Shown one piece after another: positions 1 through 56,860 of a stretch of DNA of 56,860 nt. This DNA is from Bacteroidaceae bacterium (GTDB taxonomy: Bacteria; Bacteroidota; Bacteroidia; Bacteroidales; Bacteroidaceae). Under the pieces are notes generated by a model, which made no database searches, had not been told where the DNA came from, and saw nothing but the letters and a program-made list of their open reading frames with translations. Where the stretch lies: contig JAFRNY010000090.1 in the NCBI GenBank assembly GCA_017429945.1, positions 1 to 56,860 of the forward strand. The letters are read 5' to 3'. A program made the position numbers and the translations under genes. Position 1 is the stretch's first letter; each line of letters starts with the position of its first letter.

Positions 1-1
1 C

Positions 2-112
2 AGCATGTCACTCACTGACACAACGCATCTCAGAGATCTCTTCGACAAAACTATATTCAAAAATGACAAAGACCGAAGCGGTTCAAGTGAACCTAATTTA
101 TTTAATTTTTAA
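2..112 (+). CDS. possible C-terminal end of a gene cut by the window edge
   Basis: This frame is open from the first bases of the window to a TAA at 110-112 and encodes about 36 residues ending in EPNLFNF. The peptide is polar and of normal composition, so it may be the tail of a protein whose body lies outside the window. There is no domain to recognise and the stretch is too short to exclude chance. An AT-rich intergenic region with a promoter follows directly, which fits a gene end here. Confidence 0.3.
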   Translation, partial: SMSLTDTTHLRDLFDKTIFKNDKDRSGSSEPNLFNF

Positions 113-167
113 ACTCGTACATTTTTAGTGGACACTAGTGATTTCAATTATTTACAGTATATTTGCA

Positions 168-175
168 ACAAAATA
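168..175 (+). promoter_or_regulatory. Bacteroidetes -7 promoter element ahead of the sigma factor gene
   Basis: TATATTTG matches the TAnnTTTG -7 consensus of Bacteroidetes housekeeping promoters. It lies in an AT-rich stretch about 155 bases upstream of the ECF sigma factor and could drive the short ORF at 204 and the sigma factor operon. The -33 element is not obvious. Confidence 0.45.
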
Positions 176-203
176 ATTCCCTTATTTTTCTCACGCAAAG
201 ATT

Positions 204-278
204 ATGAAAGAGATGCCGCGCCAGGAGATGTTGGAGCGCGAGTTGCTGTTCATAGGTGAACATAACATGATAAGGTAA
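204..278 (+). CDS. short ORF, possible leader peptide (24 aa)
   Basis: An ATG at 204, about 30 bases after a good -7 element, opens a 24-codon frame ending in TAA at 276-278. The peptide starts MKEMPRQEM and is charged. It could be a leader peptide, a remnant of a longer gene, or chance. No ribosome binding site is clear. The odd-length palindrome AAAACGACGTTTT lies between this ORF and the sigma factor and may be an operator. Confidence 0.22.
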   Translation: MKEMPRQEMLERELLFIGEHNMIR

Positions 279-331
279 AAAAACGACGTTTTCAACTTAA
301 CTTTTTATCGCAGGCAGCGTAATATAGGTGT

Positions 332-847
332 ATGACTCGCTCAGATTTTGAACATATTGCCCGCCGCCTGCGACCGCTTATGCTACGCGTTGCCCTTGAC
401 TTTTTCGGTTCTACCAACGATGCCGAGGACGTCACGCAGGAGTCAATGATGCGTCTTTGGAGCTATTGTGAGCGTATAGATTCTGAGCGTAATGTCGAAG
501 GGCTGGCTGTACGAGTGGCTAAGAACTGCTGCGTGAGCTGGTATCGTCGCCGTGCTCCTTTGGCCGCTATGCCCGATTGGGCCGGTTCTCCGTCGGATCA
601 AGTTGCCGGCCTCTCGCCCTCTCCTCACGACCTGCTCGAAGCCAAGGACACGCAGGCCATCCTGGCCGCTGCCCTTGCCCGCTTGAAACCTCGAGAACGC
701 GAGCTCTTCGATATGCGGCAGCTGCAGGGCTTCTCTCTTGATGAGATTGCAGACCTGACAGCCATCCCAAAGTCATCGGTCAAAGCGATGATTTCAGCCG
801 CCCGAAAGAAACTGCTCATCGACCTCCAACAACGATTGAAAGATTGA
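332..847 (+). CDS. ECF-family RNA polymerase sigma factor
   Basis: This 171-residue protein has the two domains of an extracytoplasmic-function sigma factor. Region 2 (about residues 10-75) contains the DAEDVTQESMMRLW core-binding motif. Region 4 (about residues 105-160) contains LKPRERELFDMRQLQGFSLDEIADL followed by a PKSSVKAMISAARKKL recognition helix, the usual -35-binding helix-turn-helix. Such proteins redirect RNA polymerase to a small regulon and are normally held by a membrane anti-sigma factor. The next gene starts 3 bases after the stop and encodes a single-span membrane protein, a likely partner. Length and motif order are normal. Confidence 0.88.
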   Translation: MTRSDFEHIARRLRPLMLRVALDFFGSTNDAEDVTQESMMRLWSYCERIDSERNVEGLAVRVAKNCCVSWYRRRAPLAAMPDWAGSPSDQVAGLSPSPHDLLEAKDTQAILAAALARLKPRERELFDMRQLQGFSLDEIADLTAIPKSSVKAMISAARKKLLIDLQQRLKD

Positions 848-850
848 AAA

Positions 851-1666
851 ATGAGATATGAAAGAATAAATCAGCTCGCTATGAAAGAAGATAATGAAAT
901 ACAAAATCTTGTAGACCGCTACCTTGCTGCCGAGACGTCACCCGCGGAAGACCGCCGACTGGCTCTTACATTGCATGAGCTTGCGGCAGCTTCGACCGAC
1001 CCTATGCCAGCCGACTGGCAGGCCGTGAATATTATCCTTGGAGAATTGACCCTTGGCGAGGCTCTCTACGACGAAATCCTCGCACACCGAAGCCCCGTTG
1101 GTTCGTCCGCCACTTCGCTCACTTCGGCCAGCCACCAACGTGTAGTAAACCGTAAGTTTTCCCTTTGGCGATGGGCCGTAGCAGCCGTCATCGTCCTTTC
1201 TGCCGGTCTCGGTATAACCCTTTTCCAAGGCCATTCCTTTCAACGTCTGGAAGAAAGTCCGAGGCCCACCAGTGGGACTTTTGTATCTCACCAGAGAGAT
1301 TCTATATTCTCACCAATGGAATCAGCTGATCCAGCCGGCTGCATCACTGAATCCAACCGTCTGAATCAGTCTACTCAGCCGCTTGCATCAGCCTCAACAG
1401 CTGGTCAAAAAAAGAAAGTTCGCGGGAAGGCCAGACCTGTGCCACAGGGTGAGGCTGCAGAGCCAGCAGTGGCATCAGTCGGTTCTTCAATAGATGAACA
1501 GGCAGACATTGAGCTTTTGGAGAACCAGCAGCCCTCACTTGGATTCAAAGAACAAGACTTATACCTGCTTGCGCAAGACGTTCATAATATCCGTCAACGA
1601 GGTGAAAGACTTCAGCGTGCAATAGATGCTATGACTATTAAAACTCCTGTTTTAGAAAATAATTAA
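851..1666 (+). CDS. single-span membrane protein, candidate anti-sigma partner
   Basis: The 271-residue product has a cytoplasmic-type N-terminal part (about residues 1-100, acidic and helical), one transmembrane segment (about 104-126, WRWAVAAVIVLSAGLGITLF), then a low-complexity Ser/Pro/Lys-rich region and a helical C-terminus. This topology, directly after an ECF sigma gene, suggests an anti-sigma factor or membrane sensor, but no ZAS motif (HxxxCxxC) is present, so the role is inferred from context only. A second in-frame ATG at 881 (MKEDNEIQN) may be the true start, because similar Bacteroidetes proteins begin close to that acidic stretch. Neither start has a clear Shine-Dalgarno sequence. 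Confidence 0.6.
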   Translation: MRYERINQLAMKEDNEIQNLVDRYLAAETSPAEDRRLALTLHELAAASTDPMPADWQAVNIILGELTLGEALYDEILAHRSPVGSSATSLTSASHQRVVNRKFSLWRWAVAAVIVLSAGLGITLFQGHSFQRLEESPRPTSGTFVSHQRDSIFSPMESADPAGCITESNRLNQSTQPLASASTAGQKKKVRGKARPVPQGEAAEPAVASVGSSIDEQADIELLENQQPSLGFKEQDLYLLAQDVHNIRQRGERLQRAIDAMTIKTPVLENN

Positions 1667-1679
1667 AGTCCTTACAACT

Positions 1680-2798
1680 ATGAAAAAGTATATTCTTACA
1701 GCCATTCTTGCTGCTTTCTGCCTTACGTGCAGCGCGCAGCCCAACGCTAAGTTTCTGGAACTTGACAATTACTTGAAGGAGTTGGGAATCTTTTCCTTTT
1801 ACAGTCAATGCAATTACGGCGAAGGAATCCGCCATGAGGTTAGTGCTACGTTGAGCGTTGATAACTTAATATCCTCAACTACGGCTTCAAATGATGAATT
1901 ACGTAAAGCGGTTGAAGAACTGCAGTTCAAGCGTAACAGGCCGCATCTTATGGCTCTTGACAGCATACGCCGGGCTTTCTCTGTCTTGTCCTCACAGGCT
2001 TCAGAGAGTTATCTTTATGAATTTCACAAAGGCGACCGGGATACGATAGAATATTCCATAGCCTTTGCGAAAGAAAACAATGATTCTATCCAGACAGATA
2101 AACACAGGAATGCTATGGCATTTAGAAATGTTCGAGAAGTGGGACGTTTGACCTTCCGTAAAAGCATTTTAGATAAGAACTTTGTCGGCACAATAGGCAT
2201 GGGGCGTTATAGCCATTGGCATTATGAAGATAATCCGCTCTCGTGGAAAGAATTGAAACCATTTGACGGAGAGGCTTTCCAACAGGTGATAAAGCCATTG
2301 TTCAAACGTGCCTTGAAGACGAAGGGTGTGAAGAGCTACCCCATCTATTGGCGGCACGACGAGGGGTATAATGATGATACAGAAGGCGATATTATGACAA
2401 AAGCCAAATGGGTTGTAGAAGATAGTGAGGAGAATAAGCCGTTTGGCTTGACGACGGGCACGCACTATGTTTTCCCAAAGGAGCAGGAGGCGCTGGCATT
2501 AGAGGTGCTTCACGATTTGGATTCAATAGCTTTTGCTTACGTCAACGCTCATCCCGAACAGCTCTATAGTTATCATAAGTATACAAAATATTACACAGGC
2601 AGTTGGGCAACGTTGCTTGAAGGCGCAGTATATCGGCGTTACAAAGAACAGGTTTACGAACTACATTCTTTCCTCGACGACGATGGTTTCCATATAGTAT
2701 CCATTACCACCATTGGCAATATGTGGATGCCAAAGGATTGGAAAAGACTCAAGAGCTGGACGAACGGTAAACGTGTTTATCTTCATACCAAACAATAA
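1680..2798 (+). CDS. secreted protein of unknown function
   Basis: This 372-residue protein begins with a typical Sec signal peptide (MKKYILTAILAAFCLTCSAQ, cleavage expected near residue 20). The mature part is mixed alpha/beta, rich in Tyr, Trp and His, with no transmembrane segment and no motif I recognise. It starts 13 bases after the membrane protein gene and is probably the third gene of the sigma factor operon, so it may be an effector or target of the signal system. Base composition is more AT-rich than most of the window. No function is assigned. Confidence 0.6.
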   Translation: MKKYILTAILAAFCLTCSAQPNAKFLELDNYLKELGIFSFYSQCNYGEGIRHEVSATLSVDNLISSTTASNDELRKAVEELQFKRNRPHLMALDSIRRAFSVLSSQASESYLYEFHKGDRDTIEYSIAFAKENNDSIQTDKHRNAMAFRNVREVGRLTFRKSILDKNFVGTIGMGRYSHWHYEDNPLSWKELKPFDGEAFQQVIKPLFKRALKTKGVKSYPIYWRHDEGYNDDTEGDIMTKAKWVVEDSEENKPFGLTTGTHYVFPKEQEALALEVLHDLDSIAFAYVNAHPEQLYSYHKYTKYYTGSWATLLEGAVYRRYKEQVYELHSFLDDDGFHIVSITTIGNMWMPKDWKRLKSWTNGKRVYLHTKQ

Positions 2799-2832
2799 AG
2801 CTAGACAATAATAAGGTAGATTTTCTTCAAAC

Positions 2833-2865
2833 AGCCCTGAAGCGTCGTGATGACGAGGCGGGGCT
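2833..2865 (+). terminator. weak stem-loop after the sigma factor operon
   Basis: AGCCC (2833-2837) pairs with GGGCT (2861-2865) around an inner CGTC/GACG hairpin, followed by TTAAAC. It lies 35 bases after the stop codon. The stem is interrupted and the U-tract poor, so this is a tentative terminator. Confidence 0.3.
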
Positions 2866-2932
2866 TTAAACTTTAATCCGTACCTCCGTAGTTAAATACT
2901 TTTAAATGTAGTGATGTGTGGTGGTAAATGGC

Positions 2933-2940
2933 TATCTTTG
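2933..2940 (+). promoter_or_regulatory. -7 promoter element of msrA
   Basis: TATCTTTG matches TAnnTTTG and is followed by GC-rich bases and the start of msrA about 30 bases downstream. Its position inside any longer upstream reading frame argues that msrA starts at 2971 (or 2950) and not further upstream. Confidence 0.6.
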
Positions 2941-2970
2941 CGGGCAGTAATGAAAAAAGGACAATATACG

Positions 2971-3483
2971 ATGAAAGAGATTTATCTTGCCGGCGGTTGC
3001 TTCTGGGGCACCGAGCATTTTTTTAAGCAGATAGAGGGCGTTGTGGAAACCGAGGTGGGCTTTGCCAACGGCAACACTGAGGCACCGACGTACAAAGAGG
3101 TTTATACAGATACGACGGGTTATGCCGAGACGGTGCGCATCTGCTACGACGAGCGCGTGGCCGATTTGGAGTTCCTGCTGAATATGTTTTTCAAGGCCAT
3201 TGAGCCTACGAGTCTCAATCGTCAGGGGCACGACGAAGGCACGCGCTACCGAACGGGTGTCTACTACACCGACGCTGCCGACCTGTCGGTGATACGAAAA
3301 GTTTTTACTGAACAGCAGGCGCTGCTCGACGAGCCGATCGTCGTGGAGGTGGAGCCCCTGCGCAACTTCTACCCTGCCGAGGAATATCATCAGGACTACC
3401 TCGACAAAAATCCTGACGGCTACTGTCATCTGCCTCTCGAATTGTTTGAGATGGCGAGAAAGGCGAAGGGGAAGAGAGAATGA
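2971..3483 (+). CDS. msrA: peptide-methionine (S)-S-oxide reductase MsrA
   Basis: The 170-residue protein reduces methionine-S-sulfoxide in proteins or free methionine, using thioredoxin as reductant, and so repairs oxidative damage in the cytoplasm. The active-site motif GGCFWGTEHFF is at residues 8-18, with the catalytic Cys at about residue 10. The family motifs RTGVYYTD and EEYHQDYLDKNPDGYCH follow. Start 2971 was chosen because AAAAGGA lies 9 bases upstream, the TAnnTTTG promoter is at 2933, and the family begins right at the MKEIYLAGGCFWG strand; 2950 is an alternative in-frame ATG. No MsrB domain is fused. Confidence 0.93.
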   Translation: MKEIYLAGGCFWGTEHFFKQIEGVVETEVGFANGNTEAPTYKEVYTDTTGYAETVRICYDERVADLEFLLNMFFKAIEPTSLNRQGHDEGTRYRTGVYYTDAADLSVIRKVFTEQQALLDEPIVVEVEPLRNFYPAEEYHQDYLDKNPDGYCHLPLELFEMARKAKGKRE

Positions 3484-3515
3484 CGAATGACGAATGACAA
3501 ATGACGAATGAAGAA
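3484..3515. repeat. heptamer tandem repeat (ATGACGA type)
   Basis: Directly after the msrA stop codon the sequence repeats ATGACGA/ATGACAA units with a 7-base period about five times. A related heptamer run (AAATGAC/AAATGCC) is found at 13786-13812. These belong to the short low-complexity repeats scattered between genes here. Confidence 0.6.
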
Positions 3516-4296
3516 TAAGAGTTACCATATAAAAAGGAGAATAGGCGCGGCGACAGGTTGGCGCAGCATGCTCTTATTGTTCACTGTTCACTGTTCATTT
3601 TTCATTCCGAGCACAGCTCGGGCCGCTTGGCGCTACATTATCTTATTTTTCATTTTTCACTTTTCAACTTTCACTCTGAGCGCAGCTCAGTGGCGCATCG
3701 AGGCAGAGTCTGCAAAGACGCGGGTGCTGTTGCGGAACGACACGCTGGACATCACCTCGCCGCAAGGCCTCTCGCTTTGGTGGGATGAGCCGCTGACAGC
3801 GCCCTGCACGATTGAATACCGCGCCTGCGTTGTAGTGGAGGGCGGCCCGTGTGACCGCCTCTCGGATCTGAATTGTTTCTGGATGGCATCTGTTCCTTCG
3901 GCCGATGGGGATGTCTCCTCGCCCTTACGCTCCATAAGTCAGCGCGCAGGTCGTTTCGTTGAGAGCTATCGTCTGCAGTGCTACTACCTTGGCTATGGCG
4001 GCAATTCGAACACTACTACGCGCTTCCGGCGCTACGTTGGCGACAGCCTCGCCGTGAGCGATGCGAGCCGCCGTTCGGCTATAATCAAGGAATATACTGA
4101 TGAGGCTCATCTGCTTCGCCCCAACCATTGGTATAGCGTTCGCATAGAGGTTGATGCTGCCGGCCGCACACGTTATTTCATCGACGACGAACTCCTCGTG
4201 GACTATCGCGACCCCACTCCCCTACTCCGCGGTTGGTTTGCCTTCCGCACCACCTGGAGCCACACGCGCCTCACCGCTTTCCGCATAAGCCGGTAA
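3508..4296 (+). CDS. secreted ConA-like-fold protein (DUF1961/DUF6250-like) with a repeat-derived N-terminus
   Basis: The mature part (about residues 60-262, from QWRIEAESA) reads as a concanavalin-A-like beta-sandwich: LWWDEPLTAPCTIEYRACV, LNCFWMASVP, a Gly/Asn/Thr-rich loop, HWYSVRIEVDAAGRTRYFIDDELLVDY and GWFAFRTTWSHTRL. This resembles the DUF1961/DUF6250 proteins found near rhamnogalacturonan-degrading genes, so a role in plant glycan use is possible; I am not certain of the family. Two successive hydrophobic stretches (residues 21-40 and 43-58) precede it, both encoded by AT-rich repeat units of the kind otherwise found between genes. Either could act as the signal peptide. The start is uncertain: 3508, or the ATG at 3568. 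Confidence 0.6.
   Translation: MKNKSYHIKRRIGAATGWRSMLLLFTVHCSFFIPSTARAAWRYIILFFIFHFSTFTLSAAQWRIEAESAKTRVLLRNDTLDITSPQGLSLWWDEPLTAPCTIEYRACVVVEGGPCDRLSDLNCFWMASVPSADGDVSSPLRSISQRAGRFVESYRLQCYYLGYGGNSNTTTRFRRYVGDSLAVSDASRRSAIIKEYTDEAHLLRPNHWYSVRIEVDAAGRTRYFIDDELLVDYRDPTPLLRGWFAFRTTWSHTRLTAFRISR
3569..3697. repeat. two tandem AT-rich repeat plus hairpin units inside a coding start
   Basis: Each unit is a TTCAC/TTTTTCA-type AT-rich run followed by a short perfect hairpin: CCGAGC-ACA-GCTCGG at 3607-3621, and CTGAGC-GCA-GCTCAG at 3676-3690. The same run-plus-hairpin arrangement occurs in reverse orientation between genes at 51720-51745 (CTCGCAAAGCGAG next to AGTGAAAAGTGAAA). Here both units lie in frame in the signal-peptide region of the ConA-like protein. 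Confidence 0.6.
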
Positions 4297-4320
4297 ATAG
4301 CAATAATTTGTATTCAAGAT

Positions 4321-5136
4321 ATGGAAAAGAAAGCAATCATCGTAGGTGCCAGTTCGGGCATCGGGCAGGAGGTGGCCAAACTCCTGCTGGCCGACGGCTG
4401 GCGCCTGGGCGTGGCCGCCCGCAGGGAGGAGAAGCTGAGGGAGCTGCAAGCGCAGGCTCCTGAGCGCGTGGAGATCATGGCTATCGACGTCACGAGCGAT
4501 GACGCCGACCAGCGCCTGCTTGCGCTCATCGACCGCCTCGGCGGCATCGACCTCTACTTTCACGCCTCGGGCATAGGTTTCCAGAACCGCGAGCTCAATG
4601 CCGACATAGAACTGCGCACAGCGGAGACTAACGCCAAGGGATTCATGCGTATGGTGGGGGCTGCCTATCGTTATTTTGCAGCCTCCTCCCGTCCCCCACG
4701 AGAGGGGGCGAACAGTTGCGAACAAGCGGAAAAGGGCGCCACCCCTCGGGTGGGACGGGAGGGGGTTATAGCTGCCATCACCTCCATTGCGGGCACCAAG
4801 GGCCTTGGACCTGCTCCGGCCTACTCTGCCACGAAAGCGCTGCAGGCCGCCTACCTCGAAGCATTGGAGCAGCAGGCATGCCAGCGTGGCCTGCCCATTC
4901 ACATCCTCGATATCCGTCCTGGTTTTGTAGATACCGCCCTGCTGCGCCCCTCCGACCCTTCGAAAGAGGCCGCTTTCACATATCCTATGATGATGCGGCC
5001 CGCCGACGTGGCGCGCGACATCGTCCGTTCTATCTACAAGCGTCGCCACGTACGCATCATCGACTGGCGCTACCGCTTGCTTACGGCAGGTTGGCGCCTG
5101 GTGCCTCGATGGCTGTGGCGCAGGATTAAGCTGTAA
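4321..5136 (+). CDS. short-chain dehydrogenase/reductase with an in-frame palindromic-element insertion
   Basis: This 271-residue NAD(P)-dependent SDR has the cofactor motif VGASSGIG at residues 8-15, an acidic DVTSDD after the third strand, catalytic Ser in TSIAG, and YSATK with Tyr168 and Lys172. The substrate cannot be told from sequence. Residues 122-147 are unlike any SDR: after AAYRYFA, where the family runs directly into the strand GVIAAITS, there is a Pro/Arg/Gly-rich insert encoded by a 78-base GC-rich palindromic element. The insert keeps the frame and lies in the loop before strand 5, so the enzyme may remain active. The gene starts 24 bases after the preceding stop. The C-terminus is basic (WRLVPRWLWRRIKL). 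Confidence 0.88.
   Translation: MEKKAIIVGASSGIGQEVAKLLLADGWRLGVAARREEKLRELQAQAPERVEIMAIDVTSDDADQRLLALIDRLGGIDLYFHASGIGFQNRELNADIELRTAETNAKGFMRMVGAAYRYFAASSRPPREGANSCEQAEKGATPRVGREGVIAAITSIAGTKGLGPAPAYSATKALQAAYLEALEQQACQRGLPIHILDIRPGFVDTALLRPSDPSKEAAFTYPMMMRPADVARDIVRSIYKRRHVRIIDWRYRLLTAGWRLVPRWLWRRIKL
4685..4762. repeat. GC-rich palindromic element inserted in frame in the SDR gene
   Basis: The outer arms CCTCCCGTCCC (4685-4695) and GGGACGGGAGG (4752-4762) are perfect inverted repeats. Two inner hairpins (CCCC-ACGAGA-GGGG and CACCC-CTCG-GGGTG-like) lie between them. The length is 78 bases, exactly 26 codons. The core GCGAACAAGCGGAAAAGGGC closely matches the element in mnmG at 31251-31340 (GCGAACAAGTGGCAAGGGGC), which sits in the opposite orientation relative to its gene. 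A piece of the core, CAAGCGGAAA, also occurs in the intergenic element at 11487-11596. Confidence 0.8.
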
Positions 5137-5140
5137 GGGA

Positions 5141-5230
5141 TCGGAATACTCGGAATACTCGGAATACTCGGAATAATCGGAATAATCGGATTACTCGGAT
5201 TAATCAGATTACTCCGAATACTCCGAATTT
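5141..5230. repeat. 9-bp tandem repeat array between convergent genes
   Basis: Ten units of nine bases, from TCGGAATAC through TCGGATTAC to TCCGAATAC, run from the SDR stop toward the bcp stop. A palindrome CGGAGCTCCG follows at 5231-5240. The last units contain the complement (TCCGA) of the first units (TCGGA), so the array can fold back on itself and might act as a bidirectional transcription end. Confidence 0.85.
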
Positions 5231-5252
5231 CGGAGCTCCGAAAGCTCTGAGT

Positions 5253-5705
5253 TTAGCGTGCCAGCAGCTGTTCGCCGTGGGTCTTTGTCTTAATCTGCTT
5301 GCCTGCGATGATGTCCTCGATGATGCCGTTCTCATCGATGATGAAGGTGGTGCGCACGGTGCCGAAGTATTTGCGGCCGTACATCGACTTCTCGGCCCAT
5401 ACGCCCATCTGCTCGACCAGCGAGTGCTCGGTATCGGCGATGAGGGGGAAGGGCAGTTCGTGCTTCTCCTTGAACTTCTGGTGGCTGGCAGCGCTATCTA
5501 CGCTTACGCCTACGACGGCGTAGCCCCTGCGGCGTAGCTCGCTGTAGTTGTCGCGCAGGCTGCAGGCCTCAGCTGTGCAGCCGCTGGTGTTGTCCTTCGG
5601 GTAGAAGTAAAGCACGAGTTTCTGTCCACTGAACTGACTGAGTCGGATCTCCTGTCCGTCCTCGTCTATGCCCAAGATCTCGGGCGCGCGGTCTCCTATT
5701 TGCAT
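5253..5705 (-). CDS. bcp: thioredoxin-dependent thiol peroxidase Bcp (atypical 2-Cys peroxiredoxin)
   Basis: This 150-residue cytoplasmic enzyme reduces hydroperoxides, using thioredoxin. The FYPKDNTSGCTAEACSLRD motif carries the peroxidatic Cys43 and resolving Cys48, the BCP/PrxQ pattern. The thioredoxin-like fold is complete (VVGVSVDS, KHELPFPLIAD, RTTFIIDENG). It lies 13 bases downstream of the glycerophosphodiesterase gene on the same strand and is probably co-transcribed from the promoter at 6522. Length is normal for the family. Confidence 0.95.
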   Translation of the reverse strand: MQIGDRAPEILGIDEDGQEIRLSQFSGQKLVLYFYPKDNTSGCTAEACSLRDNYSELRRRGYAVVGVSVDSAASHQKFKEKHELPFPLIADTEHSLVEQMGVWAEKSMYGRKYFGTVRTTFIIDENGIIEDIIAGKQIKTKTHGEQLLAR

Positions 5706-5718
5706 AGTGATTAATGTT

Positions 5719-6489
5719 TTATCTGATTAGCTCTTCGCAGCGGGCGGGCTCGTTGGTAGTGATATAGTCAACGCCGAGGGCCTTCATGGCGCGTATGTCC
5801 TCGGGCTTGTCAACGGTCCAGGTGTTCACGTTCATTCCCAGCCGATGCGCTTCGCCGACCCATTCGGGGTGCGCCTGGAACTTCGAGAAGTGGTAGTCGA
5901 TGCCATTGATGCCCATGTGGTTGAGGCTGGTAGGCGTGCGGTCGCCTTCGAGATATGCTACATCGGCCTCGGGTGCCATGGCATGAATCGTCAGGCAGGC
6001 TTCGATTGAGAAGGAGATATACATCACGCGGTCTTCGAGCCCTCGGCGGCGAATCTCGTTGACGGCCATGGCGGCACAGCGGCGGCTGCGCATGGGGTCG
6101 CGGTGGGGCTTAACCTCTACGATGAGGCGCGTGGGGCTCTTGCTGCGCTTCAAGATGCGTAGCAGGTGCTTCAGTTGGGGCATCCGCTCGCCGTTGCCGA
6201 GGCGCAGTCGCTTGCACTGGGCAAAGGACGCGTCCTGGAGCGAGACGCCTTGGTACTTGTCGTCGTGGTTGACCATGATGTGGTCGTCGCGCGTCAGCCA
6301 GATGTCGATCTCCGAACCGAAGATACCGAGGTCCATGGCGCGCTGCAGTGATGTGCGCGAGTTCTGGGCCGAACCTTCAGAGCGCCATTCGCCGCGATGG
6401 GCAATGGTCTGGCAGCGTGTTGTCTGTGCCATGCAAGGAGCTAAAGCCATGCAGGCGGCGATGAGGAGGATAAGATGACGAAGTTTCAT
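5719..6489 (-). CDS. secreted glycerophosphodiester phosphodiesterase
   Basis: The 256-residue protein has a Sec signal peptide (cleavage near AQ at residue 22) and a GDPD TIM barrel. Catalytic residues are visible: His31-Arg32 in AHRGEW, Glu60 and Asp62 in GSEIDIWLT, and His75 in VNHDD. VDYITTNEP ends the barrel. Such enzymes split deacylated phospholipids into glycerol-3-phosphate and an alcohol in the periplasm, supplying phosphate and glycerol. It heads a two-gene unit with bcp. Start is supported by a TATCTTTG promoter about 35 bases upstream. Confidence 0.9.
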   Translation of the reverse strand: MKLRHLILLIAACMALAPCMAQTTRCQTIAHRGEWRSEGSAQNSRTSLQRAMDLGIFGSEIDIWLTRDDHIMVNHDDKYQGVSLQDASFAQCKRLRLGNGERMPQLKHLLRILKRSKSPTRLIVEVKPHRDPMRSRRCAAMAVNEIRRRGLEDRVMYISFSIEACLTIHAMAPEADVAYLEGDRTPTSLNHMGINGIDYHFSKFQAHPEWVGEAHRLGMNVNTWTVDKPEDIRAMKALGVDYITTNEPARCEELIR

Positions 6490-6521
6490 ATTGTTTGGCG
6501 TTTAAAGGTCGATTGCGATTG

Positions 6522-6529
6522 CAAAGATA
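6522..6529 (-). promoter_or_regulatory. -7 promoter element of the GDPD-bcp unit
   Basis: The complement reads TATCTTTG, followed by CAATCGC, about 33 bases before the GDPD start codon. It matches TAnnTTTG. Confidence 0.6.
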
Positions 6530-6606
6530 GCTAAATATTGAACTTTTTTTCATTTTTCATAAAGAATTTCGCGGCTTTGTGTAATATTCTTCCGTAGAAG
6601 GGTGTA

Positions 6607-6632
6607 TATATTTGTAGAAAGGATTAATTTTG
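6607..6632 (+). promoter_or_regulatory. two overlapping -7-like elements ahead of the serpin gene
   Basis: TATATTTG at 6607-6614 and TAATTTTG at 6625-6632 both match TAnnTTTG. The ATG at 6657 follows 25-43 bases later. Either would make the upstream TTG at 6630 an unlikely start. Confidence 0.5.
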
Positions 6633-6656
6633 CAACACAATTTAAACAATCGCACA

Positions 6657-7925
6657 ATGAGAAAAAGAATGATTATGTTGGCAGCGCTCGCCGTGGCGCT
6701 GACAGCTGCGCCGTTGGCAGGATGCTCTGACGACGACCATGGCATTGAGATGCCCAAAGACAACACGTTTAAACCCATAACGCTGACGCGAGCCCAGCAG
6801 GAGTTGGTGACGGCCTCCAACGACTTCGCCTTCAACCTCTTCCGTCGTGCTACGCTTCCTGTCGATGGTGCATCGGGCTTATCCGCTCAGAAGAGTGCTA
6901 TCCTCTCACCGCTCAGCATCACCTACGCCCTCGGGATGCTCAACAACGGTGCCGCAGGCGAGACGCAGCAGCAGATAAATGAGGTGCTCGGCTTCGGCGA
7001 CACGGGAGCCGATGGCATCAATGCCTTCTGCCAAAAGATGCTCACCGAGGCGCCCACCCTGGACAAACTGACGAAGGTGATGATTGCCAACAACATCTAC
7101 GTGAACGAAGGCTACAGGCTACTCCCCGATTTCGTTGCCAAAGCAAACGAGTTCTACGATGCAAAACCTGAGACGCGCAACTTCCACGACGGCAAGACCT
7201 GCAGCGTCATCAACCGGTGGGCCAGCGACCACACTGATGGAATGATTGATAAGGTGCTGTCGGAAGACACGTTCAACCCCGATGCTGTGAGCTACCTACT
7301 CAACGCCATCTACTTCAAAGGCGCATGGAAGGAGAAATTCAGCAAGAGCCAGACTCGCAACGAGGCTTTCGAGGGCAGAGAGCAGAAGATTCCAATGATG
7401 CATCAGGAGCATGAGTTCAACTACACCGAGAACGAGCTCTGCCAGGCGTTGCGTCTGCCCTATGGCAATGGCGCTTACGCAATGACCATCCTCCTGCCAC
7501 GCGAAGGAACGACCGTGGACGAACTGCTGCTCTCACTCAACGCTGAGAGCTGGCAGCAGTATCGGTATATGGGCTGCGCCATCGTCGATGTCAAGTTGCC
7601 GCGATTCGAGTCGAAGACGGATTTGGACTTGAACGAGATCATGGCCAGTCTCGGTATGCCCAAGGCTTTCACCCCGTTTGAAGCTGAGTTCCCTAATTTC
7701 TGCAACGTGCCAACCTACATAGACATGATGAAGCAAGTGGCTCGCATCAAGCTCGACGAGGAAGGCACCGAGGCTGCTGCCGTCACCGTGATAGGTGATA
7801 TCGCTACATCTGTGCCCATGGAGCCGCAGCACGTCACTTTCCACGCCACCCGCCCCTTCCTCTACGTCATCAGCGAGCAGTCCACAGGCGCCATATTCTT
7901 CATCGGCAAGTACGTAGGCGACTAA
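6657..7925 (+). CDS. serpin family protease inhibitor, lipoprotein
   Basis: The 422-residue product begins with a lipoprotein signal (lipobox LAGC, Cys near residue 22) and a short polar linker, so it is probably tethered to the outer membrane. A full serpin domain follows: SPLSITYALGMLNNGAAGETQQQI, NNIYVNEGY, YLLNAIYFKGAWKEKF and the MMHQ strand. The reactive-centre hinge is DEEGTEAAAVT, with small residues as needed for an inhibitory serpin, and the C-terminal RPFLYVI.....GAIFFIGKY is intact. The P1 residue should lie in VIGDIATSVPM but cannot be fixed from sequence. A likely role is protection from host or competitor serine proteases. Confidence 0.93.
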   Translation: MRKRMIMLAALAVALTAAPLAGCSDDDHGIEMPKDNTFKPITLTRAQQELVTASNDFAFNLFRRATLPVDGASGLSAQKSAILSPLSITYALGMLNNGAAGETQQQINEVLGFGDTGADGINAFCQKMLTEAPTLDKLTKVMIANNIYVNEGYRLLPDFVAKANEFYDAKPETRNFHDGKTCSVINRWASDHTDGMIDKVLSEDTFNPDAVSYLLNAIYFKGAWKEKFSKSQTRNEAFEGREQKIPMMHQEHEFNYTENELCQALRLPYGNGAYAMTILLPREGTTVDELLLSLNAESWQQYRYMGCAIVDVKLPRFESKTDLDLNEIMASLGMPKAFTPFEAEFPNFCNVPTYIDMMKQVARIKLDEEGTEAAAVTVIGDIATSVPMEPQHVTFHATRPFLYVISEQSTGAIFFIGKYVGD

Positions 7926-8015
7926 GCAACTCAATGACTATTTTTGCAGCGTAACCTACCGTAACACCTTATGCGTCTGAAACAGCGACAGCAATAAAAC
8001 ATAACAAATACAACA

Positions 8016-9782
8016 ATGAGAACGAAACCACTCCCCTACTCCACCGCTGCGGGTCGCTTTGCGCGACTGCTCGCAGTGCTGATCAGCGTCAGCTTCACGC
8101 TTAATGTCCTCGCCTTTGAGCGCGAGATGATTTGGCCTAAGGGCAAGATGCCCGACGCTCAGGCTCATCAGATTGCCGCCATGACCGATGAGGCCGGTGC
8201 GCCTAAGTTCAAGGCCGACAAGCACCGCGTGGCCTATCTCGAGTGGTTCGATGCGCCGGCGGCCGATGTGAGGAACGGCGGTTGCATGATTCTCATCTCC
8301 GGTGGCGCCTACAACAACTGCTGCGACGTGGGGCTCATCAAGAAGTGGCGCGAGCGCTTCACGCAGCTGGGCTTCCAGTGCGTAAACTTCGTATATCGCA
8401 CGCCGCGGCCTACGGGATTGCCCGTATATCAGACGGCGTGGGAGGATGGCCAGCGCGCTGTGCGCCTCGTGCGCAGCGAGGCCCGCAAGCGTGGTTTCGA
8501 TCCCGAGCGGATAGGAGTGATAGGCATGTCGGCCGGCTCGCACCTGGGATTGCTCCTCGCCACCAGCTCGCAGACACCTGCCTACGCGCCCATCGACAAG
8601 CTCGACACCGTGGCCTGCCACATCAACTGGGCGCTGCTCAATGCCCCGGCCTACGTCACCACCGACGGCGAGAAGGGCACGCCGGCCACGCGTCAAGGCT
8701 ACGGCACGGACGTCCGACTCTCCTCTGTCTTCAAGTTCGACGCCAAGACCTGCCCCATCAGCCTGCAGCACGGAGGCAACGACGAATACACGCCCAATGG
8801 CTCAACGCTCATCTATCGCGAGCTGCGCAAGCGCAAGATACCCGCTGAGCTTCACCTCTATCCAGGCAAGGGCCATGGGGCCTTCGGATTGGAACGAACG
8901 GTGGAGTTCATGCGCCAGATGGGCTTCCTTGGTAAGCCTGAGGCTGAGGTGGCGCTGCTGGACCGCTATGCCAGCGACGATGCGCGCCGCGAGAAGCTGA
9001 CTGAGGATGTGTGGCCCGAAGGCCGTATGCCCGACGCACAGGACCACCAGTGCAAGCCCTATTTGGAATGGCACTTCCCCAAGGAACTGAAGACGAAGGC
9101 CATACAGATTATCTATTCCGGAGGCAGCTACGAGGGCAACGACCCCGACGGTTTCGAGGTGGCGCCTGCGCGCCGCTACCTGAACGAGCGCGGCATGACG
9201 GTCGTCACGATGAAGTATCGCACACCGCGCCCCAAGGGACTATCCAAGCACACTACAGCCTGGCAGGACCTGCAGCGCGCCATACGCATCGTGCGCAGCA
9301 AGGCCGAGAGCTATGGCCTCGACCCCAATCAGATAGGCATCATGGGCAGCTCGGCCGGAGGCCACCTGACGCTTATGGGCGTGACATCATCGCAGCACCG
9401 CGCCTACTGGCCCATCGACGACCTCGACAAGCTGCCGTGCAACGTGCAATGGGGCATTGGCATCTATCCCGCTTATGCCTTGACCGACGGTGCCGACGGA
9501 CATAACAAAGGCGGCGGCAACGACGACTCGGCCGTGCTGGTGCCCGAGTTCAGCTTCGACCTAAAGACAGCGCCCATGCTCTTCGTCCACGGCGACGCCG
9601 ACGGCTATGCAGCCATGAGCAGCGTGAAGACGTGGGAGAAGATGCGCGCCATGGGCATACAGAGCGAGCTCCACACGCTGGCCCTGCGCAACCATTGTTT
9701 CCAGCGAACAGCCTCGCCAGGCACTGGCAGCTACACTTGGCTCGACCGCATCGGCGACTTCCTGCAATACGTGCTCAAGTGA
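8016..9782 (+). CDS. secreted double-domain alpha/beta-hydrolase esterase
   Basis: The 588-residue protein has a signal-like N-terminus (hydrophobic residues about 17-34) and two consecutive alpha/beta-hydrolase domains of the carbohydrate esterase/BD-FAE type. Domain 1 (about 40-310) has the oxyanion ISGGAY, nucleophile GMSAG (Ser172), acid GGNDEYTPNGS and HGAFG. Domain 2 (about 325-588) has YSGGSYEGND, GSSAGG (Ser446), GDADGYAAMSS and NHCF. The same start (EMIWPKGKMPDAQ / DVWPEGRMPDAQ) and the shared RTPRPxGLxxxxTAWxDxQRA show that one domain arose by duplication of the other. Both triads look intact. De-esterification (acetyl or feruloyl) of plant cell-wall sugars is the likely job; the true substrate is unknown. 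Confidence 0.85.
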   Translation: MRTKPLPYSTAAGRFARLLAVLISVSFTLNVLAFEREMIWPKGKMPDAQAHQIAAMTDEAGAPKFKADKHRVAYLEWFDAPAADVRNGGCMILISGGAYNNCCDVGLIKKWRERFTQLGFQCVNFVYRTPRPTGLPVYQTAWEDGQRAVRLVRSEARKRGFDPERIGVIGMSAGSHLGLLLATSSQTPAYAPIDKLDTVACHINWALLNAPAYVTTDGEKGTPATRQGYGTDVRLSSVFKFDAKTCPISLQHGGNDEYTPNGSTLIYRELRKRKIPAELHLYPGKGHGAFGLERTVEFMRQMGFLGKPEAEVALLDRYASDDARREKLTEDVWPEGRMPDAQDHQCKPYLEWHFPKELKTKAIQIIYSGGSYEGNDPDGFEVAPARRYLNERGMTVVTMKYRTPRPKGLSKHTTAWQDLQRAIRIVRSKAESYGLDPNQIGIMGSSAGGHLTLMGVTSSQHRAYWPIDDLDKLPCNVQWGIGIYPAYALTDGADGHNKGGGNDDSAVLVPEFSFDLKTAPMLFVHGDADGYAAMSSVKTWEKMRAMGIQSELHTLALRNHCFQRTASPGTGSYTWLDRIGDFLQYVLK

Positions 9783-9829
9783 CAGGCTATTCCATCTTTA
9801 AGTAGATGCACACAATTAGTTCATATAAC

Positions 9830-9908
9830 AACGAATTATTCGAATTATACGAATTCTCTGCAAGACCTCAGAGGGACAAAAAAATTCGTATAATTCGTAT
9901 AATTCGTT
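9830..9908. repeat. 26-bp inverted repeat pair (AACGAATTATACGAATT type)
   Basis: The left arm 9830-9855 and right arm 9883-9908 are inverted repeats with one mismatch in 26 bases. Each arm is itself built of near-9-bp CGAATTATA units. The 27-base spacer contains CCTCAGAGGG. The element lies just before the M61 gene and could form a long hairpin in its leader. Reading frames that start upstream at 9806 run through it and are not thought to be the real start. Confidence 0.8.
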
Positions 9909-9940
9909 GTAGAAAAAAATCATATTTACCAGCGTTGACA

Positions 9941-11482
9941 ATGACAGCCCGATCCAGAATCTCCATTCTCTTTGCCGTGCTCATGCTTTTGTTCACGGCG
10001 GCCTGCAACCATCGACAGGCCGACTATCAGCTGACGTACACCGTGACTCCCGACACGGCAGGGCACTATCTGAATGTTCACCTTGCCTATAGCTCTGACA
10101 GCACCCTCCCCCACCCCACCGACGTGGTGCTGACCATGCCCCGCTGGGCGCCCGGCTACTACGAGATGCTCGACTTTGCCAAGCACCTGACGGACTTCAG
10201 TGCTCAGGACGCCCAAGGTCAAAAGCTCGAATGGCGCAAGGAGGGGCTGAACCGCTGGCGCGTGGCGCTGCCCGAGGACGGCCGTGCTGAAGTCTCCTAT
10301 CGCATCTATGCCAACCAGCGCGACGTGGCCTCCAGCCGCGTGGAAAGTGACATCGCTTTCGTGGCGCCTAACGGAGTCTTCATGTACGTGGACGGCCAGC
10401 AGGATCATGCCGTGACCGTACGCTTCCAGATGCCCGACGGATGGGCGCATATTGCCACGGGCATGAAGCCTCACGACGATGACCGTTGTGCCTTCACACC
10501 ACAGAATTTCGATGTGCTCTATGATTCGCCTCTCTTGCTGGGCAATTTCTATACAAAGAGATTCACGCACGAGGGCCACGACTATGAGTTTGCCCTCGAG
10601 ACGCCCGACGGAGCTGAGGAGATGCACCTCGAAGACAATTTCAAGCGCATCGTCACGGCTGCCACGCAGATGATGGGCGACGTGCCCTACGACAACTACT
10701 GCCTCATCCACATGGGACAGGGCGGCGGCGGACTGGAGCACTTAAATTCGCAGGCTTGCTACACCGACGGCACCTACCGCTTTGCCACGCGCCGCGAGGA
10801 GGTGAAGTTCCTGGCTTTCGTGGCTCATGAGTATTTCCATCTCTACAACGTCAAATGCATCAGGCCTGCCGAGCTGTGGCCGCTGGATTATGACCACGAA
10901 GCCATCACCCCGATGCTATGGGTCAGCGAGGGCCTGACGTGCTACTATGAGTTTCGTCTCCTGCGCAACGCGGGCATCGCTACGCCCGACGAAGCGCTGG
11001 AGCTGCTATCAACCTATTTTAGCCTCTATGCGCCCCACGAAGGCCAGCGTCATCAGAGCCTGCGGCAGAGCAGCTACGACATCTGGCTTAACTTCATGAA
11101 CCCCGACGACAACGCACGCGACGTACGTATCAACTACTATTTCAAAGGTCCCGTCATAGGTCTGCTCATGGACATCGACATCCGCCGTAAGACGCAGCAG
11201 CAGAAGTCGCTCGACGACGTGATGCGCCTGCTCTATCAGCGCTACTACCACGAGCTGCAGCGCGGCTTCACCGAAGAAGAGTTCTGGGATGCCTGCGCCG
11301 AAGTGGCCGGCCAGCCGCTCACGGACGTCCGTCACCTCGTGGACACCACCGACGACATCCCCTACTCCGACTATCTCAACGATGCCGGTCTCCGCGTGGA
11401 CACCGCCACATGGAGCATCCAGCGTGTGGACGCTCCAACAGCCGAGCAACAGCAATTCCTGAAGGCCATGAAGTTGGAATGA
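9941..11482 (+). CDS. M61 family metallopeptidase (glycyl-aminopeptidase type), lipoprotein
   Basis: Start 9941 gives a 513-residue protein with a lipoprotein signal (LLFTAACNH, Cys near residue 23). The N-terminal beta-sandwich (about 28-180, VVLTMPRWAPGYYEMLDFAKHL) is typical of M61. The zinc motif HEYFHLYNVKCIRP (HExxH) and the distal Glu in WVSEGLTCYYE are intact, as is the GxGGLEHLNS motif. M61 enzymes usually end in a PDZ domain; here the chain stops about where it would begin (NDAGLRVDTATWSIQ), so the protein is shorter than usual. It probably acts in the periplasm or on the outer membrane as an aminopeptidase. Upstream frame extension to 9806 was rejected. Confidence 0.9.
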   Translation: MTARSRISILFAVLMLLFTAACNHRQADYQLTYTVTPDTAGHYLNVHLAYSSDSTLPHPTDVVLTMPRWAPGYYEMLDFAKHLTDFSAQDAQGQKLEWRKEGLNRWRVALPEDGRAEVSYRIYANQRDVASSRVESDIAFVAPNGVFMYVDGQQDHAVTVRFQMPDGWAHIATGMKPHDDDRCAFTPQNFDVLYDSPLLLGNFYTKRFTHEGHDYEFALETPDGAEEMHLEDNFKRIVTAATQMMGDVPYDNYCLIHMGQGGGGLEHLNSQACYTDGTYRFATRREEVKFLAFVAHEYFHLYNVKCIRPAELWPLDYDHEAITPMLWVSEGLTCYYEFRLLRNAGIATPDEALELLSTYFSLYAPHEGQRHQSLRQSSYDIWLNFMNPDDNARDVRINYYFKGPVIGLLMDIDIRRKTQQQKSLDDVMRLLYQRYYHELQRGFTEEEFWDACAEVAGQPLTDVRHLVDTTDDIPYSDYLNDAGLRVDTATWSIQRVDAPTAEQQQFLKAMKLE

Positions 11483-11486
11483 GGCA

Positions 11487-11596
11487 AAGCCCCTCTCCCC
11501 GCTCCCCCCGTGGGGGGGAGAGCTCCATATTCTCTGGAAACCTCTCAAGCGGAAACGCAGTCCTCCCCCCCCACGGGGGGAGTTAGAGAGGGGCTT
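11487..11596. repeat. intergenic GC-rich palindromic element
   Basis: Arms of 34 bases (11487-11520 and 11563-11596) are inverted repeats; each carries its own CTCCCCCC-GT-GGGGGGG hairpin. A 42-base middle contains CAAGCGGAAA, shared with the SDR element. It begins 4 bases after the M61 stop codon and may also end transcription. It is architecturally the same as the element inside mnmG at 30852-30944 (two hairpin arms around a spacer). Confidence 0.8.
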
Positions 11597-11678
11597 GACG
11601 AATGAGATGTGCCAATTAGCCTGTATCTATTGTTGCAATAGCCTGCAGGCATAATCCTGAAGGGCTCGTTAACTTATT

Positions 11679-11762
11679 CACGTCACAATGTGATATGATC
11701 ACGTCACGTTGTGATATCATCACGTCACAACGTGACGTGAACAAATCACATCGTGATTTCAT
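11679..11762. repeat. 21-bp tandem array of TCAC-N3-GTGA palindromes
   Basis: Four units of exactly 21 bases start at 11679, 11700, 11721 and 11742. Each has a dyad core: TCACAATGTGA, TCACGTTGTGA, TCACAACGTGA, TCACATCGTGA. The central three bases vary but the arms do not, the signature of a protein-binding or cruciform constraint. It lies between the convergent M61 and SLC13 genes. Confidence 0.85.
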
Positions 11763-11841
11763 GAATCCGATAAGGCGATAATCCTTTCAAAGCGCCTCAA
11801 CCTGGAAATCTTACTTATCTGAAATAACTTTTGAAAACAAT

Positions 11842-11877
11842 AATCCCGCCGAGAAGCATGAGTCTCTCGGCGGGATT
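11842..11877. terminator. bidirectional hairpin terminator
   Basis: AATCCCGCCGAGA (11842-11854) pairs perfectly with TCTCGGCGGGATT (11865-11877). On the plus strand TTATTTTAC follows, on the minus strand ATTGTTTTC. It serves the SLC13 gene (minus) and may also stop readthrough from the M61 side. Confidence 0.8.
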
Positions 11878-11924
11878 TTATTTTACTCGCGTTGCTGTAC
11901 CGGTTTATCCGTGATGCTGTATCC

Positions 11925-13721
11925 TTAATGTAAAGGCGTGAGCGGGTAAAGGATATTGACAATAAGGATGTTGGACGTGAGAATAATCAGATCCATGAGC
12001 AGGCCTATGCGAATGAAGTCGCTGAAGCGGTAGCCGCCAGGTCCATAGACCAGCATGTGCGTTGGCGAGCCGATGGGCGTGGCAAAACAGCTGCTGACGC
12101 TGATCATAAGCGCTATCATGAACGGGAAGGGTTCGTAGCCCAGTCTGGTGGCAGCCTCGTACATAATGGGGAAGAACATGGCTCCGGCAGCGGTGTTCGA
12201 GATGAACTCCGTTGTGATATTAGCCACGAGACAGATTGAAGCCATGACGATGATCGGGTTTGTGCCACAGGTGTTGAGGATGCCCGATGCCATTTGTTCG
12301 GCAATACCCGTCTTCTGGATGGCAAGGCCCAGCGCAATTGAGCCTGCAAAGATCATGAGAATCTCCCAGTTGATGGCCTTCATGGCCTGGTCGGCGTTGC
12401 AGCAGCGGCAGATGAGCATGGCAGCCGCTGCGAGGAACGCGCTCTGCAGCAAGGGCAGTATGTCTACTGCAGAGAGGACGACCATGGCAATCATTATTGC
12501 GGTGGAAATGAGCGTCTTGCTGCTGATGTTGGGCAGTTGTGGCGAGTCGAAGAACTGCAGCTGCGATGAGAGCGTCTCGGCGCTCGCTGCTCCTCGGCGC
12601 GGACATTCGAGTAGGAGAGTGTCGCCGGCCTGGAGCACCACCTGATGCGGCGACTGGCTTATGCGCTCGCCACGGCGTGCCACGGCCACGAGAATCATAT
12701 CGTTGTCGCGCTCGAAGGTGGTATCGCCTATGCTGGTGCCTATGAGGCTGCTGCCGAAGGTGACGTAAGCCGTGCGCAGTTGTTGGTTCTGGTCGAGCTC
12801 GCTGGTGGAGAAAACGGGGTGGTCTGCATTGACGAAGCCATAGGCTTTGCGCAGGTCGAGCAGCTCGTCGATCTGTCCGGCGAAGATGAGGCGGTCGCCT
12901 CCCATGATAGGTTCGTCGTCGAATGCAGGCGTGGAGATATCATCGAAATGCGCGATTTCTATCAGGCTGCCTCCGCGCACCGTCTTCAGTCCGGCCTCGG
13001 CCACGGTCTGTCCGATGTGGGGATTATCGGCCGGAACGAGCAGTTCAAGGGTGTATTCTGAAGTAGATTTGAAGGCCGATTCGGGAGCCTTGCGGTCGGG
13101 CAGCAGGCGATGCAGGGCGATGATCGAGAGAATGCCTACAGCCAGGCAGAAGAGGCCCGGTAGGGTAGTGGCCAGCACGTTCATGGCATTGCCCGTGTTG
13201 TTCTCGTAGAGTCCGGAGATGATGAGGTTTGGCGGCGTTCCGATGAGCGTGCAGACGCCTCCCATGCCTGCTGCGTAGCTGAGCGGAATGAGTAGTTTTG
13301 ATGGCGATATGCCCAACTTCTTCGACCACATCTTTACGATGCCGACGAACATAGCCACTACGGTGGTGTTGCTGAGGAACGAGCTCAGCGCTGCCACGGG
13401 CAGCATCAGGCGCACGATGGCCTTGGAATAGCTGCTTGGTTGGCCTAGCAGCCGCTTTACGATCCACTGGAGCACGCCGGTGTGGGTGAGGCCTGCCACT
13501 ACGACAAACAACACGCCGACCACAATCACCGATGTGGAGCTAAATCCCGAGAACGCTTCTCTGGCATCGAGCACTCCCGTGACGAAGAGTGTGCCGATGA
13601 CAGCCAGGAAGACGATGTCGGTGCGCAGTTTTGTGAATAAAAGTGTGGAGAACATTGCCAAGACTGTGGCAATAGTTATCCAGGCGTAGAGGCTCAGGCC
13701 TCCGAACATAATACTGTCCAT
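11925..13721 (-). CDS. SLC13/DASS family permease with two TrkA-C (RCK_C) domains
   Basis: The 598-residue inner-membrane transporter has N- and C-terminal blocks of hydrophobic helices with the family signatures SFLSNTTVVAMFVGIV (about residue 115-130) and ITTEFISNTAAGAMFFPI (about 505-525), plus GTPPNLIISGL and FATPIGSPTHMLVYGPG. Between them (about 200-370) lie two soluble TrkA-C domains (TLELLVPADNPHIGQTV and TAYVTFGSSLIGTSI), which bind a regulatory ligand. Family members move dicarboxylates, sulfate or similar anions with Na+ or H+. The substrate is not clear. It is a single-gene unit with its own promoter at 13771 and a terminator at 11842. Confidence 0.88.
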   Translation of the reverse strand: MDSIMFGGLSLYAWITIATVLAMFSTLLFTKLRTDIVFLAVIGTLFVTGVLDAREAFSGFSSTSVIVVGVLFVVVAGLTHTGVLQWIVKRLLGQPSSYSKAIVRLMLPVAALSSFLSNTTVVAMFVGIVKMWSKKLGISPSKLLIPLSYAAGMGGVCTLIGTPPNLIISGLYENNTGNAMNVLATTLPGLFCLAVGILSIIALHRLLPDRKAPESAFKSTSEYTLELLVPADNPHIGQTVAEAGLKTVRGGSLIEIAHFDDISTPAFDDEPIMGGDRLIFAGQIDELLDLRKAYGFVNADHPVFSTSELDQNQQLRTAYVTFGSSLIGTSIGDTTFERDNDMILVAVARRGERISQSPHQVVLQAGDTLLLECPRRGAASAETLSSQLQFFDSPQLPNISSKTLISTAIMIAMVVLSAVDILPLLQSAFLAAAAMLICRCCNADQAMKAINWEILMIFAGSIALGLAIQKTGIAEQMASGILNTCGTNPIIVMASICLVANITTEFISNTAAGAMFFPIMYEAATRLGYEPFPFMIALMISVSSCFATPIGSPTHMLVYGPGGYRFSDFIRIGLLMDLIILTSNILIVNILYPLTPLH

Positions 13722-13770
13722 AAGTATTTATTTGCGATATAGAGTTAGTGTTTCTCGATGTATTCTCCTG

Positions 13771-13778
13771 CAAAGGTA
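13771..13778 (-). promoter_or_regulatory. -7 promoter element of the SLC13 permease gene
   Basis: The complement reads TACCTTTG followed by CAGGAG, about 50 bases before the start codon; it matches TAnnTTTG. Confidence 0.6.
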
Positions 13779-13785
13779 CGAAGAA

Positions 13786-13875
13786 ATGACAAATGCCAAA
13801 TGTCAAATGACGAATATTTTTTACTTCTCAATTTTCACTCCTCATTTTTCACTTTTCATTTTTCACTTTTCATTT
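13786..13875. repeat. heptamer run followed by TTTTTCACTTTTCA repeats
   Basis: AAATGAC-type heptamers (13786-13812) are followed by several copies of the AT-rich motif TCATTTTTCACTTTTCATTT (about 13822-13875). The same motif occurs at 3640-3665, 23906-23938, 51857-51895 and at the right end of the window, always next to gene boundaries. Confidence 0.7.
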
Positions 13876-13882
13876 AATAATG

Positions 13883-13890
13883 TATCTTTG
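13883..13890 (+). promoter_or_regulatory. -7 promoter element of the DUF4838 gene
   Basis: TATCTTTG lies 23 bases before the ATG at 13913 and matches TAnnTTTG. Confidence 0.6.
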
Positions 13891-13912
13891 TGCCGACAAA
13901 TAACTTAATAGC

Positions 13913-15655
13913 ATGAAACATTCTTTAGCCTTAGCAAAAAGGAGTTGGCTTCTGCTCGTAGTTTTGTTCGTGCAGACGACCGTTGCTGCTGCTCCGAAAC
14001 TCTTCGGTGGCGGCAAGAGTGATTACCAGATTGTGCTGGCGGCCGGGGCCTCGGAGTCTGAACAGACGGCGGCACGCGAGCTGCAGGCTTACCTGCGGCA
14101 GATCAGTGGGGCAGAACTGCCTGTGGTGGAGGCCGTCAAAGCACACCTGCAACACGTTATCTATATAGGCTTCGACAGCCGCGTGAAAGCCGCTACTGGG
14201 GCCGCTGTGCCTGCGAGGGACGATGAGTCGTTCACCTATGAGACGCACTACGACAACCTCTATATCTACGGAGGCCGGCAGCGCGGCACTATGTACGGCG
14301 TCTTCACCTTCCTCGAGCGTGAGCTGGGTGTGCGCTGGTACACTGCAGACTGCACCGTGGTGCCAAAGCGTTCGACTTATAGGCTCACCGACCTGCACGT
14401 GCACGAGTCGCCTGCCATCCGCTACCGCTTTGCGCAGTACTTCGGCACTATGGACGATGCCTGGTGCGGCCACAACAAGAATAACACGCTATGGGGCGCG
14501 CGCCACACGGCCTACGGCGACATCGGAGCCTACTGGAACGCACACACCTGTGGGCAGTTTGTTCATCCTGAGGATTATTTCGAGAGCCATCCCGAGTACT
14601 TTGCCCTGCGCGACGGCAAGCGCATAGCCGACGGGCAGCTCTGCCTCACGAACCCCGACGTGCTGCGTATCTGCACCGAGCAGATGCTCAAGGCCATCAG
14701 CACCTATCCCGACTATTGGGTTTACAGCATGTCGCAGAACGACAACAAGCTCTACTGCCAGTGTGAGCAATGCACGGCTCTGGCCGAGCGCTATCAGGCC
14801 CAGTCGGGCGTCGTGCTATGGTTCGTGAATCAGGTGGCGGCAGCGGTCAAGGCGGTCTATCCCGACAAATACGTCGGCACCTTTGCTTATCAGTACACGC
14901 GTAAGGCCCCCGTGGGCATAGCGCCGGCCGACAACGTAGTCATTCGTCTCTGCAGCATAGAATGTTGCTTCGCCCATGCCCTCGACGAGTGTGAGCACAA
15001 TAAGGCCTTCATGGACGACCTGCGTGCCTGGCAGAAGCTGGCGCCGCGGCTTTATATCTGGGACTACGTGGTTGATTTCGCGCAGTACCACGCTCCATTC
15101 CCCAACCTGCAGGTGTTGGCACGTAATATTCAGATCTTCAGGGAGCACAACGCCATAGGCATTCAGGAGGAGGCGCAGTATCAGTCGCACGGAGGAGAGT
15201 TTGCCGAGCTCAAGGCATGGCTGCTGGCGCGCTTGCTGTGGAACCCCGACCAGCCCGTGCAGCCCCTGATCGAGGAGTTCGTGAGGGCTTACTACGGAGC
15301 AGCTGCCGATGCCGTGCTCAAGTATATTCAGATGTGCCGCGACCTCGTCACGCCACAGACCGTGCTCGGGATTTTCATCCGCCACAACCACGAGCTCTAC
15401 AACGATGATTTCACGGCAGCCGCGCGCCGTCTGCTCGACGATGCGCGTAAGCTTGTGGCGGGCGATTCAGCACTTGTGGCGCGCCTCGACCGTGTGCGCT
15501 TGCAGCCTATGTTCCTGCATGTTATGCGCTCGCCAGAGGCTGCCGCTGCCGATGGCACGCGAGACGAATATCTACGCTTGATACGCGAGAATAATTATCG
15601 GCCGCGTGAACACAGGGATGTCGAGGCTTTCATTAAAGAGTTGGAAGAGCGATAA
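13913..15655 (+). CDS. secreted DUF4838 protein (alpha-glucuronidase-like glycosidase relative)
   Basis: This 580-residue protein has a Sec signal peptide (to about residue 26). The N-terminal domain (about 35-150) resembles the GH67/GH20-type alpha/beta domain: SEQTAARELQAYLRQISGAELPVV, VIYIGFDS, GGRQRGTMYGVFTFLERELGVRWY. The following TIM-barrel-like DUF4838 domain contains HPEYFALRDGKR, YSMSQNDNKLYCQCEQC and GIQEEAQYQSHGGEFAELKAWLLARLLWNP. Proteins of this family occur in Bacteroidetes polysaccharide loci; the catalytic activity is not established. It is flanked by its own promoter and a terminator, with no SusC/SusD pair nearby. Confidence 0.82.
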   Translation: MKHSLALAKRSWLLLVVLFVQTTVAAAPKLFGGGKSDYQIVLAAGASESEQTAARELQAYLRQISGAELPVVEAVKAHLQHVIYIGFDSRVKAATGAAVPARDDESFTYETHYDNLYIYGGRQRGTMYGVFTFLERELGVRWYTADCTVVPKRSTYRLTDLHVHESPAIRYRFAQYFGTMDDAWCGHNKNNTLWGARHTAYGDIGAYWNAHTCGQFVHPEDYFESHPEYFALRDGKRIADGQLCLTNPDVLRICTEQMLKAISTYPDYWVYSMSQNDNKLYCQCEQCTALAERYQAQSGVVLWFVNQVAAAVKAVYPDKYVGTFAYQYTRKAPVGIAPADNVVIRLCSIECCFAHALDECEHNKAFMDDLRAWQKLAPRLYIWDYVVDFAQYHAPFPNLQVLARNIQIFREHNAIGIQEEAQYQSHGGEFAELKAWLLARLLWNPDQPVQPLIEEFVRAYYGAAADAVLKYIQMCRDLVTPQTVLGIFIRHNHELYNDDFTAAARRLLDDARKLVAGDSALVARLDRVRLQPMFLHVMRSPEAAAADGTRDEYLRLIRENNYRPREHRDVEAFIKELEER

Positions 15656-15664
15656 CAGCAGCAA

Positions 15665-15700
15665 AGCCCCATTGCCTCGCTCTGACAAGGCAATAGGGCT
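15665..15700. terminator. hairpin terminator between convergent genes
   Basis: AGCCCCATTGCCT (15665-15677) pairs with AGGCAATAGGGCT (15688-15700) with one mismatch. It lies between the DUF4838 stop and the regulator stop. No strong U-tract follows on either side. Confidence 0.6.
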
Positions 15701-15725
15701 GACGATGAACAGTTGCTCTTAAGTG

Positions 15726-16016
15726 TTATTTCACTCGCAGGTAGGTGCGCAGCGCTTTCACGTAGTTCTCGAAGGCGGTGTGGCCCTCGGCGGTGATGCG
15801 GCAGATGGTGCAGGGCTTCTTGCCCTTGAAAGTCTTCTCCACCTGGATATAGCCGGCTGTAGAGAGCTTGTCGATCTGCACGCTCAGGTTGCCTGCCGTG
15901 GCGCCTGTCTGCTCCTTGATATATGAGAACTCTGCTTCCTCCGAGGCAATGAGCAGCGACATCACTGCCAATCGCAGCTCGGAGTGGAGCAGCGGGTCTA
16001 ATGGTTTGAAGTTCAT
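15726..16016 (-). CDS. winged-helix transcriptional regulator (HTH_34/MarR-like)
   Basis: This 96-residue protein is a minimal winged helix: LHSELRLAVMSLLIASEEAEFSYIKEQTGATAGNLSVQIDKLSTAGYIQVEKTFKGKKPCTICRI. The recognition helix is near residues 40-55 and the wing near 60-72. Small proteins of this kind in Bacteroidetes regulate the membrane protein gene next to them. Its ATG overlaps the stop of that gene (ATGA at 16013-16016), so the two are translationally coupled. A perfect palindrome between the -33 and -7 elements of their shared promoter is its probable operator, suggesting self-regulation. Confidence 0.85.
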   Translation of the reverse strand: MNFKPLDPLLHSELRLAVMSLLIASEEAEFSYIKEQTGATAGNLSVQIDKLSTAGYIQVEKTFKGKKPCTICRITAEGHTAFENYVKALRTYLRVK

Positions 16017-16699
16017 AGGCTCTGACGTTTAAGCAAATAGCCGGGGAGGGCAAGGCCAAATAAGGCAAACAGCAGGAATGTGAGGCACGGCAGAATAGGA
16101 TGGAATAGGCCTGCCTCTGAAGGCGTTGTGCCTGCCAGACGGAAGAGTAAGACGCTGCCTATGCCTAACCACTCCCAAAGGAACGTCCCTATTCCTGCTA
16201 TGATGCCGAAGACCACCAGCCAGCGGCTGCGAAGGATGTGTCCGGTGATGGTCACTGTCATGCCCATGAGCGGCACGATGATGGGCGTTACTTTGATATA
16301 CAAATGTAGATAGACCTCTGGTTCGTAAAGTCTTGTAGCCACTGCGTTCCAGATGAGGCTGACGAGGAAGAAGACGAGGGTGAAGGCGGCAAAGGTCCAC
16401 CACGTCTTGCCCACTAATGAGCCGATGAGGCTCACGGGCACGTGCTCGCGTTCCTTATTCTTCTTCTGCGCCCAAATGATGACGAGCGGAAGCACAAACC
16501 ATAGCAGGTGGCCGAGTGAAGATTTTGTAAGGTAATTGGTGATGGCGATGATGATGGACATCGCCATCATGCTGAGGCCCGCTACGTAGAGCGCCTGTCC
16601 TGTCGTCTTCGATGCCGTCTTGCGGCTCTGTTCTATCTGCTCAGTGATGATTTCCAAGCTGCGTTCTGCAGTGAGTTCGTTGTTCTCGATTGTTTCCAT
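16013..16699 (-). CDS. polytopic membrane protein co-transcribed with a winged-helix regulator
   Basis: Start 16699 (METIENNEL) gives 228 residues. An N-terminal soluble helix (about 1-35, ERSLEIITEQIEQSRKT) is followed by about six hydrophobic segments. No known catalytic motif is seen. The upstream in-frame extension would place the start beyond the promoter and was rejected. Pairing with the following regulator gene (4-base overlap) is a common Bacteroidetes arrangement; the role is unknown. Confidence 0.7.
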   Translation of the reverse strand: METIENNELTAERSLEIITEQIEQSRKTASKTTGQALYVAGLSMMAMSIIIAITNYLTKSSLGHLLWFVLPLVIIWAQKKNKEREHVPVSLIGSLVGKTWWTFAAFTLVFFLVSLIWNAVATRLYEPEVYLHLYIKVTPIIVPLMGMTVTITGHILRSRWLVVFGIIAGIGTFLWEWLGIGSVLLFRLAGTTPSEAGLFHPILPCLTFLLFALFGLALPGYLLKRQSL

Positions 16700-16809
16700 G
16701 TCTTTGTCGTTGTTTGTTGGGAGATTGGGTTTAAAACTCTTGTTGCTTTTGTCCTCATCGCCCTCCTGCAGAAAGGGTGATGAGGACGGTTTGTGTTCGA
16801 ACGACGGTG

Positions 16810-16842
16810 CAAAGGTAATTAAGTTTATAATATAAACCAAAT
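16810..16842 (-). promoter_or_regulatory. promoter with palindromic operator between -33 and -7
   Basis: On the minus strand TTTG (16838-16841) and TACCTTTG (16810-16817) stand 20 bases apart, a close match to the Bacteroidetes promoter. The perfect 15-base palindrome GTTTATAATATAAAC (16823-16837) fills most of the spacer. A dimeric repressor bound there would block RNA polymerase; the winged-helix protein at 15726 is the obvious candidate. Confidence 0.7.
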
Positions 16843-16879
16843 TATTTTGCAAATATTTTCATTATGAGCAGCTTTTCCT

Positions 16880-18916
16880 CTATTTCTCCTTCAGTATTCC
16901 CGTTTCTGTGTCGGTGTGATTCATTGTACGTTCGATGTCGCGGTAGCGGCGACCGTGGTCCAGACGGATGGCGATTTTCAGGTTGATCATATTGCCATAG
17001 TCGCGCTGTCGTTGTGTGATTTCCTTATGGATGTAGCGGCTGAGGATCTCGGTCTTGTTGGTGACGGGGCGGCGGGCGAAGAGGTGTTGGGCGAAGACTG
17101 AGCAGGTGACGACGCGGCTGATGCGGTAGGACGCTGTAAGGTACCAGGCTGGTGCTCCGTAGCCGCGGTGCTCGCCCTCCATGAAATGCCATCCGTTGTC
17201 TGCATAGCCGCTCAATGTCCATCGGCCTAAATAAGCCTGCACGCTGGCACCGCCATTGAAGGCGGAGTAGGTGTGTGCGTAGTCCTCGCCACGGTTGTAG
17301 AAGCGGTAGAGGCCGCCGTAGATTGCTATGGAGAGCCGCTCGGGGATGACCTGCCACTGGTTGTAGCTCTGTACGTAGAAGAGGTTGCAGCGGTTGTCCG
17401 CGTTAGACTGCGACTGAAAGAAATGATCGCCCACGCGCGTGTATTTTTCCAGATTGCAGTTGGCGTGGAGGCGGGCATAGCCTTGCAGGTCGGCGGTCAG
17501 GCGAGGCGTGGTGTAGGTGAGATGCAGGTCGTGGCTGGTGACGCGGTTAGGGTGTAGGTCGGGGTTACCCACGAGCGTCTCCATGCGGTTCGTCTTGATG
17601 CTGACGTTGCTGACGAGGGCTATCTGCGAGACGTGCTGAGCGACCTCGAAGCCGTAGCGCAGGCGCAGACGGTCGGTGAGCGCATAGCCGACGTTGAACT
17701 TAGGACGAAAGAGCCAGAAATCATGACGAGTGCTGCCTTGGCTGTAGTGCCGCTGGCTGACGCCGAGGCCTGCCATATAGGTCAGCTTGCGTAGCTGTCC
17801 CTGCAGCTGTCCGAAGAGGTAGCTGCCCGCGGTGTGGAGGTCGTTGGTAGCTTGGGCGTCACCGGTGTAGGTATTATGGTTGTGGCTAGCGTTGAATTGA
17901 ATGCCCGCTGAGAGCGTGAAGGGCCGCAGGCGGTTCTCGTAGATGGCTTCGCTCCAGAGCGAGCGTGTCTGCCCCTGGGTGCTGTAGGCATAGCGTGCGC
18001 CTTCGTTGTTCTCTATGTCTCCCGACGACTTGATGTATGTGCCAACGAGGTTGGCTGTCAGCGACTGGTGGCGGCTGAAGTCCTGATGGTAGTAGAGGTC
18101 CATCGAGGGTGAGGAAGAGCTGGAGGACGTGTGATTGGTGAACACCTCGTCATCTACCGCCATCGTGCGTTTGGAGTGTGAGGGACGAAGATGGCTGTTG
18201 AGAGCGAGGCGCGCCTGCACGACGAAGTTGCTGTCGCAGAGGCTGTAGGTGAGCTGTCCCGTGTTGCCGAGGCTGCTGCTGCGCCCGTCCGTCAGGCGGC
18301 GGTGGATTTGTTCGGTAGCGCCCGACTCCAGCTGGTAGGTGGCGTGTTCGTCGTATTCCTCGGCCGTGAAGCGGTGGTAGTCAAGACCGTAAGTCAATGC
18401 TAACTCGCTGCGACCACGGTTCACGCGAGCGTACACCGTCTCATCGCCGATAGCTGTGGTCAGCGCGTTCGTCAGTGCCGTGCCGACGACATAGCCGCTG
18501 TCGGGCTTGCGCACCTTGATATTAATGACGTAAGCGATGCCCTCGCCGTAGCGCAGTCCAGGGTTGTCGATATACTCCACGCGCTGTACGCCACGCATAT
18601 CCAGCGCCAGCAGGTCTTCGCGTGTGGCCACGACGTCGTTGATGCGCACTTGCACGCTGCCGAGGTTGGTCAGTGCCGTGATGCTGCTCAGCGCCTCGTC
18701 CACGCGGATGCGCGGCAGCGCCAGCTTCGCCAGCAGCGAATAGCCATCAGTAGAGTTTTCCAGTTGTTGCCTTGTGGGATAGACCCACATCCCATCAGCT
18801 TTCTGCACCGTGCGTGCTGCCTTGACGGTCACTTCGCTCATCGTTGTGCTGGGCTCCTGAGCCATCGCTGCCGCAGAGCAGAAGGCTACGAATGTCGATA
18901 GAATCAGTCTTTTCAT
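16880..18916 (-). CDS. TonB-dependent receptor, outer-membrane beta-barrel (OMP_b-brl_3 type)
   Basis: Start 18916 (MKRLILSTFVAFCSAAAMAQ) gives 678 residues with a clean Sec signal and an AAAGGA just upstream. A short plug region (TTMSEVTVKAARTVQKADGMWVYP, then GSVQVRINDVVATREDLLALDMRGVQRVEYIDNPGLRYG) is followed by a 22-strand-type barrel ending in a long aromatic-rich tail. There is no N-terminal CarboxypepD_reg domain and no SusD partner, so it belongs to the single TonB receptor group. The ligand is unknown. The four direct repeats upstream of its promoter resemble OmpR-family binding sites. Confidence 0.85.
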   Translation of the reverse strand: MKRLILSTFVAFCSAAAMAQEPSTTMSEVTVKAARTVQKADGMWVYPTRQQLENSTDGYSLLAKLALPRIRVDEALSSITALTNLGSVQVRINDVVATREDLLALDMRGVQRVEYIDNPGLRYGEGIAYVINIKVRKPDSGYVVGTALTNALTTAIGDETVYARVNRGRSELALTYGLDYHRFTAEEYDEHATYQLESGATEQIHRRLTDGRSSSLGNTGQLTYSLCDSNFVVQARLALNSHLRPSHSKRTMAVDDEVFTNHTSSSSSSPSMDLYYHQDFSRHQSLTANLVGTYIKSSGDIENNEGARYAYSTQGQTRSLWSEAIYENRLRPFTLSAGIQFNASHNHNTYTGDAQATNDLHTAGSYLFGQLQGQLRKLTYMAGLGVSQRHYSQGSTRHDFWLFRPKFNVGYALTDRLRLRYGFEVAQHVSQIALVSNVSIKTNRMETLVGNPDLHPNRVTSHDLHLTYTTPRLTADLQGYARLHANCNLEKYTRVGDHFFQSQSNADNRCNLFYVQSYNQWQVIPERLSIAIYGGLYRFYNRGEDYAHTYSAFNGGASVQAYLGRWTLSGYADNGWHFMEGEHRGYGAPAWYLTASYRISRVVTCSVFAQHLFARRPVTNKTEILSRYIHKEITQRQRDYGNMINLKIAIRLDHGRRYRDIERTMNHTDTETGILKEK

Positions 18917-18940
18917 TGTGCGTCCTTTGTTTTTTTGCGG

Positions 18941-18948
18941 CAAAAGTA
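18941..18948 (-). promoter_or_regulatory. -7 promoter element of the TonB receptor gene
   Basis: The complement reads TACTTTTG followed by CCGC, 25 bases before the start codon at 18916. Confidence 0.6.
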
Positions 18949-18981
18949 CGCACTAATCGCCACTCGCTCCAAATCTCCACG

Positions 18982-19025
18982 CTGACATTTGTCTGACATC
19001 TGCCTGACAAGCGCCTGATAGGCTT
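18982..19025 (-). promoter_or_regulatory. 11-bp direct repeats (TGTCAG-N5), PhoB-box-like regulator site
   Basis: On the plus strand four 11-base units begin CTGACATTTGT, CTGACATCTGC, CTGACAAGCGC and CTGATAGGCTT. On the minus strand, toward the TonB gene, this reads as 7-mers (A/T)TGTCAG separated by 4 bases, the same spacing and nearly the same half-site as E. coli PhoB boxes (CTGTCAT-N4-CTGTCAT). The nearest unit ends 33 bases upstream of the -7 element, a normal place for an OmpR/PhoB-family activator. Confidence 0.6.
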
Positions 19026-19074
19026 GACAATCACCATTGCAATTGCCCGTCAACCATTGTTTTCCACCCCTTCC

Positions 19075-19160
19075 GCCATTTTATGCCGCCTGCCCCTCCC
19101 TCCGTTTATGCCTGCCCCTCTCGCCATTTATGCCCGCTATTCCCGCCGTTTATTCCCGCT
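19075..19160. repeat. C-rich imperfect tandem repeat outside the RAYT element
   Basis: Units like CGCCATTTATGCC / CTCCGTTTATGCC / CGCCGTTTATTCC recur with irregular spacing of about 20-26 bases. The block lies just beyond the left hairpin end of the transposase element. Confidence 0.5.
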
Positions 19161-19207
19161 GTTTTCACTTTTCCGTCCCGTCTTTTCTTCGCGGATTTTA
19201 TCCGCGA
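19161..19207. repeat. left REP-like end of the RAYT element
   Basis: The hairpin TCGCGGAT-TTT-ATCCGCGA (19189-19207) overlaps the transposase stop codon. Reading outward on the minus strand it is followed by AGAAAAGACGGGACGG. The right end has the same order in the opposite direction (hairpin 20271-20289, then AGAAAGGACGGGACGA), so the gene is bounded by inverted REP-like units. Confidence 0.7.
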
Positions 19208-20231
19208 TCCACCAGCATTCTCCCCATCTCATTCAGCGCCACAAAGCGATACCTTAGCGATGACACAGGAATAGGCGCATAGCTGAGATGCTTGGCCTCG
19301 GCCTTTCGCCGCAGCGTCTCCTCTACTGCCGCCTGAACGGCAGGCATAGTGAATGCCCCCTCGTGCGGTTCCATCAACAACAACCGCCCCTTGGAGCAGG
19401 CTTCAAAATACACCCCACCAGGCTTGTAGTAGCGCTCCTGGTCCGAGCCAGCGGCCGGGAAGCCATCGTTCAGCAGCACGACCAGCGGAAAGCCCTTCTC
19501 CCTGACTGTGCGTGCAATGAGCCGCTCGCCTTGGCTGATGGCTGCGGTGTAGGTGATAGCACCATTACTCGCTGCTGCCAACACCTCTTTCAAGCGGCTC
19601 TGCACCTGGTCTTCACTGGCACTGCGCGATATCTCCACAAGCTGCCGGTCGGGCCAATCCAGCAGGAAATGGTTGCCCAACGACGTAAACTCCAGTGCCA
19701 GGACCTCAGTCTGCCGATGCAGTCGGAAGAGGTCTGGTGTAGCTTGCGCTGCCAGGCTCGCTCTGCGTTGGCCTTCACATATTCAATCATGGCATGGAGT
19801 TGCCCTTTGTGGGTGAGCACTCTGTAATACGGAGGGCCGTCATACAGCGTTTCGGTGAAACCCAGCGTGCGTGCTTCTGCCTTGCATCCCTGCATATACC
19901 CGCGCAGCACCTCCTTGATGCTTCGTGGCATCGTGCGCGTCACGTGGAGCACGATGTGATGGTGGTCTGGCATCACCTTGTCAGCGAGGATCTTTATCTC
20001 TGGGCAGAACTGCAACATCCGCTGTTGCTGATGGATGAGTGCCCATCCGATAGACGTCTTTTCCACCTCAGCGTTAGTGCCATTGTGGGTAAGGGTGCCG
20101 AAGAGGGCACGGCGGCCGTTGGCGACCATGGTCACATGCACGATGCATGGGTTCCGCCACGTGCCCGGCTGCAGCCAGGTGAAGGGCTTTGTAGGGAGGG
20201 TAGAGGGGGTGGGGGAGTGAGTGATGGGCAT
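19198..20231 (-). pseudogene. REP-associated tyrosine transposase (RAYT), frameshifted
   Basis: The N-terminal frame (from 20231) is a Y1/HUH transposase of the IS200-like RAYT group: the HUH motif is in MPDHHHIVLHV and the catalytic Tyr region is in LHAMIEYVKANAERAWQRK. The matching C-terminal part lies in the -1 frame down to 19198 (ATPDLFRLHRQTEVLALEF, LGNHFLLDWPDRQLVEISRS), a Rossmann-like extension common in Bacteroidetes RAYTs. The break is at about 19741-19745: restoring one G (AAGCT to AAGGCT) rejoins QRK-ATPDLFR. No slippery heptamer is present, so this is a mutation, not programmed frameshifting. Inverted hairpin elements flank the gene. Confidence 0.8.
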
Positions 20232-20270
20232 GATGGAGGGGGGGAGTAGGGGAGGAGGGGATGAGGAGAT

Positions 20271-20313
20271 GCGGAAATATAATTTCCGCAGAAAGGACGG
20301 GACGAAAAGGCAC
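20271..20313. repeat. right REP-like end of the RAYT element
   Basis: The hairpin GCGGAAAT-ATA-ATTTCCGC (20271-20289) stands 40 bases upstream of the transposase start and is followed by AGAAAGGACGGGACGAAAAG. This tail is almost identical to the outward tail of the left end. Confidence 0.7.
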
Positions 20314-20436
20314 TATAAGCGGATGGGCAGGAGTCGGAAACGGGACTGACGGGAAACAGTAGACGGGACGAAAAGGCACTATAAGCGGATGGACAGGAGT
20401 CGGAAACGGAACGGACGGGAAACAGTAGACGGGACG
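20296..20436. repeat. 66-bp direct repeats beginning GACGGGACG
   Basis: Two nearly identical 66-base copies begin at 20296 and 20362, and a third start (GACGGGACG) is at 20428. They differ at about four positions. The GACGGGACG head is the same as in the tails of both RAYT ends, so the array seems to have grown from the right end of the element. It stops 15 bases before the menA stop codon. Confidence 0.85.
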
Positions 20437-20451
20437 GGCGGGAGTTAATGC

Positions 20452-21408
20452 CTATGCAACCAGCAGGGACAGGGATTCCAGGATGGCGTAGAGGAAGATG
20501 TTGGCGGCAGTCTGACCGAGGACGGCGTTTAGAGGGCGGCCGCTGTGCAGGCGCTTCATGCGCAGCCAGGTGAGAATATGGGGAATGAGGTATAGAAGAG
20601 GAAGGGGAGTAAAGGGCGAAAAATTAGGATTAGCATTCAAGGTTGAATAAAAGGCGGGGAGCAAGGGTAGCAGGACGGCAACGATGCCGAGGGCGAGGTA
20701 CAAATACTCGGCAAAGCGGCCTCCAAGCAGCACGACGATGGTGCGCTTGCCTGCGGTGAGGTCCTGCTCGCGGTCGCGGTAGTTATTGACGACGAGAAGG
20801 CAGTCGGTGGCCAGTCCCATGCCGATGGAGAGCAGGAGGACGGGCAGTGTGACCTCGCCCGCCTGAATGAAATACGTGGCGCAGACGGGTACGAGACCGA
20901 AGAACACAAGCACCAGCACATCGCCCAATCCGAGACCGGCCAACAACGTGGTATAGAGGAAACAAAAGACTACGCACGCCACACCGATAGCCACCAGCCA
21001 CCAGCCGCCCCACAGCACCAGAGGCAGCCCCGCGAGGCAGGCCAGGAAGGTGGTGATCGCTATGCCCCATTTCATTGCTTTCAGCGTGATCCAGCCTTCG
21101 CTGCAGGCGCGTGGCGGCCCGAGGCGTGTCTCGCGGTCATCGCGCCCTTTGCGGAAGTCGAAATAGTCGTTGACGAAGTTGGCATCGACCTGCATCAGCA
21201 GGGCAAAGAGCAGGCATAGCAGCGCTGGCGTCCAGCAAAACGTAGGGTGTGGTTCGCTCGAGCTTTGGCCCATGATTTTCAGATCGCTCCATGCGGCACT
21301 CAGCGCTATCATCACAGGTGCTGCTGCTCCCGTCAGTGTCTTAGGCCTTGCAGCCAGGAACCAAGCCTGCAGGCTGTTTGTCCGTACGGTTTTCAGAGTT
21401 TGATTCAT
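20452..21408 (-). CDS. menA: 1,4-dihydroxy-2-naphthoate polyprenyltransferase MenA
   Basis: The 318-residue UbiA-family enzyme attaches the polyprenyl tail to 1,4-dihydroxy-2-naphthoate in the inner membrane, making demethylmenaquinone. The Mg-prenyl-diphosphate motif NDYFDFRKGRDD (near residue 80) and the second motif NNYRDREQD (near 205) are intact, with eight to nine hydrophobic helices. WFLAARPKTL at the N-terminus is typical of MenA. Menaquinone feeds the fumarate reductase encoded at 41.6-45.6 kb. Other men genes are not in the window. It lies 6 bases downstream of a small membrane gene. Confidence 0.93.
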   Translation of the reverse strand: MNQTLKTVRTNSLQAWFLAARPKTLTGAAAPVMIALSAAWSDLKIMGQSSSEPHPTFCWTPALLCLLFALLMQVDANFVNDYFDFRKGRDDRETRLGPPRACSEGWITLKAMKWGIAITTFLACLAGLPLVLWGGWWLVAIGVACVVFCFLYTTLLAGLGLGDVLVLVFFGLVPVCATYFIQAGEVTLPVLLLSIGMGLATDCLLVVNNYRDREQDLTAGKRTIVVLLGGRFAEYLYLALGIVAVLLPLLPAFYSTLNANPNFSPFTPLPLLYLIPHILTWLRMKRLHSGRPLNAVLGQTAANIFLYAILESLSLLVA

Positions 21409-21414
21409 GGTCGT

Positions 21415-21561
21415 TCAGTTATCGGCCTTTTTATTGTTCTTTGCTTTCCGCTTTTTCAGTTCATACAATACAGAAAGCACACTTATGACGACGCCCACCA
21501 CGCCCACGAGGAGCGTGATGAGGTCGAAGTTTTCCTTGCAAAAGGTGATTATAGAATCCAT
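21415..21561 (-). CDS. small single-span membrane protein (48 aa)
   Basis: A 48-codon frame from ATG at 21561 to TGA at 21415 encodes MDSIITFCKENFDL, a hydrophobic span (LITLLVGVVGVVISVLSVLY) and a lysine-rich tail. AGGAAAAAAGC is placed about 10 bases upstream as a ribosome binding site. It is 6 bases from menA, so likely co-transcribed. The positive tail suggests it stays cytoplasmic. No function is known; similar small proteins are easily missed by gene callers. Confidence 0.6.
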   Translation of the reverse strand: MDSIITFCKENFDLITLLVGVVGVVISVLSVLYELKKRKAKNNKKADN

Positions 21562-21611
21562 ATCAAATAGCTTTTTTCCTGTGAAAAGGAGGTTTATGAA
21601 GGCTGTGGCGG

Positions 21612-22181
21612 CTATTGTATATCGCTGCGCAGGTCGTCGATCATGCGCTGCTGCTTTTTGTAGATGATGACTCCGAGGCAGGCGCCGATGATGATGCCGA
21701 AGCCGATTCCGTAGAGGATGTATTGCCCTTCTGTCTCAAGCTCAAATCGGTGCTGGACAACGTAGATGAAGGCAATCAGCCAAACGATGAGTATGGGTAT
21801 ACCAATGCGTATCCAGCGGGCACCTTGCCGTTTCAGGCGGATAGCCTTTTCGTTGATTTCATGAATGCTGTAGCGGTTGAGGTCGCTGGCACTGATATGC
21901 TCCATGAAAGCCTCGTGGTAGACCAGCGACAAGGCAAGCATAGCCACTGTGGCGAGGGCAAACCACATGGGCAATCCTACGCCTTCCACCAGCAGCCACG
22001 GGATGAATAACATACAAAATATCATATAGACTCGCTTAATCTTACGATTGAGGCTGAGGCGGTTGAGCTTTGTCTCTATGGCCTTGTGCATCAGCTGTTC
22101 GTTGACAACTTCCTGATGGTTGAGTTTCTCTTTGAGGAGCTCCATTTGCTGGCGCATCTCCTGTAATTCATTATCTGTCAT
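21612..22181 (-). CDS. membrane protein downstream of a sigma factor gene
   Basis: The 189-residue protein starts with a coiled-coil segment (about 1-45, MRQQMELLKEKLNHQEVVNEQLM) and has four hydrophobic segments in two pairs (about 50-85 and 120-175). A charged tail (KKQQRMIDDLRSD) ends it. It follows the sigma factor gene by 18 bases on the same strand, and so may regulate that sigma factor at the membrane, although no anti-sigma signature is present. Confidence 0.65.
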   Translation of the reverse strand: MTDNELQEMRQQMELLKEKLNHQEVVNEQLMHKAIETKLNRLSLNRKIKRVYMIFCMLFIPWLLVEGVGLPMWFALATVAMLALSLVYHEAFMEHISASDLNRYSIHEINEKAIRLKRQGARWIRIGIPILIVWLIAFIYVVQHRFELETEGQYILYGIGFGIIIGACLGVIIYKKQQRMIDDLRSDIQ

Positions 22182-22199
22182 AGTGGTGTAGTTTTTTTG

Positions 22200-22679
22200 T
22201 TACTGGTTTGACATACGTTTCAGTTGTTCCTTGATTCTGAACAGGCGCACGGAGACATTCTTCTCCGAGATACCCACGATCTGACCTATCTCCTCGTAGC
22301 TGAGGTCTTCAAGCCACAGCAGGACGATGGCGCGGTCGAAGGGACGGAGGCGCGAGATGCGACGGTGCAGCATGTCGACCTGCTGCGTGTCGGTGTCGCG
22401 GTCTTCGAAGAGGTTGATGTCCATCGAGAGCTCCATCTTAGGGCGGCTGCGGCGCTTGCGGTCGAGGCTGATGCAGGTGTTGAGCGCTACGCGGTAGATC
22501 CACGTCCGCACGTCTGAGCGTCCTTCGAAGCTCTCGTAGCCGCGCCAGAGGTTGACGAGCACTTCTTGGAAGAGGTCGTCCACCTTGTCTTTGTCGTTCG
22601 AGAACATATAGCACACGGTGTAGATCGTGCTCTTATGCTCGCGGATTAGTTGGCCAAATGTCTTTTCTTTGGGTTCCAT
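22200..22679 (-). CDS. ECF-family RNA polymerase sigma factor
   Basis: This 159-residue protein has region 2 (KVDDLFQEVLVNLWRGYESFEGRSDVRTWIYRVALNTCI, about 30-70) and region 4 (RLRPFDRAIVLLWLEDLSYEEIGQIVGISEKNVSVRLFRIKEQL, about 108-152). It is the second such factor in the window and is unrelated in detail to the one at 332. It heads a two-gene unit with the membrane protein at 21612, which may control it. Confidence 0.9.
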   Translation of the reverse strand: MEPKEKTFGQLIREHKSTIYTVCYMFSNDKDKVDDLFQEVLVNLWRGYESFEGRSDVRTWIYRVALNTCISLDRKRRSRPKMELSMDINLFEDRDTDTQQVDMLHRRISRLRPFDRAIVLLWLEDLSYEEIGQIVGISEKNVSVRLFRIKEQLKRMSNQ

Positions 22680-22759
22680 TGTCTGTCTGTTTGAATCAAG
22701 TTTTCATCTCTTTAGACGCAATGATTTCGGAAAAACTACACGCTTCTGCAAATTTTTTC

Positions 22760-23470
22760 TTACTTCTTGCTGAACTCCATGATGGCGCAGACCTCTTCGC
22801 CGCGGTCGAGACTGACGATGATGGTGTCGTCGTCGATTACGAAGAGGGTGGGGGAGAGCAGGTCGCCCAGGCGGGCCGGCACGCGATATTCCACGCGCAG
22901 GCCGCGCACCTCGAAGTCCTCGGGCAGGAGTTCCATGGCCATACGAATGTAGTTGGCGTTGTTGAGGTGGCGGTTGTAGTCGATGTCGGCCCGCAGCACG
23001 CGGATGGGTTCGAGCGTTGTGGCTCCGTCCTTGGGCAGGATGATGCGGCGGTCCTTGTAGTTCATCTCCTGTTGCGGAGTCATTGTCAGGCTGTCCATCG
23101 AAGTTTGGTCCATGCGTGCCAGTTTGCCCGTCGTCTTGTCTACGAATGCGCCCATGCTCCAGGTGCGGTAGCAGGGCTGGCCTTCGGCGTCGAAGATAAA
23201 GGTGTTGCGGAAGCCGAACATTGGCTTTATGCCATAGACGGTTGTCGTCACCGTCAGCGACTCCTTATACTGCGGCACTCGCAGCACTTCCACCTGTCGC
23301 GATGCCAGCAGCTGTGTCATGTTATGGCGTTCGAAATATTCTTTCACGACAGGTTCGCTGTCGATCCACATCTCTGAGCAGTCCTGCATCATCTGCAGTG
23401 CTGAATACAATTTAAGGCGCCCCTGGCTATCGCAGGTGCTCGTTGTCACTTTGTAGTTTAGGCTATACAT
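22760..23470 (-). CDS. acyl-ACP thioesterase (double hot-dog fold)
   Basis: Start 23470 (MYSLNYKVTTSTCDSQG) gives 236 residues. The protein hydrolyses acyl-ACP to free fatty acid. It has two hot-dog domains: the first with LKLYSALQMMQDCSEM and FRNTFIFDAEGQPCYRTWSMGAFVD, the second with the family motif IDYNRHLNNANYIRMAMELLP (Asn/His catalytic region) and LRVEYRVPARLGD. The upstream extension of the frame, Lys-rich and overlapping the promoter at 23497, was rejected. A single-gene unit; a role in lipid supply or membrane adjustment is likely. Confidence 0.88.
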   Translation of the reverse strand: MYSLNYKVTTSTCDSQGRLKLYSALQMMQDCSEMWIDSEPVVKEYFERHNMTQLLASRQVEVLRVPQYKESLTVTTTVYGIKPMFGFRNTFIFDAEGQPCYRTWSMGAFVDKTTGKLARMDQTSMDSLTMTPQQEMNYKDRRIILPKDGATTLEPIRVLRADIDYNRHLNNANYIRMAMELLPEDFEVRGLRVEYRVPARLGDLLSPTLFVIDDDTIIVSLDRGEEVCAIMEFSKK

Positions 23471-23496
23471 TTTTTTATTGTCAATTGATTTTAATG

Positions 23497-23504
23497 CAAA
23501 GGTA
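23497..23504 (-). promoter_or_regulatory. -7 promoter element of the thioesterase gene
   Basis: The complement reads TACCTTTG, 27 bases before the start codon at 23470; it matches TAnnTTTG. Confidence 0.6.
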
Positions 23505-23578
23505 GCAAAAAATTTTTTCTTAGAGTCCTTTTTCTTCTTTTTTGAATCTTCGCGTGGCACGATTAGGCGTTTAGGATT

Positions 23579-23710
23579 CGGCGTCCGGTTGTCTCGGCTT
23601 ATGCGACCGGTTGTGTTGGCTTATGCGTCCGGTCGAATTTCCATATACGACCGGTTGCGTTGGCTTATGCGTCCGGTTGAGTTGGCAGATTCATCCAGCT
23701 GTCCAATTCT
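23579..23710. repeat. 22-bp tandem array with CCGGTT core
   Basis: Six units of 22 bases start at 23579, 23601, 23623, 23645, 23667 and 23689. The common part is GCGACCGGTTGTGTTGGC, with variants TCCGG and CCAGC toward the ends. The unit is homologous to that of the array at 39099-39230. It lies in the 467-base gap between the thioesterase start and the deoC stop; the rest of that gap holds a promoter, a hairpin and AT-rich repeats. Confidence 0.9.
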
Positions 23711-23785
23711 TAACATCTCTTCACGTTTCTAAAGATTTCTTCTAAGATTGAATCTCTTTCTCCTTTTTTGCCGTACAGAATTTTT

Positions 23786-23822
23786 AAGGTCCAAGTAGCT
23801 TTCTCTTAGCAACTTGGACCTT
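23786..23822. terminator. hairpin terminator downstream of deoC
   Basis: AAGGTCCAAGT (23786-23796) pairs with ACTTGGACCTT (23812-23822); TTTATTGG follows on the plus strand, TAAAAATTC on the minus strand. It separates the deoC operon from the thioesterase. A second inverted repeat, CCTCTGAGA (23831-23839) with TCTCAGAGG (23886-23894), lies between it and deoC. Confidence 0.65.
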
Positions 23823-23937
23823 TTTATTGGCCTCTGAGAATCGCGTAGAAGCTTCATTCTCGTCCGAGGGGCAGGAATTTAAGCGTCTCAGAGGGTGAAA
23901 TTATGATTTTTCACTTTTCACTTTTTCGCTTTTCACT

Positions 23938-24825
23938 CTAAAAGAACTTCGTCTCTTTGCCGACGACCTCGGAGAGGAGCAGGTTGGCCAGGCGCGATGT
24001 GCCGAGACGCAACCATTGGTTGGTGAGCCATTGCTCGCCGAGCACTTCCTTGACGATGGTGTAGTAGACGAGGGCGTCGTGGACGGTGTTGAGTCCGCCG
24101 GCAGGTTTGAATCCAATCTGTATGCCCGTCTTCTCATAGTACTCCTTGATGGCCTGGCACATGACGTAGGCAGCTTCGGGAGTGGCGGCCGGTTTCTCTT
24201 TGCCGGTTGATGTCTTGATGTAGTCGGCGCCGGCGTACATGGCGAGAATCGATGCACGCTTGATGTCGGCAGGTGAGGGAAGGAGACCCGTCTCGAGGAT
24301 GACCTTCATCTTCTTGTCGCCGCAGACGCACTTGAGCTCGTTGATCTCGTCGCAGACGCTCTCGTAGTCTTCGCTCAAGTATTTGCCTACGCTCATGACG
24401 ATATCTATCTCAGTAGCACCGTCTCTGAGGGCTAAAGCTGTTTCTGCCACTTTAACCTCTAAAACGGCCTGTGAGCTCGGAAAACTACCGCTGACGCAGG
24501 CTACCTCGACGCCATCGACTTCGAGGCTCTGAGAGACAATCTGGGCGAAACAGGGGTATACACAGATCGTTGCCACGTGTGGCAGGTCGGGGTACACGTG
24601 GTAGAACTTGTTTACCTTCTCTGTCAAGGCCAGCACGCTCTCCTCGGAGTCGGTGGTCTTCAGAGTGGTCAGTTCCACGCTGCCCATGAGGAATTTCTTC
24701 ACCTCGACAGTGTCGTTCTCGGGCACTTTCTCGTCGATAATTCTCTTTACAGCAGCGGCTACCTCGGCTTCGCTGATGTTCAGGTTGTACTGCGACAGGG
24801 CCTGTTCGTACTTACTTTGTTCCAT
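23938..24825 (-). CDS. deoC: deoxyribose-phosphate aldolase DeoC
   Basis: The 295-residue enzyme splits 2-deoxyribose-5-phosphate into glyceraldehyde-3-phosphate and acetaldehyde, the last step of deoxynucleoside breakdown. The Schiff-base Lys lies in ADYIKTSTGKE; the second catalytic Lys is in GFKPAGGL. VATICVYPCF and EIDIVMSVG are also typical. It is longer than E. coli DeoC at the N-terminus, as is common in Bacteroidetes. It is the last gene of the long minus-strand series from mnmG and starts 11 bases after a broken small membrane gene. Confidence 0.93.
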   Translation of the reverse strand: MEQSKYEQALSQYNLNISEAEVAAAVKRIIDEKVPENDTVEVKKFLMGSVELTTLKTTDSEESVLALTEKVNKFYHVYPDLPHVATICVYPCFAQIVSQSLEVDGVEVACVSGSFPSSQAVLEVKVAETALALRDGATEIDIVMSVGKYLSEDYESVCDEINELKCVCGDKKMKVILETGLLPSPADIKRASILAMYAGADYIKTSTGKEKPAATPEAAYVMCQAIKEYYEKTGIQIGFKPAGGLNTVHDALVYYTIVKEVLGEQWLTNQWLRLGTSRLANLLLSEVVGKETKFF

Positions 24826-24836
24826 TGTTTCTCTTG

Positions 24837-25097
24837 TTATTTATTGTTGATGATTAGGTAAATAATACATATTGCTGCAAGAACAGCCCACGGCCAGAAG
24901 TCTTTGGTTGTCCAATTCTCTTGTCTCCATGTCTTGAAGATGATGTAGGGAGTGACAAGTAGTAAACTCATTATCCATAGTGCCACGCAGGCCTCTTTAT
25001 AGTAGCCAGACAGTTTGACTACTAAGCCGATTGCTGCCGTGATTATTCAGGTGATGAACAGATTATATAGCCAGTCTGTAGTTGTAAACTTTTTCAT
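24837..25097 (-). pseudogene. small membrane protein gene with an in-frame TGA at codon 17
   Basis: The frame begins MKKFTTTDWLYNLFIT, meets TGA at 25047-25049, then continues for 69 codons without a stop (IITAAIGLVVKLSGYYKEAC...VALWIMSLLLVTPYIIF...TTKDFWPWAVLAAICIIYLIINNK). The downstream part is clearly protein-like: three hydrophobic spans, charged loops, normal codon use. A TGG-to-TGA change would explain it. No ATG follows the stop until WIMSLL, so most of the protein is lost unless read through. It sits between the GH140 gene and deoC, 11 bases before deoC. Confidence 0.65.
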
Positions 25098-25159
25098 TAT
25101 CGCTTATCTTTATGCCTGCGAAGCGAACCGCTCGTGGACTTTTGCAGGGTAATGTTTTC

Positions 25160-26593
25160 TTATCTGTTATTGAATTCCTTGCTTCCCGGCTTGGGATAGC
25201 CTTTTGTGGCGTCGTCGATCACGAGAATCCAGTCGAGAAGTTCACCTGAGGTAGGGGAGAGGAAGGTTCTCTGCTCTGCGTTCTTGAACTTTCCTGCGCT
25301 CTTGGCTTTGCCTGTGCGTGGGTCGTACCACCAAGCTTTCAGCGTATGGCCTTTGATATAGGACGTCCTTACAGTGAAGGCTCTGCCTACGGGCGCGTAC
25401 ACAAGAATATAGGTACTATCGACGTCTGCCGTGGCTGCAAACCGGTACTCTCCGCGCCCAGGAACGGCGCTGTTAATCTCGTGTGGCACGAGCACCTGAT
25501 CGGTGGCCGGTATGCGCGTGAAGTATGGTCGGGAGAGGAGCAAGCGTTTGGCATGGACCATCTGGCTTGAGCCAGGCTGGAGTATGGCTTCTTGCCAGTC
25601 CATGAGAGGCACATTGATGGGTGAGCGCTTGTTGTGGTCGTACATCTGCCAGATGCTATGATGGCCGTAGGTGTGGCCGCAAGCGCCCCCGAATAAGTTC
25701 CAATAGAGGGCTCTGCGGCAATCGGCTGCTAAGCTGTGCCCACGTTCGTTTGGGCGAAAAGCGATGGGATGGTCTTCGTAGATGGGCTCTCCGTCTATCA
25801 CGGGTTTTGCGGGCATTCGCTTATAGTCTTCGTACGTCTTGCCATAGGCGAACCAATCGTTGTTGTGACCGTTCTGGCGCATATTGAAATCCAACCATTT
25901 ATCTCCGTTGAAGAAGTCGGCAGAACCGGCTCCGCCAGTAGGATGATAGGTGATGAGGTGCTTGCCTCCATCGCCTTCGCGTAGGCCCTTGGCCATCGCG
26001 CGAATAGTGGCTTTATAGTCGTCGCGGTCAGCGTTGCGGTCGCCTCCTAGTATCCAGATGAGATTGGCATTCCTGTAGCGAGCGGCTAGCCAACGGCCAT
26101 AGGTTTCGGCGTTTGAGAGATTGAATACGGGGTTCTCACCATCGTGCCAATATCGCCCCCAAGTGGGCAACAGCCCAATGACTAGGCCTCTTCTATTAGC
26201 CTCCTGGACAATGTAATCTACATGGTCCCAATAGTCATTCTCCGCACCTTCTTTAATTGCTGGTTTAGTAGGATTCTGGTTCTCGAAAGGGAGGTGGCCA
26301 TACGCATTTCCAGTGCTTATGCCGTCTAATTCTGCTATGGCCACAGCCTGAATGACTGTGAACCCTTTCTTCGCGCGATCCTCTAAGTATAGCTTAGCTT
26401 CTTCGCGGTCGAGTTTATGGAATAGTTCCCAGGCGGTGTCAGCTAAATAGAAAAAAGGTTTGCCGCCTTGATGAGTTAGGAACCGATGATTCGCAGACAC
26501 TTTAATCTGGTCGAAGGGCACGCCGTCTGTCGCCAAGATGCTTGGGCATCCCGACATAATAAAGCATGCTATCAGCCAAAATTTTCTGTTCAT
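25160..26593 (-). CDS. GH140-family glycoside hydrolase (apiosidase family, DUF4038)
   Basis: The 477-residue protein has a signal peptide (possibly a lipobox, IMSGC) and the DUF4038/GH140 TIM barrel: HQGGKPFFYLADTAWELFHKLDREEAKLYLEDRAKKGFTVIQ, GLVIGLLPTWGRYWH, NLIWILGGDRNAD, KPVIDGEPIYEDHP and FGGACGHTYGHHSIWQMYD. Likely catalytic acids are the Asp in GGDRN and Glu in DGEP. A C-terminal beta domain follows (from about 385, VYAPVGRAFTV...WWYDPRTGKA). Characterised GH140 members release apiose-linked side chains from rhamnogalacturonan II. The gene stands inside a housekeeping operon where Bacteroides carries a MazG-type pyrophosphohydrolase, an unusual place for a glycosidase. Confidence 0.87.
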   Translation of the reverse strand: MNRKFWLIACFIMSGCPSILATDGVPFDQIKVSANHRFLTHQGGKPFFYLADTAWELFHKLDREEAKLYLEDRAKKGFTVIQAVAIAELDGISTGNAYGHLPFENQNPTKPAIKEGAENDYWDHVDYIVQEANRRGLVIGLLPTWGRYWHDGENPVFNLSNAETYGRWLAARYRNANLIWILGGDRNADRDDYKATIRAMAKGLREGDGGKHLITYHPTGGAGSADFFNGDKWLDFNMRQNGHNNDWFAYGKTYEDYKRMPAKPVIDGEPIYEDHPIAFRPNERGHSLAADCRRALYWNLFGGACGHTYGHHSIWQMYDHNKRSPINVPLMDWQEAILQPGSSQMVHAKRLLLSRPYFTRIPATDQVLVPHEINSAVPGRGEYRFAATADVDSTYILVYAPVGRAFTVRTSYIKGHTLKAWWYDPRTGKAKSAGKFKNAEQRTFLSPTSGELLDWILVIDDATKGYPKPGSKEFNNR

Positions 26594-26660
26594 CTTTCCT
26601 TGTCTTTGGTGGAATTTCCTCGTTTCCTGATGATAGGTGGGGCAGGGGAGGGGCTCCTTT

Positions 26661-27137
26661 TTATTCCTTGTTGTGGGTGTCCATGATAATTGTCACAGGC
26701 CCATCGTTGCAGAGCGATACCTTCATCTCTGCTCCAAACTCACCGTGTCCGACAGGTCGACTTATGGTTTCAGATAGCTTTTGAATAAAGGCTTCATAGA
26801 GCGGAACGCTGATTTCATGGGACGCAGCTCTAAGCCACGACGGTCGGTTGCCTTTCTTGTAGCTGGCAAATAGCGTGAACTGACTGACAACTATGATGTT
26901 ACCGTCCGTTCCATTGTGCTCTCCGGCTATGTCCAAAATGCTTCGGTTCATAACGCCGTTCTCGTCGTCGAACACGCGCAGGGCGGCTACTTTTCGTACT
27001 AACCAATCCACATCTTCTTGTGTATCAGTAGATTCTATTCCTAATAGAATGACGTAGCCAAGTCCTTCGAACTCGGCATTTACGCGACCGTCTATTGTTA
27101 CTTTCGCTCCATTTGCCCGTTGAATTACTATTCGCAT
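26661..27137 (-). CDS. dtd: D-aminoacyl-tRNA deacylase
   Basis: Start 27137 (MRIVIQRANGAKVTIDG) gives 158 residues. The enzyme removes D-amino acids (and Gly from tRNA-Ala) from tRNAs. The hallmark motifs VVSQFTLFASYKKGNRPSW and the C-terminal NDGPVTIIMD with its GP pair are present. The upstream in-frame ATG at 27188 overlaps uvrC and is not family-like, so it was rejected. It lies 28 bases downstream of uvrC in the conserved order apt-uvrC-dtd. Confidence 0.94.
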   Translation of the reverse strand: MRIVIQRANGAKVTIDGRVNAEFEGLGYVILLGIESTDTQEDVDWLVRKVAALRVFDDENGVMNRSILDIAGEHNGTDGNIIVVSQFTLFASYKKGNRPSWLRAASHEISVPLYEAFIQKLSETISRPVGHGEFGAEMKVSLCNDGPVTIIMDTHNKE

Positions 27138-27165
27138 ACCTCTATCTTTGATTGTTTTATTCGTT

Positions 27166-29001
27166 TTATTCGTTATTTTCTGATTCACCGCTCTGTTGTG
27201 CGAAGTAGCGCTTTACTGCTTTGGTTTTGGCATCACCGATGACTTTCGAGAGTTCCTCTTCGCTTGCTTCGCGAATTCGCTTTACGCTTTTGAACGCCTT
27301 CAGCAGGGTTTGCTTTGTCTTTGGGCCGATGCCAGGTATGGAGTCTAATTCCGACCTCAGCTGGCTCTTGCTGCGTTTGTCGCGATGGAAGGTGATGGCG
27401 TAGCGGTGTACCTCATCCTGGATCTGCGTGAGCAGGCGGAAGAGAGCGCTGTCTTGTTTCAAAGCTACCGTCATCGGAGGGTTTCCGTAGAGCAGCTCGT
27501 GGGTGCGGTGGCGGTCGTCTTTGGCGAGGCCTGCAATGGGAATAGCCAAGCCTAACTCACCTTCCACGACTTCGCGCACTACGCTCATTTGTCCGGCGCC
27601 GCCATCGGTAATTATGAGGTCTGGAAGCTGCGTTCCTTCCTCCTTCATTCGACTGTAGCGTCGGCGTACGACCTCTTGCATCGAGGCGTAGTCATCAGGC
27701 CCAACGACCGTTTTTATATTATATTTGCGGTAATCAGCCTTGCTCGGTTTGCATTTCTTAAAGACTACGCAGCCCGCTACAGCATCCGTTCCGGATATGT
27801 TTGAGTTGTCGAAGCATTCGATCTGATAGGGTAGTGTGGGGAGTTTCAAGTGGTCTTGTATCTCCTTCATCAGGCGTACTGCTTTTTGCTCTGGATTCAG
27901 CTTCTCTTGCTGTTTTAGGCGGTCGACCTTGTACTGCCTTACATTCAGCTCTGAGAGCGCCAACAGCTGCTTCTTATCGCCCCTTTGAGGTATTGTGATC
28001 TCTATATCTTCGAGTGGAAGTTCCACGTGGAACGGAAGCACTATCTCTTTAGCTTCTGAGCCCCATCGGTCTCGCATATCCATGATGCCGCGCACGAGCA
28101 GTTCCTCTTCGGATTCATCGAGCTTTTTCTTGTATTCAAACGTGAATGCCTGGTTGATTGCGCCCTCAACGACGTGTAGGTAGTTGATGTAGGCTATTCG
28201 CTCATCGTTGTCGATTGAGAAAACGTCGATATTGTGGCCTGTTGAAGTTATGATCTGGCTCTTTTCCTGGTGCGCCGTGATGAGGTCGTAGCGGCGTTTC
28301 ACTATCTGTGCCTCCTCGAATTTCATCTCCGTTGCCAGCTGCTGCATCTGTGCGAGCATCTCTTTTCTCAGTGCCGCTGTGTCGCCTTTCAGAATACGTA
28401 TTGCTGCGTTGATATAGTCCATGTACTCCTCATGGCTTTGCAGACCTACGCATGGGCCGAAACAGTTCTTCATGTGGTACTCCAGGCACAGCTTATATTT
28501 GCCGTTCTCCACGCCTTCGCGCGTCATCGGCTGATGGCATCGTCTGATAGGGTAGAGGTTTTTGAAGAGCTCCAGCAGACCGTTTATAGTGGGTATATGG
28601 CTGTACGGCCCGAAGTATATTGCCCCTTTGCGGTCGATATGGCGCGTCTTGAATATGCGTGGCAGGTATTCTTTCGTTACGGCTATTGAAGGGTAGCTTT
28701 TGCCGTCTTTGAGCAGCACATTATATCGCGGCTGAAATTGTTTGATGAGCTGATTCTCGAGCAGAAGAGCCTCTGCCTCGGTCTTTACAACGGTGTAGTG
28801 TATGTCGTAGATCTTAGATACGAGAATAGCTGTCTTCCGCGAGTCGTGCTCGCGGTTGAAATAGCTTGAGACGCGCCGCTTGAGGTTCTTCGCTTTGCCG
28901 ACATAGATCACCGTCCCGTGTTCGTCGAAGTACTGATAGCTGCCTGGCGACTCGGGAAGGCGTTGTAGAATGCTCTTTATGTGTTCTTCGCGCGTACGCA
29001 T
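27166..29001 (-). CDS. uvrC: excinuclease ABC subunit UvrC
   Basis: The 611-residue protein makes the dual incisions of nucleotide-excision repair with UvrB. It has a GIY-YIG nuclease (residues 12-95, PGSYQYFDEHGTVIYVGKAKNLKRRVSSYF), the Cys-rich CLEYHMKNCFGPCVG, a UVR motif (about 200-235), the RNase-H-like 3' nuclease (IECFDNSNISGTDAVAGCVVF, LIITDGGAGQ) and helix-hairpin-helix motifs (SIPGIGPKTKQTLLKAF). Start 29001 overlaps the apt stop by one base (TGATG); a TTG one codon earlier is less likely. A parS-like palindrome lies inside the gene at 28020-28033, encoding FHVE. Confidence 0.96.
   Translation of the reverse strand: MRTREEHIKSILQRLPESPGSYQYFDEHGTVIYVGKAKNLKRRVSSYFNREHDSRKTAILVSKIYDIHYTVVKTEAEALLLENQLIKQFQPRYNVLLKDGKSYPSIAVTKEYLPRIFKTRHIDRKGAIYFGPYSHIPTINGLLELFKNLYPIRRCHQPMTREGVENGKYKLCLEYHMKNCFGPCVGLQSHEEYMDYINAAIRILKGDTAALRKEMLAQMQQLATEMKFEEAQIVKRRYDLITAHQEKSQIITSTGHNIDVFSIDNDERIAYINYLHVVEGAINQAFTFEYKKKLDESEEELLVRGIMDMRDRWGSEAKEIVLPFHVELPLEDIEITIPQRGDKKQLLALSELNVRQYKVDRLKQQEKLNPEQKAVRLMKEIQDHLKLPTLPYQIECFDNSNISGTDAVAGCVVFKKCKPSKADYRKYNIKTVVGPDDYASMQEVVRRRYSRMKEEGTQLPDLIITDGGAGQMSVVREVVEGELGLAIPIAGLAKDDRHRTHELLYGNPPMTVALKQDSALFRLLTQIQDEVHRYAITFHRDKRSKSQLRSELDSIPGIGPKTKQTLLKAFKSVKRIREASEEELSKVIGDAKTKAVKRYFAQQSGESENNE
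28020..28033. other. parS: parS-like centromere site inside uvrC
   Basis: GTTCCACGTGGAAC is a perfect 14-base palindrome, matching the bacterial parS core GTTnCACGTGnAAC bound by ParB. A second copy lies 1.6 kb away at 29577-29592. Here it falls within coding sequence. Confidence 0.6.
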
Positions 29002-29531
29002 CAAATCTTGATTAGTGTGGTTATTTCTGCGTCTTCCGGGAAGACAGCCCTGCCATGGAGGCCTTCGATGGTCAGCTCGATGATAAAATTGATGAATGTC
29101 TGCTTTGGGTTGAACTGATTGACGAGGTTATAAGCAGCCAGCATTGAGCCGCCGGTGGCGAGTAGGTCGTCGTGGAGGAGCACAACGTCTTTCTCTGTGA
29201 TGGCATCTGTGTGGATCTCTATGGTATCCTTGCCATACTCTTTCATATAGCTTTCTTTGCGCGTCTCAGCCGGTAGTTTGCCAGGCTTGCGTGCCATTAC
29301 GAAGCCTGCGCCCAATTTGTATGCGAGGGCGGCACCGACAACGAAGCCGCGGCTTTCTATGCCCACGACTTTCGTTATGCCTTTGTCTTTGTAGAGTTCG
29401 TAGAGCTCGTTGACCATTATGCGCAGGCATTTGGGATGCTTGTAGAGGGTGCTTACGTCCTTGAACTGGATTCCCGGAATGGGGAAATCAGGCACATTGC
29501 GTAGGTGCTTGAGTAGGTATTCGTTGTTCAT
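29001..29531 (-). CDS. apt: adenine phosphoribosyltransferase
   Basis: The 176-residue purine-salvage enzyme makes AMP from adenine and PRPP. PGIQFKDVSTL, VVGIESRGFVVGAALAYKLGAGFVMARKPGKLP and the PRPP loop VVLLHDDLLATGGSMLAA are all present. It lies between mnmG and uvrC, overlapping uvrC by one base. The gap to mnmG carries a parS-like palindrome. Confidence 0.96.
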   Translation of the reverse strand: MNNEYLLKHLRNVPDFPIPGIQFKDVSTLYKHPKCLRIMVNELYELYKDKGITKVVGIESRGFVVGAALAYKLGAGFVMARKPGKLPAETRKESYMKEYGKDTIEIHTDAITEKDVVLLHDDLLATGGSMLAAYNLVNQFNPKQTFINFIIELTIEGLHGRAVFPEDAEITTLIKI

Positions 29532-29576
29532 CTTTTGTGGTTAAATGGTTAGTGACTTCTTATTTAATTTGCGTGG

Positions 29577-29592
29577 CGTTCCACGTGGAACG
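29577..29592. other. parS: parS-like centromere site between mnmG and apt
   Basis: CGTTCCACGTGGAACG is a perfect 16-base palindrome with the parS core. It lies in the short gap upstream of apt. With the site at 28020 it forms a pair 1.56 kb apart. Confidence 0.65.
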
Positions 29593-29679
29593 TAGTTGAG
29601 GGCGAGGCGGACGGACCGCCTCGAACTTGACCCACGGTGGGTGGGGGAGGCTGGTGATATGGTTGTCGGCGAGAGCTGC

Positions 29680-31725
29680 TTATCTGCCGAGGAGTACGAG
29701 TAGGACGTTGACGTCGGAGGGTGACACGCCCGGTATGCGAGACGCTTGTCCGAGGGTCTCGGGGTCGTGTGCTGCGAGTTTCTGTCGCCCTTCAGTTGAA
29801 ATGGATTGGAGGGTGGAGTAGTCGAATCGGCCGCGAATCTTGATGTTCTCCAGGCGGTGCATCTTTTCGGCTTGTTCCACTTCGCGCTGGATATATCCTT
29901 TGTACTTTATCTCTATCTCTGCCTGCTCTACTATCTCGTCGTGGCGGTCAGTGACAGACGCCAAGAGTTCTTGCAGACGGGGTAGGGCAGTGGAGAGGTT
30001 TGCGATGCTTAGTTGCGGGCGCCCGAGCAGTTCTACGAGCTTGCAGCCGCGAGTGAGAGGTGCTGTGCCGAGGCTTTCGAGGAGGCCGTTGACATCGGCC
30101 ATCTTCACAGAATATTCCTCAGCAAAGCGTATGATTCGCTCTACCTCTTCGTGCTTGCGTTGATAGTATCGCAGGCGTTCGGCCGTAGCAACGCCCATGT
30201 CGTAGCCAATCGGTGTCAGGCGTGCGTCAGCATTGTCCTGGCGTAGCAGGATGCGGTATTCAGCACGTGAGGTGAACATTCGGTAGGGCTCGTCAACTCC
30301 TTTGCATACGAGGTCGTCGATGAGCACGCCTATGTAGGCCTGGTCGCGCTGCAGCACGAGTGGTTCTTGTCCTGTGCAATGGCGTGCGGCATTAATTCCG
30401 GCTATAAGTCCTTGACCTGCAGCCTCTTCATAGCCTGTGGTGCCATTGACTTGTCCTGCGAGGAAGAGGCCAGAGATGACACGAGACTCCAGTGAGTGAT
30501 GCAGCTGTGTAGGGTCAAAGAAGTCATATTCAATGGCATAGCCCGGACGATAAATCTCCAGATTGCGGAAGGCAGGGATGAGTCGAAGGGCTTCAATCTG
30601 CACCTCAATGGGCAGGGATGAAGAGAAACCATTAAGGTAGTATTCGTTGGTATTCGTGCCTTCGGGCTCCAGGAAGAGCTGGTGCTGATCCTTGTCGGGG
30701 AAGGTCACGAGCTTGGTCTCTATACTGGGGCAGTAACGTGGGCCAATGCTCTGTATCTGTCCGTTGTAGAGGGGTGAGTCGGGCAGCCCGGCACGAAGGC
30801 GCTCGTGGACGGCCTCGTTCGTGTAAGTGATCCAGCAAGGTAAAGACCCTTCCCCGACCCCTCCCGTGAGGGAGGGGAGGCCTCCGGGTAGTAGAAGACG
30901 AGCATCGCGCCAGCCTCCCCCCTCCCTTACGGGAGGGGTTGGGGGTGGGCCCATATATGAGAACTTTCTCCCTTCGGTGTCGCCGGGCTGTTCGGTCATA
31001 AGAGAGAAATCGACTGAGCGGGCGTCTATGCGGACAGGGGTGCCTGTCTTCATGCGAGCGACGCGTATGCCGTGTTGAGCTATGCTTTCTGCCAACTCCA
31101 GAGAGGGCGGTTCGGCACAGCGGCCACCAGGGAGCTTGACACGGCCTATGTGCATGAGACCATTGAGGAAGGTGCCAGCGGTGAGGATGATACTCTTGGC
31201 GCGGAAGGTCATGCCGAGGTATGTCTCGACGCCAACGGCCATGACACCGCCCTCAGTGCCCTCCCGCCCCCCCCGAGGGGGTGCGAGCATATCCTCGGGC
31301 GAACAAGTGGCAAGGGGCGCTCCGGCGGGACGTGAGGGGGCTGTAATCAACCGTCTCACTTGGTCCTGCCAGATATGTAGGTTGGGTGTGTTCTCGAGCA
31401 CTTCGCGCCATGCCCAGATGAACTTTCCTCGGTCGCATTGGGCACGGGGGCTCCACATGGCAGGCCCTTTGGAGCGATTGAGCATCCGGAATTGAATGGT
31501 TGTAGCATCTGTGACGTGCCCCATGGCCCCTCCGAGTGCATCTATCTCTCTGACAATCTGTCCTTTGGCAATACCGCCTATGGCGGGGTTGCAAGACATT
31601 TGCGCAATCTTGTTCATGTCCATAGTAATAAGTAGCGTGCTCGCACCAATGCGCGCAGCAGCGTGAGCCGCCTCGCATCCAGCGTGGCCGGCACCTATTA
31701 CGATGACATCATAATACTTTTCCAA
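29680..31725 (-). CDS. mnmG: tRNA uridine-5-carboxymethylaminomethyl synthesis enzyme MnmG with two in-frame palindromic insertions
   Basis: MnmG (GidA) with MnmE modifies U34 of several tRNAs. The FAD motif VIVIGAGHAGCEAA, NPAIGGIAKGQ, LTAGTFLNGLMHIG, GTPVRID, SIETKLVTFPDKDQHQLFLEPEG and LFLAGQVNGTTGYEEAAGQGL are intact, as is the helical C-terminus. At 681 residues it is about 55-60 longer than the family. The excess is two inserts: residues about 129-158 (Pro/Gly-rich, between RRLIT and VMAVGVETY) and about 261-291 (PPTPPVREGG...PSLTGGVGEG, between GRKFSYMG and SLPCWITYT). Both are encoded by GC-rich palindromic elements and keep the frame. The gene starts 14 bases after the flippase gene. 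Confidence 0.95.
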   Translation of the reverse strand: MEKYYDVIVIGAGHAGCEAAHAAARIGASTLLITMDMNKIAQMSCNPAIGGIAKGQIVREIDALGGAMGHVTDATTIQFRMLNRSKGPAMWSPRAQCDRGKFIWAWREVLENTPNLHIWQDQVRRLITAPSRPAGAPLATCSPEDMLAPPRGGREGTEGGVMAVGVETYLGMTFRAKSIILTAGTFLNGLMHIGRVKLPGGRCAEPPSLELAESIAQHGIRVARMKTGTPVRIDARSVDFSLMTEQPGDTEGRKFSYMGPPPTPPVREGGGWRDARLLLPGGLPSLTGGVGEGSLPCWITYTNEAVHERLRAGLPDSPLYNGQIQSIGPRYCPSIETKLVTFPDKDQHQLFLEPEGTNTNEYYLNGFSSSLPIEVQIEALRLIPAFRNLEIYRPGYAIEYDFFDPTQLHHSLESRVISGLFLAGQVNGTTGYEEAAGQGLIAGINAARHCTGQEPLVLQRDQAYIGVLIDDLVCKGVDEPYRMFTSRAEYRILLRQDNADARLTPIGYDMGVATAERLRYYQRKHEEVERIIRFAEEYSVKMADVNGLLESLGTAPLTRGCKLVELLGRPQLSIANLSTALPRLQELLASVTDRHDEIVEQAEIEIKYKGYIQREVEQAEKMHRLENIKIRGRFDYSTLQSISTEGRQKLAAHDPETLGQASRIPGVSPSDVNVLLVLLGR
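30852..30944. repeat. palindromic element inserted in frame in mnmG (two-hairpin type)
   Basis: Left arm 30852-30880 and right arm 30914-30944 are inverted repeats; each contains its own hairpin CCCCTCCCGTGAGGGAGGGG (left) or its TAAGGG variant (right). A spacer of about 33 bases separates them. The total is 93 bases, exactly 31 codons. The same architecture is seen in the intergenic element at 11487-11596. Confidence 0.8.
31251..31340. repeat. palindromic element inserted in frame in mnmG (SDR-type core)
   Basis: Arms CCCTCCCGCC (left) and GGCGGGACGTGAGGGG (right, complementary with small gaps) enclose GCGAACAAGTGGCAAGGGGC, which matches the core of the SDR element (GCGAACAAGCGGAAAAGGGC) in 17 of 20 bases. 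Because mnmG is on the minus strand, the element is read in the opposite orientation to the one in the SDR gene, yet both keep an open frame. Confidence 0.75.
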
Positions 31726-31739
31726 ATTATTCTTATCTA

Positions 31740-33212
31740 TTATCTAAAGTATTTACCGACCACAGGTAAGTTCCTCAGCGGCAGGTCTTTTTTGATGATG
31801 TAGGCAACGAAAACGAGAATGAGCACAGTGTTAATGGCAATCTGTGCCCACGTGGGTACGGTAGCAGGAACGTACTCCATCGCGGCAAAGAGCACGGCGG
31901 TAAGGAGGACGTAGCAAGCAATCTCCTTCATCGGATAGTTGATAGGATTCTTCTGTTGCCCGATAATATAGCTGAGCACCATAGCCGTGCCATAGCCCGC
32001 TACGCCGCCCCAGGCGCATGCCCAGTAGCCATATTTAGGGATGAATAAGATGTTCACGGCCAGCAGCGTCACGCAGCCGATTGTGGAGAAAATAGCACCG
32101 TATATGTTCTTATCAATCAGTTTGTACCAGAAAGAGAGGTTGAAGTACACGCCCATCATAATCTCTGCGGCCATGACGATAGGCACTACGCCCAGTCCCT
32201 CGCGGTAGCCAGCACCGAGAATATACTTCAGTATCGGCATGTAACCGACAACGCAGAGGAATGACAAGAGCGTGAATATCAGGAAATATTTCATTGCCGT
32301 GGCGTAGTATTCGTTCTTGTCGGCATCCTTGGCCTTGGCGAAGACGATAGGCTCGTAGGCATAGCGGAAAGCCTGTGTGATCATGGCCATAATCATCGCA
32401 ATCTTCACACAAGCGCCATAGATGCCCAGCTGCACGTTGGCTTCAGCTTGGTCAGGATAAACCTTCGGGAATACAATCTTATCGGCCACCTGATTGAGAA
32501 TACCTGCCACGCCAAGGAAGAGCAGAGGCCACGAGTAGGAAAGCATGCGTCGCAGCAGACTGCCGTCGAAGTGCCATTGAATGCGTAGCAGGTCGGGGAT
32601 GAAGAGGAGCGATATGAAGCCCGTGCACAGCAGATTAATAAGGAAGACGTAGAACACCGATGTCTTGCCCAATACAACAAAATACAGCACATTGAGGCCT
32701 ATATTTGCAAATATGAACAGCAACTTGAGCGTGGCGAAGCGGATGGGGCGTTTCTGGAAGCGTAAGAAGCTGAATGGAATTGCCTGCAAGGCGTCCATCG
32801 CCACGACAGCCGCCATCATCAGCAGGTAGTCGTGGTGTTCGGCATAGCCGAGATAGTCGGCAATGGGTGTGATGAAGCCGAAGATTAGTGCCAGGAATAT
32901 GGCGGTGAGTGTGCCTACGACGGCAAATGCTGTCGTGAATACCGTGTCGGGCCATCTTCGACCAGCAGAGGCGGCCTGCGCGTCGGGGCCGTCGTTGGCA
33001 AATCGGAAGAGCGTCGTCTCCATGCCGAAGGTCAGCAGTACAAGGATAAGAGCCACGTAGGCATAGATGTTTGTGCTCACGCCGTAGTCGCCACTCTCTT
33101 TAGGCATGTAGTAGGTGTAGATCGGTACGAGCCAATAGTTGAGGAATCGGCCTATGATGCTACTGAGTCCGTAGATGGCCGTGTCCTTGACGAGCGTGTT
33201 CAGTTTCGCCAT
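31740..33212 (-). CDS. polysaccharide/lipid flippase (Wzx-like, MOP superfamily)
   Basis: The 490-residue inner-membrane protein has about 14 hydrophobic helices and begins MAKLNTLVKDTAIYGLSSIIGRFLNYWLVPIYT, the normal start of oligosaccharide flippases (PF01943/PF13440). It probably moves lipid-linked sugars across the inner membrane for surface glycan or lipopolysaccharide. No glycosyltransferases are adjacent, so the substrate is unknown; it is placed between glmM and mnmG, upstream of which a glmM terminator sits at 33255. Confidence 0.88.
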   Translation of the reverse strand: MAKLNTLVKDTAIYGLSSIIGRFLNYWLVPIYTYYMPKESGDYGVSTNIYAYVALILVLLTFGMETTLFRFANDGPDAQAASAGRRWPDTVFTTAFAVVGTLTAIFLALIFGFITPIADYLGYAEHHDYLLMMAAVVAMDALQAIPFSFLRFQKRPIRFATLKLLFIFANIGLNVLYFVVLGKTSVFYVFLINLLCTGFISLLFIPDLLRIQWHFDGSLLRRMLSYSWPLLFLGVAGILNQVADKIVFPKVYPDQAEANVQLGIYGACVKIAMIMAMITQAFRYAYEPIVFAKAKDADKNEYYATAMKYFLIFTLLSFLCVVGYMPILKYILGAGYREGLGVVPIVMAAEIMMGVYFNLSFWYKLIDKNIYGAIFSTIGCVTLLAVNILFIPKYGYWACAWGGVAGYGTAMVLSYIIGQQKNPINYPMKEIACYVLLTAVLFAAMEYVPATVPTWAQIAINTVLILVFVAYIIKKDLPLRNLPVVGKYFR

Positions 33213-33254
33213 AAAGTTTCAGAAGAATATCAAAAGTTATAGTTTCAAAAGAAG

Positions 33255-33280
33255 CCTGCACGTGCCAGTGCGCGTGCAGG
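33255..33280 (-). terminator. terminator hairpin after glmM
   Basis: CCTGCACG (33255-33262) pairs with CGTGCAGG (33273-33280), extended by AAGAA/TTCTT on the outside. On the minus strand CTTCTTTTGAAAC follows the stem. It separates glmM from the flippase gene. Confidence 0.7.
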
Positions 33281-33307
33281 TTTCTTGGTATTTAGCCCTT
33301 TAAGGTT

Positions 33308-34696
33308 TTATTTTGTCATTGAGTAGACGACGTCCATGATGTCCTTGCCCAGTTGGTCGGCAGCCTCCATGGTAGCTGCTTCGCTGTAGACGCGGATGAT
33401 AGGTTCGGTGTTCGACTTGCGTAGGTGCACCCATTTGTCGGGGAAGTCGATCTTCACGCCGTCGATGTCGTTCACTTCCTCGTCCTTGTAGAGCTCCTTC
33501 ACCTTTGCCAGGATAGCGTCAACGTCGGTGTCGGGTGTGAGGTCGATGCGGTTCTTGGCGATGCAGTATGGAGGATAAGTGGCGCGCAGCTCGCTGGTCT
33601 TCATGCCTCGCTTGGCAAGATAAGTGAGGATGAGCGCAATGCCTACGAGGGCGTCGCGGCCATAGTGAGCGGCGGGATAGATTACTCCGCCGTTGCCTTC
33701 ACCACCAATGACAGCATGTGTGGCCTTCATCTTCGTGACAACGTTTACCTCGCCGACTGCCGATGCGTTGTACTCGCAGCCGTATTTACGGGTGACGTCG
33801 CGCAGGGCGCGGGTTGAGGAGAGGTTGCTGACGGTGTTACCAGGAGTGTGCTGAAGGATATAGTCGGCCACGGTCACGAGCGTGTACTCTTCGCCATACA
33901 TGGTTCCGTCTTCACAGAAGAGAGCCAAGCGGTCTACGTCGGGGTCTACGACGAAAGCGATGTCGTAGCCGCCCTTCTGCATCAGCGCCTTGATGTCGCC
34001 TAAGTTCTTTTCCAGCGGCTCCGGGTTGTGCTGGAAGTCGCCTGTAGGTTCGCCATATAGGCAGGTTACGGTCTCCACGCCGAGCTGCTCGAGCAGTTTG
34101 GGCAGGATGACGCCTCCCACGGAGTTCACCGTGTCGAGTGCCACGCGGAACTTCGCTTTCTTGATAGCCTCCACGTCGACGAGTTCGAGAGCCTTCACGA
34201 GGTCGATATGTTTCTGGTCGTAGGTGTCGTCCTCGCGATACTTGCCGAGGTGGTCCACGTCGGCATATTCAAAGTCCTCGGCAGCAGCAATGCGCAGCAC
34301 CTCGGCACCTTCCTGTGCGTTGAGGAATTCGCCGTCGCTGTTGAGCAACTTCAGGGCGTTCCACTGTCGGGGGTTATGGCTTGCAGTGAGTATGATGCCG
34401 CCGCAGGCCTTCTCCATCGTCACGGCGATCTCTGTCGTAGGTGTTGTGGCGAGACCTATGTTGACCACGTCGAAGCCCATGCCCATGAGCGTTCCGCAGA
34501 CGACGTTCTTCACCATCTCACCCGAGATGCGTGCGTCGCGGCCCACGACGATTTTGTTTGTACCGATGGTCTCGGTCTTGCGTATTAGTGTAGCGTAGGC
34601 CGATACGAACTTCACGATGTCCAGAGGGTTTAAGGTGTCGCCTGCGCGGCCGCCTATGGTCCCTCGGATGCCTGAAATGGATTTGATGAGAGTCAT
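33308..34696 (-). CDS. glmM: phosphoglucosamine mutase
   Basis: The 462-residue alpha-D-phosphohexomutase turns glucosamine-6-phosphate into glucosamine-1-phosphate for peptidoglycan and lipopolysaccharide. The phosphoserine loop is ILTASHNPRQWNALK, the metal loop DPDVDRLA, the sugar loop GGEGNGGVIYP and the phosphate loop RKSNTEPIIRVYSEA. Substrate choice between glucosamine and mannose/glucose phosphates is not fully fixed by sequence; Bacteroidetes annotations use GlmM for this type. It has its own terminator and faces the gene at 34885 across a 188-base divergent promoter region. Confidence 0.88.
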   Translation of the reverse strand: MTLIKSISGIRGTIGGRAGDTLNPLDIVKFVSAYATLIRKTETIGTNKIVVGRDARISGEMVKNVVCGTLMGMGFDVVNIGLATTPTTEIAVTMEKACGGIILTASHNPRQWNALKLLNSDGEFLNAQEGAEVLRIAAAEDFEYADVDHLGKYREDDTYDQKHIDLVKALELVDVEAIKKAKFRVALDTVNSVGGVILPKLLEQLGVETVTCLYGEPTGDFQHNPEPLEKNLGDIKALMQKGGYDIAFVVDPDVDRLALFCEDGTMYGEEYTLVTVADYILQHTPGNTVSNLSSTRALRDVTRKYGCEYNASAVGEVNVVTKMKATHAVIGGEGNGGVIYPAAHYGRDALVGIALILTYLAKRGMKTSELRATYPPYCIAKNRIDLTPDTDVDAILAKVKELYKDEEVNDIDGVKIDFPDKWVHLRKSNTEPIIRVYSEAATMEAADQLGKDIMDVVYSMTK

Positions 34697-34853
34697 GTTA
34701 TTAAGTTTTGATTTAAAGATAGTGATTCATTTCGGGCACAAAATTAGTGAATTAGCTTGGTATAATCATATTTTAGAGTAGTTTTTTTATGCTAAAAGTG
34801 GCTTTTGCGCAATTAATTTCTCAAAAATAAGCTCAGATATATGGCTTTATTCT

Positions 34854-34861
34854 TATCTTTG
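34854..34861 (+). promoter_or_regulatory. -7 promoter element of the 963-residue protein gene
   Basis: TATCTTTG, 24 bases before the ATG at 34885, matches TAnnTTTG. On the other strand a weaker TATCTTTA with an upstream TTTG may serve glmM. Confidence 0.55.
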
Positions 34862-34884
34862 TAGCCAATAAAGCCTTTGCGACG

Positions 34885-37776
34885 ATGAAAAAATCAGGAA
34901 TCCGTCCGCTCATATTCATATTATTCTCCGTGCTGCTGCCCTGGCGGGTGGCAGCTCAAGCTGTTCAACCGCCCACCACCGTAGCCGGCTGGGCCGACCG
35001 TCTCTCTCGTTTCGGTCGCGCCATACCTCAGGAGAAGGTGTTCGTTCACATGGACAACACCTGCTATTTCCTCGGCGACACCATCTGGTATGCAGCCTAC
35101 ACTCGGCGCACCGACCGCGGGTTGCCGTCGGGCATCAGCGGTGTGCTCTACGTTGAACTATGGAATCAGGAAGGCTATCTCGTTGAACGTCAGATGTTAG
35201 AGATGCATCAAGGGCGCGGCCATGGCTGTTTCGCTCTGGCTGATACGCTCTATGGCGGTTTCTACGAACTGCGGGCCTACACTCGCTGGCAGCTCAACTG
35301 GGGCATCACCGAAAAGGAGCATACGCCCTATGCCGAGCAGTGGTTCTATTCCAAGGCCATGGCCGAGGAGTTCTATCGCGACTACGAGAAACTCTACTCG
35401 CGCGTCTTCCCCGTCTACGACAAGCCCGAGCGTGCCGGCGAATACTTTCACGATATGACGTCTCGCCCCTTGCGCCGCTATTTCAAGAGTGCCGCCGAGG
35501 AGCCGCAACCCCAGCTGTCGCTCTTTCCCGAGGGCGGGGCGCTGGTGGCCGGAGTGCCGTGTCGTTTAGCCTTTGAGGCTGCTACCGAGGCGGGTGAGGC
35601 CCTTGAGGGGCGCGTAGCACTCAGCGATGCTCAGGGCCACGTCGTCGCCGAAGCGGCCACTGGCGCCCGCGGTCGGGGACTGCTCACCCTGACGCCCACA
35701 GCGGGCGCGAGCTACAAAGCTACGTTCACTGCCGCCGATGGCCGCAGCGCCAGCCAGACCACCGAACGCGTGGCGCCCGACGGCGTAGCGCTCACGGTCA
35801 GCCGCGAGGGCGACAAATATTTCTTTGATGTCCGCCCTCAAGGCGCAGCTGCCTCCAAGGAACTTGGCCTGACCGTCATGTGCGAAGGCGTTGTCGTTCA
35901 GAGCGAGGCCATAGCACCGACATCGGAGCCTGCCCGCCTGCAGTTCGCGCCGAATGCGCTCGCCGAGGGACAGACAGCGCTGTCGGCAGGTGTGCATCAA
36001 GTCACGGTCTTCGATGCCGACGGCCGCGTTTGGGCTGACCGCCTCTTCTTCGTCATGCCCGCAACAGCCCTGACGCCGACGCTCGAAGTGTCGGGCCTGA
36101 AGGCCGACTATGAGCCCTTCGAGCACGTCACCCTCGACATAGCAGCCGCCGGAGGCGCCTCTGCCTCGGCGCCGTCCACGCCCATCTCGCTCTCGGTGCG
36201 CGACGTGGGCACGAGCGACTACACCTTCGACACCACCGACATCCTCACCGAGATGCTCCTCGCCTCGGAGCTGCGCGGCTATATCCCCGATCCCGCTTAT
36301 TTCTTCGAAGCCGACGACGAGGAGCACCGCACCGCCCTCGACCTGCTCATGCTCACCCAAGGCTGGCGCCGCTTCGGCTGGCATGAGATGGCTACGCCCG
36401 GCGCCTTCGAACTCTCGCAACCGGCCGAGACGCAGACGCCCATCTTCCGCGGAGAAGTCCTCAACTATAAGTCGAGCTTCTTGCAAGACGATGTTGAGCG
36501 CTATGACTCTATGCCCACCCCCTACCAGTATGAAGAAGCAATCTACCGCCTGGCACCCGGCAGCGAACGCGATTTCAAGAACAGCCTGCGTAAAAGCGAT
36601 ACAGGGCTTTCACCCCTCGATGTCTATGAAGGCATCGGTCAGGCTGAGGTTATCGAGACCATCAGCGCCGAGGTCGATGCCAAGGAACGCCATTTCCCTG
36701 CCGGCAGCTATAGGATGAACGCACTCATAGCCAACGCACGCTACAACGCCAAGGAATCGGCCCTTGCCAACGAGGTGAGAGTGCACGCAGAGTTCACGCA
36801 GGAGGGCAGCGAATCGGTAATAGGCGATGTAGAGACTCGCCAAGGCCAGTTCAACATCCCTTCGCCACGTTTCTATGGCTACTGTGTCTTCTTTCTTGCT
36901 GCCAGCGATACTACCAAATGGAAGACACCGCGTCACACGTGGATACAGATGGACGAGACCGAGCAGCCCGAGTTCTACGTGCGCATATCCTGGCCCTACC
37001 CGCGCTTCACGCAGCCTTACAACTACTATCAGACCACCTACCGCACAGCACCCGCCGACGCGCCGCAGGCCGCGCAGACATCGCTCTTCAACCCCAAGAC
37101 CTTCGAGACGCAGATGGGAGGCCTCACCGTGCGTGCCCGCCGCGGTGGCCTGCGCAAGTTCGACGCCTCGCACCCGGCCATTGTCGTAGATGCCTACAAG
37201 GCCTTCAACGAGGTCTGCGATGCCGGACTTGCCACAGGATGGTATGGCGGACGCATACATTTTATAAATAATGTAGCCCGCGCTTACGTTGGAGATATGA
37301 ATACGCCCCACACCTACGTCCTCGAGCCACGCTACGACGGCCGTAATATCTCATTCAACAGGCCGGCCTCGAAAATCAACCGTTTCAACCAGCTCACCAA
37401 CCTCGACAGCGTGCGCATCCACACCGATTACCATCCCCGCTACGGAGCCGACCCGCGCGCCACCGAGGACAACGTAGACCGCGTGAGCGTCGACCTGCGC
37501 CAGCTGCCGGATGACGGCCAGCGCGTAACCTATCGCGACCGCCGCTACGTCCTGCAAGGCTTTGCCGAGCCCGAGGAGTTCTACAGCCCCGACTACAGCC
37601 AACGGCCGCTGCCCGAGGGGCAGACCGACTACCGTCGCACCCTCTATTGGAACCCCGACCTCAAGCTCGACGGCGAGGGCAAAGCCCGCATCTCCTTCTT
37701 CACAGGAAGCAGGCCCGCCACTTTGGCCGTTGACGCCAACGGGCAAGCCTCTGACGGCACACTCCTCACCAACTAA
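34885..37776 (+). CDS. large secreted protein with macroglobulin-like (MG2-type) domains
   Basis: The 963-residue product has a signal peptide (to AAQA near residue 26) and starts its mature part with IPQEKVFVHMDNTCYFLGDTIWYAAYTRR, the macroglobulin-type beta-sandwich seen in a large group of Bacteroidetes envelope proteins. Further repeated beta domains follow (SLFPEGGALVAGVPCRLAFEA; GLKADYEPFEHVTLDIAAAGG), then a less typical second half with LMLTQGWRRFGWHEM and a C-terminal LYWNPDLKLDGEGKARISFFTG strand pair. There is no thioester motif, so it is not a complete alpha-2-macroglobulin. Anchoring or transport support at the cell surface is possible. Codon use is strongly GC-rich. Confidence 0.7.
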   Translation: MKKSGIRPLIFILFSVLLPWRVAAQAVQPPTTVAGWADRLSRFGRAIPQEKVFVHMDNTCYFLGDTIWYAAYTRRTDRGLPSGISGVLYVELWNQEGYLVERQMLEMHQGRGHGCFALADTLYGGFYELRAYTRWQLNWGITEKEHTPYAEQWFYSKAMAEEFYRDYEKLYSRVFPVYDKPERAGEYFHDMTSRPLRRYFKSAAEEPQPQLSLFPEGGALVAGVPCRLAFEAATEAGEALEGRVALSDAQGHVVAEAATGARGRGLLTLTPTAGASYKATFTAADGRSASQTTERVAPDGVALTVSREGDKYFFDVRPQGAAASKELGLTVMCEGVVVQSEAIAPTSEPARLQFAPNALAEGQTALSAGVHQVTVFDADGRVWADRLFFVMPATALTPTLEVSGLKADYEPFEHVTLDIAAAGGASASAPSTPISLSVRDVGTSDYTFDTTDILTEMLLASELRGYIPDPAYFFEADDEEHRTALDLLMLTQGWRRFGWHEMATPGAFELSQPAETQTPIFRGEVLNYKSSFLQDDVERYDSMPTPYQYEEAIYRLAPGSERDFKNSLRKSDTGLSPLDVYEGIGQAEVIETISAEVDAKERHFPAGSYRMNALIANARYNAKESALANEVRVHAEFTQEGSESVIGDVETRQGQFNIPSPRFYGYCVFFLAASDTTKWKTPRHTWIQMDETEQPEFYVRISWPYPRFTQPYNYYQTTYRTAPADAPQAAQTSLFNPKTFETQMGGLTVRARRGGLRKFDASHPAIVVDAYKAFNEVCDAGLATGWYGGRIHFINNVARAYVGDMNTPHTYVLEPRYDGRNISFNRPASKINRFNQLTNLDSVRIHTDYHPRYGADPRATEDNVDRVSVDLRQLPDDGQRVTYRDRRYVLQGFAEPEEFYSPDYSQRPLPEGQTDYRRTLYWNPDLKLDGEGKARISFFTGSRPATLAVDANGQASDGTLLTN

Positions 37777-37887
37777 GATGCCCCCGCCCCTGTTACGGTG
37801 TACGATGGGTCTCCCGAGGGCCTCTCTCCCTCTCCCCATCCTCCGATCGCTTGCTAATAATCCCTAAATAAAAACATTTTTACCCTT

Positions 37888-38976
37888 ATGAACGAAAAAC
37901 TATTTTCTATCGTCGACCAATTCGCCATCCGCGGCACGGTCGCAGAAATCAAGTCCCTCGGCGAGGGGCTCATCAACGACACACTCCTCGTGTGCACAGC
38001 TCAGACCGAAGCGCCCGACTACGTCCTGCAGCGCGTCAACACCAACGTATTCCCCGATGTCAATATGTTGATGAACAACATTCGCGCCGTCACGGGCCAT
38101 ATACGTCAGAAGCTGGAGGCACGCGGCGAGGACGATATCGACCGCAAGGTGCTCACCTTCATTCCCTTGAAGTCCGACCCGAGCAAACTTTACACCACCG
38201 TCGACGGCGAGCCTTGGCGACTGATGGTGTTCATCAAAGATGCCATCACGAAGCAAGCCGTCAACCCCGAGTCGAGCGAGGCCGCCGGCGAAGCCTTCGG
38301 CGACTTCCAGGCTATGTTGGCCGACATCCCCGTAGAGCTGGGCGAGACCATCAAGGACTTCCACAATATGGAATTCCGCCTCGAACAGCTCAAGGAGGTC
38401 ATCGCCAGCGACCCCGTAGGGCGCGTGGCTTCGGTGCAGCCTATCATCGACGAGCTGCTCTCCTTCTCCTACGAAATGACCATCGCCGAGCGCCTCGGCC
38501 GCGAGGGCAAGCTGCTTAAGCGCATCTGCCACTGCGACACGAAGGTGAACAATATGATGTTCGACAAGAACGACCGCGTGCTCTGCGTCATCGACCTCGA
38601 CACCGTGATGCCCAACTTCATCTTCTCAGACTACGGCGACTTCCTCCGCACCGCTGCCAACTTCACGGCCGAAGACGACCCCGACCTCTCGCACGTGGGC
38701 TTCAATATGGAAATCTTCAAGGCCTTCACCCGCGGCTACCTGCGATCGGCCAAGAGTTTCCTCACGCCCCTCGAGAAGGAGATGCTTCCTTATGCCGCAA
38801 CGCTCTTCCCCTATATGCAGGCCGTGCGCTTCCTCTGGGACTATCTCTCGGGCGACAAATACTGGAAGTGCAAGTACCCCGAGCACAACCTCGACCGCGT
38901 GCGCAACCAGCTCGCTCTCTTCCGCAGTGCCTACGCCCTGAAGCCCGAAATGGCCCAATTCATCGCGGAACAATAG
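37888..38976 (+). CDS. phosphotransferase, N-acetylhexosamine 1-kinase-like (APH fold)
   Basis: This 362-residue cytoplasmic protein has the APH/choline-kinase fold: SLGEGLINDTLLVC nucleotide loop, YVLQRVNTNVF with the ATP-binding Lys/Arg region, catalytic loop HCDTKVNNMMF (HxDxxxxN) and metal motif CVIDLDTVMP. It is closest in pattern to NahK-type kinases that make N-acetylhexosamine-1-phosphate, used in salvage of host or wall amino sugars; the exact sugar is not known. It starts 111 bases after the preceding stop, with no clear promoter between, so the two may be co-transcribed. Confidence 0.82.
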   Translation: MNEKLFSIVDQFAIRGTVAEIKSLGEGLINDTLLVCTAQTEAPDYVLQRVNTNVFPDVNMLMNNIRAVTGHIRQKLEARGEDDIDRKVLTFIPLKSDPSKLYTTVDGEPWRLMVFIKDAITKQAVNPESSEAAGEAFGDFQAMLADIPVELGETIKDFHNMEFRLEQLKEVIASDPVGRVASVQPIIDELLSFSYEMTIAERLGREGKLLKRICHCDTKVNNMMFDKNDRVLCVIDLDTVMPNFIFSDYGDFLRTAANFTAEDDPDLSHVGFNMEIFKAFTRGYLRSAKSFLTPLEKEMLPYAATLFPYMQAVRFLWDYLSGDKYWKCKYPEHNLDRVRNQLALFRSAYALKPEMAQFIAEQ

Positions 38977-39078
38977 GCTCCTGACCAAAGTTTGCCTTTG
39001 TCCAGCAAGCATAGCGTAAGTCTCTCGAAAGCCGCTTTTTGCATCGTCAAGGCAAACCCTTATGAAGGCCTAAAAAAG

Positions 39079-39112
39079 TCAACCGGTCGCATCCGCGGAT
39101 GCGACCGGTTGA
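39079..39112. terminator. perfect 34-base palindrome, likely terminator
   Basis: Bases 39079-39112 are a perfect palindrome with halves TCAACCGGTCGCATCCG. TTTTGTC follows on the plus strand. It lies between the convergent kinase and tcdA genes, and its right half is also the start of the 22-bp array, so the hairpin appears to be made from two inverted repeat units. Confidence 0.75.
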
Positions 39113-39230
39113 TTTTGTCTATGCGACCGGTTGAGTAAGCCAATACAACCGGTTGAGTAAGCCAATACAACCAGTTGAGTAAGCCGATTCGACCGGTTGA
39201 GTAAGCCGATTCGACCGGCTGCATTTTTCG
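39099..39230. repeat. 22-bp tandem array with CCGGTT core
   Basis: Six 22-base units start at 39099, 39121, 39143, 39165, 39187 and 39209. The consensus contains CGACCGGTTGAGTAAGCC. Unit phase and core match the array at 23579-23710. The array ends 14 bases before the tcdA stop codon. Confidence 0.9.
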
Positions 39231-39243
39231 TGTTGTGCTGAGG

Positions 39244-40002
39244 CTATGAAATCTGGGGCTGCGATGCCGGCGTTTCTTTGCAAATATCTTGTAGCACAAG
39301 GCCAGCCAGCGTGCAGCCGAAGATGGCTGTGATGTGCATAAGGCTGCCGTTGGTGTGAGCCTTGGGGTTGGCTGTCGCCTCATTTTCTGCTGCCGTTTCG
39401 GTCTGGTTCTTAAGGAGTTCGTCGGAAAAGACGCACTTGAATTTGCGGCGAGGCTTGCGGCCCTGGCGCTTGAAGAGATTGCGCAGGGCGCGCGCCAACG
39501 GGTCGCCCTGCACCTTCCAGAACTCGGCAACACGTATGCGCGTAGGGTCGATCTTTAGTGCTGCGCCCATCGACGAGAACAGCTGTGCCCGGCTGCGGCA
39601 GGCTTGCTCTATGAGCAGGGCTTTGTCGCGCAGCGAGTCGATGGCATCGATTACGTAGTCATACTTGTCGAGGTCGAAGTCGGCAGCCGTGGCCTCGGTG
39701 AACGTCTGCTGCAGCGTCGTGATGTCGGCCTCGGGGTTCACCTCGAGTAGATGCTCTTTCAGCGCCTCCACCTTGGGTTGCCCTACTGTGCGCGTAGTGG
39801 CCATCAGCTGGCGGTTGATGTTTGATGAGCACACGACATCGTTGTCGACTATGGTGAGATGGCCTAAGCCGCTGCGGATGAGACTCTCGGCGCACCACGA
39901 GCCCACGCCGCCGATGCCGAAGACGATGACGCGCGCCGCCGCCAAGCGTTCCATTGCAGCTTCGCCCAGGAGTAAAGTGGCTCTGTTGAAGATTGGGTCC
40001 AT
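39244..40002 (-). CDS. tcdA: tRNA threonylcarbamoyladenosine dehydratase TcdA (ThiF/E1 family)
   Basis: The 252-residue E1-like enzyme uses ATP to cyclise t6A37 of tRNAs to ct6A. The ATP-binding motif GIGGVGSWCAESLIRSGLGHLTIVDNDVVCSSNINRQL is intact, with the expected Asp/Arg residues, and DYVIDAIDSLRDKALLIE follows. GALKIDPTRIRVAEF and FKCVFSDE are typical of TcdA, not of MoeB or ThiF. It lies 32 bases downstream of the phosphoesterase gene on the same strand. Confidence 0.92.
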   Translation of the reverse strand: MDPIFNRATLLLGEAAMERLAAARVIVFGIGGVGSWCAESLIRSGLGHLTIVDNDVVCSSNINRQLMATTRTVGQPKVEALKEHLLEVNPEADITTLQQTFTEATAADFDLDKYDYVIDAIDSLRDKALLIEQACRSRAQLFSSMGAALKIDPTRIRVAEFWKVQGDPLARALRNLFKRQGRKPRRKFKCVFSDELLKNQTETAAENEATANPKAHTNGSLMHITAIFGCTLAGLVLQDICKETPASQPQIS

Positions 40003-40034
40003 GACAGGTTGTGAACTATTCTGAATCGATGAAA

Positions 40035-41441
40035 TCAGCGTTTTTTGACTTTCCTACCCTTGCGAGGGCTGAAAGTAATCGTCTCTTGCACGTCGCCCGT
40101 GACGAGGTTGTGAATAGTGATGAACAGTTGTCCGTCGCGCACCTCGCCCTCGATGACGGTGGGGAATTTGTCGGGACGTTTCTTACCATCGTATTCGCCC
40201 ATCTCTGGACCTCCGCCCACGATCTGTGCCCATGGGCGCTCGGCCGTGGGTTTGTCGTAGCGATAGCGATGCTGGTGTGCGGTGATGATTAGCTGTGCGC
40301 CGGCCTCCTCGAGCAGGGGGCACCACAGCCGTGCGCAGGTGCGCTGCCACATCGCAAAATCCGGACTGTAGCGTGGGTCGGTGTCGGCAGGGGCCAAGTC
40401 GCCGGGGTTGCGCTTGGGGTCGGGGTCGAAGAGCGGGATATGGCAAAAGGCTACGATGTACGGCGCCCCGGCAATCTCGGGCCGCTGCAGGGCGCTGCGC
40501 AGCCACAGGGCCTGCGCCTTGCGGTAGTCCTCCATCTTGAAGATGCCTGCAAATTTGGGGTTTGTGTCGAGTTTGTCCTCGCCGGTGTCGAGGCCTATCA
40601 AGGCAATATCGCCCATGCGAACGGCGAAGTTGCGGCCGAGGTCCCAGTCGCGCACCTCGCGCTCTTCGGGCTGGCGGTACATCCAAACCCGCTCCAGATG
40701 GCGGTTTGCCATACCGCGGAAGTCGTGGTTGCCCGTGCAGAAGAGGTATGGCAGGCGTGCGGCAAAATCCGTGCGCTCGATCTCGGGCTTGAGGAAGATC
40801 CGGATTTGTGCCTCAATGGTTTCCTCGACGTTGCAAGCGTCGCCATTCCATATTACGCACGATGGTGCCAGTTGCGCTATCTTCTCAATGGCGAGGCCGA
40901 AGGGCTGCCAGCGAGCATGCGTGTCATTAATGACGCAGAAGTGTGCCTTTGCCTCGGCGCCTGCCGTGGTGAAGCTGTAGATGGCGGGGTCCTCTTCCGT
41001 GCCAAGGTTCTTCATTGAGTAACCGCCTTTGTAATCGATTCGGTCGGCTCCTATGCGATAGTAATATGTAGTGGCCGGTTCCAGACCGGTGACGCGCACC
41101 TGCAGTACGCGGTCTGACAGCTCGGTCATACGGTGGCCTCCGCAGAGCACCTTGCGCCCGTCGCTCAGGTCGGGCTGCCGGCCTATCACTACGAAGCCGC
41201 TTGCCAGGGCCGACACGGTGAAGGCTATACCTATGCTCGTCTCGGCGTAGTTCTGGAGCATCGGAGCCGAGGTTATCAGTCGGTCTGTAGTCTCTGACGG
41301 CGCTTCGACAGGCGCTGCGGGCGCTTCGGCCGTTGCCTCGCCAGAGGCTTCGCCGAGCCATGAGGCAGCCTTGGCGACCTCGGCTGTTCCTACGGCCGCC
41401 GAAGCGAGCACGCTTTTCTTTAAGAAATCTCTTCTGTTCAT
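40035..41441 (-). CDS. Tat-exported metallophosphoesterase with purple-acid-phosphatase-like N-domain
   Basis: The 468-residue protein has a twin-arginine signal (NRRDFLKKSVLASAAVGTAEVAKA). A fibronectin-III-like domain (about 60-165, LQVRVTGLEPATTYYYRIGADRI) precedes a calcineurin-like phosphoesterase: FCVINDTHAR, VIWNGDACN, YLFCTGNHDFRG, VAFCHIPLFD and ITAHQHRYRYD. The classical GDxxD is here GDACN, a common variant. The metal residues Asp, His, Asn-His-Asp, His, and His-x-His are visible. It is a secreted phosphatase or phosphodiesterase folded with metal in the cytoplasm before export. Promoter at 41465. Confidence 0.88.
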   Translation of the reverse strand: MNRRDFLKKSVLASAAVGTAEVAKAASWLGEASGEATAEAPAAPVEAPSETTDRLITSAPMLQNYAETSIGIAFTVSALASGFVVIGRQPDLSDGRKVLCGGHRMTELSDRVLQVRVTGLEPATTYYYRIGADRIDYKGGYSMKNLGTEEDPAIYSFTTAGAEAKAHFCVINDTHARWQPFGLAIEKIAQLAPSCVIWNGDACNVEETIEAQIRIFLKPEIERTDFAARLPYLFCTGNHDFRGMANRHLERVWMYRQPEEREVRDWDLGRNFAVRMGDIALIGLDTGEDKLDTNPKFAGIFKMEDYRKAQALWLRSALQRPEIAGAPYIVAFCHIPLFDPDPKRNPGDLAPADTDPRYSPDFAMWQRTCARLWCPLLEEAGAQLIITAHQHRYRYDKPTAERPWAQIVGGGPEMGEYDGKKRPDKFPTVIEGEVRDGQLFITIHNLVTGDVQETITFSPRKGRKVKKR

Positions 41442-41464
41442 GGTTTTTCTTATTAGTTTCAGCG

Positions 41465-41472
41465 CAAAGGTA
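41465..41472 (-). promoter_or_regulatory. -7 promoter element of the phosphoesterase-tcdA unit
   Basis: The complement reads TACCTTTG followed by CGCTG, 24 bases before the start codon at 41441. Confidence 0.65.
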
Positions 41473-41523
41473 AATAAAACTTTACAGTTTAGAGCCTTTT
41501 GTTAAAAGTTTTTTCATTTTTCT

Positions 41524-41554
41524 TTTGTATAATCGCCAAAAACATCTATTTTTG
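41524..41554 (+). promoter_or_regulatory. full Bacteroidetes promoter of the fumarate reductase operon
   Basis: TTTG (41524-41527), a 19-base spacer and TATTTTTG (41547-41554) match the TTTG-N19-TAnnTTTG consensus exactly. The frdC ATG is 88 bases downstream, leaving an AT-rich leader of about 80 bases. Confidence 0.8.
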
Positions 41555-41641
41555 CGGCATGAAAGGTATTTATGCCCTTCTTAAAGCGTGTTTCTGAACT
41601 AATTTTTTAAATTTTCAATTCATTTTTTCCCTATCAATTTT

Positions 41642-42346
41642 ATGTGGTTAATTAATTCATCTATCGGAAGGAAGGTGGTCATGTCGGTCACAGGTTTGGC
41701 CTTGATTCTCTTCCTCACGTTCCATGCGTGCATGAACATCGTAGCCCTGTTCAGTGCAGAAGGTTACAACATGATCTGCGAATTCCTCGGCGCCAACTGG
41801 TACGCCGTGGTTGCAACAGTTGGCTTGGCAGCACTGATGGCTTTGCACTTCGTCTTTGCCATCATCCTGACCATTCAAAACAAAAAGGCCCGCGGCACTG
41901 ATGCCTACGCCGTTACCAACAAGCCCGAGAAGGTTGAGTGGTACAGCCAAAACATGTTCCTGCTGGGCTGCATCATCTTCCTGGGTCTGTGCCTGCACCT
42001 CTGGGATTTCTGGTACAACATGATGTTTGCCGAACTCAAGGATCCCATGGCGGCCATGACATCTATTCCCTCGCCCACCGATGGTTTCGCTTGGATTGTC
42101 TACAACTTCCATGATCGTCCAGGAGCACCCATCTTCGCGTGCCTCTATCTCATCTGGTTCTGCGCCATCTGGTTTCACATGAACCACGGCTTCTGGAGCG
42201 CTATCCAGACGCTGGGTTGGAGCGGTAAGATCTGGCACAACCGCTGGCAGTGCATCGGTTTCATCTGGTCGACCATCGTCATCCTGATGTTTGCCGTCGT
42301 AGTCCTCAAATTCGCTATCTGGGGCGACGCTCCCATTTGCGGCTAA
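41642..42346 (+). CDS. frdC: fumarate reductase/succinate dehydrogenase cytochrome b subunit
   Basis: The 234-residue membrane anchor has five hydrophobic helices and the B-type (diheme) His pattern: GLALILFLTFHACMN, GLAALMALHFVFAI, FLGLCLHLWDFWY, YLIWFCAIWFHMNHGFWS. It passes electrons from menaquinol to FrdA/FrdB. In Bacteroidetes this complex acts as fumarate reductase in anaerobic respiration and leads to succinate and propionate. The order C-A-B is normal for the phylum. Gap to frdA: 36 bases. Confidence 0.93.
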   Translation: MWLINSSIGRKVVMSVTGLALILFLTFHACMNIVALFSAEGYNMICEFLGANWYAVVATVGLAALMALHFVFAIILTIQNKKARGTDAYAVTNKPEKVEWYSQNMFLLGCIIFLGLCLHLWDFWYNMMFAELKDPMAAMTSIPSPTDGFAWIVYNFHDRPGAPIFACLYLIWFCAIWFHMNHGFWSAIQTLGWSGKIWHNRWQCIGFIWSTIVILMFAVVVLKFAIWGDAPICG

Positions 42347-42382
42347 CCTTTGAACCCCTAAACCTTAAAACCTCTTACAACT

Positions 42383-44371
42383 ATGTCAGAACAAGTGAAA
42401 AAGATAAATAGTAAGATTCCCGAGGGACCCGTTGCTGAGAAGTGGACCAACTATAAGGCACATCAGCGTCTGGTGAACCCGAAGAACAAACTGAAGCTCG
42501 ACGTCATCGTCGTAGGTACGGGTCTGGCTGGTGCCAGCGCCGCAGCCTCGCTCGGCGAGATGGGCTTCAACGTGCTCAACTTCTGCATTCAGGACAGCCC
42601 CCGCCGCGCTCACTCCATCGCTGCTCAGGGCGGCATAAACGCAGCCAAGAACTATCAGAACGACGGCGACTCAGTCTATCGTCTGTTCTACGACACCGTG
42701 AAGGGCGGCGACTATCGTGCCCGTGAGGCCAACGTCTATCGTCTGGCTGAGGTGTCAAACAATATCATCGACCAGTGCGTGGCACAGGGCGTTCCCTTCG
42801 CTCGCGAATATGGCGGCATGCTGGCCAACCGTTCTTTCGGTGGTGCTCAGGTAAGCCGTACCTTCTACGCTAAGGGTCAGACTGGTCAGCAGCTGCTGCT
42901 CGGTGCCTACAGCTCGCTCAGCGCACAGGTGCAGGCCGGCAAGGTGAAGCTCTTCACCCGCTATGAGATGGAGGACGTCGTCATCGTCGATGGCCGTGCT
43001 CGCGGTATCATTGCCAAGAACCTCGTCACAGGTAAGCTGGAGCGTTTCTCGGCCAACGCTGTCGTCATCGCTACCGGCGGTTATGGCAACGCTTACTTCC
43101 TTTCGACCAACGCCATGGGCTGCAACTGCACGGCTGCCGTTCAGTGCTACCGCAAGGGCGCTTACATGGCCAACCCCTCCTACGTTCAGATTCACCCCAC
43201 CTGTATCCCCGTCCACGGCGACAAGCAGTCCAAGTTGACCTTGATGTCCGAGTCACTCCGTAACGACGGCCGCATCTGGGTGCCCAAGAAGCTGGAGGAT
43301 GCCAAGAAACTGCAGGAAGGAACGCTGCAGGGCTGGGAGATTCCTGAGGAAGATCGCGACTACTATCTGGAGCGTCGCTATCCCGCTTTCGGTAACCTCG
43401 TTCCCCGTGATGTGGCTTCGCGTGCTGCCAAGGAGCGTTGCGACAAAGGCTTCGGCGTGAACAACACCGGCCTGGCCGTGTTCCTCGACTTCTCCGAGTC
43501 GATCAACCGTCTCGGCCTCGACGCCATGAAGCAGCGCTACGGCAACCTCTTCGACATGTATGAGGAGATCACCGACGTCTATCCCGGCGACCTCGCCAAC
43601 GAGATCAACGGCGTGAAGTACTACAAGCCCATGATGATCTACCCCGCCATCCACTACACCATGGGCGGCGTGTGGGTCGACTACGAGCTGCAGACTTCCA
43701 TCCCCGGCCTCTTCGCTATCGGCGAGTGCAACTTCTCCGATCACGGCGCTAACCGCCTCGGTGCCTCTGCACTGATGCAGGGCCTGGCCGACGGCTACTT
43801 CGTGCTGCCTTACACCATCCAGAACTATCTTGCCGATCAGGCTATATGGCCGCGCATCTCCACCGACCTGCCCGAGTTTGCTGAGGCAGAGAAGGCTGTC
43901 GATGCCGAGCTCGACCGTCTCTTGAACATCAAGGGCAAGCGCTCCGTAGATAGCATCCACAAGGAGCTCGGCCACATCATGTGGGAGTACGTCGGTATGG
44001 GCCGTACCGCCGAGGGCCTTAAGACCGGTATCAAGAAGATGAAGGAGCTCCAGAAGGAGTTCGACACCAACCTCTTCGTTCCCGGCTCGAAGGAAGGTCT
44101 CAACGTGGAGCTCGACAAGGCTATTCACCTTCGCGACTTCTTCACCATGGGCGAGCTCGTGGCTCACGATGCCCTCTCGCGTAACGAATCCTGCGGCGGT
44201 CACTTCCGCGAGGAGTACCAGACCGAGGAAGGCGAAGCCAAGCGCGACGACGAAAACTACTTCTACGTAGGTTGCTGGGAGTACCAGGGCGAGGGCAAGG
44301 ATCCCGAGCTCATCAAGGAACCCCTGGAGTACGAAGCAATCAAGGTACAGACGCGTAACTATAAGAATTAA
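42383..44371 (+). CDS. frdA: fumarate reductase/succinate dehydrogenase flavoprotein subunit
   Basis: The 662-residue subunit carries covalent FAD and the fumarate site. [21 protein letters not shown] binds [18 protein letters not shown] holds the flavin-linking His; [24 protein letters not shown] and [41 protein letters not shown] form the active site. The C-terminus includes the capping region [35 protein letters not shown]. Length fits Bacteroides-type FrdA. Confidence 0.95.
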
Positions 44372-44375
44372 CAAT

Positions 44376-44410
44376 AAGGTTTTAAGGTTATAAGGTTATC
44401 AGGTTATAAG
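44376..44410. repeat. AAGGTTATA repeat at the left border of the four-helix-bundle gene
   Basis: Four 9-10-base units (AAGGTTTTAAGGTTATAAGG and so on) begin 4 bases after the frdA stop. Their complement (ATAACCTTAAAACC) is found at the right border. Confidence 0.75.
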
Positions 44411-44412
44411 AA

Positions 44413-44805
44413 ATGGGACCGCACAAGAATTTGGTCGTATGGAAAAAGAGCAAAGAATTGGTGACTTTAGTCTATCAGGCTACCGCTCAATATCCAAAAT
44501 CCGAACTCTTTGGACTTGTCAACCAGATGCGAAGATGTGCTGTGTCAATACCATCCAATATAGCCGAAGGATATGGCAGAGGTTCTAATTCAGACCTTGT
44601 TCATTTCTTGCGTTTTGCTCGTGGCTCAGCCAATGAACTAGATACACAAATCTCTATTTCGAGAGACCTGTTATTCATTGATGACACAATGGCAAATGTG
44701 TTAGAAACGCTGAACGGAGAAATTCTGAAAATGCTTAATTCGCTCATTTATAAAAGAATGCATGATGACCTTTCTCCAGTAATTCCTGATAACCTTAAAA
44801 CCTAA
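44413..44805 (+). CDS. four-helix-bundle protein (23S rRNA intervening-sequence / Avd-like) inserted in the frd operon
   Basis: This 130-residue all-helical protein has the family pattern NLVVWKKSKELVTLVYQAT, FGLVNQMRRCAVSIPSNIAEGYGR, FLRFARGSANELDTQI, ending in LKMLNSLIYKRMH. Relatives include proteins encoded in 23S rRNA intervening sequences and the Avd accessory protein of retroelements; their cell function is unclear. It interrupts frdA-frdB, is more AT-rich than its neighbours and is bounded by inverted AAGGTTATA/TATAACCTT repeats. Its last codons (DNLKT) are part of the right repeat. This looks like a small mobile cassette. Confidence 0.88.
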   Translation: MGPHKNLVVWKKSKELVTLVYQATAQYPKSELFGLVNQMRRCAVSIPSNIAEGYGRGSNSDLVHFLRFARGSANELDTQISISRDLLFIDDTMANVLETLNGEILKMLNSLIYKRMHDDLSPVIPDNLKT

Positions 44806-44821
44806 TAACCTCAAAACCTAA
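44788..44821. repeat. right-border repeat of the four-helix-bundle cassette
   Basis: GATAACCTTAAAACCTAATA and the following units are the inverted counterpart of 44376-44410. The gene's stop codon lies in the repeat. A shorter run of the same kind (TAAACCTTAAAACC) precedes frdA at 42358-42371, so the repeat may have been present in the operon before the insertion. Confidence 0.7.
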
Positions 44822-44829
44822 ATACAACT

Positions 44830-45588
44830 ATGGCTAAAAATATCAGTGTTACTATCAAGTTCTGGAAACAGAACGGCCCGAAGGAGAAGGGCCACTTCGA
44901 CACGCACGAGTTGAAGAATATTCCCGACGACACCTCCTTCCTCGAGGCTCTCGACATCATGAACGAGGAGCTCATTGAGGCTGGCAAGGAGCCTTTCGTC
45001 TTCGACCACGACTGCCGCGAGGGCATCTGCGGCATGTGCTCGCTCTACATCAACGGCACGCCTCACGGCAAGACCGAGCGCGGCGCCACCACCTGCCAGC
45101 TCTACATGCGCCGCTTCAAGGACGGCGAGACCATCACCGTAGAGCCTTGGCGCTCGGCCGGCTTCCCCGTCATCAAGGACTGCATGGTCGATCGCTCCGC
45201 CTTCGACAAGATCATCCAGGCAGGCGGCTACACCACCATCCGCACCGGCCAGGCTCAGGATGCCAACGCCATCCTCATCCCCAAGCAGGACGCCGACGAA
45301 GCTATGGACTGCGCCAGCTGCATCGGCTGCGGTGCCTGCGTAGCAGCTTGTAAGAACGGTTCTGCCATGCTCTTCGTCAGCTCTAAGGTCTCACAGCTTG
45401 CCCTGCTGCCGCAAGGCCGTCCTGAGGCCGCTAAGCGCGCCAAGGCCATGGTGGCCAAGATGGACGAGCTCGGCTTCGGTAACTGCACCAACACCCGCGC
45501 CTGCGAGGCAGTATGTCCGAAGAACGAGACCATCGCCAACATCGCACGCCTCAACCGCGAGTTCATCAAGGCAAAGTTGGCCGACTAA
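44830..45588 (+). CDS. frdB: fumarate reductase/succinate dehydrogenase iron-sulfur subunit
   Basis: The 252-residue subunit relays electrons through three clusters. The [2Fe-2S] ligands are in [19 protein letters not shown]...TTC; the [4Fe-4S] and [3Fe-4S] ligands in [14 protein letters not shown] and [15 protein letters not shown]. It lies 24 bases after the inserted four-helix-bundle gene and is followed by a strong terminator. Length is normal. Confidence 0.95.
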
Positions 45589-45613
45589 TCCCGTTTCCTC
45601 ACCCCTATTCTAT

Positions 45614-45647
45614 ATGGGCGGGCAGCACTAACTCGCTGTCCGCCCAT
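45614..45647 (+). terminator. terminator of the fumarate reductase operon
   Basis: ATGGGCGGGCAGC (45614-45626) pairs with GCTGTCCGCCCAT (45635-45647) with one G-T pair; TTGTATG follows. It lies 26 bases after the frdB stop. Confidence 0.8.
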
Positions 45648-45723
45648 TTGTATGATTGATATTCCCGGAGAACGCCATTACAGGCGTCCATGGAGCCGTC
45701 CTCAAAAAAAATACTCAAACACA

Positions 45724-46386
45724 ATGGAAAAGCTTAAGAAACTTATTTTTCTCATGGCACTGACGCTGGTGAGCGTAGCGTCTCAGGCTCAGATCTCTCA
45801 AGAGATAATTAATGTGTTGCATAAGAGCCAGGCCGCGATGGAGAATCCTGCCGGCGTGGAGATGGATATGAACGTCAAGGCCGGTCTGGCAGTCTTCTCG
45901 ATGACCACCTACGTCACCACCTACAGCAAGGGTGATAAGTCGCTGGCACGGATTTCTTTGAAGATCCTCGGCCGCGAGGCGAAGTCGGAGGTCGGGTGCG
46001 ACGGCAAGCAGGAATGGAAGTACAAGCCCCGCATCAAGGCTGGCGACGTTGACCGCCAGGACACCCTCTACATCACTCCCGTCAAGGGCAAATCCAAAGG
46101 CGACTACACCATTGATTTCGGGCTCGACAAGGAGTACAAGAAAGCCACGATGAAAGAGAAGGACGGTCGCTACGAGATTACTTTCACCGAGCCTCGCGAC
46201 TCGGAGATGCCTAAGAAGACAATCATGCGCATCAACAAGAGCAACTACCATTTCTATGAGATAGAGTCGAAGGGCGGTGGCGTTTCGATGCGCATGACGG
46301 CCACTAAGATCAAGTTCGGCGTCAGCGACGACCTCTTCAAGCTCGACCTAAAGAAATATCCCGGTGCTGTGGTCGTGCGCAAGTAG
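45724..46386 (+). CDS. LolA-like periplasmic protein
   Basis: Start 45724 gives 220 residues with a Sec signal (MEKLKKLIFLMALTLVSVASQAQ). The mature domain is a single half-barrel of beta strands: GVEMDMNVKAGLAVFSMTTYVTTYSKGDKSLARIS, EVGCDGKQEWKYKP, GRYEITFTEP, TIMRINKSNYHFYEIES. This is the LolA/LppX pattern of lipoprotein carriers and related outer-membrane lipoprotein-sorting proteins. The exact role is uncertain. The upstream extension to 45652 overlaps the operon terminator and was rejected. Confidence 0.7.
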   Translation: MEKLKKLIFLMALTLVSVASQAQISQEIINVLHKSQAAMENPAGVEMDMNVKAGLAVFSMTTYVTTYSKGDKSLARISLKILGREAKSEVGCDGKQEWKYKPRIKAGDVDRQDTLYITPVKGKSKGDYTIDFGLDKEYKKATMKEKDGRYEITFTEPRDSEMPKKTIMRINKSNYHFYEIESKGGGVSMRMTATKIKFGVSDDLFKLDLKKYPGAVVVRK

Positions 46387-46483
46387 CGCTTCGGCTTTGC
46401 TTTTCTGCTGTGGTACGGACAGGAATCGGAGTGGCTTTTTGCAAAAAAATGCCTTTCCGTATCAGAGATTAGCTATTATTTCG

Positions 46484-46491
46484 TACCTTTG
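46484..46491 (+). promoter_or_regulatory. -7 element upstream of the typA-derived fragment
   Basis: TACCTTTG followed by CAGCG; the promoter of typA at 49854 has the same TACCTTTGCAGCG. Confidence 0.55.
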
Positions 46492-46520
46492 CAGCGCAAT
46501 TCAGTTACTTATAACCCTTT

Positions 46521-46700
46521 ATAAAGCAAAACATACGCAATATTGCCATCATCGAGGCCACCGACAGCGATGGCAATAAGTTCTTCCGCATGCAGATTCA
46601 TGGCGAAGTGGGGCAGATCTTCGAAACTACCCTCACGTTCTACGACCTCAACCAGACGTACGATGTAATCATGGCACGTTCTACCTTCATCAAGATATAG
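46521..46700 (+). pseudogene. chimeric ORF with a typA-derived 5' end (ATA in place of ATG)
   Basis: A 59-codon frame ends in TAG at 46698. Its first 12 codons ([11 protein letters not shown]) match the typA start at 49913 in about 33 of 36 bases, but the first codon is ATA, not ATG. The rest (EATDSDGNKFFRMQIHGEV, then a FETTLTFYDLNQTYDVIMARS segment) is unrelated to TypA and keeps normal codon use. The promoter also matches that of typA. It is either a dead fragment or a small gene that took over the typA expression signals and uses a rare start. Confidence 0.5.
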
Positions 46701-46761
46701 ATGTAAGGAACAGAGCTTAGGATACACTTCCATTCGCATCGTCTCATACCCATAATTGATT

Positions 46762-46793
46762 CCCCGCCAATGTGCAATCTCACATTAGCGGGG
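46762..46793 (+). terminator. hairpin terminator after the chimeric ORF
   Basis: CCCCGC and AATGTG (46762-46774) pair with CACATT and GCGGGG (46781-46793) with one internal mismatch; AGTCGTTGTTTATG follows. The rest of the 809-base gap up to 47195 holds the two tandem arrays below; I see no gene between 46794 and 46947. Confidence 0.6.
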
Positions 46794-46947
46794 AGTCGTT
46801 GTTTATGAAGATTCAGCTATTTGCTCTATCAATGCAGATATTTGAGTCTTAATTGTCTTAACATGAGTCAAGGGAAAGTCTGCGGTTTGGTCTTCAATAT
46901 TAGTATGCGCAGCTGATTAACATGCTCTGCAAATGCAATTATGTTGG

Positions 46948-47013
46948 TTGCTTAATCATGATTGTGCAATTGCTGCATCATGATCAAGCCATTGCACAAT
47001 CATGATGCAGCAA
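46948..47013. repeat. 22-bp tandem array with ATCATGAT core
   Basis: Three 22-base units start at 46948, 46970 and 46992. All carry the palindrome ATCATGAT in the same register; the flanks TTGCTGC / GCAGCAA make the second and third units partial inverses of each other. It is followed by the next array after 21 bases. Confidence 0.75.
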
Positions 47014-47034
47014 TGATATAGGTTGCGTTTATGG

Positions 47035-47188
47035 AGTTGTATAACCAGTCTTGTCGTGCTAGTAATATAGTTTTGAAGAGCTACTAAGTCGGTTTAGAGG
47101 AGCTATTAAGCCGGTTTAGAGGAGCTATTAAGCCAGTCTTGTATAGTTATTAAGCCGGTTTAGTATAGCTGCTAAGCTGGTCTAATGG
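47035..47188. repeat. 22-bp tandem array with CCGGTTTAG core
   Basis: Seven 22-base units start at 47035 and every 22 bases to 47167. The best conserved part is AGCTATTAAGCCGGTTTAG. The first two units are degenerate. The array ends 7 bases before the stop codon of the lipoprotein gene at 47196. CCGGTT is also the core of the arrays at 23579 and 39099. Confidence 0.9.
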
Positions 47189-47195
47189 AGACTTC

Positions 47196-47924
47196 TTATT
47201 TAGTCATATTCTTTAATGCCTCCCTTGCTTTCTCCATAGCAGCAGATTGCAGTTCAGCCATAGCTGCTTCAGCTACCTTCATCTCTTCCGATTTGTTTGT
47301 TGTGATGAGCAGTTTGCCAAGACGAGCTAATCCTTCGATATTGAAAGCGGCGACAGAAAGATAGATGGTTAGCTTTCCTTGGGTGCCTGCTGCCCAATCG
47401 CTGGAACCTCCATCAGGGGTATATGTGCCGTGCTGCCCCGTACTGAAAGGCTTTCCGTCGGTATCATAGGCTACGAGGTAACCATAATTATAGGCTGCGT
47501 ACTGGTCAACGGCTTCGGTGCTTTCCACTACGGCCTCGAGAGTCAGCTGTCTGTCGTCAGCATTTGTGATGACCAACGGCTTCACCACTTTGAAAGGTAT
47601 ACCCTCAGCTACCTCGGTAGGGATCTCGATAGAAGCTACGTTTTCTGTCTCGGCAATTGTCTTGAGCTGTTCTTGAAGTTTCTCGAGTTCTGCCTTGGCA
47701 GTCTCGTACTCTTCTTCCGAACCGACAGCCATATCAGCTCTGGCACTATTGATGCCATCTATGCAATCGAAATACTTCTGGGGGAATGTGCCCAGTATGC
47801 CGTCGGTGGGCATTCCCTTGCTCTCAGCACTTCCGCCGCTACTGCCACTGCAACTGATGAACACGATACCCGAAAGGGCTACTGCTGCCACAAAGGCAAA
47901 TGATTTTAAAATATTCTTTTTCAT
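47196..47924 (-). CDS. lipoprotein of unknown function
   Basis: The 242-residue product has a lipobox (FISC, Cys near residue 25) followed by a Gly/Ser linker. A short helical pair (ADMAVGSEEEYETAKAELEKLQEQLKTIAETE) may form a coiled coil; a beta-sandwich (about 95-195, PFKVVKPLVITNADDRQLTLEAVVES) and a final helical tail follow. No known family is recognised. It is the last gene of a three-gene minus-strand cluster after an AraC-type regulator and a membrane protein, 40 bases from its neighbour. Confidence 0.65.
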   Translation of the reverse strand: MKKNILKSFAFVAAVALSGIVFISCSGSSGGSAESKGMPTDGILGTFPQKYFDCIDGINSARADMAVGSEEEYETAKAELEKLQEQLKTIAETENVASIEIPTEVAEGIPFKVVKPLVITNADDRQLTLEAVVESTEAVDQYAAYNYGYLVAYDTDGKPFSTGQHGTYTPDGGSSDWAAGTQGKLTIYLSVAAFNIEGLARLGKLLITTNKSEEMKVAEAAMAELQSAAMEKAREALKNMTK

Positions 47925-47964
47925 AATCTTTATAATAAGTTTTTTAGTTAGAAATAATTTACTT

Positions 47965-48633
47965 TTAACTGCGTGGGCCTTTCAGGTAAACCATGTTTCT
48001 TATGAACTTGATGACGACCAGTAACCATGATATGATAACGATGACAAGCAGGAAAAACATAGCGGCGAAAGACAATAATACGCCGATAGCAATGGCGGGC
48101 AGTATGGCTGCTGCTACGCCACCGAGGAAGCCTCCGACGTTGGCCTTTCTATACCAAATGGTGTTGCCCGACTGCCAAACAATGTCTATCGGAGCTCTTG
48201 CAAGCATCTTCATTGTCGACTTGATAATTACCGATAAGCCACCTGCCACGCCTGCTGCGGCAAGGCCGGCTGTCTCAAACAACGGGCAGCCCTCGTCTCT
48301 GGCCTCCTCCAACTGCTCGGCGTTAACTGGTTTGAAGGAAATAACATAGTAGCAGAGGAAAAACAAGAAGGAGAGCAACACTAGGAACCACAGGCCGCTC
48401 TTACTGAAGATGCTCAGGTGTGGGTCGAAGAGGCCAGCAATCAACGATACGATAACACTCAAGGCCGTGATGATAAACAGCCAATAGCCGATGCTAGAAG
48501 CATTGGAAACAAAACCTGCTGTGTTTTTGTTCACACGAGCAGAACGGAGCCAGATGGCCACAAAGGCCAACACAAAGGGTACAAACATCAGGATTACGCC
48601 CAAGGGCTTGATGTACAAAGAACCAATAGTCAT
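47965..48633 (-). CDS. polytopic membrane protein of unknown function
   Basis: The 222-residue protein has four to five hydrophobic segments (LGVILMFVPFVLAFVAIWL; IGYWLFIITALSVIVSLIAGLF; GLWFLVLLSFLFFLCYYVI; GGVAAAILPAIAIGVLLSFAAMFFLLVIVIISWLLVVI) and a soluble loop about 105-155 with QLEEARDEGCPLFETAG. No enzymatic motif is seen. It starts 12 bases after the AraC-family gene and so is probably co-expressed with it. Confidence 0.65.
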   Translation of the reverse strand: MTIGSLYIKPLGVILMFVPFVLAFVAIWLRSARVNKNTAGFVSNASSIGYWLFIITALSVIVSLIAGLFDPHLSIFSKSGLWFLVLLSFLFFLCYYVISFKPVNAEQLEEARDEGCPLFETAGLAAAGVAGGLSVIIKSTMKMLARAPIDIVWQSGNTIWYRKANVGGFLGGVAAAILPAIAIGVLLSFAAMFFLLVIVIISWLLVVIKFIRNMVYLKGPRS

Positions 48634-48645
48634 AGTTTTTTGGTT

Positions 48646-49674
48646 TTAGTTATTTTTTAATTGTTTGCGATACTCACTTGGTGTTACGCCTTTCTGTTTG
48701 AGGAAGGCGCGTCGGAAGGTGGAGACAGACCGGAAGCCGCTCTCTGAAGCGATGCGTTCCATGGTGTATTCCGGATGCTCAGTCAGCAGTGCCACACTCT
48801 TCTTTTCAATGCGCAGGCCGTTGATATAGTCGTAGAACGACGTTTGCTTAACATGTACGAAATAGTCGCTCAGGTAGGTGCGGTTGGTGCCTATAAGCTG
48901 AGCCAGGTCTTTTATGGATAGCGTTGGATTGAGAAAGAGTTCCTCGGCTTCGACGGTTTCGGGCAAAGTCTGGGCAAAGGCGTACTCACGGATCGGGGGC
49001 GTAGGACTTAAGTCCTGCTTATCGATGACAGCTGGCTGATGGTGCATGATGTGTTCGAGGGTTATCTGCCAGAGAATGATTGAAAGCAGATAATACAGAC
49101 AGTCAATCCAAGGATTGCGCACGATGCAGGTAACGACCCATATCAGCTGACAAATGACGAAGAACCAGCTCACGACGCGCAGCCAGGAAATGTCGATTTC
49201 ATCGATATTTGAGAAACTGTCGCGGATGTAGCGTTTGTACCGTCGGGCTTGAACAATCCAATGAAGTAAGATTGCGGTGCCGGCCAGGAAGAGGCAGACA
49301 ATATAATAACGTATAACAATAGTGCCTGGCATCAGATAGTAGGCAACAAAAAACGGAATGTAGCCCAGCAGCATAAGGCACACCTTGCGCCAAGACGCCC
49401 ACTTAGGGGCAATCACCTCGTAGAGCAGGCATGTGTAGCCGATGAGCGACAGCCCGTCGATGAGGGTGATAATATTCCAGGTGTTGCTGCTGTTATAGTC
49501 GTTCAGAGTAAGCAAGAAGTCCTTAAGGTTGAACAAAGCCCATTGCACAAAGATCACTCCCAGCACCCTCTGAAGGCGGGATGCTTCCTTGCGCGTCAAC
49601 AGCTGATAGGCCAACAACGAGAAGTATGCTGTAGCAAATCCGCTTAAGAATCCAGACAAAGAAGATGAATTCAT
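48646..49674 (-). CDS. membrane-embedded AraC-family regulator
   Basis: The 342-residue protein has seven hydrophobic segments in its first 220 residues (for example GFLSGFATAYFSLLAYQLL, MLLGYIPFFVAYYLMPG, VVSWFFVICQLIWVVTCIV) and an AraC-type double helix-turn-helix at the C-terminus (SIKDLAQLIGTNRTYLSDYFVHVKQTSFYDYINGLRI and YTMERIASESGFRSVSTFRRAFLKQKGVTPSEYRKQL). This joins a membrane sensor and a DNA-binding domain in one chain, a design found in Bacteroidetes. The signal is unknown; the two downstream genes are likely targets or partners. Confidence 0.88.
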   Translation of the reverse strand: MNSSSLSGFLSGFATAYFSLLAYQLLTRKEASRLQRVLGVIFVQWALFNLKDFLLTLNDYNSSNTWNIITLIDGLSLIGYTCLLYEVIAPKWASWRKVCLMLLGYIPFFVAYYLMPGTIVIRYYIVCLFLAGTAILLHWIVQARRYKRYIRDSFSNIDEIDISWLRVVSWFFVICQLIWVVTCIVRNPWIDCLYYLLSIILWQITLEHIMHHQPAVIDKQDLSPTPPIREYAFAQTLPETVEAEELFLNPTLSIKDLAQLIGTNRTYLSDYFVHVKQTSFYDYINGLRIEKKSVALLTEHPEYTMERIASESGFRSVSTFRRAFLKQKGVTPSEYRKQLKNN

Positions 49675-49853
49675 ATTGTTGTAACCATCAATTCATTTGC
49701 AAAAATACACATTCTGCTGCAAACTTCTGTCTACATTCGTTGTTTATCTCGAAATATTGTTTTTTTGCCTGTTTTTTTTGTGTCTATGGTGGACTTAAAT
49801 GATTATGTTTAAAAAAATCCCCATTCCCTAATCCCTAATCCCTAATCTTTTAT

Positions 49854-49861
49854 TACCTTTG
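49854..49861 (+). promoter_or_regulatory. -7 promoter element of typA
   Basis: TACCTTTG followed by CAGCGG, 52 bases before the typA ATG at 49913. Three CCCTAAT heptamers (49827-49847) stand just upstream. Confidence 0.65.
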
Positions 49862-49912
49862 CAGCGGAAAACAATAACGATAAACGATAATCGTCATACG
49901 TCACACACAGAT

Positions 49913-51718
49913 ATGAAGCAAAACATACGCAATATCGCAATCATCGCACACGTCGACCACGGCAAGACAACACTGGTCGACAAGATGCTCCTGGCCGGTA
50001 ATCTCTTCCGCGACAACCAGCAGACAGGCGAGCTTATGCTCGACAACAACGAGCTGGAACGTGAGCGTGGCATCACCATCCTCTCCAAGAACGTCTCTAT
50101 CAACTACAAGGACACGAAAATCAATATCATCGACACCCCGGGCCACTCTGACTTCGGCGGCGAGGTGGAGCGCGTGCTCAACATGGCCGACGGCTGCCTG
50201 CTGCTCGTCGATGCCTTCGAGGGTCCCATGCCCCAGACGCGCTTTGTGCTGCAGAAGGCCCTTCAGATAGGCCTCAAGCCCATCGTCGTCATCAACAAGG
50301 TTGACAAGCCCAACTGCCGCCCCGAGGAGGTCTATGAGATGGTTTTCGACCTCATGTGCGAGCTCGACGCCACCGAGGATCAGCTCGACTTCCCCGTCAT
50401 CTACGGCTCTGCCAAGCAAGGCTGGATGGGCGAGGACTGGCAGACGCCTACCGATAATATCCTCTATCTGCTCGACAAGATTGTGGAAGTCATCCCCGCT
50501 CCCGAGCAGCTCGACGGCACTCCGCAGATGCTCATCACCTCGCTCGACTATTCCACCTACACCGGACGCATCGCCGTGGGGCGCGTACACCGCGGCACCT
50601 TGCGCGAGGGCATGCCAATCACCATCGTCCATCGCGACGGCACGAAGGAGCGCACGAAGATCAAGGAGCTCCACACCTTCACCGGCATGGGTCACCAAAA
50701 GACCGACGCCGTTTCGAGCGGCGACATCTGCGCCATCATAGGCCTCTCGAACTTCGAGATCGGCGACACCATCTGCGACGCCGAGGAGCCCGAGGCTCTG
50801 CCCACCATCTCCATCGACGAGCCCACGATGTCCATGCTCTTCACCATCAACGACTCGCCCTTCTTCGGTAAGGAAGGGCGCTGGTGCACCAGCCGCCACA
50901 TCCACGAGCGTCTGATGAAAGAGTTGGAGAAGAACCTGGCCCTGCGCGTCGAGGTGCCCGAGGGCTACAACGACCGCTGGATCGTCAGCGGCCGCGGCGT
51001 GCTCCATCTCAGCGTCCTCATCGAGACCATGCGCCGCGAGGGCTACGAGCTGCAGGTAGGTCAGCCGCAGGTAATCTACAAGGACATCGATGGCCAGCGC
51101 TGTGAGCCTATCGAGGAACTGACCATCAACGTGCCCGAGGAGTTCGCCTCGAAGATGATCGACATGGTCACGCGCCGCAAGGGCGAGATGACATCTATGG
51201 ACGCCCAGGGCGACCGCGTCAACATCGAGTTCCTCATCCCCTCGCGCGGTATTATAGGTCTGCGCACCAACGTGCTCACAGCCTCGCAGGGCGAAGCCAT
51301 CATGGCTCATCGCTACAAGGAATACCAGCCCTACAAGGGCGATATCGTACGCCGCACGGCCGGCTCTATGATAGCCCTCGAGGGCGGCACCGCCTTCGCC
51401 TACGCCATCAACAACCTGCAGGACCGCGGCAAGTTCTTCATCGAGCCGCAGACCGAGGTCTATGCCGGGCAGGTCGTGGGCGAGCACATCCACGAGAACG
51501 ACCTCGTCATCAACGTGACGAAGAACAAGCAGCTCACGAACATGCGCGCCTCCGGCTCCGACGAGAAAGCCCGCATCATCCCCGCCACCATCCTCTCCCT
51601 CGAGGAGGCCCTCGAGTACATCAAGGAGGACGAGTACGTGGAGGTCACGCCCAAGAGCATGAGAATGAGGAAAATCATCCTCGACCATCTGGAGCGCAAG
51701 AGGGCTAACAGGGAATAA
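49913..51718 (+). CDS. typA: ribosome-associated GTPase TypA/BipA
   Basis: Start 49913 ([25 protein letters not shown]) gives 601 residues. TypA is a translation-factor-like GTPase that acts in ribosome assembly and stress growth. G1 AHVDHGKT, G2 ERGITI, G3 [15 protein letters not shown] and G4 NKVDKP are intact. EF-G-like domains III and V follow, with [20 protein letters not shown] and the C-terminal TypA-specific domain ([33 protein letters not shown]). The upstream extension overlaps the promoter. The 5' end is duplicated at 46521. Confidence 0.96.
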
Positions 51719-51719
51719 A

Positions 51720-51895
51720 CTCGCAAAGCGAGAGTGAAAAGTGAAAGAGTGAACGCTCGGCTCGAAGAGACGCTTGACACCTCAAGAAGTGAAAAATAAG
51801 AGTTACTTTTACCTCTTCGCTTTTCTCCAGTGATTTCCGTCTAATAGTTTCGGTATTTTTTATTTTTCACTTTTCATTCTTTCATTTTTCATTTA
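51720..51895. repeat. intergenic hairpin and AT-rich repeats after typA
   Basis: CTCGC-AAA-GCGAG (51720-51732) is followed by AGTGAAAAGTGAAAGAGTGAA, the reverse of the run-plus-hairpin unit seen at 3569-3697. A second AT-rich run (TTTTTCACTTTTCA) is at 51857-51895, just before the next start codon. No gene is seen in this 181-base gap. Confidence 0.6.
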
Positions 51896-51899
51896 TACT

Positions 51900-52784
51900 A
51901 TGGACTTAACAGGAAGAAGAGAAAGCTCCAACGTCGACGATCGCCGGCGCATGAGCGGAACGACGAAGGCCGGCATCGGCGGCCTCGCAGGTGTTATCAT
52001 CGCTTGCCTGATGGCTTGGCTCTCGGGCGGCAACGTATTCCAGGCCTTCCAGCAGGCTGGCGGCCTCGAAGCCATCACCAACCGTAACGTCACGACCAGC
52101 GAGCAGCAGGACCGTGAGTTCACCGAGGAAGAGCAGCAGCTGGCGCTCTTCGCCTCGCAGGTGCTCGCCAGCACCGAGGACGTCTGGAGCGAAGTCTTCA
52201 AGACGCAGCTCGGCAAGACCTACATCCCGCCCCGCATGGTGCTCTACACCGGTGGCGTGCAGACGGGCTGCGGCGCCGGTAATGCAGCCGTAGGACCGTT
52301 CTACTGCTCTGCCGACCAGGCCCTCTACATCGACCTCTCGTTCTTCACCTCGATGAAGAGCCAGCTCGGCGCCGACGGCGACTTCGCCTACGCCTACGTC
52401 ATCGCCCACGAGGTGGGCCACCACGTGCAGCACCTCCTCGGCACTCTCAACAGCGCCCACGCCCAGATGGCCAAGATGAACGAGACGCAGGCCAACAAGG
52501 TCAGCGTGCGCATCGAGCTGCAGGCCGACTTCTACGCCGGCGTATGGGGCCACCACGAGGGCAAGACCTACGGCTCGCTCGACGACGGCGACCTCATGGA
52601 AGCCATCAAGTGCGCACAGGTCATCGGCGACAACTACCTTCAGGAGAAGGCCCGCGGCTATTCGCAGCCCGAGTCGTTCACCCACGGCACCTCGGCCCAG
52701 CGCATGAAGTGGCTGAAGCTCGGCCTGCAGACAGGCGATATGAGCCGTGGCGACACTTTCAGCATCAGCGAAAGCCAGCTCTAA
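51900..52784 (+). CDS. membrane-anchored zinc metallopeptidase (YpfJ/PF04228 family)
   Basis: The 294-residue protein starts with the family's charged N-terminus (DLTGRRESSNVDDRRRMSG), has one transmembrane helix (about 23-42, GIGGLAGVIIACLMAWLSGG) and a periplasmic protease domain. The zinc site is in VIAHEVGHHVQHLLG (HExxH), and the third ligand is expected in IELQADFYAGVWGHH. CGAGNAAVGPFYCSADQALYIDLSFF is typical. Function of the family is poorly known. A strong terminator follows directly. Confidence 0.9.
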   Translation: MDLTGRRESSNVDDRRRMSGTTKAGIGGLAGVIIACLMAWLSGGNVFQAFQQAGGLEAITNRNVTTSEQQDREFTEEEQQLALFASQVLASTEDVWSEVFKTQLGKTYIPPRMVLYTGGVQTGCGAGNAAVGPFYCSADQALYIDLSFFTSMKSQLGADGDFAYAYVIAHEVGHHVQHLLGTLNSAHAQMAKMNETQANKVSVRIELQADFYAGVWGHHEGKTYGSLDDGDLMEAIKCAQVIGDNYLQEKARGYSQPESFTHGTSAQRMKWLKLGLQTGDMSRGDTFSISESQL

Positions 52785-52804
52785 GCGCCGCGTAGCGACA
52801 ATAA

Positions 52805-52838
52805 AGGCCGCCAGTTAACATTGTTTAACTGGCGGCCT
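52805..52838 (+). terminator. terminator of the zinc metallopeptidase gene
   Basis: AGGCCGCCAGTTAA (52805-52818) pairs perfectly with TTAACTGGCGGCCT (52825-52838), loop CATTGT, followed by CTTCTATATATT. Confidence 0.85.
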
Positions 52839-52861
52839 CTTCTATATATTATAATAATGTG

Positions 52862-52869
52862 TAATTTTG
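52862..52869 (+). promoter_or_regulatory. -7 promoter element of the giant esterase gene
   Basis: TAATTTTG followed by CATC matches TAnnTTTG. Transcription from here would give a leader of about 130 bases containing the structured element at 52891-52977. Confidence 0.55.
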
Positions 52870-52890
52870 CATCAGCAATCAACTTTGAAG

Positions 52891-52977
52891 TTAATTACTC
52901 AAGTTTCTCTTGTTATGGAAGTTCTTCGCTCTGCGAAGAACTTCCAAAGCAAGCGAAGCTTGCGAAACTTGAATTAA
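52891..52977 (+). promoter_or_regulatory. structured leader: three-way junction ahead of the giant esterase gene
   Basis: The outer stem CAAGTTTC (52900-52907) pairs with GAAACTTG (52964-52971), extended by TTAATT (52891-52896) with AATTAA (52972-52977). Inside are two perfect hairpins: GGAAGTTCTTCGC-TCT-GCGAAGAACTTCC (52917-52945) and GCAAGC-GAA-GCTTGC (52949-52963). The whole fits in the 5' leader between promoter and start codon, so it could be a cis-regulatory RNA or a mobile repeat unit. Confidence 0.6.
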
Positions 52978-53005
52978 TCATCAATCAATAAATACTATTT
53001 TTACT

Positions 53006-56000
53006 ATGAGACATTTCAGACTAACCTTGCTCGCACTGGTAGCACTGTTGGCCCTCGCCTTTGTTCCGGCCCGCGCAGCCTTCGTGCCCTCCAACACCAA
53101 GGCCTACCACATCCTCAACCAGCGTGCCGACCTCAGCACCAAGGACGGCTACCTCGTCAGCACCATCGAGACGAGCTTAGGCGTCAGCCGCGGTCAGTTC
53201 GCCATCATCACCTACGACGGTCAGCACTACCTCTACAGCATCGCCGACAAGAAATTCGCCCACTGCGACCCGGCCACCGATGCCAACGGCTGGCACAACG
53301 TGGCACTGAGCAACCAGACCATCGACCCCTTCATCCTCGAGCAGAGCACCACCTTCGCGGCCTACCCCGTGCGCCTCAAGTGCGCCGGCTTCACTCTCAA
53401 CGTAGGCAGCAAAGCAGGCCAGACGCAGAAAGGCGTGTGCCTCAACACGTGGGACCGCTACGACGCCGGCAACCACTACTCCATCGAGGAAGTCGCCGAC
53501 TTCGACCCCACCGAGGCCCTTGCCACCCTCGAGGCGGCCCTCCATCCCTCCTCGCTTGTGTGGAAGATGGGCGAGCCGTTGCTCACCGCTGCCTCGCAGA
53601 TTACGTCCAACAACACCGAGAACGGCTTCCCGCCCAGCAACCTGCTGCTGCCCGAGTCCGACGGCTATGGCACCGGCCAGAAGATATGGCACTCCTCGTG
53701 GAGCAACCCCGGCCCTGCGCCCGCCGGCACCGACACCTATCTGCAGGTCCGCTTCGCCCAGGCCGAGACCGATGTCATCTTCACGATGATAGGCTCCATG
53801 TGGAGCTCCACTTTCGACACCCCCACAGAGGTCATCATCCAGGGCGCCAACCTCCCCGACGGCGCGTGGACCGAGGTAGCTCATCTGACTGATATGCAAA
53901 ACGATTTCAGCAGCTTCTCGCCCGACAAGTACACCTCGCCCCACATCGCCCTCGGCGCCCCCTACACCTACCTGCGCTTCGTCGTCAAGAAGACCATGAA
54001 CGCAGCCAACGCCAGCCGTTATGATGCCAACGGCAACCCCTTCGTCTCGCTCGGCCGCTTCCAGGTCTATCGCGCCGTCGAGGGCGAGCCCGACCCCGTA
54101 GATCCTAAGTCCAACATCAACCTTCTCTTCATAGGCAACAGCATCACCGCCGGCGCCACGCTCTCCAGCGCCGCCACCCAGGCCCCCCCCATCGTCTGCG
54201 GCAAGCTCATAGAGCAGGCCACGGGCGTCACCACCAACGTCTACAACGGCGGCCACTCCGGCATCACCACCCTCGGCTTCATGCCCGGACGCGACGACTT
54301 CACGCGCCTGCTGGCCGCCGCCAAGGCCTATCAGAAGAACAACGGCGGCCCCGTTTACATCTCTATCATGCTCGGCACCAACGACAGCGCCTGCACCACC
54401 ACCGAGGGCGCTCCCGTCTCGCCCACCACCTACGGCGCCAACATCCGCGCCATCATCGACGCCCTCATCGAGGGCGTGCCCGGCTGCAAGATCCTGCTCA
54501 ACTATCCCATCTGGTACAGCCCTTCCACCTACAACAGCGCCATGTACCTTCAGGAGGGCCTCGACCGTCTGCGCAGCTACTATCCCGTGCTCGACGCCAT
54601 CGTCGACGCCTACGACCAAGTCTTTGCCGGCGACCGCGGCGTGTGGGAGTTCTTCGAGAACAACAAAGCCCTCTTCACCCGCGAGAGCGGCAACGCGGGC
54701 TATTTCTACCTCCACCCCAACCAGAACGGAGCCAAGCGCCTGGCCGAGATATGGGCGCGCAGCCTCCTCACCCTCATCCAGGCCGACGGCATCGAGGTGA
54801 CGTCGCCCCTGCCCGAGTGGGACGTCTTCAGCCCTCAGAACGATAAGACCTACACCCTCCGCACCGCCCGCGGCGATATGGGCACCCTCGACGGCCAGCT
54901 CACCAGCACCGTCAAGAGCGGCATCGGCGCCACACAGGGCGAGTTCGCCTTCATCACGCGCGACGGCCTCACCTACCTCTGGAGCGTCGCCGACCACGCC
55001 TTCATGCACCGCGACCCCGTGCCTTACCGCGACGACTGGAGCAACCTCGTCTGCTCCAACGAGCTCCTCGAGCCCATCAAAGTGAACTACACCGGCACGC
55101 CAGCCGCCTACCCCTACTACCTCACCATCGGCGACTACGTCCTCAACAGCGCCGCCAGCACCGCCACGGGCATCTGCGCCAACACCTACACGCCCCACGA
55201 CGCCGGCAACCAGACAGCCATCGCCGAGGCTGGCACCTTCGACCCGGCCGAGGCCCTCGCCGTGCTCGACGCCTATTTCACCAACCAGCTCACCGTCACC
55301 TATCGCATCGTTGACTCCGAAGGCACGCTCCGCGACGAGCTCACCGCCACGGGGCAGGCCGGCGACGTCATCAGCGAAGTGCCAGCCCACGTAGCGCGCC
55401 GCGCCTACACCGCCTACAGCGTCCCCGTCCCCGTCACCCTGGCCCGTGGCGCCGACAACGTTGTCAACGTCCTCGCCACCTGGCAGCTCCCCTTCGACGT
55501 CTCGCCCGACCTCGCCAATGCCCATTGGTACAACCTCGCCCTGCGCGACGGCGCCAACTACGTCACTGCCGACAACGACTACCGATGCAACCCCACGCCC
55601 ACCCGCGCCGACGTCGTCACCGACGCCTACCAGTGGGCCTTTCAGGGCAACCCCTACGACGGCATCGTTGTCTTCAACCGCTCCGACCTCTCCAAGACCC
55701 TCGCCAAGGTCGGCGACCGCGCCGTCCTCGCCGACGGCACCTACCGCTGGACCATCACCGAGAGCGCCAAAGGCTTCCTCCTGGCCAATGCCGACGATGG
55801 CAAGTACATCAACGAGTACGGCGGCTCGGGCGGCTACCTCGGCTTCTGGCACAACATCGCCGACGTAGGCTCCATCTTCAGCGTCAGCGAGGTAGGCTCG
55901 CTCACCGTCGAGAACGTCAAGCTGCCCTCCGGCGCCACCCTTCAGATCTATAAGTCCGACGACGCCAAGGCCAACGGCCGCGCCATCCTCGTCATCCCCG

Positions 56001-56764
56001 GCGGCGGCTATGCCTACGTAGCCGGCAGCAGCGAGGGCTCCGACTGGGCTCCCATGCTCAACAGCCTGGGCTACACCGTGGCCGTGCTCACCTACACCAC
56101 GCCGCCCACAGCCCCCGACGGACCCCTCACGCAGGCCTGCGACGCCATGGCCTACCTGCGCCAGCACCCCGACGAATGCCACACTGCGTCGGGACAGATC
56201 GGCGTCATGGGCTTCTCCGCCGGCGGCCACCTCGCCTCCACCGTAGCCACACACACCGAGGGCTCCGAGGCCCCTGCTTTCCAAGTCCTCTTCTACCCCG
56301 TCATCACCATGAACTCCAGCACCACTCATGCCGGCTCGCGCGAAAATCTCATAGGCAAGAACCCCTCGGCCTCGCTCATCCGCCTCTATAGCAACGAGAA
56401 GCAAGTCACCGAGCACACGCCCCGCTGCTACATCTGCTATGCCGACAACGACGCCACCGTGCCCGTCGTCAACAGCACCTCCTACGCCGCAGCCCTCAAG
56501 CGAGCCTCGGTGCCCGTCCACGTCCTGCACTTCGCCACCGGAGGCCACGGCTTCGGCTTCAAGACCACCTATGAGCACCACGACGAGATCGTCAACGACC
56601 TCACCGCGTGGCTCCTCGACCAGGAAGACTACCTCACGGCCATTCCCGCCACCCCCGTCGCCCACCCTGAGCCCGCGGCCTGCTACAACCTCGCAGGCCA
56701 GCGCGTAGCCTCGCCCTCCCACGGCCTCTTCATCACCCAACACAAGAAATGGCTCGCCCGCTAA
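53006..56764 (+). CDS. giant secreted multidomain esterase (SGNH hydrolase plus alpha/beta-hydrolase)
   Basis: The 1252-residue protein has a Sec signal (to about residue 25) and, in order: module A (about 30-175, YHILNQRADLSTKDG...YSIEEVADFDPTEALATLEAAL); an F5/8C-like beta-sandwich (about 185-360); an SGNH/GDSL hydrolase (about 372-600) with FIGNSITAG (Ser379), MLGTND and HPNQNGAKRLAEIW; a second copy of module A (about 613-757); linker domains including a third, weaker module (about 830-950); an alpha/beta-hydrolase (about 965-1215) with IPGGGYAY, GFSAGGH (Ser1071), ADNDATVPVV and GGHGFG; and a C-terminal YNLAGQRVASPSHGLFI tail like Bacteroidetes sorting/anchoring domains. Two different esterases in one chain suggest de-esterification of branched plant glycans. 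Very GC-rich codon use. Confidence 0.88.
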   Translation: MRHFRLTLLALVALLALAFVPARAAFVPSNTKAYHILNQRADLSTKDGYLVSTIETSLGVSRGQFAIITYDGQHYLYSIADKKFAHCDPATDANGWHNVALSNQTIDPFILEQSTTFAAYPVRLKCAGFTLNVGSKAGQTQKGVCLNTWDRYDAGNHYSIEEVADFDPTEALATLEAALHPSSLVWKMGEPLLTAASQITSNNTENGFPPSNLLLPESDGYGTGQKIWHSSWSNPGPAPAGTDTYLQVRFAQAETDVIFTMIGSMWSSTFDTPTEVIIQGANLPDGAWTEVAHLTDMQNDFSSFSPDKYTSPHIALGAPYTYLRFVVKKTMNAANASRYDANGNPFVSLGRFQVYRAVEGEPDPVDPKSNINLLFIGNSITAGATLSSAATQAPPIVCGKLIEQATGVTTNVYNGGHSGITTLGFMPGRDDFTRLLAAAKAYQKNNGGPVYISIMLGTNDSACTTTEGAPVSPTTYGANIRAIIDALIEGVPGCKILLNYPIWYSPSTYNSAMYLQEGLDRLRSYYPVLDAIVDAYDQVFAGDRGVWEFFENNKALFTRESGNAGYFYLHPNQNGAKRLAEIWARSLLTLIQADGIEVTSPLPEWDVFSPQNDKTYTLRTARGDMGTLDGQLTSTVKSGIGATQGEFAFITRDGLTYLWSVADHAFMHRDPVPYRDDWSNLVCSNELLEPIKVNYTGTPAAYPYYLTIGDYVLNSAASTATGICANTYTPHDAGNQTAIAEAGTFDPAEALAVLDAYFTNQLTVTYRIVDSEGTLRDELTATGQAGDVISEVPAHVARRAYTAYSVPVPVTLARGADNVVNVLATWQLPFDVSPDLANAHWYNLALRDGANYVTADNDYRCNPTPTRADVVTDAYQWAFQGNPYDGIVVFNRSDLSKTLAKVGDRAVLADGTYRWTITESAKGFLLANADDGKYINEYGGSGGYLGFWHNIADVGSIFSVSEVGSLTVENVKLPSGATLQIYKSDDAKANGRAILVIPGGGYAYVAGSSEGSDWAPMLNSLGYTVAVLTYTTPPTAPDGPLTQACDAMAYLRQHPDECHTASGQIGVMGFSAGGHLASTVATHTEGSEAPAFQVLFYPVITMNSSTTHAGSRENLIGKNPSASLIRLYSNEKQVTEHTPRCYICYADNDATVPVVNSTSYAAALKRASVPVHVLHFATGGHGFGFKTTYEHHDEIVNDLTAWLLDQEDYLTAIPATPVAHPEPAACYNLAGQRVASPSHGLFITQHKKWLAR

Positions 56765-56770
56765 AGCCCC

Positions 56771-56798
56771 AAAGGAACTCTCGCCTGAGAGTTCCTTT
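56771..56798 (+). terminator. terminator of the giant esterase gene
   Basis: AAAGGAACTCTC (56771-56782) pairs with GAGAGTTCCTTT (56787-56798), loop GCCT, followed by a T-run (TTTTCTTTC). A TTTTTCACTTTTCA repeat reaches the right end of the window at 56837-56860. Confidence 0.9.
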
Positions 56799-56860
56799 TT
56801 TCTTTCATAGCCCCCTCTCTTCCTTCTTCTAATTTTCTAATTTTCATTTTTCACTTTTCA

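Follow-up and report, generated by a model that had tools for sequence, protein, structure and literature searches.

The question raised by this window, the whole 56,860-nt stretch analysed here from a Bacteroidaceae bacterium, is how two unrelated protein genes came to hold the same palindromic element in frame on opposite strands. One host (4321..5136, + strand) encodes a 271-aa SDR oxidoreductase (PF00106, E 2.5e-26) and the other (29680..31725, − strand) the 681-aa MnmG/GidA (TIGR00136, 761 bits). Both frames are open across the inserts, SDR being read on the + strand and mnmG on the − strand, and the element is sense in the former and antisense in the latter, as the first-pass annotation had it. 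The two elements have a common core at 4718-4737 and 31299-31318, with zero mismatches to the pattern which that annotation gave; a search with this core returned four forward matches and one reverse, against none forward and one reverse for a control with the pattern written backwards. The elements are real, but their proposed bounds (4685-4762 and 31251-31340) needed revision to 4681..4766 and 31256..31341, both on the + strand and 86 nt long. We assign both to family A, palindromic dimers with terminal inverted repeats, in which two GC-rich hairpins stand inverted on either side of a short spacer. The family A founder is 92 nt, and each window copy is 6 nt shorter, missing from the centre in SDR and from the right loop in mnmG. 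Sister families run to about 100-110 nt.

Two further elements in the window, like the genome-wide extent of the repeat, went unmentioned in the earlier annotation. A second in-frame insert in mnmG (30845..30950, +), with arms CCCCTCCC..GGGAGGGG, belongs to another palindromic family and was not detected by the family A covariance model. A non-coding family B dimer (11487..11594, +) occupies the spacer directly past the stop of 9806-11482. As RNA, the SDR copy folds at −61.9 kcal/mol (z −7.2) and the region around the second mnmG insert (30840-30955) at z −4.7, while the hairpin at 31256-31341 has decayed (z +0.1). RNA covariation was uninformative, with a double change in 1 of 22 pairs. The most stable element hairpins, which reach −81 kcal/mol, would suit inserts that are spliced out or bypassed and so stay untranslated, in the manner of an intron or of byps, a bypass-type element. 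We reject that reading as very improbable because the frames are open; moreover, the indels of gene copies are codon multiples and the remnants in relatives remain in frame (both below).

Insert-free orthologues were demonstrated for SDR, MnmG and Lpd only. The loop is short in 15 of the 23 same-genus SDR orthologues fetched and, among 24 other same-genus Lpd sequences, in 23 at site 1 and 16 at site 2; the loop of the second MnmG insert is in relatives either short or otherwise filled. Relatives lacking the insert at the same codon, which the first-pass annotation looked for, therefore exist, and the insert is not common to all of them. A hand count on the alignments with orthologues whose loop is short puts the net gain at about 30 codons in MnmG, within the 26-30 originally estimated, and only about 23 in SDR. 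In-frame remnants persist in relatives as APSREG (L235), SPRGGREGA (L123) and APEGA (L094). The orthologues had passed an ORF filter (at least 300 aa for MnmG and Lpd, at least 200 aa for SDR) that could have missed frame-broken ones; internal stops are absent from the listed tblastn matches. No empty site among the relatives was similar enough to place the junctions to the base. The nearest named relatives of the source genome are Bacteroidales/Prevotellaceae MAGs; the bacterium itself is uncultured and related to rumen species.

At both MnmG sites, numerous orthologues from the same genus hold a different or decayed insert in frame, which makes these recurrently used loops. In the predicted MnmG structure (mean pLDDT 78.9) the two inserts lie within segments of pLDDT <50 between beta strands, accounting for two of the seven such segments in the model, in line with the loop placement expected at the outset. 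The variability of both loops within the genus would also fit a plain expansion of disordered loops, with no mobility; this we consider the least credible reading, already contradicted by the dispersed copies, in which an identical 92-nt sequence recurs in many unrelated genes.

The extent of this dispersal was gauged in the source genome, a MAG that is 82% complete. The covariance model returned 101 rows, exceeding the number of places because both strands of a palindrome match; merging duplicates by hand left 61 distinct places, 48 of them at E<=1e-3. BLASTN with the mnmG copy gave 39 matches at E<=1. We examined 55 copies, namely 54 of the 61 model places plus the mnmG 30845 copy; the places dropped (C69:1, C67:66697, C26:40246, C71:9682, C47:38205, C92:12885 and C16:27148) were weak or incomplete matches or lay at the end of a contig, and only C69:1 and C67:66697 were under 1e-3. 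Eight of the 55 are weak model matches (E 0.002-8) that may be sister-family hairpins. Open frames extending at least 40 codons past both ends (spanning ORFs) contain 46 of the 55, nine lying outside them, and the proportion for model places at E<=1e-3 alone is 39 of 46 examined. The first-pass expectation of many copies, some in genes, was thus borne out, most being in genes. A Pfam family was found in the host ORF for 42 of the 46 in-ORF copies, the other four (C1:42960, C47:27894, C47:30262 and C47:30430) being without a Pfam-supported host. Hosts include Lpd (three copies), PolA, UvrA, PriA and CysS; for SDR and C20:3207 the host strand was assigned by Pfam or orthologues, not by longest ORF. 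Elsewhere in the genus, 9 of 24 genomes gave no covariance-model match at E<=1e-3, and the relatives G016 and G020 gave 22 and 28 matches, strands counted apart.

None of the six frames of the family A consensus is closed by a stop, and 21 gene copies divide into 10 sense and 11 antisense. Phase is strongly biased: among 22 family A copies in genes, 20 use phase 0 (p=3e-8 against 1/3; p=1.6e-6 against the RGCY phase share in 42 window genes), or 19 of 21 without the weak CysS copy (p=3.4e-6). The earlier suggestion of a repeat under selection for translatability in several frames or on either strand is therefore half borne out: every frame of the consensus is open and the strands are used about equally, but one phase dominates. 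A purine precedes 20 of the 21 gene copies and a pyrimidine follows all 21. Target-site duplication of 3-8 bp in these 21 was not above that in shuffled flanks; a 2-bp GC duplication may have occurred. Where family A copies in genes have changed length, all four have done so by whole codons (−6, −6, +33, +54), as opposed to none of four in spacers or at gene ends (−1, −1, +5, +31; Fisher 0.014). This test has few copies and omits two of 89 nt, C1:42960 (host unclear) and C28:2729 (weak, E 5.9); counting the latter, a spacer match, it becomes 4/4 vs 1/5 (p=0.04). A single insertion length for all families was considered and rejected: family A fits 90 nt, and family B breaks the rule.

REPINs are non-autonomous and consist of two inverted REPs with a spacer. 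Each insert studied here is very probably one copy of a mobile repeat that resembles REPINs and is likewise non-autonomous. Such an element would enter RGCY-like sites and add whole codons; with a terminal GC common to element and target, the gain would be 90 nt or 30 codons. Copies would survive where the peptide sits in a loop or linker, out-of-frame or core insertions would be lost, and later decay, partly by palindrome collapse, would leave short in-frame scars.

Should these be ordinary REPINs, a RAYT (REP-associated tyrosine transposase) would mobilise them in trans, which would suit two inverted hairpins around a spacer and the absence of target duplication. The genome does have a Y1 gene (L026), a REP-associated-transposase-like ORF below cut-off (L028) and, at 19198-20231 of the window, a broken relative. 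Yet the inverted repeat at L026 is, by eye, another one, the window gene has no hairpin of the family A-C kind, the hairpins beside L279-L281 are of a separate kind peculiar to those loci, and family A-C hairpins occur at none of the 10 of 13 Y1-type loci scanned. Across 61 genus genomes, own included, PF01797 does not follow element number, and the element-rich G016 and G020 have none, although divergent RAYTs escape this profile (the window's RAYT-like ORF scores 10 bits) and the genomes are incomplete. PF01797, a search of the own genome with the window's ORF and the hairpin scans led to other hairpins or none, which lowers the likelihood of RAYT as mobiliser without dismissing it, and we judge it improbable.

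A different enzyme is suggested by the arms themselves. In the source genome a gene for a DUF559 (Vsr-like) nuclease, family DUF559 / PF04480 (NCBIfam PRK09767; PDB 3hrl), is bracketed by family A arms, and in G016 by family B arms, inverted in both. At both loci the arm family is one repeated in the same genome; of seven other G016 elements fetched, five resemble family B, the flank of its DUF559 gene. In the source genome DUF559 continues the IspG frame as a tail, the element forming the junction between them; it occupies the same ispG site in G016, and the two loci may therefore reflect one old event.

Hairpins of similar kind flank DUF559 more widely, in Bacteroidota, Pseudomonadota, Cyanobacteriota and Deinococcota. 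Of 42 matching plasmid records we fetched 21 loci, six selected with no flank yet inspected, six after a first look (one, Deinococcus NW-56, with a hint) and nine after a later look; those omitted were same-genus duplicates, E. coli, Neisseria, Pseudomonas, Thermoactinomyces, Lelliottia and others. Hairpins lie beside DUF559 in 15 of the 21 (1.9 expected) and in five of the six chosen blind to flanks. For L290, L293, L295, L324, L325, L327 and L330, the bounds of DUF559 are those of the match or a rough guess rather than an annotated gene. The inverted repeats reach about 70-90 nt, and in Pseudanabaena galeata the whole dimer-DUF559-dimer unit is in frame within a DNA methyltransferase ORF. 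Titles and abstract openings of the consulted papers that name DUF559 make no mention of such repeats.

DUF559 between matching arms is thus a candidate for the autonomous parent of the element, and we infer that this nuclease is the most likely mobiliser, at somewhat under an even chance; it would cut the target or hairpin, and repair would then copy the element. Slightly more tentative is a general version, in which DUF559 proteins are the mobility enzymes of a widespread palindromic class, with arm-DUF559-arm units autonomous and short dimers their non-autonomous offspring; both could land in genes in frame, since no frame of the hairpins is blocked by a stop, as seen for the family A consensus. 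The nuclease gene could instead be a passenger that inserts into dimers spread by another route. DUF559 is not known to have a recombinase domain, which counts for the passenger, as does its presence at only two of the loci around genus elements examined; IS elements described as targeting REPs (PMC1525189) offer an analogy. We find it unlikely, if a serious contender: in 12 of the 21 plasmid loci the bracketing of the gene by inverted repeats surpasses that of 95% of windows of its size, and both genus loci have arms from a family that recurs in the respective genome.

In-frame palindromic inserts have been described in Rickettsia and a handful of further lineages. To these is added a Bacteroidales lineage with such inserts in dozens of genes, core genes included, where young copies, empty sites, remnants and scars within one genus make the birth and decay of protein segments traceable. 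Were DUF559 the mobiliser, a function could be assigned to an uncharacterised nuclease family, and there would be a candidate enzyme for repeats that are reported to have no transposase of their own.

The Wolbachia WPE, like the present repeat, lies in frame within genes. Enterobacterial ERIC/RU elements are likewise small repeats translated inside genes (PMC2229807; PMC2759123); both have the property seen here, in other hosts and likened by description, not sequence. Classical MITEs are similar in their terminal inverted repeats but differ in having a target-site duplication, none of 3-8 bp standing out from shuffled flanks here. GTAG- and CGTC-tagged REPs are described as forming dimers of hairpins whose spacers span 20-100 bp, and some of them lie inside genes, uvrA and those for DNA polymerase I and tRNA pseudouridine synthase among them (Di Nocera 2013, PMC3733652); copies here are mostly intragenic. 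The CGTC type, reported in Bacteroidetes too and said to be without a dedicated transposase, has a CGTC tag, an 8-9 bp stem starting AT and a CCA tail (PMC3733652). Here the stems are C/G-rich with no AT start, and CGTC stands at the expected left-arm columns in 10 of 18 copies. GTAG is missing from the consensus of these 18. Of the REPIN/RAYT system (PMC3116915), the REPIN is matched in its two inverted REP hairpins with a spacer; the pairing with RAYT is not, none with family A-C flanks being found among the Y1-type loci scanned and the window gene, in genomes that are incomplete. Among the closest is the RPE, described as palindromic, 105-146 bp, and tolerated in frame in conserved protein genes (PMC2229807). 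The present elements are also palindromic and dispersed (61 places), from 92 nt, slightly shorter, to about 100-110 nt, in frame within real, conserved genes and absent from orthologues of SDR, MnmG and Lpd, so the RPE-like behaviour first remarked on is upheld, by description rather than sequence. What sets them apart from RPE is that the majority of the copies examined sit in genes, that a single codon phase prevails and that the same arms also enclose a nuclease gene. Because the host is a Bacteroidales genus and not Rickettsia, we class the inserts not as RPE but as RPE-like, presumably translated insertions, here in Bacteroidales.

The first-pass annotation had described in-frame palindromic inserts in an SDR gene and in mnmG, and this observation is confirmed: the core GCGAACAAGYGGMAARGGGC lies at 4718-4737 and 31299-31318, within two copies of a palindromic dimer, family A, at 4681-4766 (SDR gene, sense) and 31256-31341 (mnmG, antisense). 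Three more places in the same genome carry the core with 1-2 mismatches, and the mnmG copy as BLASTN query against this genome gave 39 matches at E ≤ 1. Alignment of 18 copies yielded one 92-nt founder, consisting of GCCCCCTCCCGTCCCCCCCGAGGGGGGGCG, roughly 30 nt of spacer containing ATCCTCGG or a near form in most of them, and an inverted arm; two forms of the right arm occur (..GGGGGGGACGGGAGGGGGC or ..GGGGGGATTTAGAGGGGGC). Relative to the founder, 6 nt are missing from the centre of the SDR copy, 6 nt from the right loop of the mnmG copy and 3 nt from the C1:42960 copy. A second mnmG insert, at 30845-30950, belongs to another palindromic family; as a query it gave 87 match rows including its own place, mostly single hairpins. 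RNA folding gave -61.9 kcal/mol (z -7.2) for the SDR copy, -81.3 (z -7.5) for the copy on contig C43, -75.2 (z -4.7) for the second mnmG insert and -38.7 (z +0.1) for the family A copy in mnmG, whose hairpin has therefore been lost. A tandem 9-nt repeat, TCGGAATAC, lies downstream of the SDR gene at 5141-5228; similar units are seemingly translated in variable MnmG loops of three relatives (L107, L091 and L124, by eye).

Many further copies, some within genes, had been named as a supporting result, and a family A covariance model matched 61 distinct places in the genome (2.96 Mb, 82% complete; matches merged by hand), 48 of them with E ≤ 1e-3. We examined 55 copies, namely the insert at 30845 and those at 54 of the 61 model places. 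For 46 of the 55, the open frame continues past each end of the element for 40 codons or more (39 of 46 for model places with E ≤ 1e-3 alone). Pfam families were found in 34 of 37 such ORFs searched beyond the window pair, and in the SDR and MnmG ORFs too; in total, 42 of the 55 copies lie in Pfam-supported ORFs. By their Pfam families, the hosts are Lpd (three copies); PolA, an NtrC-type regulator, RsmF, MnmG and a BtuF-like protein (two each); and UvrA, PriA, an Mfd-like protein, CysS, IspG, two SpoU methyltransferases, TruA, GcvT, FeoB, PduO, PnuC, an OTC-like protein, an amidohydrolase protein, a TonB receptor and glycosidases. For several hosts a single domain alignment spans the element (e.g. 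PnuC, 6-211 around 74-104). Two fused cobalamin enzymes, CbiJ/CbiD (L070:1115-3006) and TP_methylase/CbiC (L076:201-1706), carry an element between their two domains.

Relatives without the insert were found, as the annotation had also proposed. The SDR protein had matches in 26 other same-genus genomes; among 23 orthologues fetched, 15 have a short loop (ERGEGH-like), two have clear element remnants (AAPSREG in L235, ASSRGGREEA in L228), two have possible remnants (L227, L237) and four have other inserts. MnmG site 1 is empty in L118, L119 and L120 (79-80% identity, best segment) and in many more distant sequences, while L089, L104 and L123 retain remnants such as SPRGGREGA, L094 a scar, APEGA, and other sequences unrelated longer linkers. 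At site 2, L111-L114 are among many sequences with a short GExRxLPQ loop, whereas L088, L094, L097 and L099 carry element-like inserts and others unrelated linkers; this loop has been repeatedly refilled. Lpd was matched in 25 of 61 genomes, and in the 24 other same-genus sequences compared its loop is short at site 1 in 23 and at site 2 in 16, and site 3 varies more; inserts occupy sites 1 and 2 in L250, the one at site 2 being recognisably the same element, and L251, L262 and L270 have other hairpins at site 2. The frame is kept in all aligned sequences, from which an ORF filter would have dropped broken ones, and none of the listed tblastn matches for MnmG, SDR and Lpd has an internal stop. 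Together, the empty sites, remnants and kept frames argue for insertion followed by in-frame decay.

At E ≤ 1e-3 the model has matches in 15 of the 24 further same-genus genomes searched and in one of 16 from other families; at E ≤ 1e-6, of 149 genomes of the order only its own was matched, and no other genus member is listed in that sample. Judged by ORF length alone, 16 of 20 fetched elements of relatives sit in frames that stay open for 40 codons or more on each side. The nearest named MnmG relatives are uncultured Bacteroidales, Bacteroidaceae and Prevotellaceae, several of them deer-derived or carrying a rumen label. An AlphaFold model of MnmG (38-sequence alignment; mean pLDDT 78.9) has seven segments under pLDDT 50, two of which are the inserts (135-158 and 262-292), both flanked by beta strands; the solved MnmG/GidA chains 3cp8 and 3cp2 align in three blocks, with gaps at the two insert places.

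The suggestion that the repeat is kept translatable in more than one frame or strand held in part. All six frames of the family A consensus are open and orientation is even (10 sense, 11 antisense; n = 21), but 20 of 22 family A gene copies begin at the first codon position (GCC CCC TCC CGT.., APSRPPRGG...PPRGGREG; p = 3e-8 against one third, p = 1.6e-6 against the RGCY phase distribution in 42 window genes, 41% phase 0; 19 of 21, p = 3.4e-6, minus the weak CysS copy). Length changes are -6, -6, +33 and +54 in gene copies versus -1, -1, +5 and +31 in spacers or gene ends (Fisher 0.014; 0.04 with the weak 89-nt spacer match C28:2729 counted), which, on small numbers, is what coding constraint predicts.

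Profile searches of this genome and the genus, and hairpin scans of 10 of 13 Y1-type loci, found no REP-associated tyrosine transposase (RAYT) with matching flanks. The window has a RAYT-like gene at 19198-20231, split into two frames that overlap; L028, a 432-aa relative from the same genome, reads as a single frame, with a REP_Tyr_transpos match below cut-off. Three same-genus Y1 transposase genes (L279, L280, L281) have their own REP-like hairpins at both sides, unlike families A-C.

Another candidate mobiliser is the Vsr-like nuclease DUF559 (PF04480). The C9:6283 copy joins ispG to a DUF559 gene in a single 623-aa frame, with a family A right arm after DUF559; the same-genus genome G016 has the same gene order, with a dimer of the sister family B before DUF559 and a family B right arm after it. 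In the loci surveyed around elements of the genus, these were the sole DUF559 genes. The inverted arms outscore all background windows in both genomes (only 11 windows in G016), and five of seven further G016 elements fetched are family B (by eye). The DUF559 of this genome keeps the D..ExD pattern (ADFYCPHAKLVIELDG). Two species (L069:703-2571, L052:236-1972) have an IspG lengthened in frame by a palindromic dimer plus a DUF559 domain.

We sampled 21 of 42 matching DUF559 records in a plasmid collection. In 15 of these 21 loci a pyrimidine/purine hairpin (stem at least 9) lies no more than 150 nt from DUF559, versus 1.9 expected from same-size windows of the same loci. For six loci picked before any flanks were seen the count is 5 versus 0.6 (p = 8e-6; 2e-4 with every background raised to at least 0.1) and for all 21 p = 1e-15 (1e-9 with that floor), values that assume independence, some species being related. 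Inverted repeats bracketing DUF559 exceed 95% of background windows at 12 of 21 loci (only 2 of the first six), spanning about 70 nt in Deinococcus psychrotolerans and 90 nt in Pseudanabaena sp. ABRG5-3. Hairpins or such repeats occur at 18 of 21; the Methylobacterium, Streptomyces and Bacillus loci gave neither, a long hairpin upstream of the Methylobacterium gene being excluded by the composition rule. In Azospirillum brasilense the dimer that adjoins DUF559 recurs at no fewer than 40 places on one replicon, and Pseudanabaena galeata has dimer-DUF559-dimer in frame in a 1621-aa ORF (PF04480 at 373-474, then Eco57I and MmeI methylase domains). The link is an association: an autonomous arm-DUF559-arm element would account for it, and so would a passenger gene.

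Side observations concern three neighbourhoods: (i) on cyanobacterial plasmids, DUF559 and dimers lie in frame within a methyltransferase ORF near brxC (L324:2861-7726), or DUF559 with dimers adjoins a gene annotated BREX PglX (L318); (ii) in Sphingomonas parapaucimobilis, sufB and sufC are separated by DUF559 with inverted hairpins (L319:3905-4390); (iii) in the window, inverted 8-nt tandem repeats (ATAAGGTT before, AACCT-type after) bracket at 44374-44822 another small gene, a four-helix-bundle gene (44413-44805, TIGR02436) whose neighbours look by eye like fumarate reductase/succinate dehydrogenase subunits.

These results support the first-pass interpretation and widen it: translated palindromic insertions form a genus-wide system, with DUF559 as candidate nuclease. 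In open-licence literature we found no paper on palindromic elements in Bacteroidales; titles and abstract starts gave only genome-editing work for palindromic in-frame insertion in Prevotella, and no description of the elements themselves or of DUF559 or a Vsr-like nuclease with them. The nuclease link, if it holds, would be new. In-frame insertions of Rickettsia palindromic elements and ERIC-type repeats, and intragenic REPs, are already known (PMC2229807, PMC3733652). The latter describes REPs as mostly intergenic, whereas the elements here show no avoidance of genes, since 89% of the window is coding by our own gene set.
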